Below are positions 1 through 64,000 of a stretch of 64,000 bases of DNA, piece after piece. Both the position numbers and the translations under genes were made by a program. The DNA lies in assembly GCA_032358255.1 (NCBI GenBank), contig JAULBX010002556.1, forward strand, positions 62,001 to 126,000, read 5' to 3'. The stretch is from Heterotrichella gracilis (Eukaryota; Sar; Xanthophyceae; Tribonematales; Xanthonemataceae). Each line of letters starts with the position of its first letter. Within the stretch, counting starts at the first letter, position 1. The notes beneath the pieces were generated by a model. It was not told the DNA's origin, searched no databases, and was given only the letters and a program-made list of their open reading frames with translations.

Positions 1-1797
1 TTTGATGCGGGTGTGGAGTTGGAGGACAGGGGTTTGGTGTATTGTGGAGCTTACAGGACATAAAGACACATTGATGGCTCAGAAAAACCATAGGCAACAC
101 GCTGGGGTGGAGGTCAGGGATTTGAAATGGCGTGTGGACCCCAGGAGCTTTGTAGGTGTGGGGTGGGGTGAACGTCGTAGGGACCTGGTTTGGACTTGTG
201 GATGGTGTACAGGTCAAAGGGTTCGATGTGGCTCCGTATGCAGAGGTGTTTTGAACGCCATGGTGGGACCAGTGGTAATGCATGCATAGGTGCAAACGTA
301 CTTGCTCCTTCACATATTGCTCCAAGTCGGGTACTCTCTCTGGGTTATACCTGTATGACGGCAGTTAGAGTAGGTTGACACTAATCATCACCCGTGGATA
401 GAATGTGCATGCACGTTGCCCAGTTCAAGATTCAGGCTATGCGATGGTGCAGTGCAGTCGACACCACCCCACAGGCCACGTACTTGTCTGCTCCTCTCAG
501 GGCCAACATGGCTGCAGAAACGCTTCAGAAATACGCCTGTGGTGCCTTTAAGGGGGAGAGATCAGTCGATTGGATGTGTTCACCGAATGGCGATAGTGGC
601 ATGCAAGGGATGAAACGGGCTCTACAAACCAGATGGGCTGTTGCAAGCTTGGTAGATTAACCGACAGTTTAGCTTTGCAAAGTGGTAACTTTGCACAGGT
701 GCTCGCTTGTTCCTGTCCTTGCTAAGGTGGGTCGCCGCCAACATTTTGGAAGGCGGGAATATGCTACTGCATTGGTGACGGGGAGGGATATCCAAATGGC
801 AGGCCTGGAAGAAAGAAAGAAAGAAAGAAAGGGAACGCACAGAGGCGTAGTTAGGGGGCCACTGGCTCGCACCAGGGCACCACACCAGCCAGAACTGCTG
901 GTCAAGGTTAGGCCCTAAGGCCTAATTAGCCAATGCCCGCAGGCATGGCATGCAAAAGGGTTTGGCGTTTAGTGTACACAGCATAGGAACCTTGAATAGC
1001 AAGGAGTTGCAACGCGGGAATAAGGCTGGCAATCATGCGGGGGGCTAAGCCTATAGCAGTCAGGCCTGGAAAATGACAGGTATTTCCTGTCAAATAAAAA
1101 GCCACATAATACCACATGTTTCCCCCAGAACTTACCCGAGATGGCGAGATATTGTTACATGTGTTGTCAACCAAAGGTTGAGCCACAGCTACAGGGTGAA
1201 GACTGTGCACAACTGAGGTGTGTCTCCCGCGGCCTCAATGCAGCTGTGCTGCACTCTGGACTTGTCAAGGTATTATGTCTTTCTGTACACTGCATTGGTG
1301 GTCACCGTAGAAAAAAAGAAGTAGACAAAGCCCAGGTAGGAATCCTGGCACCATAGGCGGTAAAAGTGTAACTAGGACCCACCATTGCCTGACACTTGGA
1401 AAAACTTGCGGACGCTAAAAGGAAACCGGCAAAACCCTTGACAAGGGTACTTCACGTTGACGAGGGCCTCACCACCCTTTCCTCCAAGAAGACACCATCT
1501 TCTCGTCAAACCCCACTCCCCCTCTCACCCTCGTATACGCCTCTCAACAACCGTCCCAAGGCATTGGCCCCCGCACAAGTTATTTGGCACTGAAGCCCCC
1601 ACACCGCATCAGACCCGCGCGGTGCTGCACAGCCTGGCGCCTGGCTGAATACCCCACCCCCCTTCCACACCCCAGTACCAGCCAAAATAGCATCCTGCAG
1701 GATTGGCCCTGAACCACCAGCCGATGGTGCAATGTCAGGCAGACCAGAAACCCCCCACCCACCCCACCCCCCATCCCCCACCCCCCGCCCCCCACTG
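1..1797. other. Left-edge region without a supported gene
   Basis: No reading frame here resembles a known protein or joins into a convincing exon chain. The right-hand part probably holds the 3' UTR of the minus-strand glycosyltransferase whose stop is at 1798. A short GAAA microsatellite lies near 810-832. The stretch 1740-1800 is very C-rich on the plus strand. Confidence 0.6.
811..832. repeat. (GAAA)n microsatellite
   Basis: About five copies of a GAAA-type tetranucleotide in noncoding sequence. No function is suggested. Confidence 0.85.
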
Positions 1798-4700
1798 CTA
1801 GCACGACGCGTCCACTGGGTTGTCCCTGAACCGCCCGTGGTGCGACATGAGGTAGTCAACCTTCTCGGTGGTGTTGTACTTCTTGGCGTCTTCCGGGAAT
1901 CTGCAGCACCAGAAGGTGGGCACCATGTCCATGCGCGCGTCAAAGCGCCGGGCCATGGAGGCGCACGTGAACTGGCGCAGCGCCTGCAGCAAGGGGCATG
2001 CATCAGCATGTATACACGCCACAGTTTTGGTACTACGGTACTAAAGTACAGACAGGTACATGAGAAGTACAACGACAGCACGTGGACAATCCACAATAGA
2101 TGACCCAATGCACGGGGTTCAAAATAACAATACAGGTCATTAGCCGTTTGATTTCTTGTAAATACAAATCAGACGCATTAACCTATAAAGATGCAATACA
2201 AACAATCTCATATTCAAGCTTGCAGTAGATTTCATTGTTACTTGCCTGCATAGGATTTGCCACCCGCATCACCCGATACCTGTCCAGGTATGGGTGCAGC
2301 TGGGAAAGCAGCGCCTTGTCTGTCATGTGGGAGGGGACGCGCACCTCGCCGCTGCCATCGCTTGCAATGTGGGTGTCGAGGTGGTCGCCGGCGCGCACCA
2401 CAAGGACAGAGTCCTGCGGAAGTAGGGTTTAGATGTAAGGGCTAAGGGTTTAGGGTTGGCCATCGGGAAGCCGTGACTCACGGCGTGAGGGCGCCTGCAC
2501 TCCCTACCAAGATTGGGTCCTGTAGTGGCTAGGGTTTAGGGTTGTAGGTTGTAGGGTCCGGCGCTGGTGGCAATGTGAATGGCAAGGAGGCCCGGGCAAC
2601 GACCTGTGGGCAGTGGGATATGGGATTTTCAGGTGGTGGGCGGAGGCATGTGCATGCCTGGCTTCAAGATGGTGCGCAAGGTGGTGGTCTGGAAGGGGTG
2701 GTGGGGGGCCATGGGTATGCATTTTAGCATAGTGCAGGGCATGGACCATCTGCCCACTAGATTTCCCCTGACTTAAAGACAAAATCAATTAGAGATTGAT
2801 GGCCATTGTCCTGGCTGCACATTGGTGCAGATACCTCCATACTCCCATCCTTCGCTCAGCCACCCCTCCACCACTCCCTCACCTTGATGTCCGAGGACGT
2901 CCTGGGATTGTCCAGAAAATTGTACTCCCGGATGTCGATGGGGGTGGCGTCCCCAGACACCCTGGTGAGGGCCCCAGGGTGGAAGATGTAGTCCAGGGGG
3001 CACACAAAGGGGAAGTCGAAGCGGTGGTGGCGGCTGGCAAAGTCTGGCATGCGGCAGAACATGACCGCGTGCCAGATCTTCTCACAGAAGCACATCACCT
3101 GGGGGACAGTAGCAGTGTCAATTGGCTGGGTCAGGAATGGGGCGTTCACGAGTCATGAGGCATGGTGATAGAACGACTTCAGAAGTTTTTTTTCGGTTTT
3201 GGGGTGCTTACATCGGTGCCAGCGTTAGAAGATGACCACGTGCCAGACATTTTTGCCAGAGCCTGGTGGCAATGGAGCAGGAGAGGTGACTTGAGCTGGG
3301 TTGGACGTGGGTATGTTCGCCACATGCAGTGAGTCGGAGTCCCTTCTTTGTGTCAGAAGCTGTGTGTGCTAGCTGGGCCATAGAACAGGCCCTTACCTTT
3401 GGCATGACAAACACCCTGGGCGTCAGCGCCAGCGCCATGCTGCAGTATATTACCCTACGTCCCACATCTAAAACCCTTGGCCCCACCTTTGGCATGATGA
3501 GCACCCTGTTGAGCGCCAGTAACAGCACCACCTACCCGGACAATACCATGATTCTCACCTCCCAAACCCAAAAACCCCCATCTTCGGCATGATGAATACC
3601 CTGTTGAGGGCCAGCGCCAGCATCATGCCGTAGTAATATTACCCTAAACCCAAATCTAAAACCCTACATGCCCCACCTTTGGCATGATGAACGCCCTGTT
3701 GAGCACCATCGCCAGCGCCATGCCGTAGTAATATTACACTTAACCCAAATCTAAAACCCTAATATCCCCACCTTTGGCATGATGAACACCCTGTTGAGCG
3801 CCAGCGCCAGCGCCATGCCGTAGTACACCTGCTCCAGCTGCTGCTGCATGGCGTCAAGGTGGAAGCGCAGCATGGGCTCCGTGTTGTTGAAGTTGTCGTT
3901 GTAGCCGGGGGGGAGCTGCGGGTGGGGGGCGGGGGGCGGGTGAAGTGGGGGGCTATGGTGGTCACATGCTATACTGGGGGCGCCTTTACCCAAGATGTTG
4001 ACATGTATCGGCCACAAGGAGGAGTAATACTAGTGAGCAGGAGTAACACTCTTAGGTAGGATTAGTAGCGGTAAGTAGGGATTCTCACAACAAATTCCAT
4101 GATGGATTTAGTAATTTGCAGTTTAATGGAGGCCTGGTCCCCTGCAGGCCCGTAGCCGGGTAGCTGCCACCAATCCACACCCTACCACTACACCCTACCC
4201 ACCCTACCTGCGGCCACTGCAGGTCTATGGCTAGGTAGTTGCCGTCGTTGTAGTAGTCGGGCGGGTCTGCGCGCCACACCATGGAGTGGCGCAGGCGGTA
4301 CTTCTTGCCGTCGTCCCCATCGTATGCCCATGTGGCATGCACGCAATACGGCTGGACAAGCTTTTGCTGCGGGGACGAAGGGGTGGGGGGGGTAAAGGAG
4401 AGAAAATTGCGGGTGGGGGTTTCAGCGGGCATGGGGCACACTGCAATGAGAAATGTACCCTCCCCACTATTTGCAGCCCTAGGGACCACAAAACCCTACC
4501 CCTAACCCTAGGGTTCATGGTCAGTAGGGTGTAGGGTTTTGCGTCCCACCTTGTGCAGCTTCTGTATGGTGAGCGTGTGGCTGTTCATGAAGATGGATGC
4601 AGGCAGGATGCCCCAAAACACCTCGTTGCCAGGCGCGCGGTAGTTGCCCTGCATGGCAAACAACCAGACTTCAGGTACAGGGCCTCATGTCCTGATAGAA

Positions 4701-7700
4701 GCTTGTGCTGTACAACCTTAGCCAACAAAGTGCTGGTCAAACTTGTATTAAGTTTAAGGTTTTTGTTTTCCGTTTTCGTTTCCACTCACCGACAGCACGT
4801 TAGGGTTCCTAGGGTGCGGCACAGTCTCCGGCCTCCTCCGCAGCACTGTGTACATGTCGTCCTGGTCATGCGTGCGTGAGCCCTCATACAGCGCCACCCA
4901 GTCGTCCAGGAAGCGGCGGCTGCGGGGGTTGTTGCGGAACAAGTACACTCCTGGGGGAGGGGGGAGGGGGGGGTGGGGGGTGGTAATAGAGGGAAAGGGG
5001 GGAGGGGAAGAACAGCGTGGGCAAGGGGGGAATTTTATGGTGGGGAGGTCCCATGTCCCTTTCATCACGTGCATCACCCCTTTTCCCACGCAGCCTGGCA
5101 CACACACACGCACACACACACACACCTCCACCCCACCCGCTCAACTTATATTTATCCCCCACCCACATACACGCATTGGTGTGCGCATGCCCATACGCCC
5201 CCCAGCCCCACCCCACCACTTGTGTGTGCATGCATGCAAGTGTGTATATGGCGCTCCAGATCCTCCACCCCAGGGTCCACATCCCACACATAATCACCAC
5301 CCCTCACCCCAACCCCCAATCCAACCCCCAGATCCATTTATGCAAATGCCCACTTGTCCCCAAATCCTACCACACCCACCCACCCACCTGTGTTTGCATG
5401 CATGCCAATGTGTATATGGCGCTCCAGGTCCTCAACCCCGGGCTCCACATCGCTCACATAGCCATCGTGCGAGAACAGGATGTCCGCCTCCTGCCACCTG
5501 TCAAACAGCGGCAGCGGGTCGCGGAACCACATGCTGTCTGCGTCTGTGACTATGTAGTTGAACCCCATGGCTGCGATCTCGTGAGCTATGATGACCTTGC
5601 GCCAGGTGGCGCGCTTCCACTGGCTGCCGCCCCACTCGATCTCTGGGGTGGGGGAGAAGGGGGGTGAAGGACAGGTATGCCTAGCGGTCTGTTGCTTTAA
5701 GGCATTTAGATCTGGTGGGCGTGTCCCACCCGTGCTTAGGATTTAGGGTTGGTAGCGGGGATGTCGTGTGCAATGAAGACCATGTGCCAGGTGGCGCGCT
5801 TTCACTGGCTGCCGCCCCACTCGAACTCTGGGGGTGGGGGGAGAAAGAGGATGAGGGGCGAGGGGCATACAATATGCCTAGGAGCCCATTGTGTAAGAAA
5901 TTCCCCACACTCATGTGTAGGGTTTAGGGTTGCAGGGGCGACCTCGTGTGCAATGATGACATTGTCTGTGGAACTGGTGGGATGCATGTGAGTGTGCAAT
6001 GATTGCATTACTCCAGGTGTCAAGTTTCCACTGGCTGTCGCCACTGCCACCGCCGCCTCCACCACATACTTCCCTTGACAATAGAAAAAAAAGAAAAAAA
6101 AGAATAAACATTAAACATATGCTCCTGACAGTCCAGCAGCTGTCATGTTGATGTCATGATGATAAGATATACTTATCAACTCCCGCCGCTCCACCCCCGC
6201 ACCTGAGTCGTACTTCCACGCTCGCGTCTCGTTGCTCCTGAACCTGAAGCACGGCACCTGGCGCTGCAGCAGCCAGCCCTCGGTCTCCAGGTCCATGGCC
6301 TCGATGAAGTAGTAGTTGATGCCAACCTGGCGCAAGCGGGGGAGGTGGTTGATCAGAGTGCCAAACTGGTGTGCTCTTAAATTTGTGCCAGCGTCAATGT
6401 GTGCAAATAATGCGCGCTAGAATGGTGCTGATGATGGTCCTAAATGGTCCGGAAGTGCCATGTGTGCCCAGGTTATGTGCCCAGGTTGTGCCAAGACTGG
6501 TGCAAAACCAGCGTGCTACATTGTGCCCTGAATTGGTGCTAGCTGGATTGGCTGGAGCGCATTTAACCACCCACCCACCCACCTTGCGCAGGCTTGCGAT
6601 GAGGTTCTCCCCAAAGTCCCAGTGCTTGAGGTTGAGGGTGGAGAACATGATCACGTTGCCGGGGGTGGCGCGCGTGGCCAGCAGCTCACGGGACAGAGGC
6701 GGGCAGTGGGGGCCGGGGTCGCTGGCGGTGGTGGATTGGCCTGCAGCATTTGGCAGAGGGGGATTGGACAGGAAAGTGTGCTTCCCAAGGATCTGAAAAA
6801 TGGTGACAAGACAGAGGTGGGAGGCGCAAAAGGTGCCACGAGATAAGGCTGTACTACACACACGTATGTGCCTGGAGGGGCGCCTGCCCGGCCCCCCATC
6901 ACCCGGTATCACCCCCCCTGCGATTGAGGTGCATCTCCTTTGCTAGGGACTCTATGCCCGGCTTGGCAACTGCATGTGGGACCCCACCCACCTCACCCAC
7001 CACCATATACACCCATCTGGCTGCACTAACAAAGACGCAAGCAGCTGGCCAACCAACCCACCTGCTGCAGCGTCAGCTCGCCCCCCGTCGCTGCCGGTAT
7101 CATCCACCCTGCCCTCGGGGTGCATCTCCTGTGCCAGGGACTCGATGCCCGGCTGCAGCAGCGCCACAGCATCCTCCACGCGTGACCCCACCCCCACCCC
7201 CGCCTTGCCCAGCTGATCTGCATGTGTGTAAAAAACCCTTCAGAGGGTGTGGAGCTTGCCAAGGAGAGGATGCGTGGATGTGGAAGTCCTTTCATGGACA
7301 ATGGCAGGGGATTGCATGCACGAAGCTGGTATTTTGCACCACACAATGCCTACCATGCCGCCCACCACCACAGCACCCGAACCATACCATGCAAGCCCCC
7401 ACCATACCATCCCCCAGCCTCCACCCCCCACCTGGATACGCCGCCGCCACCGCCGGCACCATCACCACCTCCACCTCCAGCCCCTGATCCTCCTCGACAG
7501 CCACATCCACACCCGCAAACGCCTCCGCACCCCCCTCCCCACCACCACCACCCTCTTCTTCCACCCCCAGGATTGCATCCGCTGCCCGCACATCCTCCTC
7601 AGCTGGCTTGAATGAGGATGCATCGCTGCCTAAGATGCCGCTGCTGCCGCGCTGCCTGGCGTCATTGCTGGCCGCGATGTGCGAGGTGGCCTCCTTAGGG

Positions 7701-9166
7701 TCGTCGTTAGGGTTTTCGGGCTCAGGGTCATCTGGCGGGTCGGCGCTGGAGTCATCTACCGAGCCGCCGTTGAGGTTTTTGACAGGAGGGTCATCGCTGG
7801 GGATTTCCTGGGGATAGTATGCTGTACTTTGCGTCCCCGTGCCAGAGGGCCCAATTTCGATCTCGTCCTCTGGCCCCATGTGGGTCAAATCCACAACCAT
7901 GGGCTTACCCTTGCTGGGGGTTTCCTCCTCGTCACCTTCACCACCAGTAGCTACGGGATTTTCCTGGGGATGGTCTGCTGTACTTTGCGTCCCCGTGCCA
8001 GTCCCTGTCGGCCCTATTTCGATCTCGTCCTCTGGCCCCATGTGGGTCAAGTCCACCACCATGGTTTTACCCTTGCTGGGGGTTTCCTCACCCTCACCCT
8101 CATTGCCAGTAGCCACGGGCTCCCCCCCGCCTGTGTCGGTGCTGTCTACAGGCTGGGCTTGGGCATGCTCCATGTCCTCCCCTTGACCCTCCTTGTCCCC
8201 TTCCAAGCCCACAGCCCCCAGGCTCTCACCCCCTTGCAGGTCCACAGCTTTGCCCCCTCGCAAGTCCACAGCCACGCCATGAATACCCTCGGTGGTGGAT
8301 GCACCACCTGCTTGCTGCCTTGCCACCTGCTGTGCTATCTGCTGTGCTAGAAAGGTCTTGGCCCGCTGCCGCTGGCTGGATTGGTCCCTCTCTGCCCCCA
8401 CCAGCCCATCCCCTGCCACCTCCCCTGCCAGCTGCTTCGCACCCTTCACCCCCTGCAACAGAATAATATGATAATGATGCAAAAACCGCTGCACCCCAAA
8501 AGAGGCATGCGCAACTCTCGGGTGGAGCAATTTCTGGTCTTAGGGAGGCGTGCAAAGAGCAAGTCGCGCCCAAAATGCAGGAAAGTATCCACATAAATCA
8601 GTAATCCTCCCAGCACCCCCTGGAACACTACGGGTGATGTTAGCCTCAAAACCCTGCAACCCCACCTCCCACTCAGAACCCTAGACCCTAACCTCAAAAA
8701 ACCATAGATTTACCCGAAACCAGTGCCCGCAATGCCCTCTTAAACCCCTTGAACAAGGTTTAGGGTTTGAGTTCAGGGTCTAGGGTTTCACCTTGATCAG
8801 CCCCTCAATCTTGCTGAAGGTGCTCACCAGCCCCGACTGGGCCTGGTCCACCAGGGAGGCGTGTGTTTCTCGATCCCCGGAATCCGCAACCCTGGTCCCC
8901 AGTCTGGCCCCTTGGGCCCCCAGCTTTGCACCAGCCGAGGCCCCTTCTGAGAGCACCTGTTGGTCCAGCTGCCTGCGGTGGTCGTCTAGGGTGCGGCTGG
9001 CGGAGAGTAGCCGGCTCCCTTTGAGGTGTACCAGGTAATACAGCATGCCTATCACCACCACCATGGCGGCAGTCAGGCGGGCGAGCCTGCGGGTGGGTGG
9101 GTCACCATTGGCGTGATTGAGTGGGTGGCGGGTGGGTGGCCATGGTGAAGAGAGCGGGTGACCCAC
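1798..9166 (-). CDS. XEG113: GT77 glycosyltransferase, XEG113-like arabinosyltransferase
   Basis: Likely Golgi type II glycosyltransferase related to plant XEG113, which extends arabinose chains on hydroxyproline-rich wall glycoproteins. Exons (5' to 3'): 9166-8792, 8452-7432, 7217-7062, 6740-6583, 6326-6203, 5642-5388, 4950-4790, 4648-4550, 4366-4208, 3915-3772, 3098-2883, 2413-2246, 1983-1798; 1073 aa in phase. A membrane anchor lies at residues about 33-48 behind a basic N-terminus. A long acidic linker (exon 2) follows, then the catalytic part. The nucleotide-sugar DxD motif is D645-A-D647 in VTDADSMWFRDP. Family landmarks follow: CVHATWAYDGDDGKKYRLR, ALNRVFIMPK and MCFCEKIWHAVMFCRMPDF. 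The intron after exon 12 uses a GC donor. The acceptor substrate in this organism is unknown: algal extensin-like proteins are inferred, not shown. The first methionine is the longest choice; exons 2-3 are supported mainly by phase. Confidence 0.82.
3396..3771 (-). repeat. 95-bp tandem copies of the 3' edge of GT77 exon 10
   Basis: The exon 10/intron boundary, which begins on the plus strand as CCTTTGGCATGATGAACACC at 3771, recurs at 3676, 3581, 3486 and 3396. The spacing is 95, 95, 95 and 90 bp. Each copy contains part of the exon coding for ALNRVFIMPK, the donor, and intron sequence with CCCTAAA-like blocks and ATATTA. Copies have diverged by substitution. Confidence 0.9.
5099..5127. repeat. 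(CA)n microsatellite in a GT77 intron
   Basis: A dinucleotide CA run with one interruption inside intron 6 of the GT77 gene. It is noncoding. Confidence 0.85.
5757..6060 (-). repeat. Degenerate copies of the 5' edge of GT77 exon 6
   Basis: The start of exon 6 (5579-5642 on the plus strand) reappears at about 5763-5835 with high identity, including its acceptor context. More broken copies lie at about 5943-5980 and 5995-6050. All lie in the intron upstream of the exon, so each brings a decoy 3' splice site. Confidence 0.85.
7790..8130 (-). repeat. In-frame tandem repeat in the GT77 acidic linker
   Basis: Exon 2 of the GT77 gene encodes two near-identical units of about 45 residues. Each contains MVVDLTHMGPEDEIEIGP followed by a Gly/Thr-rich stretch, a YPQE/HPQE step and an acidic SKGK segment. 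The copies remain in frame and differ by a few residues, indicating a fairly recent internal duplication in a spacer between membrane anchor and catalytic domain. Confidence 0.85.
8755..8790. repeat. Telomere-like heptamer block next to a splice donor
   Basis: Several TTTAGGG-like units with variants sit immediately downstream (in the sense of the minus-strand GT77 gene) of the exon 1 donor. This is one of several dozen such blocks in the window. Confidence 0.8.
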
Positions 9167-10741
9167 CGATGGACGAATGGGTTACATGCGATACTAATAA
9201 CTATACTTATTATATAGTTTCCAGTTGTTTGCTGGAGTGCGGCTGTAGAGGCACGCCAGTATGGCTGTCGCTGAGTTGAAGTGCAAGGGCTATCGGCAGT
9301 GGGCGCGTGGGAGTATGGGCCTCGCCTGGTGTGCCAGTGCAAGGGGGCTGTCGGGTATGGGGGCTAGCCAGTACAAGCCTGGCTATGCTGATGCGAGGGG
9401 CTTACCGGCTGCGCCTGCGTGGGCGCGCGTGTATGATCCGGTTGGGGAACCGGTTGGCAGAAGAGCGCATCATACTGCCTGAGGGCCTTGCTTGCCCCTT
9501 GTGGGTAGCCAAACCCAGCACTCAACCTGGCTAGCACTTTAGTGTGTGCTGGGCAGCGCTGGCTGGTGCTGCATGCAGGGAGGTGCCCTGCATGCCTCCT
9601 AGGCCACGGGTGGGTGGAGTTTCTGACAGTGTGTGAGACGCTGAGGGTGAGTTTGGTGCAGGGAGGTGGCCAATGCGTGCATGCGCTCGAGTGTGGTATG
9701 CACAGCAGGCACACTATGCGTCTCGTTGTGTGTTGCCAGTGCTACTATGTTCCCCGCACCTGGTGCCTGGTCCTCACCGCCAAGGCTCGAGACACCTGAC
9801 GGTAGTTCCAGGGTAGTTCACCAAAAAGAACTGGTGTCAGGACTCCTCCCCTGCTACAGTGTGTGCAAGCTGACTTTCGTATTGAGACGCTAAAGGCTGG
9901 AGTTTCTGCAAGTATCGGAGGGAATAGACATTAAAGAATAGCCTCCGGTACGAACAGGCTGCACCCCCCAGTGCAGTGCAGTGCAAGCCTCTTGACAGCT
10001 TCAAAAAACGACAGCAATAATGAGCCTGTTTTTAGGCCGTTGGGCAACGAGCGATCTGGTGTCGACAGGATCCAGTTACAACGGCTTGTGCACGCACTTT
10101 GTGTTTTGAAAGCACTGTAAGTGTTGCAAGGTAGGCTACACCCTATAGGCTCGAAACATCTTGCCGGGTATAACAATGCATGCAAAAACAGGGATAGTCA
10201 TATTAATGGCAAGGGGAGGAAGTGACAAGAACTTCCAATGGACCCCTAAACTCGGAACGACAAAACGTTGTGACCTTCAAGCTGAGACGAAAGAAGTAAA
10301 CACCGGACCGTTGGCTAGCTACCCTGCCCATCAGAGCATTGCCCTCAACAAGCACTAGGGTCCACCCTGTGCATCGCCCTGCTACGACACATCAGGTACG
10401 TGCAACGTCCGTAATCGACTCCTGCAACGGGTGCAAACTTCAGCCTTGCTCTCTAGCCTACGGTTCGGTCGTGGGTTTCTCTGTTGCGTGACCTTTTTCC
10501 AGGGTTCAACACATCATTGGTGTCACCATTGGACCGATCAGTTTCAAAACTTTTGCTTGCTTCCGCAGTCCTGTTATTTCGTATCCTGTTATTTCGTACG
10601 GGTGTAGACAAATGCCTTGAGGTTTATATGGGTCGTGCTTACGTCAGGTTGAGCAACTGCACTCTAGTTGAGGGCGGTTTTGTCAAAGCCCTCATGCCAC
10701 AATGTCCTCACGCTATTATTTGATAATACTGTTGCAGGCTG
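9167..10741. other. Divergent intergenic region between GT77 and eIF4B-like genes
   Basis: About 1.6 kb separates two head-to-head start codons. No protein-coding exon is supported. It must hold the promoters and 5' UTRs of both genes, but no core element such as a clear TATA box could be assigned with confidence. Confidence 0.6.
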
Positions 10742-13700
10742 ATGGCTGATAAGCACGCCAAGAAACCACAGCGTATGTCCCTGAAGCAATTCTATGAAGA
10801 AGCTCCCGGTATAACCCCCTCAGATCTGCCGCACCATTCTGGCGAAAAGTAGGTGGCATCACATCCGTGGGTGGAGTCTGTGTCACTGAATGGCCTTTTC
10901 TGACCCCCAGAAACCCAGTAAGTTTTGTTAAAACGCTGTGTTTCTACTGTGCAGTGTACCAGTTGATCAGCAGCTGTCGGGCTTGTCCCTGAAACCAAAT
11001 GGGCCTGCGCACAATGGCAGCGCGGTGCCCCACCCCCCCTACCAGCAAGACCCACGTGGCGCACCCCACCAGGCTCTTGACAGCTATGGATACAGACCAG
11101 CACCATACAACCAGGTATGCCACCCTTGCACTGCAGCACCTCGTTCCAACCATGGCCCCCGCTTTGCCTCCAAATGGGTCGTCAACCCATGAGGTCATCA
11201 ACCCCAACAAGGGTCAGCATCATTGGTGGATGCATCCTACCTGGAGCATGCTTGTAACAGTCAGCTGTTGCCATCTGCAATCTGTTCGTGCTGGGCCCCT
11301 GTATGCTAGCTACTGGTCCGTCCAGCAACCTTTGAACCGTGCATCAGCGCGCACACGCTTACTCACTTGCACCGGGGGGGATGTAGAACATCCAACCCAC
11401 TGGAGGGGTAAACCTCACCCAACCCATTCCACATCCAGGTGAGGGAGTACGAGTATGGCCCTCCACCAGACTACCCGCCCTACGGTCCGCCCCGCGAGCC
11501 CAGGGGGCCAGGTAGCTACCCCCCCCAGGCGTATGCTGACCCTCACAGCCGTGGCCCACCTCGCGGCCATCCTGACCACCCTCCATACCACCGCCAGCCA
11601 CCACCACCGCCACCGGGCAGGGGCTACCCCCCATCCGAGCACAACGGCAGGGGGTACCCCCCCGACTACCCCGCATACATTCCTACCAGGGACGGCGAAC
11701 CCCCCCGCGGCCCCCCACCCCTTGTGGGACCTCCAAGGGGGTACGACCGCAGCGGTCCGGGGTACGCCCCAGACCCTAGGAATGGGTACGACCAACCCCC
11801 CCGCCACGCGCCACATCCCAGCTACGGCTACGACGCCCCCCCTGCCCGCGCACCCCCCCCGCCACCACCCCAGTACGAAGGGGGCTACCGATACGAGCAG
11901 CAGCAACAGCACCAGCAGCCACCAGCCCCACCCCCCCAGCCACCCACGGACCGCGCCTTTGCCCCCCCCAACGGCAGGGGCTATGATGGCTATGGGCCAC
12001 CACCCCCGCCACCCCCACGCCGGTTCCCACCACAGGGACCGGAGGGGTACTATCCACGGGAGCAGTCGGCGCCTCGGGAGGTGCCCAGGGGGACAAGGGG
12101 GGAGTTTTACAGGGGGCCGCCACCGCCAGGGGAGGAGGAGCGCTACGCCCCCCCTGCTGACGTGGCTCGCTATGGTCCTCCCCCTGACGCTGCAAGGAGG
12201 GCAGGGGAGGCGGAAAGGAGGGCGGGCGAGGCGCCACCTAGGCGGGGGCCGTACCCTCCTCAACCCTACGAAGGGTTCCGGGGCGGGGAAGGGTACAGGG
12301 GCCCTGGCGAGGGCTACCCTGGCCCTGATGGAGGGTATGGCAGGGGCGACCCCAGGCGTGCGGGAGGGAGGGAGGCGCATGCGCCGCCACCTGGGTACGC
12401 CGATGCATCTGGATCGTTAATGGTGTATACTTACTGGCTGATAGTTGCATGCATTTCAGCAATTGCTGAAATGCAATTACTGTGCATGCATTCCATGAGT
12501 TTGCTCACATACATTCCAGCATTACAGCCAGGACAGCTAGTGACATGCATTACAGCGATACAGCAGCGAGCGCCTAGTCTTGAATGCACAGCTGGACTCT
12601 CGATGGCTGCGTGCATGCCTTGCAAATCTTCAAGTCACCTTTGGGGGCATCGGACTTCCGCACCATTCCTGCACCTGCATGCTGATAGTGCCCCATGCCA
12701 CCCTGTCCATGCAGGGCGCGTGCATACACCGGCCGCCCCCCACCCGAGGGCCCCGAATCCCCCCCGCACCGCGCCCCCCACCAGCCCCACAGCCCCTCGC
12801 CTCGCTCCGCCCTGCTGCACCACCCACAGCCACACCCACAGCCGCAGCTACAGCCACAGGCGCATCCCCCGGTCAAGATCCTGGCGCGTCCCAAGGAGCA
12901 GAGCCCTGTGGAGGTGGGGGTTCTGGCAGCCGGCAGCCCCAGCACCCCTAGCAAGGTAGCGTTTAGTGTCTAAGTTTAGGGTTTAGGATGGGCAAGGGCA
13001 GCGGCAGAGAGTGTTGGCAGTACCCTGTTAGGTGCTACCAGCATGTGTGTGGGGATTTGATTGCCAGCATGGGGGCTGCGGGTGATCACCATCTTGCATA
13101 CCAGTACCCTTTGTTAGGGTAATTACTACTAATAGAACTACAGCAGATTAGCTGAACTGTGGCAGTGGCAAGGCGTGTGTGTGGGTCCATGCGCTTAATG
13201 AGGATGTTACCAGGCACTGTGCCAAGTGCGGCACCTGCTGTACTGTTTGCTTGGTGTAATCACATCGCCACCCATCGCCCATCCCCCACCCGCAGGCCCC
13301 GCCGCCACCCTCCCCTCGCCAGCCTGCAAGGCAGGCGCCGGCATCCCCGCCCGCGCCCCCACCCGCGCCCGAACCCGCATCCCCACCGCCACCCCCACCA
13401 GCACCCACCCCCACCAACCAATTCGCTGAGCAGGCAGCGCGCGCCGCTGCACAGGCGCTGGCGGCTGCCAAATCCAGCCTGGTTAAGCCGATGGCAGGTG
13501 GGGAGCTGGCTGAGGCTGGGGCTGGGGCTGCACGCGTGGCCTGGTTTCATATCTAGGGTGTAGGGCTGGGGTTTGATGAGGTGGTAGCCGTGCGAAATCA
13601 AGTTGGAAGTGCTGTGCTTTCCGCAGCTGTTCACTCGAACACGCACAGGGTTGCACGCGCATGCCTGGCGATGGGTGTAGTGATTGACGGTGCTGTGTGC

Positions 13701-15524
13701 TTCTCTGCAGAGCTGCCCCCCCCTCCCTCTGGCCCTGAGCGGCCCTTCCTGAACCTGCCCACCAACAAGGGGTCGAGCAGCGACAGGCCCAAGCTGCAGC
13801 TGCAGCCCCGCACGCAGCCAATACAGGTGAGGGAATGAATATTCATCTCTCATCACATTAGGGAGCCGCTTATAAGGTATTAAAACGTACTGGAAAGGTT
13901 TTTGGCAGGCATTTTAATTCTAGATTGTTCAGTTATTATGTATCATGTAGTAATTACCCCTCAATGAATCTGCGGCCTTGCATCAGGGGCTCACACATGG
14001 GTGCTGTGCTGCACCCCATATGTGTCCATGTGGCACATGCAATGCACGCACCAGCATAGCCTTGTAGCACGCACATCACCATGGCGCAAGCGTGGCCTGG
14101 TAGAACCCCACATGAGAATCGAACGCCCACGCCGCCGCCTTGCCTCACCAATCTGTACCAAGTAGATAAGACAAACAATCATGAATAGGCATGACATAGA
14201 AAATTATGGTAATGACTGGCATAAAAGAAATAAATATTAGCTGAATGCATGCACCCATTTGCTGCAGCAGGAGGCACCTGGTGGCGGCACCTTGCCCCCA
14301 CCCGCCAGGCCCAAGCTGGTGCTGGAACCCAGGAGCAAGCCGCTGTCACCCGAGGGGGCGCCCCGTGTGGATGATCCCCGCAGGCCCAGGCTCAACCTGC
14401 AGCCGCGCAGCAAGCCTGCAGGTATGAATTTGGTGTATGGGGTTCAGGGACTTCGCTTTGGTTATCTTGTTCCCTGCCATGGCAAGCCAGGGGATGGTTT
14501 GAGTAGCAATACCTATAGGGCTTGTGTGCAATGGGTTCACAGCAGTGCAATGTTACAGCGGTGTGGGGGCGGTGGTGCTGACTCAGGATTTGCCGTATGT
14601 GCAGGGGATGGTGTGGAGGCCCCGAGCGCCATCTTTGGCGCAGCTCGTCCCAGGGAGCAGGTCCTAAAGGTGCGGTCACATGGGTTTAGGGTTAATGTGT
14701 AAAGTTATGTTTAGGTTTGGGGTTTGGGGTTGTAAGTGCAGGTCCTGAAGGTGCGGTCACATGCGCATTTAGGTTTTCACCTGCATCAGATAACCAGCGG
14801 TGAATACGCACTGGCTGTACCGCCTGTCACATGGTCGGCTGTGATTGGGGCTTGGCTGGGTTACAGCTGGTGTGATCATGCAGTGGGTCATGGCTGAGGC
14901 ACACAGCTCTGGTCAACTGTAGAAACATGACACCTGGCGGCCATGCCACCCATCCGCGTCACCCTATCTGCGGCACACATCAAGCTCCCTGCCCCACCCG
15001 CTTTCCATCCCCCCTAGCACCACAAACTCAATAAATTCCAATTCCCTCATTACAATCATCACCATTATTACAATTTCCACCCGCAGGACCGCGGCGTGGA
15101 CCCCACTGAAGCCGAGCGCGAGCCCGCCCCCCGCCCCTCCACCGCCGCCTCGGCGGGCGCCGCCTCCAGCCACGCCAGCATCGACAGCCACAGGGAGCGA
15201 GCCGACGCCGACTGGCACGTAGTCACAAACCGCAAGAAGCACGGCGGGAGCGACCATGACCAGGGCTCGTCGGTGCGCAGCCAGTCGTACCTTGCCGACG
15301 CGGACGACGGCTTTTTCGGCGGGCGGGGGAATGGCGCCGCGGCGCCGGCGCGCGCGTTTGGCGGGATGCGCGGGGGGTCGTATGAAGACCGTGGGGGTGG
15401 GGGGTACATGGACGCGTATGGCGCGGGGAGGAATGGGGGGTACGACCAGCAGGAGGATGGGGTGGTGGAGGTGAACTACGGGCCCAAGCGCGCGCTGCCC
15501 ACGCGCCACGACGACTGGTTCTGA
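10742..15524 (+). CDS. EIF4B: eIF4B-like disordered translation factor
   Basis: Probable eIF4B-type protein, an RNA-binding cofactor of the eIF4A helicase in cap-dependent translation. Exons: 10742-10848, 10955-11114, 11439-12394, 12715-12955, 13296-13497, 13711-13826, 14268-14421, 14605-14669, 15087-15524; 812 aa in phase. The N-terminus reads MADKHAKKPQRMSLKQFYEE. Exon 3 encodes over 300 residues of Tyr/Pro/Gly/Arg-rich low complexity. The diagnostic part is C-terminal: repeated basic motifs RPKLQLQPR, RPKLVLEPR and RPRLNLQPR, then IFGAARPREQVLKDRG. These match the RPRLNLxPR and FGxAKPRExVL motifs of animal and plant eIF4B. The protein ends in a Gly-rich tail, LPTRHDDWF. No RNA-recognition motif is evident, as in plant eIF4B. 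Length and low complexity make the family call moderately, not fully, certain. Confidence 0.72.
12964..12990. repeat. Telomere-like heptamer block after eIF4B exon 4
   Basis: TTTAGGG-type units lie within about 10-35 nt of the exon 4 donor. They are intronic. Confidence 0.75.
14741..14763 (+). repeat. Copy of the 3' edge of eIF4B exon 8
   Basis: The exon 8/intron junction at 14660-14682 recurs 81 bp downstream with one substitution in the first 23 bases. It includes a second potential donor (AAG|GTGCGG). TTTAGGG-like sequence separates the two. Confidence 0.85.
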
Positions 15525-16546
15525 GGGGGCGGCGGGGATGCGCCAGGGTGGTGTGGGTTGTGCTAGCAGCAAGAGTGGGGTGAGCGGACCTATGGTATAG
15601 CCGCGGCGGTTTGTCAACTGGCATTGGTTTTATCCTCCAAATTGGTGCGGCATCTCTTACAAAGCGTAGGCCTTGAAGCCGAGCACCTGCCTTGTGCCAC
15701 ATCATTGTGTGAAGGGGAAGTTTACAAATGTAGAGTGAGCTGCCAAATTGTGGTACCATTGACAATGTGGTGCATGTGCTGTTATGGCTTGGTCGATCTT
15801 TCACCAGCTGGAAGTACCTCAGTGACTATTGCAGCCGCTGAGCATGATACTGCACAATTAGCTCCTTTCTAAACCAAATTTTGCTGTAGCGAAAGTCACT
15901 GTCGGATGGCTTGCTGTGGTGAAACTGTATGTTTGGATGCCATAGGCAGCGGGTGGCACACCGTGCGCATCTAGTCTGCTCTAATGCAGTATTTGGCGAT
16001 GTTATGCATTACACTGCGAAGATTCTCATAAACATTGCAAATTGCATAGTGTAGGTCCTTTCACAAACTAGTTCAAAATCCGGTACATGCGCGACACGCC
16101 GTGCAGGAGCCCAAGCATTGGTTTGGCAAATGCATTGTAATGGAAATAATTGCAACAAGTATCGATACTTTTTGACGAAATTCAATGTCATTGATAATCT
16201 TACAATAATGCCATAATGGATGATTGCCAATGGATGGCAAGAAAAGGACTTTCGGCATTTCTTAGACCTTCCCGAGAATGGGCATCCACAGGGGACTGGA
16301 TCGCACCATACACTATATGTGAACTTGCAAATGGTGGTCGTCATAGCTCAGTGTGACACAGCTGCGGAGCTGCAGTCGTGGGCCATGCGAGGCCTTGATC
16401 TAGTGTATCAATGACGTGCATCACATGTCATGCATCATTGATCTAGACTAGGTGCATGACATGCTGATCTGTGGAGCGGCGGAGCAGCTGAGTCAGGCTG
16501 CATCATGATGGCAAATTTGGTTAACCCTGCCATTCTGTGGAGTGAG
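15525..16546. other. Convergent intergenic region
   Basis: This lies between the stop codons of the eIF4B-like gene and the PA14-like gene. No exon or RNA gene was recognised. It should contain both 3' UTRs. Confidence 0.6.
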
Positions 16547-19500
16547 TCACAGTTTTGCCTTGATGCACTGCCACACCCAACGGCCGCCCACGCGCTGCTT
16601 CTTATACTGGTAGCCAGGCTTGCAGTGGTTGGGAGACACCCGCGCAAAAACGCCGTTGGGCAGCGGGCGAAAGCACCCCACGGCACCGTTGAACACCCGC
16701 TGGCCAGACCCGCGAGGGCATTGCACTTTGGTTGCAGGTACCTGCAATAAAGAAAGTTTATTATGTAGAAATTGATCGCAATCTAACATTTGGATTTAAT
16801 GCGTTACACGAGACGTGTACTTCATATTATGAGTATACTACAAGTGCATCGCCTGCTGCTGCAGCAGGGGCCCAGGCAGTTGGCGCTTGAGCCTTGTGGT
16901 TGTCAACTGACGGTTAATTGTAGATTGCAAATTGCACTTGACATGTTGCCATGTGCAGTCATCTGCTTTGTGGCTGAATGATTATGATCGTTATTGCACC
17001 CCTAGCTGGCCACTCGTCTGTGAGGCACAGAGTGTCAACCTGCCGCAGCCAGGCAAGGATCACATGGCTGGCCCTGAACCCTAAACCTACAACAAATTGG
17101 CACGGGTGGCAACCTACACATTTTCAATGTGGGCAAGTGGCTCGCCATCAGCCCAAAACCTAAACCCTAAACCTTATAACCCTAAACAATCCACCTTAAG
17201 CAACATGGCCCATCCGAGCCTCGGACTGATGGCAGTAAAACATTGTGGAGCGCACTGTGCATGTTGTTATGTGGGGACTGGTCCAGGACCAACTCCCCGT
17301 GATACTCCTATACTCTACACAACGAAGGAGAGGGCGCATGCGTACCGGGATTGGCTTGGGTGATGGTGGCGCTTTTGGGCCTGCAGGCAATTTGTGACAT
17401 TCATCAGTGCTATGTGCGTGTGAGGTGAAGCAGCCATTGCTATTCATAAAGTGCCATGTGGCACCTGGATGTGCACAGACCCCAGCAGCCAATCCCCAGA
17501 TACTGCATGCCACCTCGTGGTATCAGATACTCTAGACTAGATCAGATTTTCTCACTTTTATCACGTTACTTTCTGTGTGAGGTCATGATGACAACAGCAG
17601 GACTGATGGCAGTGGGCTGGCCAAACAGTGTCACACACATAACAGTATAACTCATCTGTGGTTTAGGGTTTTGAACCTTTAGGTTGACAAACCACGATGT
17701 GGCTCACCCGCGGTTTTAATGCAGGTTGTGGTTTCCACGGAGTGGCCTTGATCAGAGTTTAGGGTTTGGGGCTTAGGGTTTACCTGGTTTGTCACTGCAT
17801 GTGGTTGTCACAAACTGGCTTGTGAGGATTGACAGTTTGGGGATGGTGGGCCCTTGCCACCCAATCCCCCAGGCGTTGAACTTCCAGTCCCCCCACAGGT
17901 CTGCACTGAGGGCCAGGGGCCCCTTGGAGAGATGCACGGTGAGGTTCTGGACACCTGCATATACAAATACAGTGACTGTATTTGTATAATGCTGTAACAG
18001 CACTAAAGTGGATACTACATGAATACATATCATGTCATTGATGAGGTACACAAGTTGTCGTGAAAAGATACTGCATTTGCATTTGCATGTGCATGCGCAT
18101 TCACATCCTCACACTCAGATCCTTCCATGGGGTAAACGTAAACAGCCCAAATACTAGTATCAGGTGGGCATCGAGGTTGGCTACATCAGAAAATTGCGCA
18201 TACAGGAGTATTGTAACAAATGCCAGGACAGGGCAAAGTGGCGCTTTCGTGTGCCTGGCTGACTGCTCCTCTGGCTGTACTGCTCAAATGCATATAACTA
18301 ACCAGCTGTAAAGTGTGGGTTGCAAGACGAGTGGGGAGCGTGATCGTTCCTTTAGGGTTCAGGGCTTGAGGATTAGGCTGTAGGGGTTTTTATTTATGGC
18401 TGAAGGCTTTGCAATTTAAGATAACAGCGCAAGTTTAAGCGTTGGAATATAGGATAGCAGTGTGTGTAATAGTATCTGGGACAGGAGGGTGTCGCACCAT
18501 ATATACCACTTGCAGGAACGGTGGCATGGCTTCCGATAGAGAATCTGGCTTGCACATCAGCAAACATCCTGAATTTGTATGTCCCATCCTGCAGTCCAAT
18601 AATGTTTGTCAACCCTGGGTTAACCCTAAAGTCTGACCTTAAACCTTAAAAGCTAAACACAAATAATGGATTCGCACAGGTCAGGGGGGAATGGCATAGA
18701 GCTTATACCGGCAGCACTTCGATTGTGGTGACATTTGCGGTATGCAATCTATCAACAAGCAAATGCACATATATTACATCTTGTGCGCAGGCAATTTAGC
18801 AAAAATTCCCATGCTTAATTGACCTGCAGGCATGGAAGGCGGCTGTCTTGCTGGTGTGGAAACATCTCAACCAGCCAACTATGTATCTAAAGCTTAACCT
18901 GGCCCATTTACGTACCTGCGGTACATGCAGGCATGCAGAAACTGACAGCTGAAAGTCACCCGCCAGCAGGTTGTCTTTATTTACTGATGGGTGGCAAAGG
19001 CTAGCAGTGGAGTGGCTGTGTTTGGTGGCTGGGCTTTAAAACCTGAGAGGGGCAAGATGCAAAAGATTTCAGAAGACACAAAAGAAAAGCCTCCAAAAGG
19101 AACACAGTTATGCAGCCTGTCTGGGTTAGCCATGCACGCTTGTCAAGGGAGACTTTAGTCAGCAAAGACAAAGACCAGCGTCAACAAAGACAAAGACATT
19201 GGTCCACTCAATAGTATGTCCTCCACCATGTGGGTCAACCTTCAAATCCTAAACCCTAAACCCTAAACCCCTACCTTGCAGGGGGTCAACCCTGTACTGG
19301 CCCTCGTGCTCATCCATGCTGTTGAAGTAGATGTAGGGCTCAGTGGCGGTGAAGCTCGGCTTGCTTGGCAGCGGTGCAGGGTCGGTACCGGATGCCACAT
19401 CATTGAGCGGCTGGTAGGGCCCATAGTCTTGCATGTTGTTCGGTAGTGAGGACTGGCCCCACCAGTAGTACTTGACCTTGAAACCTGACGGGGTGTGGGT

Positions 19501-19858
19501 TTGGGGTTAGGGGTTGCAGGCAAGGGTGCGAAAGCTGTCTAGGGTTTAGGGTTTGGGGACTGGCCCATCAGTAGTACTTGACCTTGAAGCCTGCACACGT
19601 CGTTTGGGTTTCTACACCTAAAGGGTTTGGTGGACAAGGCCTAGAGTTCCTAGGGTTAGGTTTGACTGAACCCTAGTATGTGCTACATAGCACCTGCCTC
19701 GCTGCCACCGGTAGTTTAAGGTTTAGGGTTTTGGGTTGAGGTGTTAGGGTTTAAGCTTGCTGCCTACCTGCCTCAGCTGCCACCGTGGTGGGTCTGCAGC
19801 ACAGCGCCAGAAGGGTTATCATCAGCCACATCAGCATGCGTTGCCTGCTACTGCCCAT
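16547..19858 (-). CDS. Secreted protein with PA14-like domain
   Basis: Predicted secreted protein. Exons: 19858-19768, 19484-19275, 18614-18507, 17954-17784, 16782-16547; about 271 aa in phase. The first exon encodes a signal peptide (basic MGSSRQRM, then hydrophobic LMWLMITLLALCC, cleavage near VAAEA). The mature part follows the PA14 pattern: FKVKYYWWGQSSLPNN at the front, DGTYKFRMFADVQARFSIG in the middle, LTVHLSKGPLALSADLWG, then WGIGWQGPTIPK. PA14 domains often bind carbohydrate and occur in adhesins and glycosidases. The C-terminus is Cys/Arg-rich. The last exon is uncertain: the best-looking acceptor (TTTCTTTATTGCAG, exon from 16740) would shift the frame, so I used a weaker in-phase acceptor. 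The start could also be an upstream in-frame ATG at 19954. Function is inferred; a cell-wall or surface role is only a guess. Confidence 0.6.
19246..19272. repeat. Perfect telomere-like CCCTAAA run at a splice donor
   Basis: Three consecutive CCCTAAA-type units (TTTAGGG on the sense strand) directly follow the donor of exon 2 of the PA14-like gene. The donor itself reads GTAGGGGTTTAGGG. Confidence 0.9.
19549..19600 (-). repeat. Copy of the 5' edge of PA14 exon 2, with a stop
   Basis: The first about 40 bases of exon 2 (19449-19484) are repeated upstream in the intron together with an acceptor (GTGTGCAG). In the copy the codons for YYWWG have become YY-stop (TGA), so use of this decoy acceptor would end translation. 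Confidence 0.85.
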
Positions 19859-21312
19859 GGTCACCCTCAGGGAGGAGACAGCAAAAACACCCATCGATGC
19901 TGTGCACGCGCGCTTGCCGAATGCTGTGGCACGACCAGATTGGGAGCGAGCCATGGAGACACGGTAGCCCTGGGTAACTCACGGATGCGGTTTCTGCGCT
20001 GCGCTACCGTTTGTCTTGCGGCTCTCGTCGGGTGCAGTGTAAGGTTGCTGCGCGGGATCCCCGCGGAACCAGCAGGGTCTTGAGAAATTGGGATGCAGGC
20101 TTGGGACAGTTCCGCTGCACACATGTAAACGTTGTGGAGGGATTCTTTACGCAATTTACGGGCATCAGTGCATACACAAACAGGTATTGAGCTTCAGGAA
20201 ATCAGGTGATTGGGTGCATGCATGCTTGTGCGACAGACTCATCGCACAGACTGGTTGACTTGAATCGAAGGCCAATTTAAAAGTACGGCAGAGTTGTCAT
20301 ACAAGTCACGCACTCTGCACGACTGTTGGACTTTGGACGTTTGCAGGCATGCATGCATGCGAAAGTAGTGGGCAAGACGTTCGCCAACCCACCATCTCCA
20401 GCACTGACTCGCCGCTGTAGCTAATCACAGATCAACATATCGCCCCTTTTACCCATCACCAATATGTTTCTTTCTATGCCGAGCACAGTGCAGTTATTCG
20501 TCGCATAGGTGCGTACAGCTGTGTCGCCCACCCCGATACCGTATCCAGCAATAGCTACGCACACACGTACGTCACTGTGACTCAAACTGCACACGAATTG
20601 CAAAGCAGAGACTGCGCGGAATATGCACGTACCTTCCAGCCGCATCCCCGCTTTGTTAGAGCTCTCCCAGGCAGGGTTTTGGGCTTAGAATAGCTATAGC
20701 AAGGAAGGTGAAAGGCCCCAGAACCATAAACCCTACCTTAGGGTGACCTGGTAGAAGAAGGAAGGGGCTGAGGCTTTTCGGAAGGGGTAGAATACCAATT
20801 CCTGCTATTAGAGTGTGTGACCCTGTCTGTGTTGACACCCGAGGGTGCATCAGCGGCATGGCATGCCAATTTACCAACGGATGATCGAGGTACTTCTTGA
20901 GACTTGCATATTACATTCGTTGACAACCACTCATCAGGGCCGCCAGCATATGTTCCACCACCATTGCTCATACAGTGATCAAAATGCTCAATGGTCTCAA
21001 CGGTATGTGGTACTACAACTACCCATGAATGTCCTTGCCACCCATGTGCCAAGGTTTTAAACCCTAAACCCTAATCCCTGAACAGGACCACCAGGTCCTG
21101 GCGCAAGGCAACTCCTACTAGGTCAGACTGTCCATCTTGCCGCGACCTGTATACATAATAAACCCGCAGGGACGGATTTTGGAGTTGGGGATCTTGTAGA
21201 CCTAAAACCCCACCCCCAAAAATAATGACTTACAATGGCGTGATTCCAAATAAAGAATATCTATTTCTTTCCTAACCACAATGAACCTATCCACCATTAA
21301 GTGTTTGATCAG
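19859..21312. other. Intergenic region between PA14-like and MutS2 genes
   Basis: It contains the PA14-like promoter side and the MutS2 3' UTR. No coding exon is supported. TTTAGGG-like remnants lie near 21055-21085. A GCATGCATGCATGC palindromic run lies near 20348-20361. Confidence 0.55.
21230..21234 (-). terminator. Putative UGUAA poly(A) signal of MutS2
   Basis: TTACA on the plus strand (UGUAA in the transcript) lies about 80 nt beyond the MutS2 stop. UGUAA is the usual chlorophyte polyadenylation signal, so the position fits, but the 5-mer is common by chance. Confidence 0.4.
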
Positions 21313-24300
21313 TCACGCCAGGTACGCCACGCTGCACCCCCCTGCCGACATCTCCTCCAGTTCCCACTTGGCCACCTGCGGGTGCCGCGTCAGCAGCGCC
21401 TGCACCTCGCCACGCACACGCCCAGTGCCCACGCCATGCACCACAAACAGGCAACCGGTGCCGGGCCTCGCTGACCCGATGGCGCTCTCAACCTGCAGGG
21501 AGAGGCTCACGGTTTAGGGGTTTTGGGCTGAAATTGGGGTTCAGTGTTCTCTTTGCCAAGGGTTTCATGCGCACGTAGTGCACCACAGACAGGCACTTGT
21601 TTTGCCCTGAAACGACAGGGCTTGTTGACACCACAATCATCGACATCACCACCCCATGCCAATGCAATGCAGGCCCATACAGAAGACCTTACCCTACAAT
21701 AAGGCAATTATCCCCTTTCCACCCCTCTCCCCACCCACCTGGAACACAGCATCCTCTGCATTCATCCCCCGCACATCCACAGTGTTGAAGCTCGTCTGAA
21801 TGCTGACCACCTGCCTGTCCTCCCTCCCCGCTCCCTCCTGCTCCACCCCCCCTTCACCCCCCGGCCGCCACCGCCGCTCCTTCAGGCTCTGCTGCTGCTG
21901 CTCTTTGCGCACTGCCACCTGGCGAGCCTGGCATGCAAAACAATTGATTGAGATTACGAATAGATATTTGAATATTTACTCCACTGTTTGCCATTGTGCC
22001 AAAAACGTGCCGGGACTCGATTTATATTTGTTTATTTACTCCAATGTGACCATTCTACCACAAGGTGACAAAAACGTGGCGGGACTCGATAGATATATGA
22101 AGCAATAGTAGAACCAAGCCAAGCAACCCTGAGCCATTGTGTTGGTTGAGGAACAGGAGCTAAAAACGAGAAGGGCATTGCAGCATGGTTTGCAACCCTA
22201 CTGCCCACGATGCCCCGACCTTGCATGCCAAGGGCTGCTTGGCCCGGCCCGGTGTCATGTTTGAGTTTTAGGTTTTAGGGTCAGGTTCAGGGTTATGGTT
22301 TGGGTATATGCTACCTTGGTGTTAAGGGCTGCTTGTTTAGGATTTAGGATTTCAAACCCTAAATTGGGATTAGGATTGGGGTGAAGGCTACCTTGCATGC
22401 CAAAGACTGCTTGGCATGGCCAGCAATGTCATGCTTTAGGGTTTAGGATTAGGGTTGAGGTGAAGGCTACCTTGCTGCTTGGCCTGGCCTCGTGTCATGT
22501 TAAGGTTTTAGTTTAGGGTCAGGTTTAGAATTATGGTTTGGGATGTATGCTACCAAGCGTGCGAAGGACTGCTTGGCTTGGCCCGCAATGCCATGGTTTA
22601 GGGTTTGAAGTTTAGGGTAATGGATTGGGGTGTAGGTTACCTTGCGTGCCAATGACTGCCTTGCCTGGTCCGCAGTGAGTGGCGAAATCTCTGACAGCCG
22701 CACCTCGATGGCCAAGGTGCCAACCTTGACGCTCAGCTTGTTGCCGGACTTGCCTGCATGCAAAGTGCATCACTCAGCGTGGTTTATGGTCTGCCAGAGA
22801 CTGTAGTACACTGGGACAAAGACCGAACCCAAATTTCCAAGCTGCCGGATGCACATGTCAGCAGTGTACACACTTGCCGGATTTGCCTGCTTCCAAAGGT
22901 CCGTGCCACTCACTGGTGGTTGTGTTGGGCAGACAGTTGAGCGTATCTAGCCAATACCGAGTACAATCCCCACGGTATGCTGCAGTAAAATTGGTGGAAA
23001 GGGAACCCTGCACACCATGCTGTGCCATGACTGCACGTTGCTGTGCACATGCTTAAGTCATTGGCCAAACCCTAAACCCAAAACCCTACACCCTATATTC
23101 TATACCCTTACACCCAAGCTGGCTGCCTCACCTGCCCCCTTGACCACCTGGCCGATCGCCCCCCCCATCTTCAGAACCTTAACGCTCTCCCCATCAGCCG
23201 GACGCCACTCCCCGTCGCCACTGGTACCTGCGCCACCCCCCTCCTCCCCCCCTTCACCATCGCTCCATTCCTCCCCTGCCGCCTCCCCGCCTCCCAGGCT
23301 GGCAGCAAATCGAAGACCCAGCAGTCCCGCTGAGGCAGCTTTTGCAGCCCTGATTTCCGCCTGTAGACCAAATCTGTGCTTAGAAACCATACGAGGACAC
23401 GTGTTATTCAAATGAGGCAAATCCACCGAGCATGGGACTGCCTGTACTACTATGGTATTGGTCAGCCACACGCCATCCTCCCTGCTTCTTAAAACCTGCT
23501 GCCGAGTAGCATGATCCTCAAAAATTACCATTACTCACTCCTCAGTCCAATGGGCCTGCCATCACCCACCTCAATCGCCTGGATGACCCCCTGCGCCTCC
23601 TCCACACTCACGCTCCCCCCTTGCACCCCAGCAACCGCCGCCTTGAGCTGGCCAGTAGCCCTCTTCACATCCTCCCGCACCCCCCGCTGCCCCTCCTTCA
23701 TTAATTTCTTCTCCCGCTCCCGCAGCGCGTCGAACTCCTGCTGGGTTGAGGCGCGCTGCTGCTCCGCCACCTGGCGCCGCCGGGCGGCCTCCTCTGCCTG
23801 CGAGGGTTTTGTGCAGGGCTTGAGATGTAGTCTGTTCTTGGGACGGCAAGTATGGATCCCGTATTGCATGCCGCCGTGCCCCTGTGAAGGGTTCGCCAAT
23901 GCAACACCTCTGATCTAATCACACTTTACATGTACAGGGGTTCTGTGTAGGGTTTACCAATATAAAGGGCCCTGGTTCAACCACACTACACCCACCTGCT
24001 TCTTCAGTGACCCACTTCCCACCGTTCACATTACCCTACCTTAGGGTTCAACGCTGCAAAACCCTGATGTAGGATTCCACCCACCTGCTGCCTGGCCGCC
24101 TCCACCTGCTCCTCCAGCGACCCAGCCAGCGCACTCCCCTGCATGGTCCCCATATCGCTCCCCCCTTGGCCCCTCCCCCCCCGCATCTCCACCACCACCC
24201 GCCGCGCCTCAGCCACCACTGCCCGATCAAACCCTAAACCCTCAGCCACCGCCAGCGCATTGGATGCGCCTGCCTGGCCCCAGAGCAGGCGGTAGGTGGG

Positions 24301-27300
24301 GCGCAGCGAGGCCAGGTCGAATTCCATGCTGGCATTGACAAAGCCCGGCTGGCTGGTTGCTAGATCCTGTGGCCAGAAACATTTAAGGATAATTCAGTTT
24401 GATTATGAAATAAGGAAAATGGGTATTACATGAGTAGGTGGGGCGCAGCGAGGCCAGGTCAAACTCCATGCTGGCGTTGACGAAGCCCGGCTGGCTGGTT
24501 GCTAGATCCTGTGGCCAGAAGCATTTAAGAATAATTCAGTTTGATTATGAAATAAGGAAAATGGGTATTACATGGGTAGGTGGGGCACAGCGAGGCCAGG
24601 TCGGAGTACATGCTGGCGTTGACAAAGCCAGGCTGGCTGGTTGCCAGGTCCTGGAGTAGAAAGAATGAAGAATAAGTCATGTTGAATGAGGTGTGCAGGA
24701 AAGTCGTTCAGGAGTGGATGGTCAGGAATGCTTGCATGAGCATGTTTTCTCAGCATGGTGGGTTCTTGTCCAAGAATGGTTGGTCACGAATGAATACTAG
24801 CACTGCTGCCAAACTGCGGTTCAAGGCCGGTTGCTCAAAATCGGTTGTTGCAGAGTGGTGTGTCAAGATTCGCCCTGTTTGTTCCACCGTGGCTTCCTCA
24901 CCTTGAGCTCAGCATGGTGCGTGGTTGCAAAGGTGAGTGCCGCTCGATCCGCCAGGGTTTCCAAAATGGCGGCCGCAAGGGCGGAACCCTCGACAGGGTC
25001 TGTGCCGCTGCCCACCTGGCAAGGGGAGGGAACACAAGAGAGGATCAACCAGAGGAACTGGATACCGGACTCCTGTATGGTACAGGTTTTGTTGAGCCTC
25101 GTTGTTGTGATTATGTTGTTATGTTTGTGCATAACATGATGCTGCCTCCCCTGGTAAAGGGGAGAACACATGCAAGGATGGACACATGGTGAGGGACCGC
25201 GTGATGGTCAGTATTGTGGTGCTGCCCCTATAAAAGGGTTCTGGAGACACACACATCTGAACAAGGGGCAAAGTCAACCCTCGACAGGTAGAATTCACAT
25301 CTCCATCAGCAGGGTCAGACCTCCCACCGCCCCCTCTACCACCATCCCAACCCTCCATTTACCTCATCCAGTAGAACCAAATCTCCCTTCCCAACCGCCA
25401 CCAGCGCATTGCTGATGCGCCGCACATGGCCACTGAAGGTTGACAGGTTCTGCTGCAGGCTCTGGCCGTCACCCACATCAGCAAGCACCTGGGGCAGCAG
25501 GGTTTAGGGTTTAGAATGTAGGGTTTCAGGTGTAGGGTTTGGGGTTTAGGTTCTGCTGCAGGCTCTGGCCGTCACCCACATCAGCAAGCACCTGGGGCAG
25601 CAGGGTTTAGGGTTTAGAATGNNNNNNNNNNNNNNNNNNNNNNNNNNNNNNNNNNNNNNNNNNNNNNNNNNNNNNNNNNNNNNNNNNNNNNNNNNNNNNN
25701 NNNNNNNNNNNNNNNNNNNNNAGGTTCTGCTGCAGGCTCTGGCCGTCACCCACATCAGCAAGCACCTGGGGCAGCAGGGTTTAGGGTTTAGAATGTAGAA
25801 TTTCAGGTGTAGGGTTTGGGATTTAGGTTCTGCTGCAGGCTCTGGCCGTCACCCACATCAGCAAGCACCTGGGGCAGCAGGGTTTAGGGTTTAGAATGTA
25901 GAATTTCAGGTGTAGGGTTTGGGGTTTAGGTTCTGCTGCAGGCTCTGGCCGTCGCCCACGTCAGCAAGCACCTGGGCAGCAGGGCATAGGTTTTAGCTGC
26001 AATGACAGCAGGGTTTAGGGTTTTAGGGCCAAGAGTGCAGGGTTTAGCTACAAGCGGGCAGGCCCTGAAAAGCCCACCTCTGCATATGCAGCACCAGGTG
26101 CAAGGGTTTTGATTTAGGGTCAACATCATGATTGGCACATACCCGACCCGAGTGTACACATGCACCTACCTTTTGGACCCACATCATGGTGGGCTGCTCC
26201 CCATTCCCTGTGTGATTTAGCCAAGGATTGGGGCAAAGGATTTGGGATTTGGATTTGAACTACCGCTTTTTTACTTTTCCCTTTTTTCCTTTGGTGCATT
26301 AATGCACATCGGTGCATGCAACTCGGTGGATGCTAGGCATGGGATACACATGCCCTTGTACATACCTTTTGGAACCACATCATGGATGGCTGCTCCCCGC
26401 TGCCCGTGTGGACAAACAGCCCCGCCTTGGCCATCAGCACGCACAGGCCAAGCAGCTTGAGCGAGGCGGTTTTCCCCCCCGTGTTGGGCCCCGTAACAGC
26501 CACCACCTTGATGCCAGGGGGCACCATCAAATCAACAGGACGGGGGAGGGGGTTGGGCTCTGCCGGTGGCGCCGGTTCCCTCCCCTGTGGCGCTGCTTTG
26601 GGTGCTTCCCCCTTGGGGGTTGCAAAGGGGGAGGCGGCATCCATGTAGTTGTTTTCGAATGCTGCCATGTCAGCCGCGGGGGGGGAGGGCAGGGGGGGGA
26701 GGCATGATTCTAGGAGAAGGGGGTGGCGCGCCTGCAAGGGGGTTGGGTGCTGCTTACAACAGGAAATGCTAGGAAGACTACCACGTAATGTTGCATGTTT
26801 CATGGACTTTGAGTCGCCTATTGACTGTGCATGAGCCGGACTAAATGGAGGTATGCATGCACAGGGTTGTACCAAATCGTGTTGCCATACACAGTCCCAC
26901 TACACAGCCACATGCAAAGAAATACAAGGTTTGGCAGGCTGGCCATCACTGACGCCAGAACCAAGGGTGAAGTTTTCAGTCAAATTCAGCATGAGCCCAA
27001 TAAGACTCATATTTTGCAAACAATGTGTGTCACCCCGCACCTGTGGCACGTGCACCAGCCCCTCAGGCCCCCCTGTGGTGAAGCGCGGTTTCACCCCCTG
27101 CAGCCATGCCGCGTGCCTCCCCCTTGCAGCCGCCAGGTCAAGGTCGCGGATGGATCGAAGCACACACAGGATGCGCGCATGCTCGGCCCCAACCTAGAGT
27201 GATACAGAAGGGTTTTGCTTGTTAGGGTGTAGTTGCTGAGAAGAGTTTTGGGTCAAGGGCGGGTTTTAAAGATCATGATTAAATACGACAGACCAAAAGA

Positions 27301-30024
27301 TACCACGTGCAGACCAACCCCCCACCCCCCACCATGACAGCCTGGTACTCTGATACCCTCCGCTCCTCCACCATCCTCAACCCCCATAGGTAAACACATC
27401 CCACAAAGAAATACCATCAAACCCACCACCGCCACCACCACCACCGCCACCACCACCCACCATGGCCGCCAGCTCAGCCAGCACCCTCCCCTCCTCCTCA
27501 GCCACCGCACCCCCCAGCATGGCCTCAGCATTGTTAAGGGGCACCACAGGGGCAGGCTCCATGTACTGCGTGGACCCACTCCCGCTGGCGGCCAATGTCA
27601 CGCTGCCACGTGGCAGCTCGCCCTGGCGGGAGGAGCGCACTGCCACACACAGGCGATCGCGCCGGATGACAACCTGGGGTGGGGGTTGAGGCGGGTGGAG
27701 ACGTCTGGGTACACGCCAGAGGGGCAAAAAGGAGGAGACAAAGTCACAGGCCACAGGCAGCAACTCGAGAAGTACTAAAGGGTTTCCATAGGTTTTCGCA
27801 CGATTTTTGTAGGGGTGAATCATGAGGATTTGCCCACCTGCGGCCGCTCCGAAACCTGTTGCTGGTGCAGCGTCCTGGCCCAAAGAAAACACTGATTGTA
27901 GCGTTTTTGTAGGGTGCCCTAGGGTTTTTGTGCGGGTAAAGTCAAGAGGTTCTGCCCACCTGCGGCCGCTCCGACACCCCTTGCTGGTGCAGCGTCCTGG
28001 CCCACTCATCCACCGAGGCCCTGAGCTGCTGCATGTTGGCGGCGCGCTGGGCCCGTAGGGTTCGTAGGGTCTCACTGGCACCATCCACGATGTACCCATC
28101 TGGACCCTACACAAGGGTGTGTCAGATGGAAAGCCAAAGGGGATTTATCCGAAGTGGGAAATAATTAGCGGGAAGGAGCTTATCTGGCTGTACTGCTGGA
28201 ATGTAAGTAAGCTTGCATTAATGGATTTCAAGTATCCTCATGTAGGCCATTCCTGACCGCATTTTGACACAAGTGAGCACAATTTTGAATGTTACGGTGC
28301 TGTCTGGCTGCTGAAGGTGCATGTGAGCTACGCTGGTCCTGCATGCAAGGATGCAATCGGATACCATTCCTGCCCCCGCCAAACATCGATACACCTCCGA
28401 ATGGCAGCCTAAACCCCGAACCTGAACCCTAAAATGTAGCCTAAACTTTAAACTCTATCCCCCATACCTTAATGCACCTCCTGATGGCAGCCCTCAGCTC
28501 AGGCAGGGCGCCCCCGATGCCACCTGCCAGCTGGCACAATGCAGGGAACTCCACCGCTGACGTGGCGCCATTTGACTGCCTGCCTGCTGACGTGGCGCCA
28601 TCTGCTTGGCCGCCAGCGCCCACCGCCAACTCCAGGGCATGTGCAGCTTCCAAGGTGGATGCTACAGCGTGGAGGGCGAGGGGGTGCAACACCGAACCCG
28701 AGGCCGCGGCGTCCACTGCTGGGCGCAGGTCGTATGTCCCATCAAACCTGCGCCGCCAAAGCATGTGGGTGGGGTGGGGTGGGGATTGGCATGGTTGCAC
28801 ACTGCTGGCGGGATGAAAATGCAAAATGCGCGCGCTCGACCCCTGTGAGGGCGGAGGTGATCTAGAATGTCCCTTTTATTTAAATTTAGCCGGCAGAAAT
28901 CGACATCATACTTTTCCGAGCATGTCGTAAAACCCTAGCTAATTCCCGCTAAAACCCTCCCTGAGCCCCGCCACCTCGTGCCTCCTCCGTCTCCTATTGG
29001 CAACATCTCCCCAAAAGCCCTAGCTCATCCCAGCCAAAACCCTAGCTCATCCCAGCCAAAACCCTAGCTGATCCGCCAAAACCCACCTGAGCCCCGCCGA
29101 CTGTGCCTCCTCCGTCTCCTGCAGCAGGCGCTGGCTGTGCTCCAGGGATGCGCCAAGTGGCAGGCGGGCAGCCAGTGCCACCTCAGCGGCCAAGGGGGTG
29201 CGGGTGAAACAGGCAACCTATGGAAGGGATATAGCATTTGAAATTGGTTAGCGTTCAAAAACAAAGCCGCTGGTTGTGGGGTGAAACATGCAAGGGGTTG
29301 AGCAAGCAGCGCATGGATTTTTGCGGTGCATGGTACGCGGCAGGGAGGTTGGCTTCGGAGGGCGAGCGTGTGCATCGCCAACCCTTAGGGGTTCTCCCAA
29401 AACCCTACCGGCCATTCCAGCGACTCCCGCTCAGCTGCAGCTGCCGCATGGCGGATGCGGCTAGCTGGTCAAGCAGCGCATGGATGTGGCACGAGGTGGG
29501 ATGCCATGCATGGAGATAGCTTCAGAGTGCTCTTGCGCATCTAGTCTTTGGGTCCCTGACCCAACAGGTTTTTGCCCAAACCCTTAGCAATGCCCTACCT
29601 GTCGGCACACTGCGGGCCACTCCAGCATGGCCAGTGACTCCCGCTCAGCCGCAGCTGCCGCATCACTCCGGGGTTTGTCACCGCCACGCTCCCTGCCTCT
29701 TTGCTTTCCCCTCCCCTGCTCCCCTTGTAGCTCGATGCCGGGTGGCGCCTCCTGAGTGGCTGGGGTGCTACTTGCCTGGCTGCGGATGATGCCTGTTGGC
29801 CGCACACCTGGCGAGCGCCTGGGGTGGTGTGATGGTGGCGGTGCCCGGAGGTGGTGGCTGTGGGTGGGTGGTGGGAGCGGTGGGTGGGTGGTGGGTGCTG
29901 TGGGTGATAGCCAGTGTCTGGTAGGGCGCTGTGCTGGGACGTGCGCCATTGTGCCCTGCTTGTGTATAGTGGGCTGTGGGAAGTAGTGCTTCAAATGTGC
30001 CACGGTGTAAAAGACTGGAAGCAA
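21313..30024 (-). CDS. MUTS2: MutS2 ATPase with C-terminal Smr domain
   Basis: MutS2-family ATPase; in bacteria MutS2 acts on recombination intermediates or collided ribosomes, and plant homologues are predicted to be organellar. Exons: 30024-29599, 29217-29087, 28747-28468, 28106-27960, 27673-27461, 27193-27041, 26731-26366, 25488-25363, 25015-24902, 24366-24085, 23797-23570, 23360-23132, 22753-22641, 21927-21739, 21492-21313; 1058 aa in phase. The first about 110 residues are Pro/His/Thr-rich and could be a transit peptide. The MutS core contains [16 protein letters not shown], Walker A GPNTGGKT (about 531-538), Walker [20 protein letters not shown] and ATTHHAELK. The Smr domain has [12 protein letters not shown] and [14 protein letters not shown]. 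There is no mismatch-recognition domain, as expected for MutS2. A low-complexity insertion of about 50 residues sits between ARHPLL and Walker A. Exon-boundary copies occur in at least seven introns. Confidence 0.93.
22223..22590 (-). repeat. Multiple degenerate copies of the 3' edge of MutS2 exon 13
   Basis: The exon 13 end (coding [10 protein letters not shown] plus donor; 22641 onward) recurs at about 22550, 22470, 22390, 22315 and 22223, each as a block like TACCTTGCATGCCAA..CTGCTTGG. The blocks are separated by TTTAGGG-rich spacers. Copies have drifted but keep the GTAACC/GTAGCC-like donor. Confidence 0.85.
24434..24660 (-). repeat. 142-bp tandem copies of the 5' edge of MutS2 exon 10
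   Basis: The segment beginning GTAGGTGGGGCGCAGCGAGG at 24292 (inside exon 10) recurs at 24434 and 24576, an exact 142-bp period. Each copy carries the first about 75 bases of the exon, an acceptor and the same AT-rich intron piece (ATTCAGTTTGATTATG). The high identity points to recent duplication. Confidence 0.95.
25446..25975 (-). repeat. 103-bp tandem array of the 5' edge of MutS2 exon 8
   Basis: The unit starts at 25446 (inside the real exon) and recurs at 25549, 25723, 25826 and 25929, exactly 103 bp apart except across the N gap. Each unit holds about 43 bases of exon 8 (coding [14 protein letters not shown]), the acceptor CTGCTGCCCCAG, and a block of TTTAGGG-like heptamers. The sequencing gap falls inside the array, so the true copy number is unknown. 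Confidence 0.97.
25622..25721. other. 100-N assembly gap
   Basis: Exactly 100 Ns, a conventional placeholder size. It lies inside the 103-bp tandem array and was most likely caused by it. Confidence 0.99.
26163..26212 (-). repeat. Copy of the 3' edge of MutS2 exon 7
   Basis: Exon 7's last about 45 bases plus donor (26361-26410 on the plus strand) are repeated about 200 bp further into the intron. The copy keeps ACCTTTTGGA.CCACATCATGG and the CTGCTCCCC stretch. Confidence 0.85.
27830..27884 (-). repeat. Copy of the 3' edge of MutS2 exon 4
   Basis: The sequence CACCTGCGGCCGCTCCGA and the following about 30 bases at 27958 onward are repeated 127 bp away within the intron. The donor GTGGGC is retained. 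Confidence 0.9.
28945..29086 (-). repeat. Short tandem repeats at the end of MutS2 exon 2
   Basis: A degenerate copy of the exon 2 end (CTGAGCCCCGCC..GTGCCTCCTCCGTCTCCT) lies at about 28970. Between it and the exon are repeats of about 24 bp containing CCCTAGCTCATCCCAGCCAA. Confidence 0.8.
29404..29482 (-). repeat. Copy of the 3' part of MutS2 exon 1
   Basis: GGCCATTCCAGCGACTCCCG and the following Ala-coding stretch match exon 1 at about 29609-29665 and lie in intron 1, next to AACCCTAGGG-type heptamer sequence. Confidence 0.8.
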
Positions 30025-30733
30025 GTGGCTGCAACTAGTGTGTTTTGAGGACTAGGCAGGAGCCCTCACATGAGACGAAGCAGAAGAACTCGTGGCCAGA
30101 CAAGCCCTAAGGGATGCAGGTCACCCAATTGGGTGTAAACTAGTCGCTGAGTGGTTGGAGCACAGCTGCCAAGCGCTGTGGCAGCGCCAGAAGTCGTGCA
30201 AGTTGTCGTGTGGTTGAGGTAGCATGCCAACCACATGTGCTTCCTAGCACCCCTCACGGACTTCCCCCCTACAATCACCCTTGTCAAAACAGGCAACGCG
30301 GTTGTTTTTACAGCGCTCGCACCTCCTTGTTACCTCATTTGTGTTCAACACATGTAAACCCAGTGTGCACTCTGATGCCTGCTGCCACGTGTCGCTTTCA
30401 GAGGATCAGTGCCGCCTCGAACAAAGAGACTGATGCATGCACACATGCTTTCTCGCTTTCTAAGCGTGCCTAGACTTTCTTCAGGTTCAAAATTGGATGT
30501 TCGCTTGTGCTCGACATCCTTTCGCTGCTGGGTGGCTACTTGTGCGCGTTTGACTGCTTCCAGAACGTCGTTGCAGGCTTGTCACTGGACCAGCTCCCAT
30601 CGGCAAACACCAACTTTGCGTTCTCCAGAGCTGCAATTAGCTTTTGCTGGTAGACAGGTCATATTTACTGTAACCCAGTAGCTGTTGAAAGCGTTTACCA
30701 AGGCGGGAGCGCACCAGTGGTGCATCAGGGGCA
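30025..30733. other. Divergent intergenic region between MutS2 and TrpRS
   Basis: About 0.7 kb between head-to-head start codons; a candidate bidirectional promoter. No exon is supported and no core promoter element could be assigned. Confidence 0.6.
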
Positions 30734-33700
30734 ATGACGGAGGTGGTCCCAGATGCCCCTACAGTGGAAGAAAATGGCTCCACCGAGCAGGTTAGACAGC
30801 ACACTGACTACAGAGACTTTCCAACTATCTATATGCATGGTGCTGAATGCCCCCTTGGTACTTGACCTGGCAATGTGGACGTCATGGGTTGTCTAGGGGC
30901 ATGGGGGTGGGCATCCCAATGGTGGTATTCCTACCTGGTTGTGAAGGTCGAGTGTCTAGGGCTGAAACCCTGCGCTTGATGCAGGTTGTGACACCATGGG
31001 ATGTGGCTGGAGGTTCCGATGGGGCCATCAACTATGACAAGCTGGTGGAACAGGTGAGTGCCACCCCTTGCATTTGGCTCTAGCATGCTTCGCACACAGC
31101 AAAAGGGTCCACTGCTGCACCACAAGTTAAACCCTAAATCGCTGACAATCTGTGTTCCACCTGTGTGCAGTTTGGCTGCTCAGCCATCGACGATGCCCTG
31201 ATCGCAAGGTATGCCGCCACCTGCCTGTGAGGCACCTGACCAGCCTGGCTGTGAGGCACCTGACCACACTGCCCTGCACCCCACCAGGCCTGTGCGCCTG
31301 CTATCCACCAGTACTGTAGCTGGCTAATACAGCCAGAATACCAGTCAATTCTGCACAAGCAGGGCCGAGGAACCTCATAATGCCTCTTTTTAAAATTTAA
31401 CCAGTGATCCCCTGATCCCTGTGGGCTGTGCAGGATAGAGCGGCTGACCAAGCGGCCCGCCCACCCCTTCCTCAAGCGCGGGGTGTTCTTTGCACACAGG
31501 GACTTGAAGGAGTTACTGGACTGCTACGAGAAGGGGGTGCCTTTCTACCTATACACGGGACGGGTGAGTGGCCATGTGGGGGGGGAGCGAGTGGGTGCTG
31601 ACCCACTCACTCACTCACTCACTCACTCACACATACAACCCAGGTAGTATGAGTATGCTGGTGAACTGCGGCAGCCATCTAACAAAGCGCACGACAGATA
31701 AGTACTGTATGATTGTTGCGCCCTGGGGGCTTATAATCCTCGATTGCATTGCCCCCATGGGAAACATAATCTGTGCACGCCAGGCACCTTTGCCACTTCG
31801 TGCATGCAATGTATGCCTTAAACATGGCATCCCAACCCTACCAGCCCTGCAGGGCCCTGCCTCTGAGGTGCGCCACCGGGGTCACAAATTTCATCCCCCC
31901 CCACCCCTGAATCTGATCATTTCCATCCTCTCCCCACTCAGGGCCCCTCCTCCGAGGCGCTCCACCTTGGCCACCTGGTGCCCTTCATGTTCACAAAGTG
32001 GCTCCAGGAGGCGTTCAACGTGCCGCTGGTCATCCAACTCACGGACGATGAGAAGTACCTGTGGAGGTGGGGCGCGCACACACTTTAGGGGTTAGGGTTG
32101 GGGTTTAGGGTTCAGGTGTGCAACGTGCCGCTGGTCATCCAGCCCACCGATGATGAGAAGTGGAGGCGAGCTGCGCACACGCCTTAGGGTAAAGGTGTCG
32201 GGTGTAGGGTGAAGGGTCATTGGCATGCATGCACTCCCCGCGCGCATTGCCGCCCATGAATTGCATGTATGCACTGGCCTGGGGTGAGGGGTGGGCTGTA
32301 TCACTGGCACGTACCCTGTGGAATGCGGGCCCTGCATTCCTGGCATGTGGAGCGCTGGTCATCCAGCAGGATAACGAGAAGCGCCTGTAGAAAAGAGGCA
32401 CAAGCATCCATTGGCATGTATGCCGCTGGCCACGGACGGCGACGAGTAACAGTTAGGCACGAGCACACATTGCAATTGCCCCTCCTATATAAATGAGGCA
32501 CCCGCTTCCATTGGCACGTCTCATCCGAGACCGAAGCTCCATGTTTCCCCCTACTAGGGGTCTAGAGGTGGACGAGGCGAGGCGCCTGGCGCGGGAAAAC
32601 TGCAAGGACATCATCGCCTGTGGGTTTGACGCCAGCAAGACGTTCATCTTCTCGGACTTTGAGTATGTGGGCGGCGCCTTCTACCGCAACATTGTGCGGG
32701 TACAGAGGTGCGTGGGGTTGGGGTTGGGGATGGGGATGGGGATGGGGAAAGTGGGGAAAAATTGTGTGTCTGTGCAGTACTCATGTAAGGCATGGAGTGT
32801 GCTGGGATGGGTGGGCGGGGTGGGTGAATGGTGGGGATTATATGTGGGGGGGGCATATGGGTGGGGTGAAGATTGGGTTATCATTGCTGTGTCCATTGGT
32901 ACGGGAGAAGCATGGAGCATACACATTTCATACCACAGCCCCATCCCTCCGTCCATATGCCCAAGCCCTCCCCAGAAGTAAGTAAGTATGTGCATTCCAA
33001 ATTTGAAGGGAGACTAGCATGCCTATGTATTCCTTACCTCCTATGTATTCCTCACCAAGAGCCAACCATTCTCACCCTCCCCTCCCTCCGCGTCCCAGGT
33101 GTGTGACCATGAATGCCGCGCGGGGCATTTTCGGGTTTACCATGGAGGACAACATTGGCAAGATCGCATTCCCAGCGGTGCAGGCAGCGCCTTCGTTCCC
33201 GGACTCCTTCCCGCACATGTTTGGCACGCGCAAGGACGTGCGGTGCCTCATCCCCTGCGCAATCGACCAGGACCCATACTTCAGGATGACGCGGTGAGCG
33301 GTGGGATGGGGAATGTGGAGGGTGGAGAGGGGTGGAGGGGGGGATTTATCATGGTGGGAGGGCTGTTGTGCTGCCATGTGCTGCTGTAGCACACCACCTT
33401 AAATCAGTCCCCTATACATCTGCTTGAACCGTTCCCCTTCACTGCGGTCCCCGCCAACCAGGGGGCTAAGAACCAACACATCAATGGTTTGCAAGGGGAA
33501 ATGCATGTGCCAAAGTAATGCCGGGGCACCTGGCAGTAGGACAAAGGCTGCGCATGGGCCACTGTTAGTGACGCCCTCCTCATACCCACCACCAACCCCA
33601 CCACCCGCAGGGACGTGGCGCAACGCATGGGTCACCACAAGGTGGCGCTCATCGAGTCCCGCTTCTTCCCCGCCCTGCAAGGGGAGAGCGGTAAGATGAG

Positions 33701-34720
33701 CGCCAGCGACACCTCCTCCGCCATCTTTGTCAGCGACACCCCCAAGGACATCAAGAACAAGGTGAACAAGTACGCATTCTCGGGTGGGGGGGTCACCGTG
33801 GAGGAGCACAGGGAGAAAGGTGAGGAGGCGAGGGGAGGAAACCCTACATTTAGGGTAAGGGAGCCCTAGCATGCGGTTCGTATCCAAGTGTGAGCTTGCA
33901 CAGTTGGCTTGTAGTAATGCTGATATGCCTGCATGTGGAGGGTGTCTCAAAGGGGCACCATTGCACGTGGTTATAGAGGGTCTCCTTGTATCGGGCGACA
34001 ACCCTTGTGTAGGGTGTTCTTGGCTGGTTGAAAACCCTTATGCTGGGTAACCCCTGTCCTGCAGGCGCCAACTTGGCTGTGGATGTTTTTGGAAGTACCT
34101 CAACTTCTTCATGGAGGATGTAAACCCTTACCTGGGGCATTTCCCTGTCCTGCAGGCGCCAACTTGGCTGTGGATGTGTCTTGGAAGTACCTCAACTTCT
34201 TCATGGAGGATGACGTGAGGCTGGCGGAGATAGGCACAGAGTACGGGGCAGGCAGGATGCTCACAGGGGAGATCAAGGGGGAGCTCATCAAGGTGGGTGG
34301 TGGTGGTGTGATGGCGGTGGTGGTGGTAGTGGTGGTGGTGGCGGCGGCGGCGGCGGCGGCGGTGATATGGCTTTGGGGTTAGGGTATGATGGAGTTGAGG
34401 GGCGGGTAGGGTGCAGAGTGAGCAGAGGTGGAGCAGATGGAGGGATATGGTGGTGGTGTGGTGGTGGTGGTGATGATGCTGCAGCACCTTTTGTACCCTC
34501 CATGGTTCACAAACACCCACCCACACCCACCGCCAACACAGTTTTTGCATGCATCCCCCACCCCCACCATCACCCCCACCCCCCCACATGGACCACCCCC
34601 CACCCCCCGCAGGTGCTTACAGACATGGTTGCCCGCCACCAGCATGCGCGCGCAGCTGTCACCGATGACGTGGTTGACCTGTTCATGGCGGTCAGGCCAA
34701 TGACGCGGCTGTGGGACTGA
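30734..34720 (+). CDS. WARS: Tryptophanyl-tRNA synthetase, eukaryotic cytosolic type
   Basis: Class I synthetase that charges tRNA-Trp. Exons: 30734-30790, 30985-31053, 31171-31208, 31434-31563, 31942-32066, 32558-32707, 33099-33293, 33611-33819, 34156-34292, 34613-34720; 405 aa in phase. The HIGH-type motif is HLGH in [11 protein letters not shown] (about 99-109) and the KMSKS-type motif is KMSAS (283-287). Other landmarks typical of the eukaryotic/archaeal enzyme are [54 protein letters not shown] and NKYAFSGG. No WHEP domain or transit peptide is visible, so the product is probably cytosolic. The length fits the compact catalytic form. Introns 5 and 8 and the region after the stop contain copies of neighbouring exon edges. 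Confidence 0.96.
32086..32460 (+). repeat. Copies of the 3' edge of TrpRS exon 5
   Basis: CAACGTGCCGCTGGTCATCC at 32016 (exon 5) recurs at 32121 with the following GATGAGAAG codons and the GCGCACAC intron start. A weaker copy begins near 32352 (GCTGGTCATCCAGCAGGATA). TTTAGGG-like spacers separate them. Confidence 0.9.
34033..34124 (+). repeat. Copy of the 5' edge of TrpRS exon 9, frameshifted
   Basis: About 90 bp including acceptor and the first about 55 bases of exon 9 are duplicated just upstream (offset 91 bp). In the copy the Val-Ser-Trp codons have lost one base, so splicing into it would change the frame. Confidence 0.93.
34293..34375. repeat. GGT/GCG triplet microsatellite in TrpRS intron 9
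   Basis: Runs of GGT followed by about seven GCG triplets start right at the exon 9 donor. They are intronic. Confidence 0.85.
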
Positions 34721-36179
34721 GGCCAGGGAAGGGATCACCCAGCTCGTCATCCGGCAAAAATCAACCAGCGCATCAAATTAGGAAGACTTTCCAATGATGC
34801 GGCTGTGGAATTGAGGCTAGGGAGGCAAGTCAGAGCAGCAACTTGGAGAACCCGCCCCGGGGGCACAAGCAGGGCATCACCCACCACGTAGAATCAGGGG
34901 CCCATCTTCGTGAGGCTGGGGATCAACCTGGGACCATCTTGGTCAAAGTGTGGCGGGGGCCGATGTCATGGTGGACCCGTTTATGGCGGTTATGCCATTG
35001 ACATGGCTGTGGGACTGGGCACTGGGCACAGCAACGAGGAGCTCACCCCGAGAGTACATCCAGCATACCATCCAGCAAATCACAGCTATTGGCTTGGGAG
35101 CCATCTTGGCCAGTTGCGCCTTGAGGCATGCGCAGTGCACACGTCGGTATGGCGGTCAGGCCCCATTGGCGAGGCTGTGCTTTGGGAGCGGGCCGCAGCA
35201 AACCCAGGGATTAACTCATACGGGTATACAACTGGCTGGTGGCATCCAGCAAGTTAAACAAGGCAGCCAGCACAGCAACATGTTGACAAGGTCAAAAGCC
35301 TAGTAATTGATCCCAGGGATTAACCCTAAGATTTACCAACAAATCTGCTGTGCCTGTGCCTTATCTTGACCACAGCAACGAACCCCAGGGCATCCATCAG
35401 GTCAATCCATCATAATGACTGGTCCTAAACCTGGCGCATCAATATGGAGCCACAGGAAGAGTTGGCTATGATGCCACAAGGGGCTTGCAAACGAAATATC
35501 ACTTGTATTGTGCACTACATTGCAATTGCAATTTCGTTGTACATATGGTAATCTTGGCAATTGTGCGGCCTTATTTGATACCCCCTCGTGCGCAGTGCCG
35601 CTTTCACTGCCGCACATAGTATGGCAATTGGGCACCAGGGCATTGCCCCGAGATGAGGTGTGGCTGTTGTGAAGCCCGCAGACTGCACCAGCAGGCAGGC
35701 CAGCCAATTATGGTCCTGGCTGTACTCCGAGGGATCGGGATACCCCTTGGCCCTCATTTGGTCGCATGTCTATTGAAAGGGTTTTCAGTCAGAACACCCT
35801 AGCCTAGGGCCTGAGGGCAGGTTCCTGGCAGCTGCAGGATTGTGGAGATGCAGGACTGTACACAAAGCAACCGCTTGCTGATAGACTGGGCAAAGCAACC
35901 GTAAGGCAACAATTAACAAGGACATTCAGGGAGGTTTTGTGGATGTCTGTCGAACCTCACTGGCTTTCGCGTGTCCCACCTGAGTACCGATTGAGTGAGC
36001 CCCAGTCTTGTGAACATAAGGATTGAACTGACAGGTCGAGAAGAGTTTTGTACAGCAGTCGTACGTGTTGGGTTTGGTGTACGTGCAATAAAGGCACGGT
36101 CTTTCAACTATCTGTGTCACATTCGCACAACTGCCTGCAAAGCAAGAAAGGCACGGTCGCAAGGCATTAGCTAATAGCC
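34721..36179. other. Region after TrpRS containing copies of its last exon
   Basis: No gene is supported. Fragments resembling the TrpRS terminal exon (coding [18 protein letters not shown]) recur at about 34786-34830, 34961-35025 and 35140-35175. One copy still reads VDPFMAVMPLTWLWD. The last part should include the hexokinase promoter and 5' UTR. Confidence 0.7.
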
Positions 36180-39100
36180 ATGGCAGCAGCTTTGGTCCTG
36201 GAGGTCCCACTGGAGGCCCCAGCGGCGGTCGCAGACGGCGTCATGGATCTAGCAGACGTACGCATTGAAGTGTTATCTTTGCCACATCAAACCGGTGTGA
36301 GGGAATGTAGTTCTGGCTTGGCCCATATGCATGCATGCCACATAAAATTGCACCTCTGACCACCTCTGACCGTCTCTGACCGTCTCTGGCCTGCCCCTGC
36401 TGCAGTATGAGGCAGTTTTGGACGTACCAGTTGAGACTCTTCGGACGATACGGGACGATTTCGTGCTCGAGGTACGTGCGAGCACCTCTCAAGCAGTGCA
36501 TAGTCAGTCACCCACAATTGCTGACTGTACAATCGCAGATTGCCTCGATGGTGATCCACACCCAATTGACTCCTTACAACAACGTCTACACAGCATTCCC
36601 TGCCAAAAGTGCCTTTAGCAAGGGCCAGGTTGGGTTATCTGTGCCAAAGTGCACTTACGTGTCCATGTCTGAACCCTAGACCCTAGACATTGAACCTACA
36701 CCCCCACAAACCCTTTGGTGGTATATGCAGATGGCCAAGGGTCTGGCGGCTGAAAAGGGCGCTAAAGTGCTGATGCTACCAGCTATGCTCGACGGTTTGC
36801 CAACAGGGTGAGCAGTGAGCAATTGTTTGCAATCAACTGCACCCCAGTGTGCTGCACAATTTTGCAGGCTATCCATCGTGATCTATTGAGTGCTATGGAC
36901 AAAACCTTCCTGCTGCTTGGCTCTGAAATTATTTACACGACAGCCCTCTCAACAAACATTGTTCGACTAATTTACATCTAGTTAAGTTTGATTTGTGTAC
37001 TTATCAATCATGTGCCACTCCGCCACGGTGTCCTTTTAAGTGGATGCTGCTCGCACTCCTGCGCAGGCACGAGACGGGGGAGTGCTTTGCCATCGACCTG
37101 GGAGGGACCAACTTCCGAGTGATGTACATGAAGCTGTCAGACACGCACCATGGAGTGGTGCGCAGGCTTTGAAACCCTACAGCAACTTTAGCTTGTGGGG
37201 CCCGTTGCCATTGTTAACCCTGTGGAATGAATACCATATGAAACTCATTGCTCTCTGTCAACTCCACCGACCTCATCTACTTCCACCTGACTACTTACTC
37301 ACAGGGGGTTCAGCCATCTAGCCAGGTCAGCAGTCAGTCCTTATATGTGTTGCAACCAGTTTCAACCCACCCACCCAACTTGCTGGTATCATATAACCCT
37401 GTCATACCTGCAGCCTCCAAGAAGTTTTCCATTGCCACATGCCGCACCTGTTTGACTATCTCGCCACCTCCAGAACAGAATCAAACCGGTGGCCCATCAA
37501 ACCCAATCAAGATCCAACACTTGGCCTGCAGGATCGCATGGAGGTTGAATCTGTGCCCATTCCTGAGGAGCAGTTCCACTGCCACGCCACCGAGCTGTTT
37601 GATTACATCGCGCGCCACATGGTCAACTTCATGCAAAAATGGTGCGCAGGGGACGCGCAGGCGGGCCAGGGCTTAGGGGGTTTAAGCAGGCCACATGCGA
37701 GATCAAACATGCAGCAGTGTTGGCGTGTATTATATAATATAATAATTTATATCCAATATTGGAATTTGGATTCCAATATCCAAATATGGTAAATTTCCCC
37801 CAAAATTGGGTCTTCGTAGTTGCTTGGTCTACCGTGTACAGGATTTGCATAGATGTAAGTAGTCACTAGGGAGCCAACATGGGCGGAATTCAAGAATGGT
37901 ATTGCGGCAGGTGGGGACAGGCAGTATGAACTAACCATGTATTTCCCCTCAAAATGTTGCAGCTGAATTCAGCGCCCTACTCCCCATGCGTCAATGCAGC
38001 GCCACCCCCCTCCCACCGACCATTGTCACCGGTGCACAGTGCGCAAGACCCACCCTCACCCTCAATGAGCGGGCATGCCCCTCACACACACACCCCCACC
38101 CACCACCCGCAGGGCAGAGTGCTGTCAAGATGGTGCCCATCGTGCGGTGTGGGTTCAGCCTCCCCATAATGCAGTGCGCTCTGAACAAGGGAAAGTATAA
38201 CCCCTAGTCACAAATATGAATACACCCCCACCTTCCACACCCTCAGCCCCACCCTACCTCACCCTCACCTCAGCACGCCACCCCTCGCACCCTGAAGCCC
38301 ACCTCTCCTACCCCTCAACCCACCACATGCAGGGCCTCCGAGTGCGCAAAGACTGTACCCGTGGTGGGTTTTGGGTTCAGCTTCCCCATGGAGCAGTGCG
38401 CTGTGAACAAGGGCACCCTCATCAAGTGGACCAAGTCGTTCACCAACGAGGGCGCGGTGGGCGAGGATGTGGTGAAGTTACTGCGGGAGGCGTTTGAACG
38501 ACAGGGGAAGAAGGTCAAGGTGGGTGGGGGGCACTGTATGCAGGTATTGGTTTGTGTCCTTGCCATGCACCGACAAGGCTGCAGTCTTAAGCAATTGCTC
38601 GAAATGGTATTTTTGTGGGGGGAAAGGAGGGTGAAAGGATTCCCTTGGGCCAATAATGGGGGGATTCAAACCACAGGGGAGGGCGGTGAAGGTAGTTGGA
38701 TTTGGAACAGTATACAAACTACAGGGCTCTGGGTAGAGAGTGGGTCAGCAAATCTGGGATCCAGGCTTGTGCTACCATTGTTGCAATCTGGTGCCCCATG
38801 CAGCGCCAGGACCCTTTCATGCATCCCTGTCAAATTGGCCATTGTGTGATTCAATTTCGTCAATGCCGTCCCGTTTTTAAGAACCATGCGGTACACATGT
38901 GATCAGATAGCGCGGTTCTTCGTGCAAGAGTGCACAACACCCACTTCCACCCTCCATCGTGCACACTCCATATATCTGAATGACACTGCTATCATTGTCC
39001 TTTTCCAACACCATTCACCCCCTCCTTAAGGTCCTTGCAGTGGGAACAACACGGCACTGCTATGCTCTCTCCCCCTTCCAGCATACCCCCTTCCCACATC

Positions 39101-40716
39101 CCCCTTCCCGCATCCCCTCCCCACACACACCGCTGCACCCCCTTCTGCAGGTCCTTGCGGTTGTGAACGACACCGTTGCCACCCTGGCCGCCGGTGCCTA
39201 CCACGACGACGCGCGCATAGGCATCATTCTGGGTACAGGCACAAACGCAGCGTACGTGGACAAGATCGCAAACGTGAAGCGGCTACCGGGTGAGTGCGGT
39301 GGGTCACACGCGCCTGTGCGTGTGGTGGGCACTGAGGAAGGGAAGGGGGGAAAAGGGGTTGCACATGTTCATGTGCATGTGTGCGGTGACATTTGGGTGG
39401 TGATGCGCATTCCCGTATGTGCGCGCTGTGCCCTGAGGAAGTTTGTTGCCCAAGATCCTCCTCCATCATCCCTAGGCTTGGACCTCACTCTCATTCCCAT
39501 CCCTGCCACCACCCTGCAGATGACTACACCCCATTGCCAGGGAGGGACGAGATGGTGGTCAACACCGAGTGGGGCGCCTTTGACTGCGCCGCCCTGCCCA
39601 GGCTGCAGGAGGACAGGGAGTTTGACGCGGTCAGCGCCAATCCCGGGGACCAGGCCTTTGAGAAGATGGTTTCTGGGATGTACCTGGGGGACGTGGCACG
39701 CAGGATTGTGCTGAGGTGGGTGGTGGCAGTGGGGATGAGGGAGGGGGGGGTATTGTATGACCGTGGGGAGGTGGGTGGGTTGGAGGGGGTTGATCAAAGG
39801 TGACCCATCCGATCATCGGGAGTCGGATGACACAGAAGGGGGATGATCATTGGGATGCCTGATATTGCAGAATAGGCCATGGGTGTCGATGCTTCAAGAC
39901 TACTACTGAGTGTGTAGGGCAGAAGGTTGATTACTGTTGCTCCAGGACGGGTGTGGTGTTGAGCGGGGGAGTGATGAGGGAGGAGGCCATTCACGCCCCC
40001 TGTTCCCTCCCCTAACATGTTCCCTCCCCTGACAGGCTGGCAGAGGCAGGCAAGCTGTTCAAGCGTGTGACCCCCGAGATGCGCGACCCCGAGCAGTTTG
40101 AGACCCCCCACATGGCCGCCGTGGAGGGGGTGGAGGAGGAGGATGTGGCTGGGGTGTCGGCAATAGTGTGTGAGCGCTGGAGGCTGGACCCAGAGGAAGT
40201 GAGCGATGAAGACTGCCGCACGGTGAGGGGTGGGATAGCGGGCGCTGACGGCATGTCGGGTGAGGGGTGGGGGCGGAATGGGCTGCTGGCCAATGAAGGG
40301 TGCGGGGTGAGGGAGTTGCCAGTAGTACCTACCCATGCATGACTTGCCACCCCTGCCCACCTGCACAACAACCCCCACTCACGACCCACCACCCCCACCT
40401 CCAGGTGCGCAAGATCTGCTCCCTGGTCGCCCTGCGCAGCGCCAAGCTGGTGGCTGCCGCGGTCGCCGCGCTCCTGCAGCGCAGCGCCCACCTGCCCGCC
40501 CCCACCGGCATCTCCACGCAGCGCCACGTGGTGTGCGTGGACGGGAGCGTGTTTGAGCTCTACCCCTCCTACAAGGAGCGGCTGGGCGCCAGCCTGAAGC
40601 GGCTGGTGGGGGACGAGGAGGCGGAGGAGATAGGGGGGGTGGAGTTCATCATGGTGGACAACGCGTCCAGCAGGGGGGCGGCGTACGTGGCGGCGGCGCA
40701 AGCGTGTGGGCAATAG
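36180..40716 (+). CDS. HXK: Hexokinase, plant type
   Basis: ATP-dependent hexose phosphorylation, the entry step of glycolysis and a possible sugar sensor. Exons: 36180-36257, 36406-36471, 36731-36807, 37067-37157, 37532-37641, 38333-38519, 39151-39289, 39520-39715, 40036-40222, 40405-40716; 480 aa in phase. Motifs: phosphate-binding DLGGTNFR (84-91), the substrate loop NKGTLIKWTKSF, catalytic Asp210 in VVNDTVATLAAG, LGTGTNAAY, VNTEWGAF, and the adenosine-loop region VCVDGSVFELYPSYKERL. The length equals a single-domain plant or fungal enzyme. The N-terminus MAAALVLEVPLEAPAA has no clear membrane anchor or transit peptide, so a cytosolic enzyme is likely. Introns before exons 5, 6 and 7 contain degenerate copies of those exons' starts. 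Confidence 0.95.
36340..36392. repeat. Short tandem repeat in hexokinase intron 1
   Basis: About five copies of a 10-11 bp unit (CACCTCTGAC / CGTCTCTGAC) just before the exon 2 acceptor. It may serve as an extended pyrimidine tract. Confidence 0.8.
37428..37470 (+). repeat. Degenerate copy of hexokinase exon 5 sequence
   Basis: ATTGCCACATGCCGCACCTG.. resembles exon 5 at about 37577-37612 (CACTGCCACGCCACCGAGCTG..), with matching codons for LFDYIA. It is intronic. Confidence 0.7.
38100..38200 (+). repeat. Copy of the 5' edge of hexokinase exon 6
   Basis: The acceptor and about 80 bases of exon 6 (from 38333) are present 220 bp upstream from 38113. The copy has indels that break the frame but still reads recognisably (GFSLPIMQCALNKG in another frame). 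Confidence 0.9.
39020..39065 (+). repeat. Copy of the 5' edge of hexokinase exon 7
   Basis: GTCCTTGCAGTGGGAACAAC at 39031 matches exon 7 start GTCCTTGCGGTTGTGAACGA at 39151, offset 120 bp, preceded by a similar C-rich tract. The catalytic Asp codon is not preserved in frame. Confidence 0.75.
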
Positions 40717-41973
40717 GGGGCGCTGGCGCTGGTGACAAGCCTTGGGCGGCTGAGCTAAGGAAATAACAATGATCAAGTCAGTCCGCGCCTCCAAGTGTAA
40801 AGGCGTTTGTTGAGGAAGATACAGAGTGAGGGAGAGCCAGCATTGGAGGCTGGTCATGACCTCCCGTGTCCCTACAAAGTATAGTGTTGGTGGAAAGGCA
40901 GGGGAGGGAAGTATATATAGAGGGAATGGTTGAATTTTCATTTTTATTATAAGGGTTCAGCAGCAGCGGAGATATTGTGAATGGCTGATTCTGGTTCGAG
41001 TTTGCATCATACGCTCCTGCTGACGGTTCTGAGGCCAGTGCCATTGGCGGTAGTGTGAGTGTGGGTTTGGGGATGGAAGGGCGTTGAGGGCTGAGGGTCT
41101 ATGTTTGCAGTGTGACATGACAAGACATGTTTAATGATACCAACGACGGCCTGCAGAGATTCAACACGAGTGTCATGCTTGCCAGTGCAGTGGAGTGGGT
41201 GAGGCGCATTGCCTCCCCAGTAGTGGTGTGATGCACTGCGTTCAGCACCGTTTTATTGCATGAAATCTTACATGCTGAGGATCCCCCTTGTGCTGATTTT
41301 ATCATGAGATGTGGAGGGATAGTATGGAGGTTGGCTGCTTGCCATATCTTTATGTGCATGGGTCGGCGAGTGGTGTTTTGAACGCAGATGTAGTGGGAGG
41401 GGCCCCGTTTTGGCACATTCTGCACTGTTAAACCTTATATGAAGCCAGTTAAATTCCTGCTATGCAACCTCTGAATTTGTGCCTGAAGGTGCACGCTTCT
41501 GGATTGTCAATAAACGGGTTCAATTGGCATGGCGCTGAAATTCAATGGCGCGTTGTGAATCTCAGACTAGTGGCTTTGGATATAGCCACTGACACCTTGC
41601 TCGCTAACCAAGTAAAGTGAGCATTCTTTTGCACGCCCCGTGCCACTTGATGCTGCTTTCAACTTGAAACTACACGAAGCCTGATCCTAGTCGCTAGGGT
41701 GTAGGGTTTCTCCTGATGGGGAGTGGTGCACAATAGGCGGACGGGGTGGTCAGATAGGGCCAAAAAGTGGCACCGTGGCGGCCAGCAGTGCAAAACAGGG
41801 TCTACAACTAGACAGTCTCCGTCAATTATGCCATTTTGCGACTGGTATTGCAGCCTAACGACCAGCACCTTAGAAATCACCCATCGGATACTTACCTAGT
41901 TGGTCCTTGCTGTTTGCGTCGAGCCTGCTCTGAACACAGTGCCCACTGCATGTCTCGATAAATTTTCTTCCAT
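40717..41973. other. Intergenic region between hexokinase and CGS
   Basis: No exon is supported. A putative UGUAA signal for hexokinase lies at 40796. The CGS promoter should lie in the right half. Confidence 0.6.
40796..40800 (+). terminator. Putative UGUAA poly(A) signal of hexokinase
   Basis: TGTAA lies 80 nt after the hexokinase stop, a position consistent with chlorophyte polyadenylation. The short motif gives only weak support. Confidence 0.4.
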
Positions 41974-43668
41974 TTGCTTCGAGACATGTGCCTCAACACA
42001 GTGCCTCCCAGGCAGCAGGGGCAGGTCCGGTGTCCTGCCTCCTCTTCCATCCCCAGGAGCTCCTTGCATCAGAGCCGATTGTCCAACAGCAGCGGCGCAG
42101 TGAGGGCCGGCAGATGGCCCATGGCTGGCACAGTGCGCACCTCTGCAGTGGCAGATGAGGTGGTGGAACGGGAGCAGGAGGGCAATGTGAACGGCAACTC
42201 GCCTTCAGGGCTCACCCAGCACCTGCCCTCTGGCACCATGGCTGTCCATGCGGGGGAGAGGGGCGGCAGGCCCAGCGTGCGGGACTCCTTGACCACGCCC
42301 ATCGTGCAGACTTCAACGTACACCTTTCAGGACACGGCGGAGATCATCGCCTACCAGGAGGGCACGCACCGGTCCTACGAGTACGGGCGTTACGGCAACC
42401 CCACCACCAAGGTCGCTGAGGAGAAGATCAGGGTGCTGGAGGGCGCAGAGGACTGCCTGCTGTCTGCCTCCGGGATGTGTTCAGCCACAACTATGCTGCT
42501 GGCCCTGGTACCGGCGGGCGGCCACATCGTGACCACCACCGACTGCTACCGGCGGACGCGGCAGTTCATCTCCACGCTGCTCCCCAAGATGGGCATCACC
42601 ACCACGGTGATCGACCCATCGGACATCGCAGCCCTGGAGCGGGCCCTGGAGGAGCACGACGTCTCCCTCTTCTTCTCAGAGTCGCCCACCAACCCCTACC
42701 TGCGCTGCGTGGACGTGGAGCGCATCTCCAGCCTGTGCAAACCCAAGGGGGCCATCGTGTGCATAGACAGCACCTTTGCCACCCCCTTCAACCAGAAGGC
42801 CCTGGACCTGGGGGCAGACCTGGTGCTCCACTCAGCCACCAAGTACCTGGCGGGCCACAACGACGTGCTGGCTGGGGCCCTGGCAGGGAGGGCTGAGCTG
42901 GTGGGCAAGGTCAGGGACCTGCACAACGTGCTGGGGGGCGTGCTGGACCCCCACGCGGCCTACCTGCTGCTGCGGGGGATTAAGACGCTGGAGCTGCGGG
43001 TGCAACGGCACAACGAGTCTGCCATGATTTTGGCCACCAGGTGAGGGAAGCAGTGGGCAGGAGGGCAAACGTGCCCTTATTGCAGACTCCTGTTCCTTAA
43101 TCGGCGTGCCTGTTTAGGGACATGCTGCGGTTGGTTAGTTACTAGCAGCGCAGCCAGGTTAGCAGTCAGTACTTTGCACATGCGGCGCCAACCAGTTCAG
43201 TCCTGGCACAGTTAGTACCACGTCTTGGTCTTGCACAATCTAGGGTCTTGCTGGGTGAGCCCATGTGGCCGCGTAGTGACTCAATTCTCATGTATTTTTG
43301 CCACCAGGCTTGAGGCGCATCCCAAGGTTGCGCGGGTGCACTATCCCGGGCTGGAGTCACACTCAGACCACCTCATCGCCAAGCGCAACATGCCCAACGG
43401 CTTTGGCGGCGTGATCAGCTTTGAGATTGCGGGGGGCCTGTGGGACGCAGCCAAGTTCATCGACAATGTCAAGGTGCCCTACTTGGCGCCCTCGCTGGGG
43501 GGGGTGGAGTCTCTCATTGAGCAGCCCACAGTGGTGTCCTACTGGGATGTGGGCCCCGAGAAGCGTGCTGCTCTGGGGATCAAGGACAACCTGATCAGGT
43601 TCAGCACAGGGATTGAGAGCGTGGAGGACTTGTGGGCGGACTTTGAGCAAGCCTTTGAGAAGATCTGA
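41974..43668 (+). CDS. CGS1: Cystathionine gamma-synthase
   Basis: PLP enzyme that joins cysteine with an activated homoserine ester (O-phosphohomoserine in plants) to make cystathionine, the committed step of methionine synthesis in plastids. Two exons: 41974-43040 and 43308-43668; 475 aa in phase. The Cys/Met-metabolism PLP fold starts near SGTMAVHAGERGGRPSV. Motifs: YEYGRYGNPT, ASGMCSATTMLLAL, FSESPTNPYLRCVD, DSTFATPFNQ and the PLP lysine K290 in HSATKYLAGHNDVLAG, then LGGVESLIEQPTVVSYWD. About 85 N-terminal residues rich in Ser/Arg/Pro look like a chloroplast transit peptide; MAGTVRTSAV (at 42121) is an alternative start. The MTO1 autoregulatory segment of land-plant CGS is not evident. 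Cystathionine gamma-lyase is a less likely alternative. Confidence 0.92.
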
Positions 43669-45439
43669 GCCAGCTGGGGTGGGGGCAAGGGGCCGCTTTG
43701 GGTTGCGAGAACAATTTTGGGGGTATCTAGGGCGGTCCATGTATTTTTCACCGGGTAGGAGGTGTGCCAGGCGCAGCTTGGTGCCAACCATACATATTCA
43801 TGCGATGTAGGAGGTGTTGCTAATCTGGCTGTATTGCTGGAAGGAATGTAAGTAAGAAGGTATATGCAGTGAGAGATGTGAAACGGTATGGAGAACTGAC
43901 TGTACTGCCACGCACTTCCACCAGAAAACAGATATTTTGCAAGCCACTTGAGAATGAACTAGATGCTGTAGGTTTGAAATTCAGGCAGGTTCGTGACTGC
44001 TCACTCAAGGCTGCACACCTGCGTTTCCTTTGCCGGCAAGGTGTAACACGATGGCCACAGGGAAACTTAGATTAAAGGTACTGTGGTGCTAGGAGCTACT
44101 GGGTGGTGGGCACTGGCAGGCACGCCACTCCCTTGCTGCCATAACACTGGTGCACATCAGGAGATGCATCGCTGCATGCCCTGTGAGGACTGGGTAGGGA
44201 AGGAAGGGGGCGCTCTAACCAACTTTGGGAGCCAGACATCCTGGCAGACTGGCACAGCAGGGGCGCTGTGGTGAGCACCTATTGTGTGCACAACCAACCT
44301 GTGCTGACAGTAGCACCATGAGGAGCACACCATGCCTTTGCCTTGGCTTCCACAGCTGCTGCAGTGTTTGTCTCTCCCTGGGGAAATACTAGTAGCTTGC
44401 ACTGCTGGGTACTTGTGTTGATTCCAAGCCTTCAAAGCTACCATTCCGGGCCCTCATGTGGACCCTAACAACTACTAGTGACTTTGCAGTACCTGTCAAC
44501 TTGAAGTGGCGTGCATGGCCCTTTCGCCAAGTTACATTCTTTCTTCTCAGTGACCTGGACTGTTAACTTCGGCGTTCCAGTTTTTGTCACACAAGGACAA
44601 TAATAACAAAGCATCAGATCAGGTTTGCACATCGAAACTGCGCCCAAAATGTGCAAATCAGCTTCCACCCATTTAGCCCAATAATTGGCAAACCATTTGA
44701 AGCCATGCGTTGCCCAGCCAAAACAGAAAATGAGTCACAGGTGTGGTACTGCAACAACTCACACTACAGACTATTGCCTCCGCAATGCTTGGTACAGGGA
44801 AAACCTACAAAAAGTTCACTGATATTATGTGTTACCCCATACATATTACCCATAGTTATGCAGCCCCCTGGCAAGCGGTGACAGTATTTTGTTTCCTTTC
44901 TTGCTCACTACCGGTACACTACATACCCCCCTGCAAGTGCCCCTTGCTAACGAGTGCGTACAGTTCTGGATTCCATTATTGTCCCAGTCAAAGGATAAAC
45001 CAGACCATTCCAAAGGGTTCCCTTCATGTCACACCACCCCGGAAAAGCTCCTCATGCATACCCCAACCACGCCAAAATCTCAACACCGAAAAACAAACAG
45101 ATCTTCTCATAATTATCTTCTCAGGCATATGAAGCGGTAAAGTACACCTCGTTAGTTGCAACACCGTGCTCTCTCTGTAAACACGACACAGATGCCGATA
45201 TGGTTGTCGTCTAAATCGCCCCTTGAAAATCACAAATGTCCTCCCTTCCTCAAAAGATTTTACTTCCCTGGATTGCTGACCATCTACAGCATTTATGGCT
45301 GCCATCCAAGCGTTGCAAAGTGCCCCATGAAACCTCAATGCCACACACTACCAGCCCATGCCGAGCCCGCAGGTGTCCAATCGTGGCAGCCCAAAATGCC
45401 CCATCAATCCCTCACTGACTCGCCCCCATACTCCAACGA
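43669..45439. other. Convergent intergenic region between CGS and PP2C
   Basis: No coding exon was recognised over about 1.8 kb. It contains a copy of a short dispersed motif and a UGUAA at 43847. The rest should be 3' UTR and spacer. Confidence 0.6.
43827..43858 (+). repeat. Copy of a short dispersed motif with UGUAA
   Basis: CTGGCTGTATTGCTGGAAGG followed by AATGTAAGTAAG. A near-identical string lies at about 28189-28212, and shorter relatives lie near 18272 and 56500. Here it is about 160 nt after the CGS stop, where its TGTAA could act as the poly(A) signal. Confidence 0.55.
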
Positions 45440-48248
45440 TCAAAACCATCCAAACAGGCCCTTCTTCTTCCCCTTGTCGCCCGCTGCCCCTGGCGTGCCA
45501 ATACCCTTGAGGTCGACTATCACCACTGCCACGTTGTCGGTGGTGTAGCGCTTGCCGGCCAGCTTTGAGAGCTCATCGGAAATGGCCTGCGCGTGCATAC
45601 CCCTGCTGAACTGCTTGCTCACCCAGCTCACAGCATCCTCGCTCGGCATCACATCCCTGCACATGGGGAGCAGCTGCGGTCTATACACACGTGACACAGG
45701 TGCCATGCATCCACCAACAGTGGCCACCCGCCATGCACTCCTGTTCTTGCAACCTGCTGTCAAGTACAAGCCATAGACCACATGTTCCGTCTTCATGCAT
45801 GTATGCAGCATGCTTACAGCCAGCATGCCCTGTGCCACCAGCCAATCATAACAAGGACACTAGTGCCATCACCCTGGTCAACTTCACTCACTGACATGGC
45901 AGAGTGGCGCATGCTGGTGACAAACCCTAAACCCTACACCCTAAAGTTGTAACCACCCAAGCCATCCGTAGCCATGGTGAATGTCGCAGCATGAGGCTTA
46001 CCACAAGCCATCAGTGGCGATGATCAAGAAGGAATCCTCTTCTGTCAGCGGCTCCACAACCACATCTGGCTGGGAGATCACCAAATCGCCCTTGAAGTCC
46101 ACACCATCTGCAAATTCCTGGGACCACATGCCCTCCCTGGGATGCGCACCACACCACGTCAGCCATGGGGAAGCTCACATCACAACCCAATGCTGTGCCA
46201 TAGTGTTGAGACAACATAGGCATCGGCACCTAACACCCTGCAGTTTGCACGTCGAGACCATAAGAAGCTGTTGTGCGGACCAGATGCGTGCTTGCACCAA
46301 TATATGTTCCCTTGGGAAGCACTTAATTGTAATAATGCACCACCTACACTATGTGCATGCTGTTCATGGCTGGCAGAGGTGAAGGAGGTGCTTACTTGAC
46401 GCCCGTTTGTAGCATGTTCTGCAAGCCAGCACCTTTGAAGTCCACGTCGCCAAAGGCTCGGGACACCGCCAGTATGTCGCACACCCGCCCATCGTGCACC
46501 CAGCCACCCAGGGACTCAACACGCTGGATCTCCTCCTCAACTGAAGCTCCCCGGCCATGCAACCTGACGTACCATGCATCACAGCAGTCAGAAACTAATT
46601 AGCTTGAGCTTTACTTAGTAAAAAAGGCGCCAAAATTGACCTTGTGAGATCAGCACTCACAAGCTGCGCAAAATGAAGGGATAATATATGAAGGGATAAT
46701 ATATTGGGGAGCAGCCTGTGTAACAGTATTGATCTCGCTGTACGGCTTAATTGCATGTGACTCACAACTAGCAGCCATACAGAATGGCAGGCAATAGCTT
46801 GCCTGACTGCAGTCAGTGCAGCAACTCGCACACACAAGCAGGCTCTGTCATAACGCCTGCAGCGTTAGTCAGGTGGTGGACAAGAGGACCATCCAACGAC
46901 AGAGGGGTAGATAGCCAGTAGACATCCAGCTTCTGATTGGCTCGCCAAAGTCATCGGTTCTCACTGGCTGTCTTGCTGGAGGGTTTAAGAGGATAGAGCC
47001 CTAAACCCTAACCCAATGAACTATCTAATATGTTCACTCACCGGTGCTCTGCTGACAGGTTCAAGGCCCTGCCATTCCGACACAGCACTGCCCGGCTGTC
47101 GCCTATGTTGGCAACCACCACCTGGTCGCTGCGAACCAGTGCCACGGTGGCTGTGGCGCCAGAGTTGTGCGCCTCCGGTTCTACCTTCCCAAGAGCTGTG
47201 GCAGTGGGAGTTCAATGAGAACCACCGGGTGGAGTTAGAGCAGTGGGGTGCAGTGTGCGAGTGTTGTTTGGTATATGAGCTACGTAGGGTGCAGTGTGCA
47301 AGTGTTGTTTGGTGTATGAGCTCCGTACCTGACAAGTGCTTGAGTACCGCTTTGTCCGCCTTCTCGAAACATAGCCGCATCACTTCTTGTATGCCTGCAG
47401 AAAGGACCCAACTTCAGCACTTCGCAACCCGGTATGGTCATTGTTAAAACTGCAACCTGAAAGCGCCCCGGCACAGCAAGCTGTGCAACGAAACCTTGGA
47501 AACCACGTCACCTTCAAGCTTGGCAGGGTTCTTTGCAAGCCTCTTGGCGTCCACTGTCTCAGAGAAGCAGGAGTACAGCCCCTCGCTCAGGAACTCTGCA
47601 GCTTGGTGCCCGCCATGGCCATCAAACACAACTGCAGATGGTCCACTCCGTCTTGGAGAGGGTCCAACAGAAGACAGACAGGAGACCACACAAAACAGTA
47701 ACCTTTGCCTGGTGCACAACCCCACCAGGTTTAATATCAGCCACCTGCCCCCAGCAAACAGGAACCCCAGGCGCCCACAAAGAATGACCTAAGTGTAGTC
47801 CTAGAGGTTGTACAGTTCCCACCCAACACCTCAGAGACCATATGAAATAATGATTTTTGCCTGGTGCACAGCCCCACCAGCTCTGAAAACAGTGCTTACC
47901 GGCAAACAGGAACCCCAGGCGCCCACGGGGGACGACCACAATGTAGTCTTCCATGCTCTCACGAGGGCCTTGCAATGCAGCTGTGCCATAGAAGAGTGGC
48001 TCGCTGTACTTGTGATCCCAGGCTTCTGCGTCCAGGTCGATGCTGCTCTCACCAGGGGAGGAGGTGTTGGGTGGGAACTGCAGGCTGTTGTCTGTCACAG
48101 CTTGCAGGCGATGGGTTCGAGTCGCATGCCGTTGATGCGGCAAGCCTCGTTGCAAGGTTGGGCAGGAGGTGACTTCCACCCTCCTGAAGGTTGTACCTTG
48201 GAGGTGGCTGGTGCTGTGCGTTGCAGTCATACCGTACTGTGCTGCCAT
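45440..48248 (-). CDS. PPH1: PP2C phosphatase, TAP38/PPH1-like
   Basis: PPM-family Ser/Thr phosphatase most like plant TAP38/PPH1, which dephosphorylates LHCII in thylakoids and reverses state transitions. Exons: 48248-47900, 47631-47512, 47394-47329, 47195-47042, 46563-46396, 46136-46002, 45656-45440; 402 aa in phase. The N-terminal about 90 residues (Thr/Arg/His-rich) may be a plastid transit peptide. Metal-binding and core motifs: MEDYIVVV, VVFDGHGG (117-124), SGATATVALV, NIGDSRAVLCR, ILAVSRAFGD, IIATDGLWDVM and TTDNVAVVIVDL. TAP38-like segments are the EEIQRVESLGGWVHDGRVCD block and GVDFKGDLVISQPDV. The C-terminus ends KKKGLFGWF; a C-terminal membrane segment as in Arabidopsis TAP38 is not seen, so substrate assignment is tentative. 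Confidence 0.85.
47700..47806 (-). repeat. Copy of the 3' edge of PP2C exon 1 in its intron
   Basis: Two blocks, CCTGGTGCACA.CCCCACCAG and AAACAGGAACCCCAGGCGCC, repeat the exon 1 end and following intron (47860-47955) about 155 bp away. Confidence 0.88.
47815..47832. repeat. Inverted 18-bp copy of exon 1 sequence
   Basis: These 18 bases are the exact reverse complement of 48061-48078 in PP2C exon 1. The two arms are about 230 bp apart and span the exon 1 donor, so a transcript could fold across it. Confidence 0.85.
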
Positions 48249-48930
48249 GCTTTGCTGCCCTAGGTGCTGCTATGGACTAGCCCGGTTTCAGGTGGCCAAT
48301 ACCCCGAGCAACAAAGCAGGAGGCTTGCGCCTCTAAGCTCACTGAGATTACTAACAGCTCAGTGCCATACACCCTGAAGATTCGACCAAAATTGTGTGTG
48401 CATGCATACAGTAGGGGTTTAGCTAGGCTGAACACACGACGCCGGGGAACGCAGCAACTGCTTCAAAATGACTCTGCAGCACCAGTAACAGGTACTGGCA
48501 GGCCCGTCTGGGTGAAAAAACCCATGCATGGAGTTGACGGTCCATAAAGGAGAGCTGCAACGCAGAAAGCGAACGGTTCACGAAGTGGGTCCAAATGACC
48601 AAGGCGCCTCATTTGCACAAAATCTGACCAAATCCATGTGTTTGTTCGGGGCACAATGTTTTGTTCCAACAAGGGTTTTCGTTAGGGTTTGTCAATCTTC
48701 CCGCCAATTTTACGGCGAAGGCACAGCCAAAATAAAGGCACAGGTGTATTGTTCGTGATGCTGATGGGCGTCTTCCAAGCTCCCTTTTGACGGTTCCTGT
48801 GAGGTTTCTGGAGGTTCCGTTATCTTGGGCAGGTGCTGGATTAGGGCATTGAATATCGTTATCGTCGTCAGAAGGGCAGCGTCGCTGTGCCAAACGACAC
48901 CAGAGCTCCCAGTAGGTAGCAGAGGTCGTG
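48249..48930. other. Divergent intergenic region between PP2C and CKS1
   Basis: About 0.68 kb separates head-to-head start codons; a possible bidirectional promoter. No coding exon or clear core promoter element was recognised. Confidence 0.6.
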
Positions 48931-49919
48931 ATGGCCTATCCTGAAGAACCACCGATACAGTACAGGTAACAACGAGTGATCCCTTATTGTCAAGTGGTTG
49001 TGGCAGTTTTACCACGCAATAACTTTGCAATTAGTGACACTTTCACAAGGACCATGGGAGGGGTTTCTGCTGCAAGCATAACGTGATGGCACTCGCCTTT
49101 GGCGTTGGCGACAGGATCTAACGCTTTGTGGCCGTTCTTGCAGTGAGAAGTATTATGATGAGGTCTACGAGGTGTGTGGATTCCTTTGATTCCGCTGTTG
49201 GGTCCTTTTTTCCTGGGGTTGCTTCCCTCAAAGCCGCTGCTCATTGCTGACCCCCTGGTGTGCTTTGTGCAGTATCGCCACGTTGTTTTGCCACCTCATG
49301 TAGCCAAGAGGCTGCCAAAGGTACTGCAACTTGAGGCTGCATACCACAGCAGCCGAAAACAAGTTCCTGGAATGTTGCTGTACAGAACACTGGTGCCCCT
49401 TGGTGGAGATGGGTTCTTGCCTTGCTCAAGCTCATAGTGGGGCAGTCCTTACCATTTTGAGGCTTCTTTCAGACTCTTTCAGACAGCTCCAACCTTCTGG
49501 GTGCAACCATACTCACCTGTGTCATTTCTGTACACAGGGAAGACTGCTCAGTGAGAATGAGTGGAGGTCACTTGGGGTGCAGCAGTCGCGCGGGTGGTGT
49601 CACTACTCCATTCACAGGCCTGGTGAGAACGGCCTTCAAGCCCTTCCTCTGGCAGCTCTTACCATATAATTTTGTGTGCACCACTGGTGGTGATCAAACT
49701 CTGGCCTTTTCAACACCGCTAGGTTTGCTGGTGCAGAACCCCACATTGGTCTAACGCTCCACGGTGCAATGTTGCTCTAACGTTTAACGGTGTGCTTCTG
49801 ATGTAGAACCACACATCCTATTGTACAGAAGGCCACGCACGGACCTGCCTGTGCAGCAGCTCCAAGGCCACGTCCAGCAGCAGCAAGCAGTAGAGCCTCA
49901 AGCTCATCATCTCAAGTGA
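48931..49919 (+). CDS. CKS1: CKS1 cyclin-dependent kinase regulatory subunit
   Basis: Small CDK-binding adaptor required for cell-cycle progression; it binds phosphothreonine on CDK substrates. Exons: 48931-48965, 49144-49171, 49273-49320, 49538-49622, 49807-49919; 102 aa in phase. The sequence follows the family almost residue by residue: [73 protein letters not shown]. The Gln-rich tail resembles plant CKS1. The usual HxPEPH hinge and phosphate-site residues are present. The start codon is the only plausible one. A second version of the terminal exon lies immediately downstream. Confidence 0.95.
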
Positions 49920-49945
49920 CAGTATGCTTGTCCGGAGCGCATCAT

Positions 49946-50046
49946 TTCACATTATGCTTTTCCGGAGGCCGCGCACAGACCTGCCACCGCAGCCTCCCGT
50001 GCACCAGCTCCAAGGCCAAGTCCCAGTGCAGCAAGCAGACGTCTAG
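49946..50046 (+). pseudogene. Second copy of the CKS1 terminal exon
   Basis: About 100 bp downstream of the CKS1 stop, an open stretch of 33 codons (49948-50046) reads [15 protein letters not shown].. and ends at TAG. It is clearly homologous to exon 5 ([15 protein letters not shown]..) and is, in its first residues, even closer to the plant consensus. No acceptor in the right phase directly precedes it, so it may be a decaying duplicate, but an alternative last exon cannot be excluded. Confidence 0.75.
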
Positions 50047-51615
50047 CTGCCACTGGCTCCGTCCCTTGAGCCCTAAAATAACTATACAGCAGGTGTGCAC
50101 CAAGGCAAACGTGACCAAATAAAGGCGCTGGCCCCAAGTGCTGTTCTGGCTGACGCCGTACCCCGCAGAACAACAGGTGCTTGTTGCCTCACAGCCGGTA
50201 CTTGGACAGCATCCCAGCACCACTGTACCGCCCACCCATTTTTACAGCAGTCGTCTACACATTCTTACTTGAGCCAAGATATTTTGGCAAACCCTTATCC
50301 ACAGCACACACAAGATTTGTTCCACCAGCTTGCAAGCTTCATCGCTGAACTTCCACCTTAGTTATTGGTGGTCACCACCACTTTTTTGCAGGAGCGTTGC
50401 CACTCTTCTCCTTTCCAACCTCTTGGACAGTTGCACAAATACCCCTGCAGCTTTACCCTGCGCTGTGCCCCGTAGTGGTGTGGTGCCACAGTGGCATGGT
50501 GCCAGTAGAAACCGGTCTGCCTTCACACTAGGTAGCTAAGTAGCCTCCTAATTAAAAGTATGCTCACTCTGTGCGTGTGCAGTCGTGCAGCTATGCGTCC
50601 TGTTGACCTGCACTGCAAGTAGCTATCATGGGTTGACAGTGCAATCTATAAGACACACAACAGTGCCTCTGAGCCAGGGCACGCAGGCTGACAAAGCTGC
50701 CAGTACCTGCTTGTAATTACCCACTTTGGGGCAGTGGGGACTGGGGCCCCATAAAACGCATCCCAGCAAGACCTGTCGAGAGTGAGAACAGCAGCAAAGT
50801 GAAGCCAAAGATCACCAAAGGCAAAGGATCTTGTAAACCAAAATAACAGAATAATTGGCAACAGGAAAGAGATACTTCTCCCCGAGCACAACATTCAAGC
50901 CATTAAACGAGTCAAGCCAGCGTCAGGAAAAATCAGGAGAGCTAGCACCTGCACCCCGTCATGGTGACTACTGCTGCCCCGACAACCTTCAGCCGGGACC
51001 CCGGGTGCATATGGTTAGCGACAAAGACTTGCGAGCAGCTGCAGCTGGTGCAGCCATGCCCAACCATTCTGATACTCCGGGATGGGACCCATCAATTTGA
51101 TATTGCACTTGAACGTAGAGAGAAAAGGCAAACAAAATAGGAGGTGCTGAATCAGATGGCAAACAACAGATGCGCACTCGCTTAAACACAACAGGTTGCA
51201 CTCGCACAGAATTAAAAGTGAAAATAAAACAACAGACCATGAAAACCAATGGGAATCTACCTAGGATGTATCCTGTCATGCCCGCACCCAAGGCAAAAAT
51301 TGTGGGCCCTCACGCAGTAACCGCCCCTCCAAAAAAATATCTTAATAACCCATTTTCAATCCTCTGGCCCAGGCAAACTGTTTGCCAAGCGCACTACCAC
51401 GCAGCCCAAGGTCCCCTTCCACCAGCAGGGTAGCACAGTGCTTGAGTGAACACAACCCATACCAAGGTCATGCACTCTCCTCGCGTTAAAAGACATTCCT
51501 TCTTGCAAATAATGAAAAATATCAAAGACCGGTTGCGCCTGTGCAATGACAGTATGCCAAATTGTGCGGCATCAAGTACACAGACCCGCTGCCCTCCCCT
51601 ACTACATTTCCTCCC
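50047..51615. other. Convergent intergenic region between CKS1 and COP1
   Basis: No exon was recognised in about 1.6 kb. Reading frames here are short and unlike known proteins. It should contain the CKS1 and COP1 3' UTRs. Confidence 0.6.
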
Positions 51616-54600
51616 CTACGACGACAGCTGCATGACCTTCACGCTCCCCTGGCTGTTTGCGGCTAGTAGCGTGTGGCTCTTTGGCTTCCAGCACACCGCG
51701 CTGATGAACTGCGAGCTGTCGTTCAGTGGCGGACTGGTCAAGCCAGAGAAATGGAGGCTGGCCATGGGCTTGGACATGGACTTATAGTACACAAACACCT
51801 GGGGCAGGGGGGAGGCAGGGGGGGTCAGCAAGGATCTCAATTTCAACCATTGTGATTTTGTGCGGCCACAACTGAATACAGGCAATAAGCCAATGTCGGC
51901 TTGGTACACCTTTCACTGTGTCTGTAATACACATGTCGACTGTGAGGTGCCTGGCCAATGCAGACTGCGCCATAATAGCCAAGTTCTGCCAGGTGCACGC
52001 CACCCCTCAGCTACAAACTACATCCCTGTACTCATAATCCTTTTCTCCACCCAGATTTATCCACCAGGTCAATCCCACGCTCAAACCACAAACAATTTAG
52101 AAGCCACACCGACTCCATGCACCCTAGCCCAGGTGCACAAGCAAACCCCCCACCCACCTCATTCGACTCGCTCCCGCATGCCACCAGGTCGTTCTCCACG
52201 CTCAGCCCCACAAAGTTCTTCTCGTTGGTGTGGCCGCTGAAGGTGCGCGCTAGGCACATGCGCTTGTTGTCCCACAGCTTGAGGGTGGAGTCGGTGGAGG
52301 CGGACACAACCTCGCTGGTGCTGATGTAGCGCACATACGAAACAGCCTTGCGGTGGCCTGGGGGAGGGGGGAAATCCAGTCACTTGTGCATGTTTTGAAG
52401 GGATATTTTTGTCAACTTTGCATGTATTTTGGTGGAGGTTGACACCACCTCGCTGGGGCTGATGTAGCGCACATCTGAGTCAGCCTTGCGGTGGCCTAAG
52501 CAGGGGAGAAGTCTTTTGGGACCCTGGTCAGATGGCCAAGACAAGATCCCTTCCAAGAATTCCTGAGCAGTGGCCCTTGGAGGCAGAGCAATTTTGTTGC
52601 ATTTAACACATTACCAAATTGTATTTTGGTAATGTCGACACTTTGTTGACGCTTCTGTATCGCACTATACACGCACTCCTAAATAAACTCTACTGCATTT
52701 TGCTACAACGAATCACAAAGTGGTAAATTTTTGGTGAACAACGAAGGACTTGGCACCAAGCTGCGCACCTTTGAACATGTGCAGCGGCGCGGTGGGGTTG
52801 CGCAGGTCATAGAGGTGCACATTGTGGTCTGCGCTGCCCACCACCACCTCGTGGCTGACCATGGGGTTGTACTTGACGCAGCACACGTTGGCCTTCACGT
52901 CGATGCAGCTCACGGCGCCTGGCTGCTTGGTGGACCATACCTGGGGGAAGAGGGAGTGGGGTGTGGGTTAGGGTTATTTTGGTGGATGTTAGAGTTTAGG
53001 ATTTAGGATTGAAGTTTAGAATTCAGGGTTTAGGTTTAGGCGGCCGGCTGCTTTCCTGGGGGGAAAGGTTGGTAGCGCATTTTGAGCTTATGATGATGAC
53101 TGCACAAATTAATCAAAATGCACACTCCATATTTGGACGAATCTCTGTAGAATCGCATTGATCATTATTGATCACTTGCACCACCAGGTTGGCCCAACGC
53201 CCACACCCATTCATCGCTTCCATCCCATTCATCCACCACCCCACATTGTCAATACCACCCCCATCACCCCACCATACATCCCACCTAATCCTCCCCCACC
53301 ACCCAGCCGCACCTTGACAAAGCCATCATCCGACCCCGACACCAGCAGCATGGGGTCCACCTGGCAGAAGTCCACCGACCAAATCCGCTTCTCATGCGCC
53401 TCGTACTCCATCACCGTGGTGGAGTTGCTCACGTCCCAGATGGTCAGCATGCCCTCGTAGTCGGAGCTCACCAGGTAGTGCTTGATGTAGGCGTTCCAGG
53501 ACACGCAGCTGAGCTTGCTGCGGGTCATGAGCTCCAGCACCGGGAGGTGGTTCTCGGCCCCGGGGTTGGCCACGATGGTGGGGAACTCGTAAAAGCTGGC
53601 GGGGACGGAAAACGTTTGTTAGCTTGTTTGTGTGTGCGTTTTGAAGGCTTCTTTTTGCTTTCCATGGTGAGGAGAGTGTATAGGCAGTGGACAGGCCCTC
53701 CAGGACAAGAGATTATCACCAGAGAGGGAAGCATTGACAGTGTAAAGGATGTTTGCAAACGCGGCAACGGCCAAGCCGCTTCCTGCGCGCTATACCTCAA
53801 ATGCAAGGCCACAGGCACACGACCCAGGGCACACCCTTTCCATAACACCCCGGGCCAGTGAGGACATACGCAGGTGCAAATATGATGCCAGAATGGGCAC
53901 CACTGGCTCAGATTTTCTACTTCAGAGTTTAGGAGCCCATGCGCATGACCATCATACCTGATGCGCTTTGAGACTCCTGCTGTTGCAAACAGTCGCCCGT
54001 CCCTGTCAAACTCTATTGAGGAGAGGATGGAGGTGGAGCCGCGCTGGTTGGTGCGGGGGATCTCAGCCACAATCTGCAGGGAGCGGGCAGGGGTGAGATA
54101 TGGGTATGGGTAAGGGTATTGGTGAGGGTAGTGATAAGGGTATGGGTAAGGGGGGCAGGGTGAGGGTGAGGGAGCAGGCATTGGCGATGAATGGTGCATG
54201 GCCAGCCACCAATGCGCAGCATCCAAGCTGGTAGGCCTGTCTGGTGGGGTGTGGCTGTGCATGCATGTTCCGTGCACCTTGAGCTTGGTGCCTTTCACAG
54301 ATCGGAAGCCATAAGCTTTAAACTCTAACCTCTACACCCTACACAGGGCAGCCCCGTGCACCTTGAGCTTGCTGCAATTTGTGAAGACCGACAGCATGCG
54401 CGAGAACTCGTGCAGCGCGGAGCGGTTCTGGGGCGCAGCCGCGGCTGCAGCAGCAGCAGCTGCGGGCGCCAAGGCCTGGTCCGCCACCGCTGCCGGTGCT
54501 GCTGCTGCGGGGTCGCCAGGTGGCGCAAGGGCGGGTGCTTGGGGGTCCACGCGCGGCCGCTTGGCGGTGGGGCCCTCGTCTGCGCCCAGGTCTGCAGCCG

Positions 54601-57600
54601 CAGCCTCCTGCGTGGCGCAGCGTGTGGGGTTACGGGAAACGTTGTAAAGCAGGCTTCCAGGCTGAGCACCGACTTGTGCCACATTTGGAAGCGTGCGTTG
54701 ATAAAGACATGGAGGGTGGATGCGATGTCTGGTGGCGACAACAGCCACGGCAGACGAATGCCCTTGAGGGTGCCCTAAACCCTAAACTATAAACCTATAA
54801 CAGGACACCCCAGCATACACTCACCCAACAAGTACAAATGGCAACTACCCACCACGACTACAGTTACAGATACAGATACGATTACAGGCACATGCCCATT
54901 ATATCACATTACCAATCACACCCACGATCACAGCTGCAGTCACCAAGACAAGCTGTGCACACACAAAACATAAGAATATTTTTGTTCCACAGTTTTTTTT
55001 GCACAAAAGCAACAAATTACACAATCAACAACGTATACACTCACTGCAGTGGCCGCCACCATGGCCGGTGCGCGCAGCGACAGGTAGCACTGCTGAAGGT
55101 CCTCAAACTGGGACAGCACCCGCCGCCGCCGCTCGCGCTGCTCATTCGCGCGCTTCTCCGGGTCTTGCACGCTGCTGGGCGCCTCGCCACCCACGCTCTC
55201 GCCCTCGCTGGTGGGCCGCGGGTGGGTTGGAGGGGGGTGCATGTGTGCACGCGCGGCTGCAGAGGTGGGGCCAGGGAAGAGTGGGTGGCGATGCAGATGG
55301 ATGGACCCAGCATTAGGTAAAGCAGTGCATTGGGTAATTGGTAAATGCAATTGTGAAGTAGTGACACACAAACTCTGGCTATGTATTTCAATAATTTTCG
55401 TTAGGATTGGCAGTGGGGTGGAGGTGCCAGTGATAGGTACCCACAACCTGTATCAATCATGCATTTTTCCTTGCAAATATGCATGCATATTCACTCATGC
55501 TACCATGTGCAAAAAACAACAGCCATGCACTTTGGATTGGACTTGTGCAAACAGGCCCTGCCAACCTACCTCGTCCAGTGTAGAGTACTAAAACGTGCAG
55601 GGTTGAATTTCCGCTGCTTTGAGGCGGCGGTACATACATGAAAGGCCAGGTTTAAGGTTTAGAACTTAGGCAGGGCCAGATTTAGGGTTGAGGATTTCAT
55701 GCCACCTACCGCTGCGCCTGCTCATGCTCAGCGAGTCATCCGATGTCTCAGTGACCATCGAGTCCGAGTCGTTGGATGGGCTGGGCTGGGGATCTGCCGA
55801 AGGGCTGGGGCTGGGGTGGTGAAGCTGGGGCTGGGGCCCTGGGGGCAAGGCCCCACTGGCCTGTGCCGCGTTGGAGTTTGCAGAGCCCGGGTTGGAGGGT
55901 TGCGACCCCGGGTTGGAAGGTTCCGAGCTGTGGTTGGACACCTGGACACCATGTGCATTCAGGGCACAGTGTGAGGCCCAATCCACACAGTAGTAGATTC
56001 CATTCCACAGCGTCATTCCAATAGTGTGATACAAGGTTGATTGTGGGAGCGCGCCATGAGCTGCGTTGCCAGTGCTGAAACCCTAAACCCCAGACCCCAA
56101 ACCCTAGCTTGAAAACACGGCGTGCATTGGGTGCCGCCACCGCAACAGCGTCTACTGGATGGGGGGGCTGTTATGACGTACCTGTGGCTGTGTGGTGGGA
56201 GGTGGCATGAGCTGGGTAGCCGTCAGCGCTGAAGCAGCGCCAGGGGGTCGCTGCAACGCTAAATGCTGCTGCTGAGGAGGAGGAGGAAGAGGTGGCGTAC
56301 CTGCGAAAGCAAAGGGTCCAACATGGCACACGTAACAGTGAAAGAGGTATCGGGGGCAAGCTGCAATGGCGTGAACCCTGGAGTGCCAAGGTTGTACAAT
56401 AGGTAAGGGTGTTGCAAGTCATATGGCCTGCCCTGACCCAGCATGACCTCAGACCGCCCAAGGTCAACACATGGTATATCAGTGCCACGCAGTCCGGCTG
56501 TACTGCTGTAGTGCATGTAACTCCCTAACTGACTCAACGTTCACTTAGCACTGATGCCCACTACACCGGGTGTGCGGCTGCACGCTGAGTGGTCCGCACC
56601 AAAGACCTGCAGCATACCTTGGCTTGACAGCGCCCCTGACGAGCTTTCCTGCAGCCTGCGCTGCAACCTCTGCACAGAGGTCTCCACAGTGCCCAGCACG
56701 GAAGGTGCTGGCAGCTGCGGCAGGGGAGCCTGCCCCAACTGGGACCCCTCCACCACGGTGATGTCCTGGTCCAAGCAGCTGATCTCGCCTTGGAGCAGGC
56801 GCAGCTTCTTTAGCTTCTCCTCTCTGCAGGCACCAATGTGGGTTGTCAGGAGGGTGCATGCCTGGGGAGAGTCTGGTGCGGTGCAGGTCGAGGATTTTAA
56901 GGGTGAGGTGAAACCTCCTGCCATTGTTTGGCTGCTGTCATGGTATGTGTGGTGCGCAACAGGCCACGGTGGGGTTGAAGGGATGCATGCTGTGCACTCT
57001 GCCACCCACAATTTGTGCTGCGCAGCTTCATCTGGGGTCTCATATGTGCAATGCACGACTGGTGGCACCCCCTTGGCTCACTGTGTGGCAGGGCTTTGCC
57101 ATGGGGGGTGCACTGCAACGCCATCGGAAGTGTAGCCCATATGTTACGCACCTTGAGTGCTGCAAGAAGTGCAGCAGCAGCTCCAGGTTTGCCTCAGCTT
57201 GCCTGTGCTCCAGCTGCTGCCGCTTCTCCCACAGGAGCTTGAGCAGCGCATCTAGCTCCTTGATACCAAAGCGCATGGTGTCTTCCAAAATAAGCTTCCT
57301 CAGCTGGTCAAAGCTAGAGGGAGTGGTGCAGAGCTTGGTCACCGCTGCCCCAGCGGCAATCTATGCAAAGGGGGACGGGTTTTCAGAGCAGCTGTGGTGG
57401 TGCACAGGGCAGGTTGGGAAAAAACATGTATGCTGCCAATGCACCACCCACCTTGCTCAGCAGGAAGTTTGGGTAGATGTGGTCGCTCGTGAGGTACTCC
57501 GAGCAGCAGGGGCAGTTGTTCCTGAGCTGCAGGTGCTTTGCTATGCAGCTGTAGCAGAACGTATGGCCACAGGTGGTCACAAACGGGTCCTTCAGCAAGG

Positions 57601-57721
57601 CCATGCATATTGGGCAAAGCAGCTCCCTGTCAACGTCCAGAGGAGGTTGAACCGATCCTGACCGGTCCTGGCCGGAGCCAGAACCCTGCTCAATGGTTTG
57701 CTCCTCCATTACGGCTAGCAT
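51616..57721 (-). CDS. COP1: COP1 E3 ubiquitin ligase (RING, coiled coil, WD40)
   Basis: Light-signalling E3 ligase that targets transcription factors for degradation and, in green algae, acts in UV-B and photoprotection signalling with SPA/CUL4-DDB1. Exons: 57721-57452, 57360-57152, 56823-56618, 56300-56182, 55941-55706, 55207-55045, 54607-54362, 54073-53958, 53595-53313, 52940-52769, 52357-52158, 51798-51616; 800 aa in phase. The C3HC4 RING starts at C36 ([20 protein letters not shown]). A coiled coil follows, with [21 protein letters not shown] Pro/Gln/Ser-rich and Ala-rich middle is longer than in Arabidopsis (675 aa). The WD40 propeller from about 484 contains [60 protein letters not shown] and [13 protein letters not shown]. 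The exon 5/6 junction was chosen for phase and is the least certain. Confidence 0.95.
52425..52502 (-). repeat. Copy of the 5' edge of COP1 exon 11
   Basis: GTGGAGGTTGACACCACCTC and the next about 50 bases repeat exon 11 at 52290-52358 (offset about 140 bp), including the acceptor context and the codons for YISTSEVVS. It lies in the upstream intron. Confidence 0.92.
54100..54165. repeat. Degenerate GGGTAT/GGGTAA hexamer run in a COP1 intron
   Basis: Repeated GGGTATGGGTAAGGGTATTG-type hexamers next to the exon 8 acceptor side. They differ from the TTTAGGG heptamers elsewhere. Confidence 0.75.
54266..54292 (-). repeat. Copy of the 3' edge of COP1 exon 7
   Basis: CCGTGCACCTTGAGCTTG at the exon 7/donor junction (54354-54371) is repeated about 85 bp into the intron, with CCCTAAA-like sequence between them. 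Confidence 0.8.
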
Positions 57722-58572
57722 GCATTGTCCATGGGTGACCGAGTTTCACCCTTTCCAAAAACACGTTAAACACCCAGCTACGCCTACTGCATTCGTACTA
57801 ATAAAACTTGCAATACTAAATAAGTGTAGTGCGCGTCCAGCGGCAAGTCATATCAAAGTTGCCACGCAGTACGATATCTTTACCAGGTTGGATGTCGTGG
57901 CCATAGCTACTGACATGGCTAGGGTCTAAACTGGTGGGCCCGTGCGGTTTTAGGAGGGAACGCACCGAGGAGATCACATGCAAAAGGGAGTTTGTGCACT
58001 TATAGCTGAACCACGCTGTCCAAAGTACCCTGTGTCCTGGCCACTTGCATGCCTTTGAAAAAGCTTCACTTTGAAGGGCCACCATAAATGGCATGGAATT
58101 ACGGCTTTCTGTGGTCTATATATTGCGCATTTTGTTCTTAATTCCGGATTATTGTCCCTCAAGAGGTTGGGACCTGTGCCCTGTAGATTGGCTTTTCGCT
58201 CAGCGCAACACTCAACTCCCAAATGCTACATTACAGTACAGGATATACGCATCATTGGGCAGTTGCAGCCCATCACAGGAGCCCAACACGGGCCAACAAA
58301 ACAGTGCGCATCAAAAATTCCGGAAAAGAAGTGTCTTCAAAAGCTATTGCAGTACGGATATCCCATCATTGTCAGTTTCCATTGAGGATCACAAACCACA
58401 GGAGAAAAGAGAATATAAGTTGAATCAGTGGCTGCAAGCTATTGGCTAGCGTTCTGTCAGACAGGCTCAGTGCCGCCTAAATTGTCCTAGAACCAGTCAG
58501 ACAGCAGTCTGCGTAATGATGCCTGTTGATGATAAAATTTCCTTATGTATTCCCAGTTTTCCTCGGCGAGCT
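57722..58572. other. Intergenic region between COP1 and MER3
   Basis: The two genes are in tandem on the minus strand. The region must contain the MER3 3' UTR and COP1 promoter. No exon is supported. Confidence 0.6.
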
Positions 58573-61500
58573 TCAAAACAATCCGTCAAACACTGCATCA
58601 AACATGTTCACCCCGGCGCCCAGGTCTGGTGCGGTGGCATGATCATCGCCTGTGGATGTGGTCAATGCGCGCGCACTGACCTGGAGTAATGCTGGCTGCT
58701 GGCAACCATTGCGTGCACTGTAGCCGTTGAACTCCTGAACTTTTATTGGTGATGAAACGGCTTGGTGCGCAGTTGTGGTGCCAGCACTTCCCCCTGCAGG
58801 CAACTTGGCAGAGCTTGCAGCCTTTTTGCTTGCAGGCATGTCATCCATTGGCTGGGTTCCAGTGTGCTCGCTCCCCTGTGTTGCTGCACGATGCTGGTCA
58901 TTGCTGCTGAGTGGTGCATTTGAGCAGAGTCTCCCTGTGCTGCCCACACCAGTGCTTATGCGCAGTCCCAATGGGTCCGCAACCATCCGTCTGCGCTTGC
59001 CAGCGACTGGCTGGGGAAGATGCGGGCCCACATCCAAGGGTGCATGAACAGCAGTGCCTGATTGCAACCTGGGGACAGCATTGCTGAAGCTCCTCCCTGG
59101 ATCACCATCGCCAATGCCAATGCCATTCAATGTACCAGGCAATGCTTGAGACACCCTCTGTGATTTTTGCAAGAAGGGATTTTGGAAGGTGTTGTCAGGG
59201 CTTTTGGCATTCACTGACGGCTGAACTGATCCTGTCCCATGCAGCGGTGCTGCGCCACACATTTTGCTTGCCACATCAATGGCCCTGGAGCGCTGTTGGT
59301 TTGCAACTGTTTGGCACCCACCCATGGCCGCCAAACTGGTTGATGGTGTGTCGCTCATGTTGTTGCGCAGAGCGCTGTGAGATCCCCCCGCAGGCGTAAG
59401 ATGCTTTGCCCATCTAGCATGAAGGGAGCCATCAGAGCTGCCTGCATATACCAAACAGATGTCTTAGCACACAGGGAGTGATGAATGTCGAAGTGGCAGT
59501 TGACGGTATTGCAAACACTGGGGAAATTTACTGGCTGTAGTGCTACAGGTGGGACTGTATGCAACAAACTAACGTACCATTCCCATTCCTGACTCCTGCA
59601 TGTGCCTGTCGGTCACCATAGTCTGCTGCTTGCTGGGTAGATGGATACAGGGTCCGATGCAGAGCAGCAGTCTTGGACTGCAGCTGGGTGCTGAGGGTTA
59701 CAGCGGCAATATCCTTTGTGTCACTGTCAACATTTCCTCCCTGGTATGTAGGCCCTTGAGTATACCCAAACCTGCACTGGTGGCGCACTGCACTGTCGTC
59801 GAACTGCTGTGTCCCAAGCCAGTCATGCGCAGGCACTGATTGCTCCCCATTGCATGCAGTACGTGGAAGTGGTGAAGGCGGTGAGTCTGTGAGATCAATC
59901 TGTGAGGTCTTCTTCTGCTTGCTGACAGTGGTAGGTTCTGAGGATTCAACTCTGTCCATTGAATCATCCTGTGGTGTGCTGTGTGGATTTGCAGTTGATG
60001 GGAGCACAGCTGGGCTAGGCCTGCAAATGGGTTCCAAAACTGCCTTGGCTGCGGCGCCCTGGGGTGACTGATTCACTGTGTTGTCCAAAGGCTTTTTTAG
60101 CACTGCAAGTCTGGACGATGCTGATGCCTTTATGGTCTTCACGACGTCAATTCCAACATACTTGTCATGGATGATTGCTGCCACAATGTCAGTCCCATCT
60201 GCACCAGGAGACGGTGGGGATTGTGTGGAGACTCTGACGGTGTATGGGGATGGCAGTCGCTCAAGTATCAACGCCTGCACAGACAAGCGACCAAATCTTG
60301 TTACAGAGTTGACTTAATTTAATCAGCACGCCACAGTGTCACAGGCACATACCATCATGATGATACCTTGGTCCAAAAGCACTATCAAAAAAGCTGTTTT
60401 TTATTTAAGTGATGATCATTCCCAATATATTGGCCTACATCCATATAAGTAATGCACCAATGGTACATCATGTCCAGGGTTTAGGGGTACAGGGTGCTTT
60501 AAACCCAAACCCTAATCAGATACTATCATAGTTGACATTTACCTCCTGGTACAGCAAGGCATCATCGTGAGTACTCCCCAGTAGCAGCCGGGCATAGCTC
60601 AATGAGTTGCTGCTGTTCTCATGCCCCGACTCAACTTTGGCTAGATGGACCTCCAGCTGTATTCTTCCTCCAGGAAGCCTCCCTGTTGGCAACGCAATAC
60701 ACAGCAAGATGTTGGAACCTCATCAATTGGACCAGGTGCGTTTGTGTCAGGTTACTGTGACAGCACGTTTGACTGTGCTGTAATGTTGCCATATTAATTT
60801 TCTGGCATGACAATCTGTAGCCCTTGGAAAGACTTTCATACTGGACTAAGGTAGACGCTGTTGCCCAAAACTGGCAGGAACCCAACATGAGTGCATGCAC
60901 GGTCCCTAACACTAAAGTACAGTCAATCATTAGACTGGGCCAGCAACATCACATTATCAGACTTTTTTTGAAAAGAAAAGAAGATATACTTGTGTATTCA
61001 CATGCATCAACCAAAAGTGCCATTGGTGACCACATCCCATGTATGCACTGCTGTCCTTCACAAGCTGCTGACAGATGCTAGGGCATGCATTTATTACCTA
61101 TTGCAGTAATGGTGATGTCAATCAGTGGCGGCAGCCTGGTTTTCAAGTCTTCCTTTACTTGTGTGCCTGTAGCCAATGCCCGATCCGTGAGAGCAAGCTT
61201 TTGGCAAGAACAGCAGTGTGCAACAGCACTGTGGTCATGCGGCAGTCACACTGTGTGAATGCCAGGTTGTGATTCTTACAGGCACTGTATAGCAAGTATA
61301 TACATGCATACAATGACCGGACAGGCTTTGCCGCAAAGATGTGCTGCATACGTGTCGGCAGATTGCACATGATGTCACAGGCTATTGCGGTTGGCCAATG
61401 CAGATGGCAATGCATTTATCATGAAGGTTGGCTACAACCTACAGCTTAAACACAGCCGCAGCAGTGATTTTTACCTGAGAAGTTTGGTTTACTGGCATAG

Positions 61501-63783
61501 TATGCGCGGCAACTGTAGTAGACAGACCGTTTGCAGACAGCTGATTGACTGTTGTTAACGTGACTTACCAAAGGGATAGTGGCGCTGTGTAATTGTCTCG
61601 ATGCGGCGAGCGTCAGTCTCCTGCAGCTGCCGCAGCGTGTTGACTCCAGCAACTGCCAGGCGTTCACTGAGAGTGGGCCCTATGTTGGGCAACTGCTTGC
61701 ACTGCTTTGTGCTCTCAGGCCATAGCCGGTGTCTCAGGCACTTGGTCAAAAGTCCTGCGTGTGCCGTTGCGGCAAATCTCCCTGTGTGCTGGAAATATTT
61801 GAACATGCAAGCGGCAATCCTCTGGCCATTTTTCACCTGTAGGAAATATGAGAGTATCTCAGATTAATATGGCATGAGTGGATGAATACGCAGATGGAAA
61901 TCAGTTTTCAATGGTACGTACAATTGTATCCATTTCCTGCTTCATGCCCCAGTCAACAGTGGAGGATGGGTTGTCTGAAAGAGCCTCATTTGCCTGTAGA
62001 TGACAAACAGAAGGTGAAGTAATGCTCATTACATACATTGATTGGGACGGGGCACACGCAAAACCAGCATACACGCCAGTTAGAAAAGCATATAGAGCTG
62101 ATGGGCGCAGCCTAATTCTATTGCGTGTGGCAGTGGTTCTTGGCGAGGATGGCTAGCTGCCAGGTGCACTCATATCCATGGAACATTGTGAACATTTCTG
62201 ACTGCAGTCTCAAGTTTAGGCACACATGTGGGGACTCACCAAGATGATGATCTTCTCTGCAGCTGTGGTTATTCTTTCTTTTGTTCTGTGATTTTTGCTA
62301 GCATCAGTGACAGGGTAGCGTGTGGATGTTTCATCGCGATGGTTCAACTCATTCAAAACCTGCATGTACCATGATGGTAAGAACATCGGATCAACACACT
62401 GGTGCAACTTGCCATAAAAATTTGACAAAAAAAAAAAATTCCAAATTCAAGCTCGCACTGCACATATTATCCTATATGCAACAGTGACCCAAGGGACATG
62501 CCTTTTTCTCGCTTCTCCTGAGCTTAATACTGGAGCACTCAACGCTGGTGGCAATAACTTCCAGAAGGTCTGGCATGCTGGCACGCGCTGGCATCTGGCA
62601 TATGGATGCCATTGTGTGGAAGCGCAGGTAATGTTGAGCCATGAAGTCTCCTGCAAGTTGGGGCTCGAGCCCAAAGCCGTCGTCTGCTAGGGTTACCTGC
62701 ATACACACAGGAGGCACAAATTTATTACACTGAACACTGTGCATTCAGTGTTTGCAAGAAATGCCAAGGTGTGCAGGGGTTTATGAACACACGTTATATA
62801 TCATTGGCAATGTGCTGTCTCCGCATCCAAACCTACCAGGTTGTTATTGCTCAGCTCTGAAACAGTGCTAATTATGAATTTCTCCCGCAGAACGCGAGTG
62901 AAGACCTCATCACTTGCCTCAACACCGCATGGAACTTTGTACAGCTTGGGGTTTCTCCTGGCCTGCATAGGGGTGAAAATTGAATGCAATTCCAATGCAT
63001 GGCCCGTAGCAGGGCGTAGCAACATTGACTGCAATTGCTGCATGCACTGTAGCAGCTGCTGCTACAGTGGCCAATCATTCTTGGGGGAATTTTACAATCT
63101 TGCCTATGTATTTAAACCAATGTGTCCTTACCCGGGTGTACAGGAATGTGCTTTTCAGCCACTCGATTGCCATTGGTATGTCTTTTATAGTGCGAAGTGA
63201 CAGTTCAGCGTTGAGAAACTCTGCCAGGCAGTCGTGAAGCTGACTCTCAACAACTTCTGCCCCCTTCACCAGACTGGTGTAGAGTCCAACAACCTGCATG
63301 ACATGTGCACATTGTGCCATGAGTTGCCACGTTGAACTACAGCGGGACTGCTAAAAACCCACTTCCAAATAGCCAATGGCGGCCACCATACTGATTCTCC
63401 TGCTGTTGGACATTGATTGAGCAGGTACACGCAGTGTCCAGAGCACCCAGTTTTGCGCAAATATTATGCTCTTGCTGATTCCATTCTGCCAGCGTGCAAC
63501 ATCAGTGATGCAGGATTTGAGGGTCAGTGTAACAACAAATGTGTCCAAGTACATCCCCGCACTCGGATACCGTATTCATGGCATGCCGTCACACCATGCT
63601 GCTAGATCATGTGGTACCATTCCTTAGTGGATGGTCTTACCTTCTTCTGTGTCATGATGACAGCCACCCCCTCAGTGTCAAACTGCGGCCTGCCAGCCCT
63701 GCCAACCATCTGAAGGCAGGTGCTGCGATCATACTCCTTGTAGCCTGATCCTTCCTTGTTGTCACTTGTCCACCGGCGTGTTC
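58573..63783 (-). CDS. MER3: MER3/HFM1 meiotic DNA helicase, 3' part
   Basis: Ski2-like helicase that stabilises recombination intermediates in the ZMM crossover pathway of meiosis. The 5' end lies beyond the window. Visible exons: 63783-63641, 63293-63132, 62962-62837, 62696-62502, 62359-62240, 61993-61922, 61836-61569, 61166-61098, 60682-60543, 60274-59578, 59441-58573. Helicase motif VI region: YDRSTCLQMVGRAGRPQFDT, then AVIMTQKK. Winged-helix and Sec63 parts: GAEVVESQLHDCLAEFLNAE, AIEWLKSTFLYTRARRNPKL, AQHYLRFHTMASICQMP, LPNIGPTLSERLAVAGVNTL, and YPFGTQVKEDLKTRLPP leading into a C2-like segment. A disordered Ser/Thr/Gln-rich tail of about 520 residues follows, ending NMFDAVFDGLF. The intron after the 62696-62502 exon has a GC donor. 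A gene specific to meiosis implies a sexual cycle. Confidence 0.9.
60475..60515. repeat. Telomere-like heptamer block in a MER3 intron
   Basis: AGGGTTTAGGGG on one side and CCCAAACCCTAA on the other lie within about 40 bp of the donor of the 60682-60543 exon. The two halves are in opposite orientation. Confidence 0.75.
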
Positions 63784-64000
63784 CTGTTGCAACAAAGTTA
63801 TGTTTAACTGTGGATAATGTCAAATTGGGATGGCATGGTCTATCAATGATTTGCAACAACATGGTTGCACAATGGCCTATAACAAGTCGCAGATTGAAAA
63901 TAACCAAGCTGGATTGCACAAAGTGACGTTTGCTGCATAATTTGGAGCAGAATGTGTTCGTCAGCTTTCTTGGAGCGCTGCCCTTCACATAATAATAAAT

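Follow-up and report, generated by a model that had tools for sequence, protein, structure and literature searches.

Short local duplications concentrate at predicted exon-intron junctions and are associated with a telomere-type heptamer in an algal contig

Predicted exon-intron junctions are repeatedly duplicated in the window, the whole 64-kb stretch of DNA analysed here, and the duplications are tied to a telomere-type heptamer, TTTAGGG/CCCTAAA, a tie newly found in this study. Self-comparison of the window by blastn, together with searches for tandem and direct repeats, recovered 22 clusters of local direct duplication spanning 3,395 to 52,497 (Table 1). After filtering, 17 of them crossed a junction, two were exon/intron pairs, and one each was classed as coding-end/downstream, intron-only and intergenic. 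The original prediction that pieces spanning splice junctions are duplicated at "about 20 places" was therefore right in number, and all 22 clusters fall within its span (3396..54292) or at most one base outside. Junctions throughout are those predicted by ab initio (HMM) gene models. Across 142.5 kb of this contig, we counted 58 clusters, of which 39 crossed a junction; the rest were exon/intron (6), intron-only (6), intergenic (4) or coding-end (3) clusters. Duplication events overlapped 52 of the contig's 178 predicted introns. The low numbers of intron-only and intergenic clusters show that duplication is scarcer in intron interiors and intergenic DNA.

The repeats are short, local and direct duplications, neither inverted nor dispersed. 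At 50 bits or more, the contig held 75 local direct pairs, no local inverted pair and two direct pairs separated by 1.5-15 kb; the corresponding numbers at 40 bits or more were 92, 3 and 27. The low-complexity filter removed five of the 92 pairs found contig-wide, and one dinucleotide-shuffled version of the contig gave no local match of 40 bits or more. Both 5' and 3' exon edges were affected, as predicted (25 donor and 18 acceptor boundaries on the contig). Scanning the window with Rfam (at gathering scores) and for tRNAs gave no matches. For a single stretch, 601 bases around the cluster at 24292, a genome-wide search returned the stretch itself and one 71-bp match at 79% identity.

Table 1. 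Clusters of local direct duplication in the window (positions are those of the window; percentages are identities between copies)
Position	Strand	Gene	Description
3395..3825	-	GT77-like	~4-5 copies, period ~95 bp; unit of donor-side exon end and intron start with heptamer-like DNA inside
5207..5460	-	GT77-like	donor side; offset 168; 86%
5575..5857	-	GT77-like	acceptor side of exon matching Pfam Nucleotid_trans (5389-5640); offset 185
6891..7154	-	GT77-like	exon/intron pair (intron holds copy of exon piece); offset 189
7800..8119	-	GT77-like	donor-side tandem, adjacent copies; offset 155; 85%
14657..14776	+	predicted gene 11455-15524 (eIF4B-like in original prediction, unconfirmed)	short, donor side
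19447..19611	-	predicted gene 19155-19822 (PA14-like in original prediction, unconfirmed)	acceptor side; CCCTAAA-type filler on sense strand
21964..22099	-	MutS2-like	sole intron-only cluster of the window
22234..22677	-	MutS2-like	donor side; multi-copy, decayed, heptamer-rich
24292..24685	-	MutS2-like	three copies, period 142; unit of intron end, acceptor and exon start
25445..25996	-	MutS2-like	near-identical copies, heptamer spacer; copy number untrustworthy because of a 100-N assembly gap inside (25622-25721)
26161..26410	-	MutS2-like	donor side; offset 196
27804..28004	-	MutS2-like	donor side; offset 121; 88%
28929..29120	-	MutS2-like	donor side; offset 129
29417..29663	-	MutS2-like	exon piece (33 bp, 94%) copied into intron
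32009..32210	+	TrpRS	donor side; intron parts heptamer-like
34026..34212	+	TrpRS	acceptor-side duplication
34662..35017	+	TrpRS, terminal exon	piece copied 3' of predicted coding end
38090..38413	+	hexokinase	acceptor side; offset 220; 76%
47682..47948	-	PP2C	donor side; offset 152; 74%
49848..50038	+		short duplication (43 bp, 84%), labelled intergenic; ~180 bp downstream of CKS-matching ORF 49304-49666
52293..52497	-	COP1, WD40 exon 52158-52357	acceptor side; decoy exon start in intron

Seven of the nine gene names originally proposed are supported by Pfam, while eIF4B-like and PA14-like are unconfirmed. The matches were to a nucleotide-diphospho-sugar transferase, MutS2, TrpRS, hexokinase, PP2C, a WD40 protein and CKS; the MutS2 match (MutS domain V, E 5.5e-5) lies under the curated cut-off. 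We take the transferase gene to be GT77. Matches to the PDB are the source of the name COP1, through an exon of its gene model other than that in Table 1, and also back TrpRS, in which the alignments of the two exons flanking the acceptor-side duplication leave at most three residues between them. A text pattern for the CKS motif found nothing; Pfam then matched CKS in an ORF where no gene was predicted by the HMM.

The state of the copies is consistent with duplications of many ages. As had been anticipated, copies range from near-identical to decayed, with best-pair identities from 72% to 98% in the junction clusters. The junction sits, on average, halfway along the duplicated unit, and in the gene models the second copy is intronic. 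Identity between copies was 88% in exon parts and 81% in intron parts, in line with constraint on one of the exon copies. The boundary dinucleotide recurs unchanged in the copy for 29 of 34 donors and 23 of 27 acceptors, which agrees with the proposal that duplication enlarges introns and generates decoy splice sites. We considered whether such decoys are purged and rejected the idea, as dinucleotides were kept at 0.85, against ~0.64-0.81 expected from neighbouring identity. The suggested link to intron gain by tandem duplication of AGGT-containing segments was not upheld. In that geometry the two copies flank one new intron, the upstream copy lying over the donor and the downstream copy over the acceptor, and none of the 92 pairs was so arranged. 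The geometry is that of extension of existing introns, not of AGGT-type intron gain. Thus, the original interpretation held for junction bias, intron lengthening, decoy sites and the heptamer association, and failed on the intron-gain geometry.

The association with heptamer DNA was seen both in duplication spans and in the spacers between copies. The heptamer occupied 13.6% of intron bases within duplication spans and 3.5% outside, part of the excess being heptamers in the copies themselves. The spacer set comprised the 32 of 58 clusters with a spacer of 10-200 bp that was at least 80% intronic, where a spacer could itself be a decayed portion of the unit. An exact heptamer was present in 17 of the 32, against 5.5 expected (the largest of 2000 draws reached 13), and absent from the other 15. 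The share of heptamer bases in spacers was 0.096, against a null mean of 0.033, and lay within the null range (largest draw, 0.102). Among the 100 of 209 matches listed, at least two contigs (C70, C140) open with CCCTAAA arrays, and the heptamer is therefore very likely the telomere repeat of this organism. Head-to-head extension by telomerase, which predicts TTTAGGG by the left copy and CCCTAAA by the right, was rejected, as the mean position within spacers was 0.50 for both.

Junction-biased duplication extends past the window. On other contigs, 23 non-overlapping WD40 loci showed the same trend, with 9 junction, 4 exon/intron, 1 intron-only, 3 intergenic and 2 coding-only cases. Genome-wide motif counts agree: CAGGTGAG was followed by TAGGGTTT at 5-35 nt in 428 matches and at 205-235 nt in 96, and paired CAGGTGAG was found 151 times at 75-105 nt and 44 times at 375-405 nt. 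One contig (C1) was dropped as an algal control, as its G+C content is 35% as opposed to 54%, and it is therefore probably from another organism.

The closeness of the contig's duplications to junctions exceeded chance under two null models. The simulation (120 data sets) placed duplications uniformly at random and let selection and neutral decay act on them, whereas the permutation (2000 trials) was cruder, a weaker and more conservative test. The ratio of junction to junction plus intron-only clusters was 0.867, against a simulated maximum of 0.688, and that of junction to intergenic clusters was 9.75, against a simulated maximum of 2.0. Self-matches between heptamers were dismissed as the source of the signal, since 34 junction clusters survived the masking of exact heptamers, alongside 7 intron-only and 3 intergenic ones; when the masking outside coding sequence allowed up to one mismatch, the numbers were 27, 7 and 3.

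We lean towards the view that these tandem duplications arise by error-prone repair of staggered breaks whose nicks lie around or near exon-intron junctions. Two nicks flanking, or close to, a junction would produce break ends that both carry the same 40-200 nt. Fill-in, possibly of the CST/Pol-alpha type, followed by end joining would then yield two copies, in many cases separated by telomeric heptamers; this filler might come from telomerase or from captured telomeric DNA. The copy unattached to the rest of the exon would become intron sequence, and repeated rounds would build clusters, longer introns and decoy splice sites. More tentatively, junctions in this lineage may be recurrent break sites repaired through telomere-type fill-in with addition of telomeric repeats, such that introns grow mainly at their ends and continually make decoy splice sites.

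Part of the bias can be ascribed to survivorship. If duplications were random, selection would remove coding ones and neutral decay would hide those confined to introns, leaving exon-anchored ones visible. Random placement alone puts ~0.44 (simulation) to 0.64 (permutation) of genic clusters across a junction, six of 2000 permutations reached the observed share, and exon parts do decay more slowly. Nevertheless, none of the 120 simulations that include these effects reached the observed ratios, the count of 39 junction clusters was reached by none of 2000 permutations in either of two runs, and quicker decay of two neutral copies probably explains no more than a roughly twofold difference. We thus regard survivorship as an unlikely full account. 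Repeats created by mis-joined reads appear highly improbable: the cluster at 25445-25996 does have identical 74-bp copies on either side of its gap, but in the remaining junction clusters the best pairs are 72% to 96% identical, and exon parts are less diverged than intron parts.

It is harder to separate junction-focused breakage from breaks that are common across exons, which might be open, GC-rich or otherwise fragile. Coding duplications would be selected away and junction-crossing ones would survive, with the bias as a by-product. The paucity of intron-only and intergenic clusters, the mid-unit position of the junction, and the lack of any cluster on the contig with both copies coding (none of 58, against 2.4 expected by permutation) all suit this reading, which would give the same pattern; the junction itself is therefore a candidate cause. 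Against it, heptamers, which are visible without an exon anchor, occur more often within the first 60 nt of introns than in the intron middle, and clusters are few at coding ends (as placed by predicted coding sequence), a setting in which selection should tolerate an untranslated exon copy. We consider exon-wide breakage possible but doubtful. Somewhat less probable in our judgement is that interstitial telomeric heptamers near intron ends stall replication or break, and that repair duplicates ~100 nt around them, into the exon. Heptamers do occur in copies and spacers alike and are concentrated close to the 5' splice site. However, exact heptamers are missing from both spacer and copies in some young duplications (window offsets -44616, 96%, and -50586, 88%), and the question shifts to why heptamers sit there.

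Intron lengthening and the origin of new splice sites are poorly understood, because fresh events are seldom caught. This contig offers events of many ages side by side, with a junction bias beyond neutral simulation and a telomeric signature. If breaks are indeed focused on splice junctions and healed by telomere machinery, splicing, break repair and telomere enzymes would be connected, and the question would become testable through mutation accumulation in one alga.

A literature search of titles and abstract openings recognised no published account of junction-biased duplication with telomeric filler, and the known systems each share some of the features described above. In mouse and human cells, small duplications at 3'-overhang breaks need CST and Pol alpha-primase, which also carry out fill-in at telomeres (PMC8355091). 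They are likewise short, local and direct, but follow induced breaks, and the accessible part of that report describes neither telomeric filler nor junction bias. Repair-mediated capture of nearby DNA also duplicates sequence in close linkage, over lengths reaching 619 bp and in some cases including splice sites (PMC2671141). Donors in human that are partial exon/intron number 4 of 824 there (Table 2 of PMC2671141), against 39 junction-crossing clusters of 58 here, a contrast and not a measured ratio because detection methods and intron sizes differ. In potato RdRp, the 3' part of an intron and the 5' part of the next exon were duplicated (PMC3443670, PMC4974935), the same kind of unit as in our acceptor-side clusters. 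That tandem duplication produced a new intron, whereas existing introns are apparently extended here, the exon|intron to intron|exon geometry being absent. Plant telo boxes, short interstitial telomere motifs, occur within genes, and in Arabidopsis they favour a gene's first two introns; the same study puts forward a model in which telomerase works at free 3' ends in the neighbourhood of transcription (PMC3022908). Unlike the tie reported here, no link to duplication is described in the accessible text of that study. The Arabidopsis enrichment of AAACCCTA lies in 5' UTRs (680 per Mb), with introns (151 per Mb) close to the genome-wide mean (PMC3022908), whereas the introns of the present contig carry 2,777 per Mb.

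In the contig that carries the window, local direct duplications were found to be numerous and concentrated on predicted splice junctions, as the original prediction had proposed for the window. We compared this contig (the window, at contig positions 62001-126000, and the rest of the contig minus its first 2 kb; 142.5 kb of a 68.5 Mb assembly in 903 contigs) with itself by blastn. At 40 bits, the comparison yielded 92 direct pairs whose members lie no more than 1.5 kb apart (local pairs) versus none in a dinucleotide-shuffled copy of the contig, together with 3 local inverted pairs and 27 direct pairs at 1.5-15 kb. After 5 low-complexity pairs were removed, the 87 left were grouped into 58 clusters, of which 22 lie in the window, 17 of these crossing a junction. 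The 58 comprised 39 junction, 6 exon/intron, 6 intron-only, 3 coding-end and 4 intergenic clusters, the last label being wrong in some cases, as the CKS gene, matched once in a Pfam search of ten further pieces (seven of them plain ORFs), was absent from the predictions of the exon-intron hidden Markov model (HMM). Contig-wide, 25 donor and 18 acceptor boundaries are affected, and exon-anchored duplications overlap 52 of the 178 predicted introns. In 14 aligned examples, the exon and the intron start are followed by a spacer and then by an exon copy joined to an intron-start copy, with acceptors showing the mirror image; the second copy lies in the predicted intron. The aligned unit has a median of 44 nt on the exon side and 35-38 nt on the intron side, and the pooled identity of copies is 88% in exon parts and 81% in intron parts.

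The genome is unannotated, and all gene models, and with them the junctions, are ab initio predictions of the HMM, which was trained on the contig and 30 WD40-gene loci elsewhere in the genome. At convergence it gave CAG/GTGAG-like donors and YGCAG-like acceptors, with introns of median 311 bp and 199 exons of median 148 bp. These splice signals, together with the gene set and a telomere repeat of plant type, suggest that the source is a green alga. Pfam matches (E <=0.01) were obtained for 9 of 20 predicted exons: two each for hexokinase (one below cut-off) and WD40, and one each for a PLP enzyme, PP2C, a sugar transferase, tRNA synthetase 1b and MutS domain V (below its cut-off). Two exons of TrpRS and one of COP1 are further backed by alignment to PDB structures. 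We also examined 100 kb of a second contig, C1 (positions 100001-200000, L011-L020), which carried only 5 local direct repeats of >=40 bits and has 35% G+C against 54% in the contig analysed; it was excluded as a control because it probably belongs to a different organism within the same assembly.

Regions with individual features (window coordinates)
Position	Strand	Feature	Observation
24430-24501	-	extra MutS2 copy	predicted as a small exon by the HMM
24572-24650	-	extra MutS2 copy	predicted as a small exon by the HMM
42121-43668	+	gene of two exons for a Cys/Met-metabolism PLP enzyme (Pfam match)	third-position G+C 0.85; no duplication detected, unlike neighbouring genes
57700-64000, flank to about 82000		gene-poor region	few predicted genes
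58-64 kb		lower G+C	0.47-0.52
66513-67002 (beyond window)		235-bp duplication in gene-poor flank	99% identity

The junction bias was weighed against random relocation of clusters and against forward simulation on a de-duplicated contig. Relocation gave a mean of 18.9 junction clusters (maximum 31 in 2000 trials) versus the 39 observed. Among genic clusters, the chance share of junction clusters was already 0.643 (largest trial 0.926) versus 0.867 observed, and geometry alone therefore accounts for much of the bias. In a repeat, 0.867 was reached in 6/2000 trials, or 8/2000 with single best pairs relocated; when exon/intron clusters were also counted, the observed share was reached in 8/2000 and 12/2000. 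The simulation duplicated uniformly, rejected coding-only and multi-junction events, and let introns decay neutrally and exons slowly. Across 120 runs, which averaged 37 clusters versus 58 real ones, assumed even mutation, left intron turnover unfitted and started from 4 residual clusters (2 intron-only), the junction share had a mean of 0.44 and a maximum of 0.688, and the junction/intergenic ratio reached at most 2.0 versus 9.75 observed. Masking heptamers in the real contig left shares of 34/41 (exact) and 27/34 (one mismatch), both above every unmasked run.

The heptamer TTTAGGG/CCCTAAA, very likely the telomere repeat, occurs with its rotations 1,418 times in the contig versus 115 in shuffles. 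In the contig, AAACCCTA reaches 2,777 copies per Mb of intron, against 193 in coding sequence and 403 in the remaining DNA; the corresponding densities in 23 WD40 loci are 1,203, 206 and 495. Contig-wide, heptamers account for about 5% of the bases in introns, 0.4% in coding sequence and 1.1% in the remaining DNA, and on the sense strand they lean to CCCTAAA (1,949 vs 1,172 bp). They occupy 13.6% of intron bases within duplication spans and 3.5% outside. Of the spacers fit for testing (32/58 clusters), 17 contain a heptamer versus 5.5 expected (largest of 2000 draws, 13); the excess in base share (0.096 vs 0.033) is weaker and within the null range. Intronic density peaks in the first 60 nt, and double heptamers, though few, lean the same way, lying <=80 nt from the donor (10), <=80 nt from the acceptor (4) or elsewhere in introns (12). 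Sense-strand TTTAGGG is rare near the acceptor, perhaps because TTTAG resembles one.

The splice dinucleotide is identical in the copy for 29/34 donor and 23/27 acceptor boundaries, some of them model exons inside copies, and decoys are therefore not purged fast. The two neighbouring TrpRS exons cover residues 229-296 and 300-342 when aligned to a single solved structure, leaving at most 3 residues between them and no space for a decoy copy.

Outside the contig, the WD40 loci (23 counted, 7/30 being dropped for overlap with others) are independent in place, not in labelling, as they also trained the HMM, and gave 9 clusters that cross a junction and 4 of the exon/intron type, besides 1 intron-only, 3 intergenic and 2 coding-only ones. 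The WD40 repeats themselves may account for one of the coding-only calls (L025) and for at least one of the junction calls (L042). Gene-model-free patterns genome-wide gave 428 close versus 96 far matches for a donor motif followed by a telomere motif and 151 versus 44 for a paired donor motif, ratios that overstate the within-intron gradient because overlapping matches are multiply counted and far windows may exit the intron; reversed-pattern controls gave 0 or 1 match.

We infer that the duplications would arise from staggered breaks, followed by fill-in and joining. Their location at exon edges may reflect breaks linked to the junction itself, breaks along the whole exon that are then filtered by selection, or fragile heptamers. 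Telomerase extension of both break ends was also considered, and the left-right heptamer order that it predicts was not seen.

Break-repair duplication, junction duplication and telo boxes each offer a published relative of one part of the finding; the literature searched, which covered few subscription papers, yielded no account of all three together, at this density or with this junction bias. In PMC4974935, junction duplication is described for one intron gain in potato. For plant telo boxes, PMC3022908 carries the proposal that telomerase acts on free 3' ends within genes, which we would combine here with fill-in by CST and Pol alpha-primase. The best precedent for fill-in is PMC8355091, where small duplications at 3'-overhang breaks require CST together with Pol alpha-primase, which serve as the fill-in system of telomeres.
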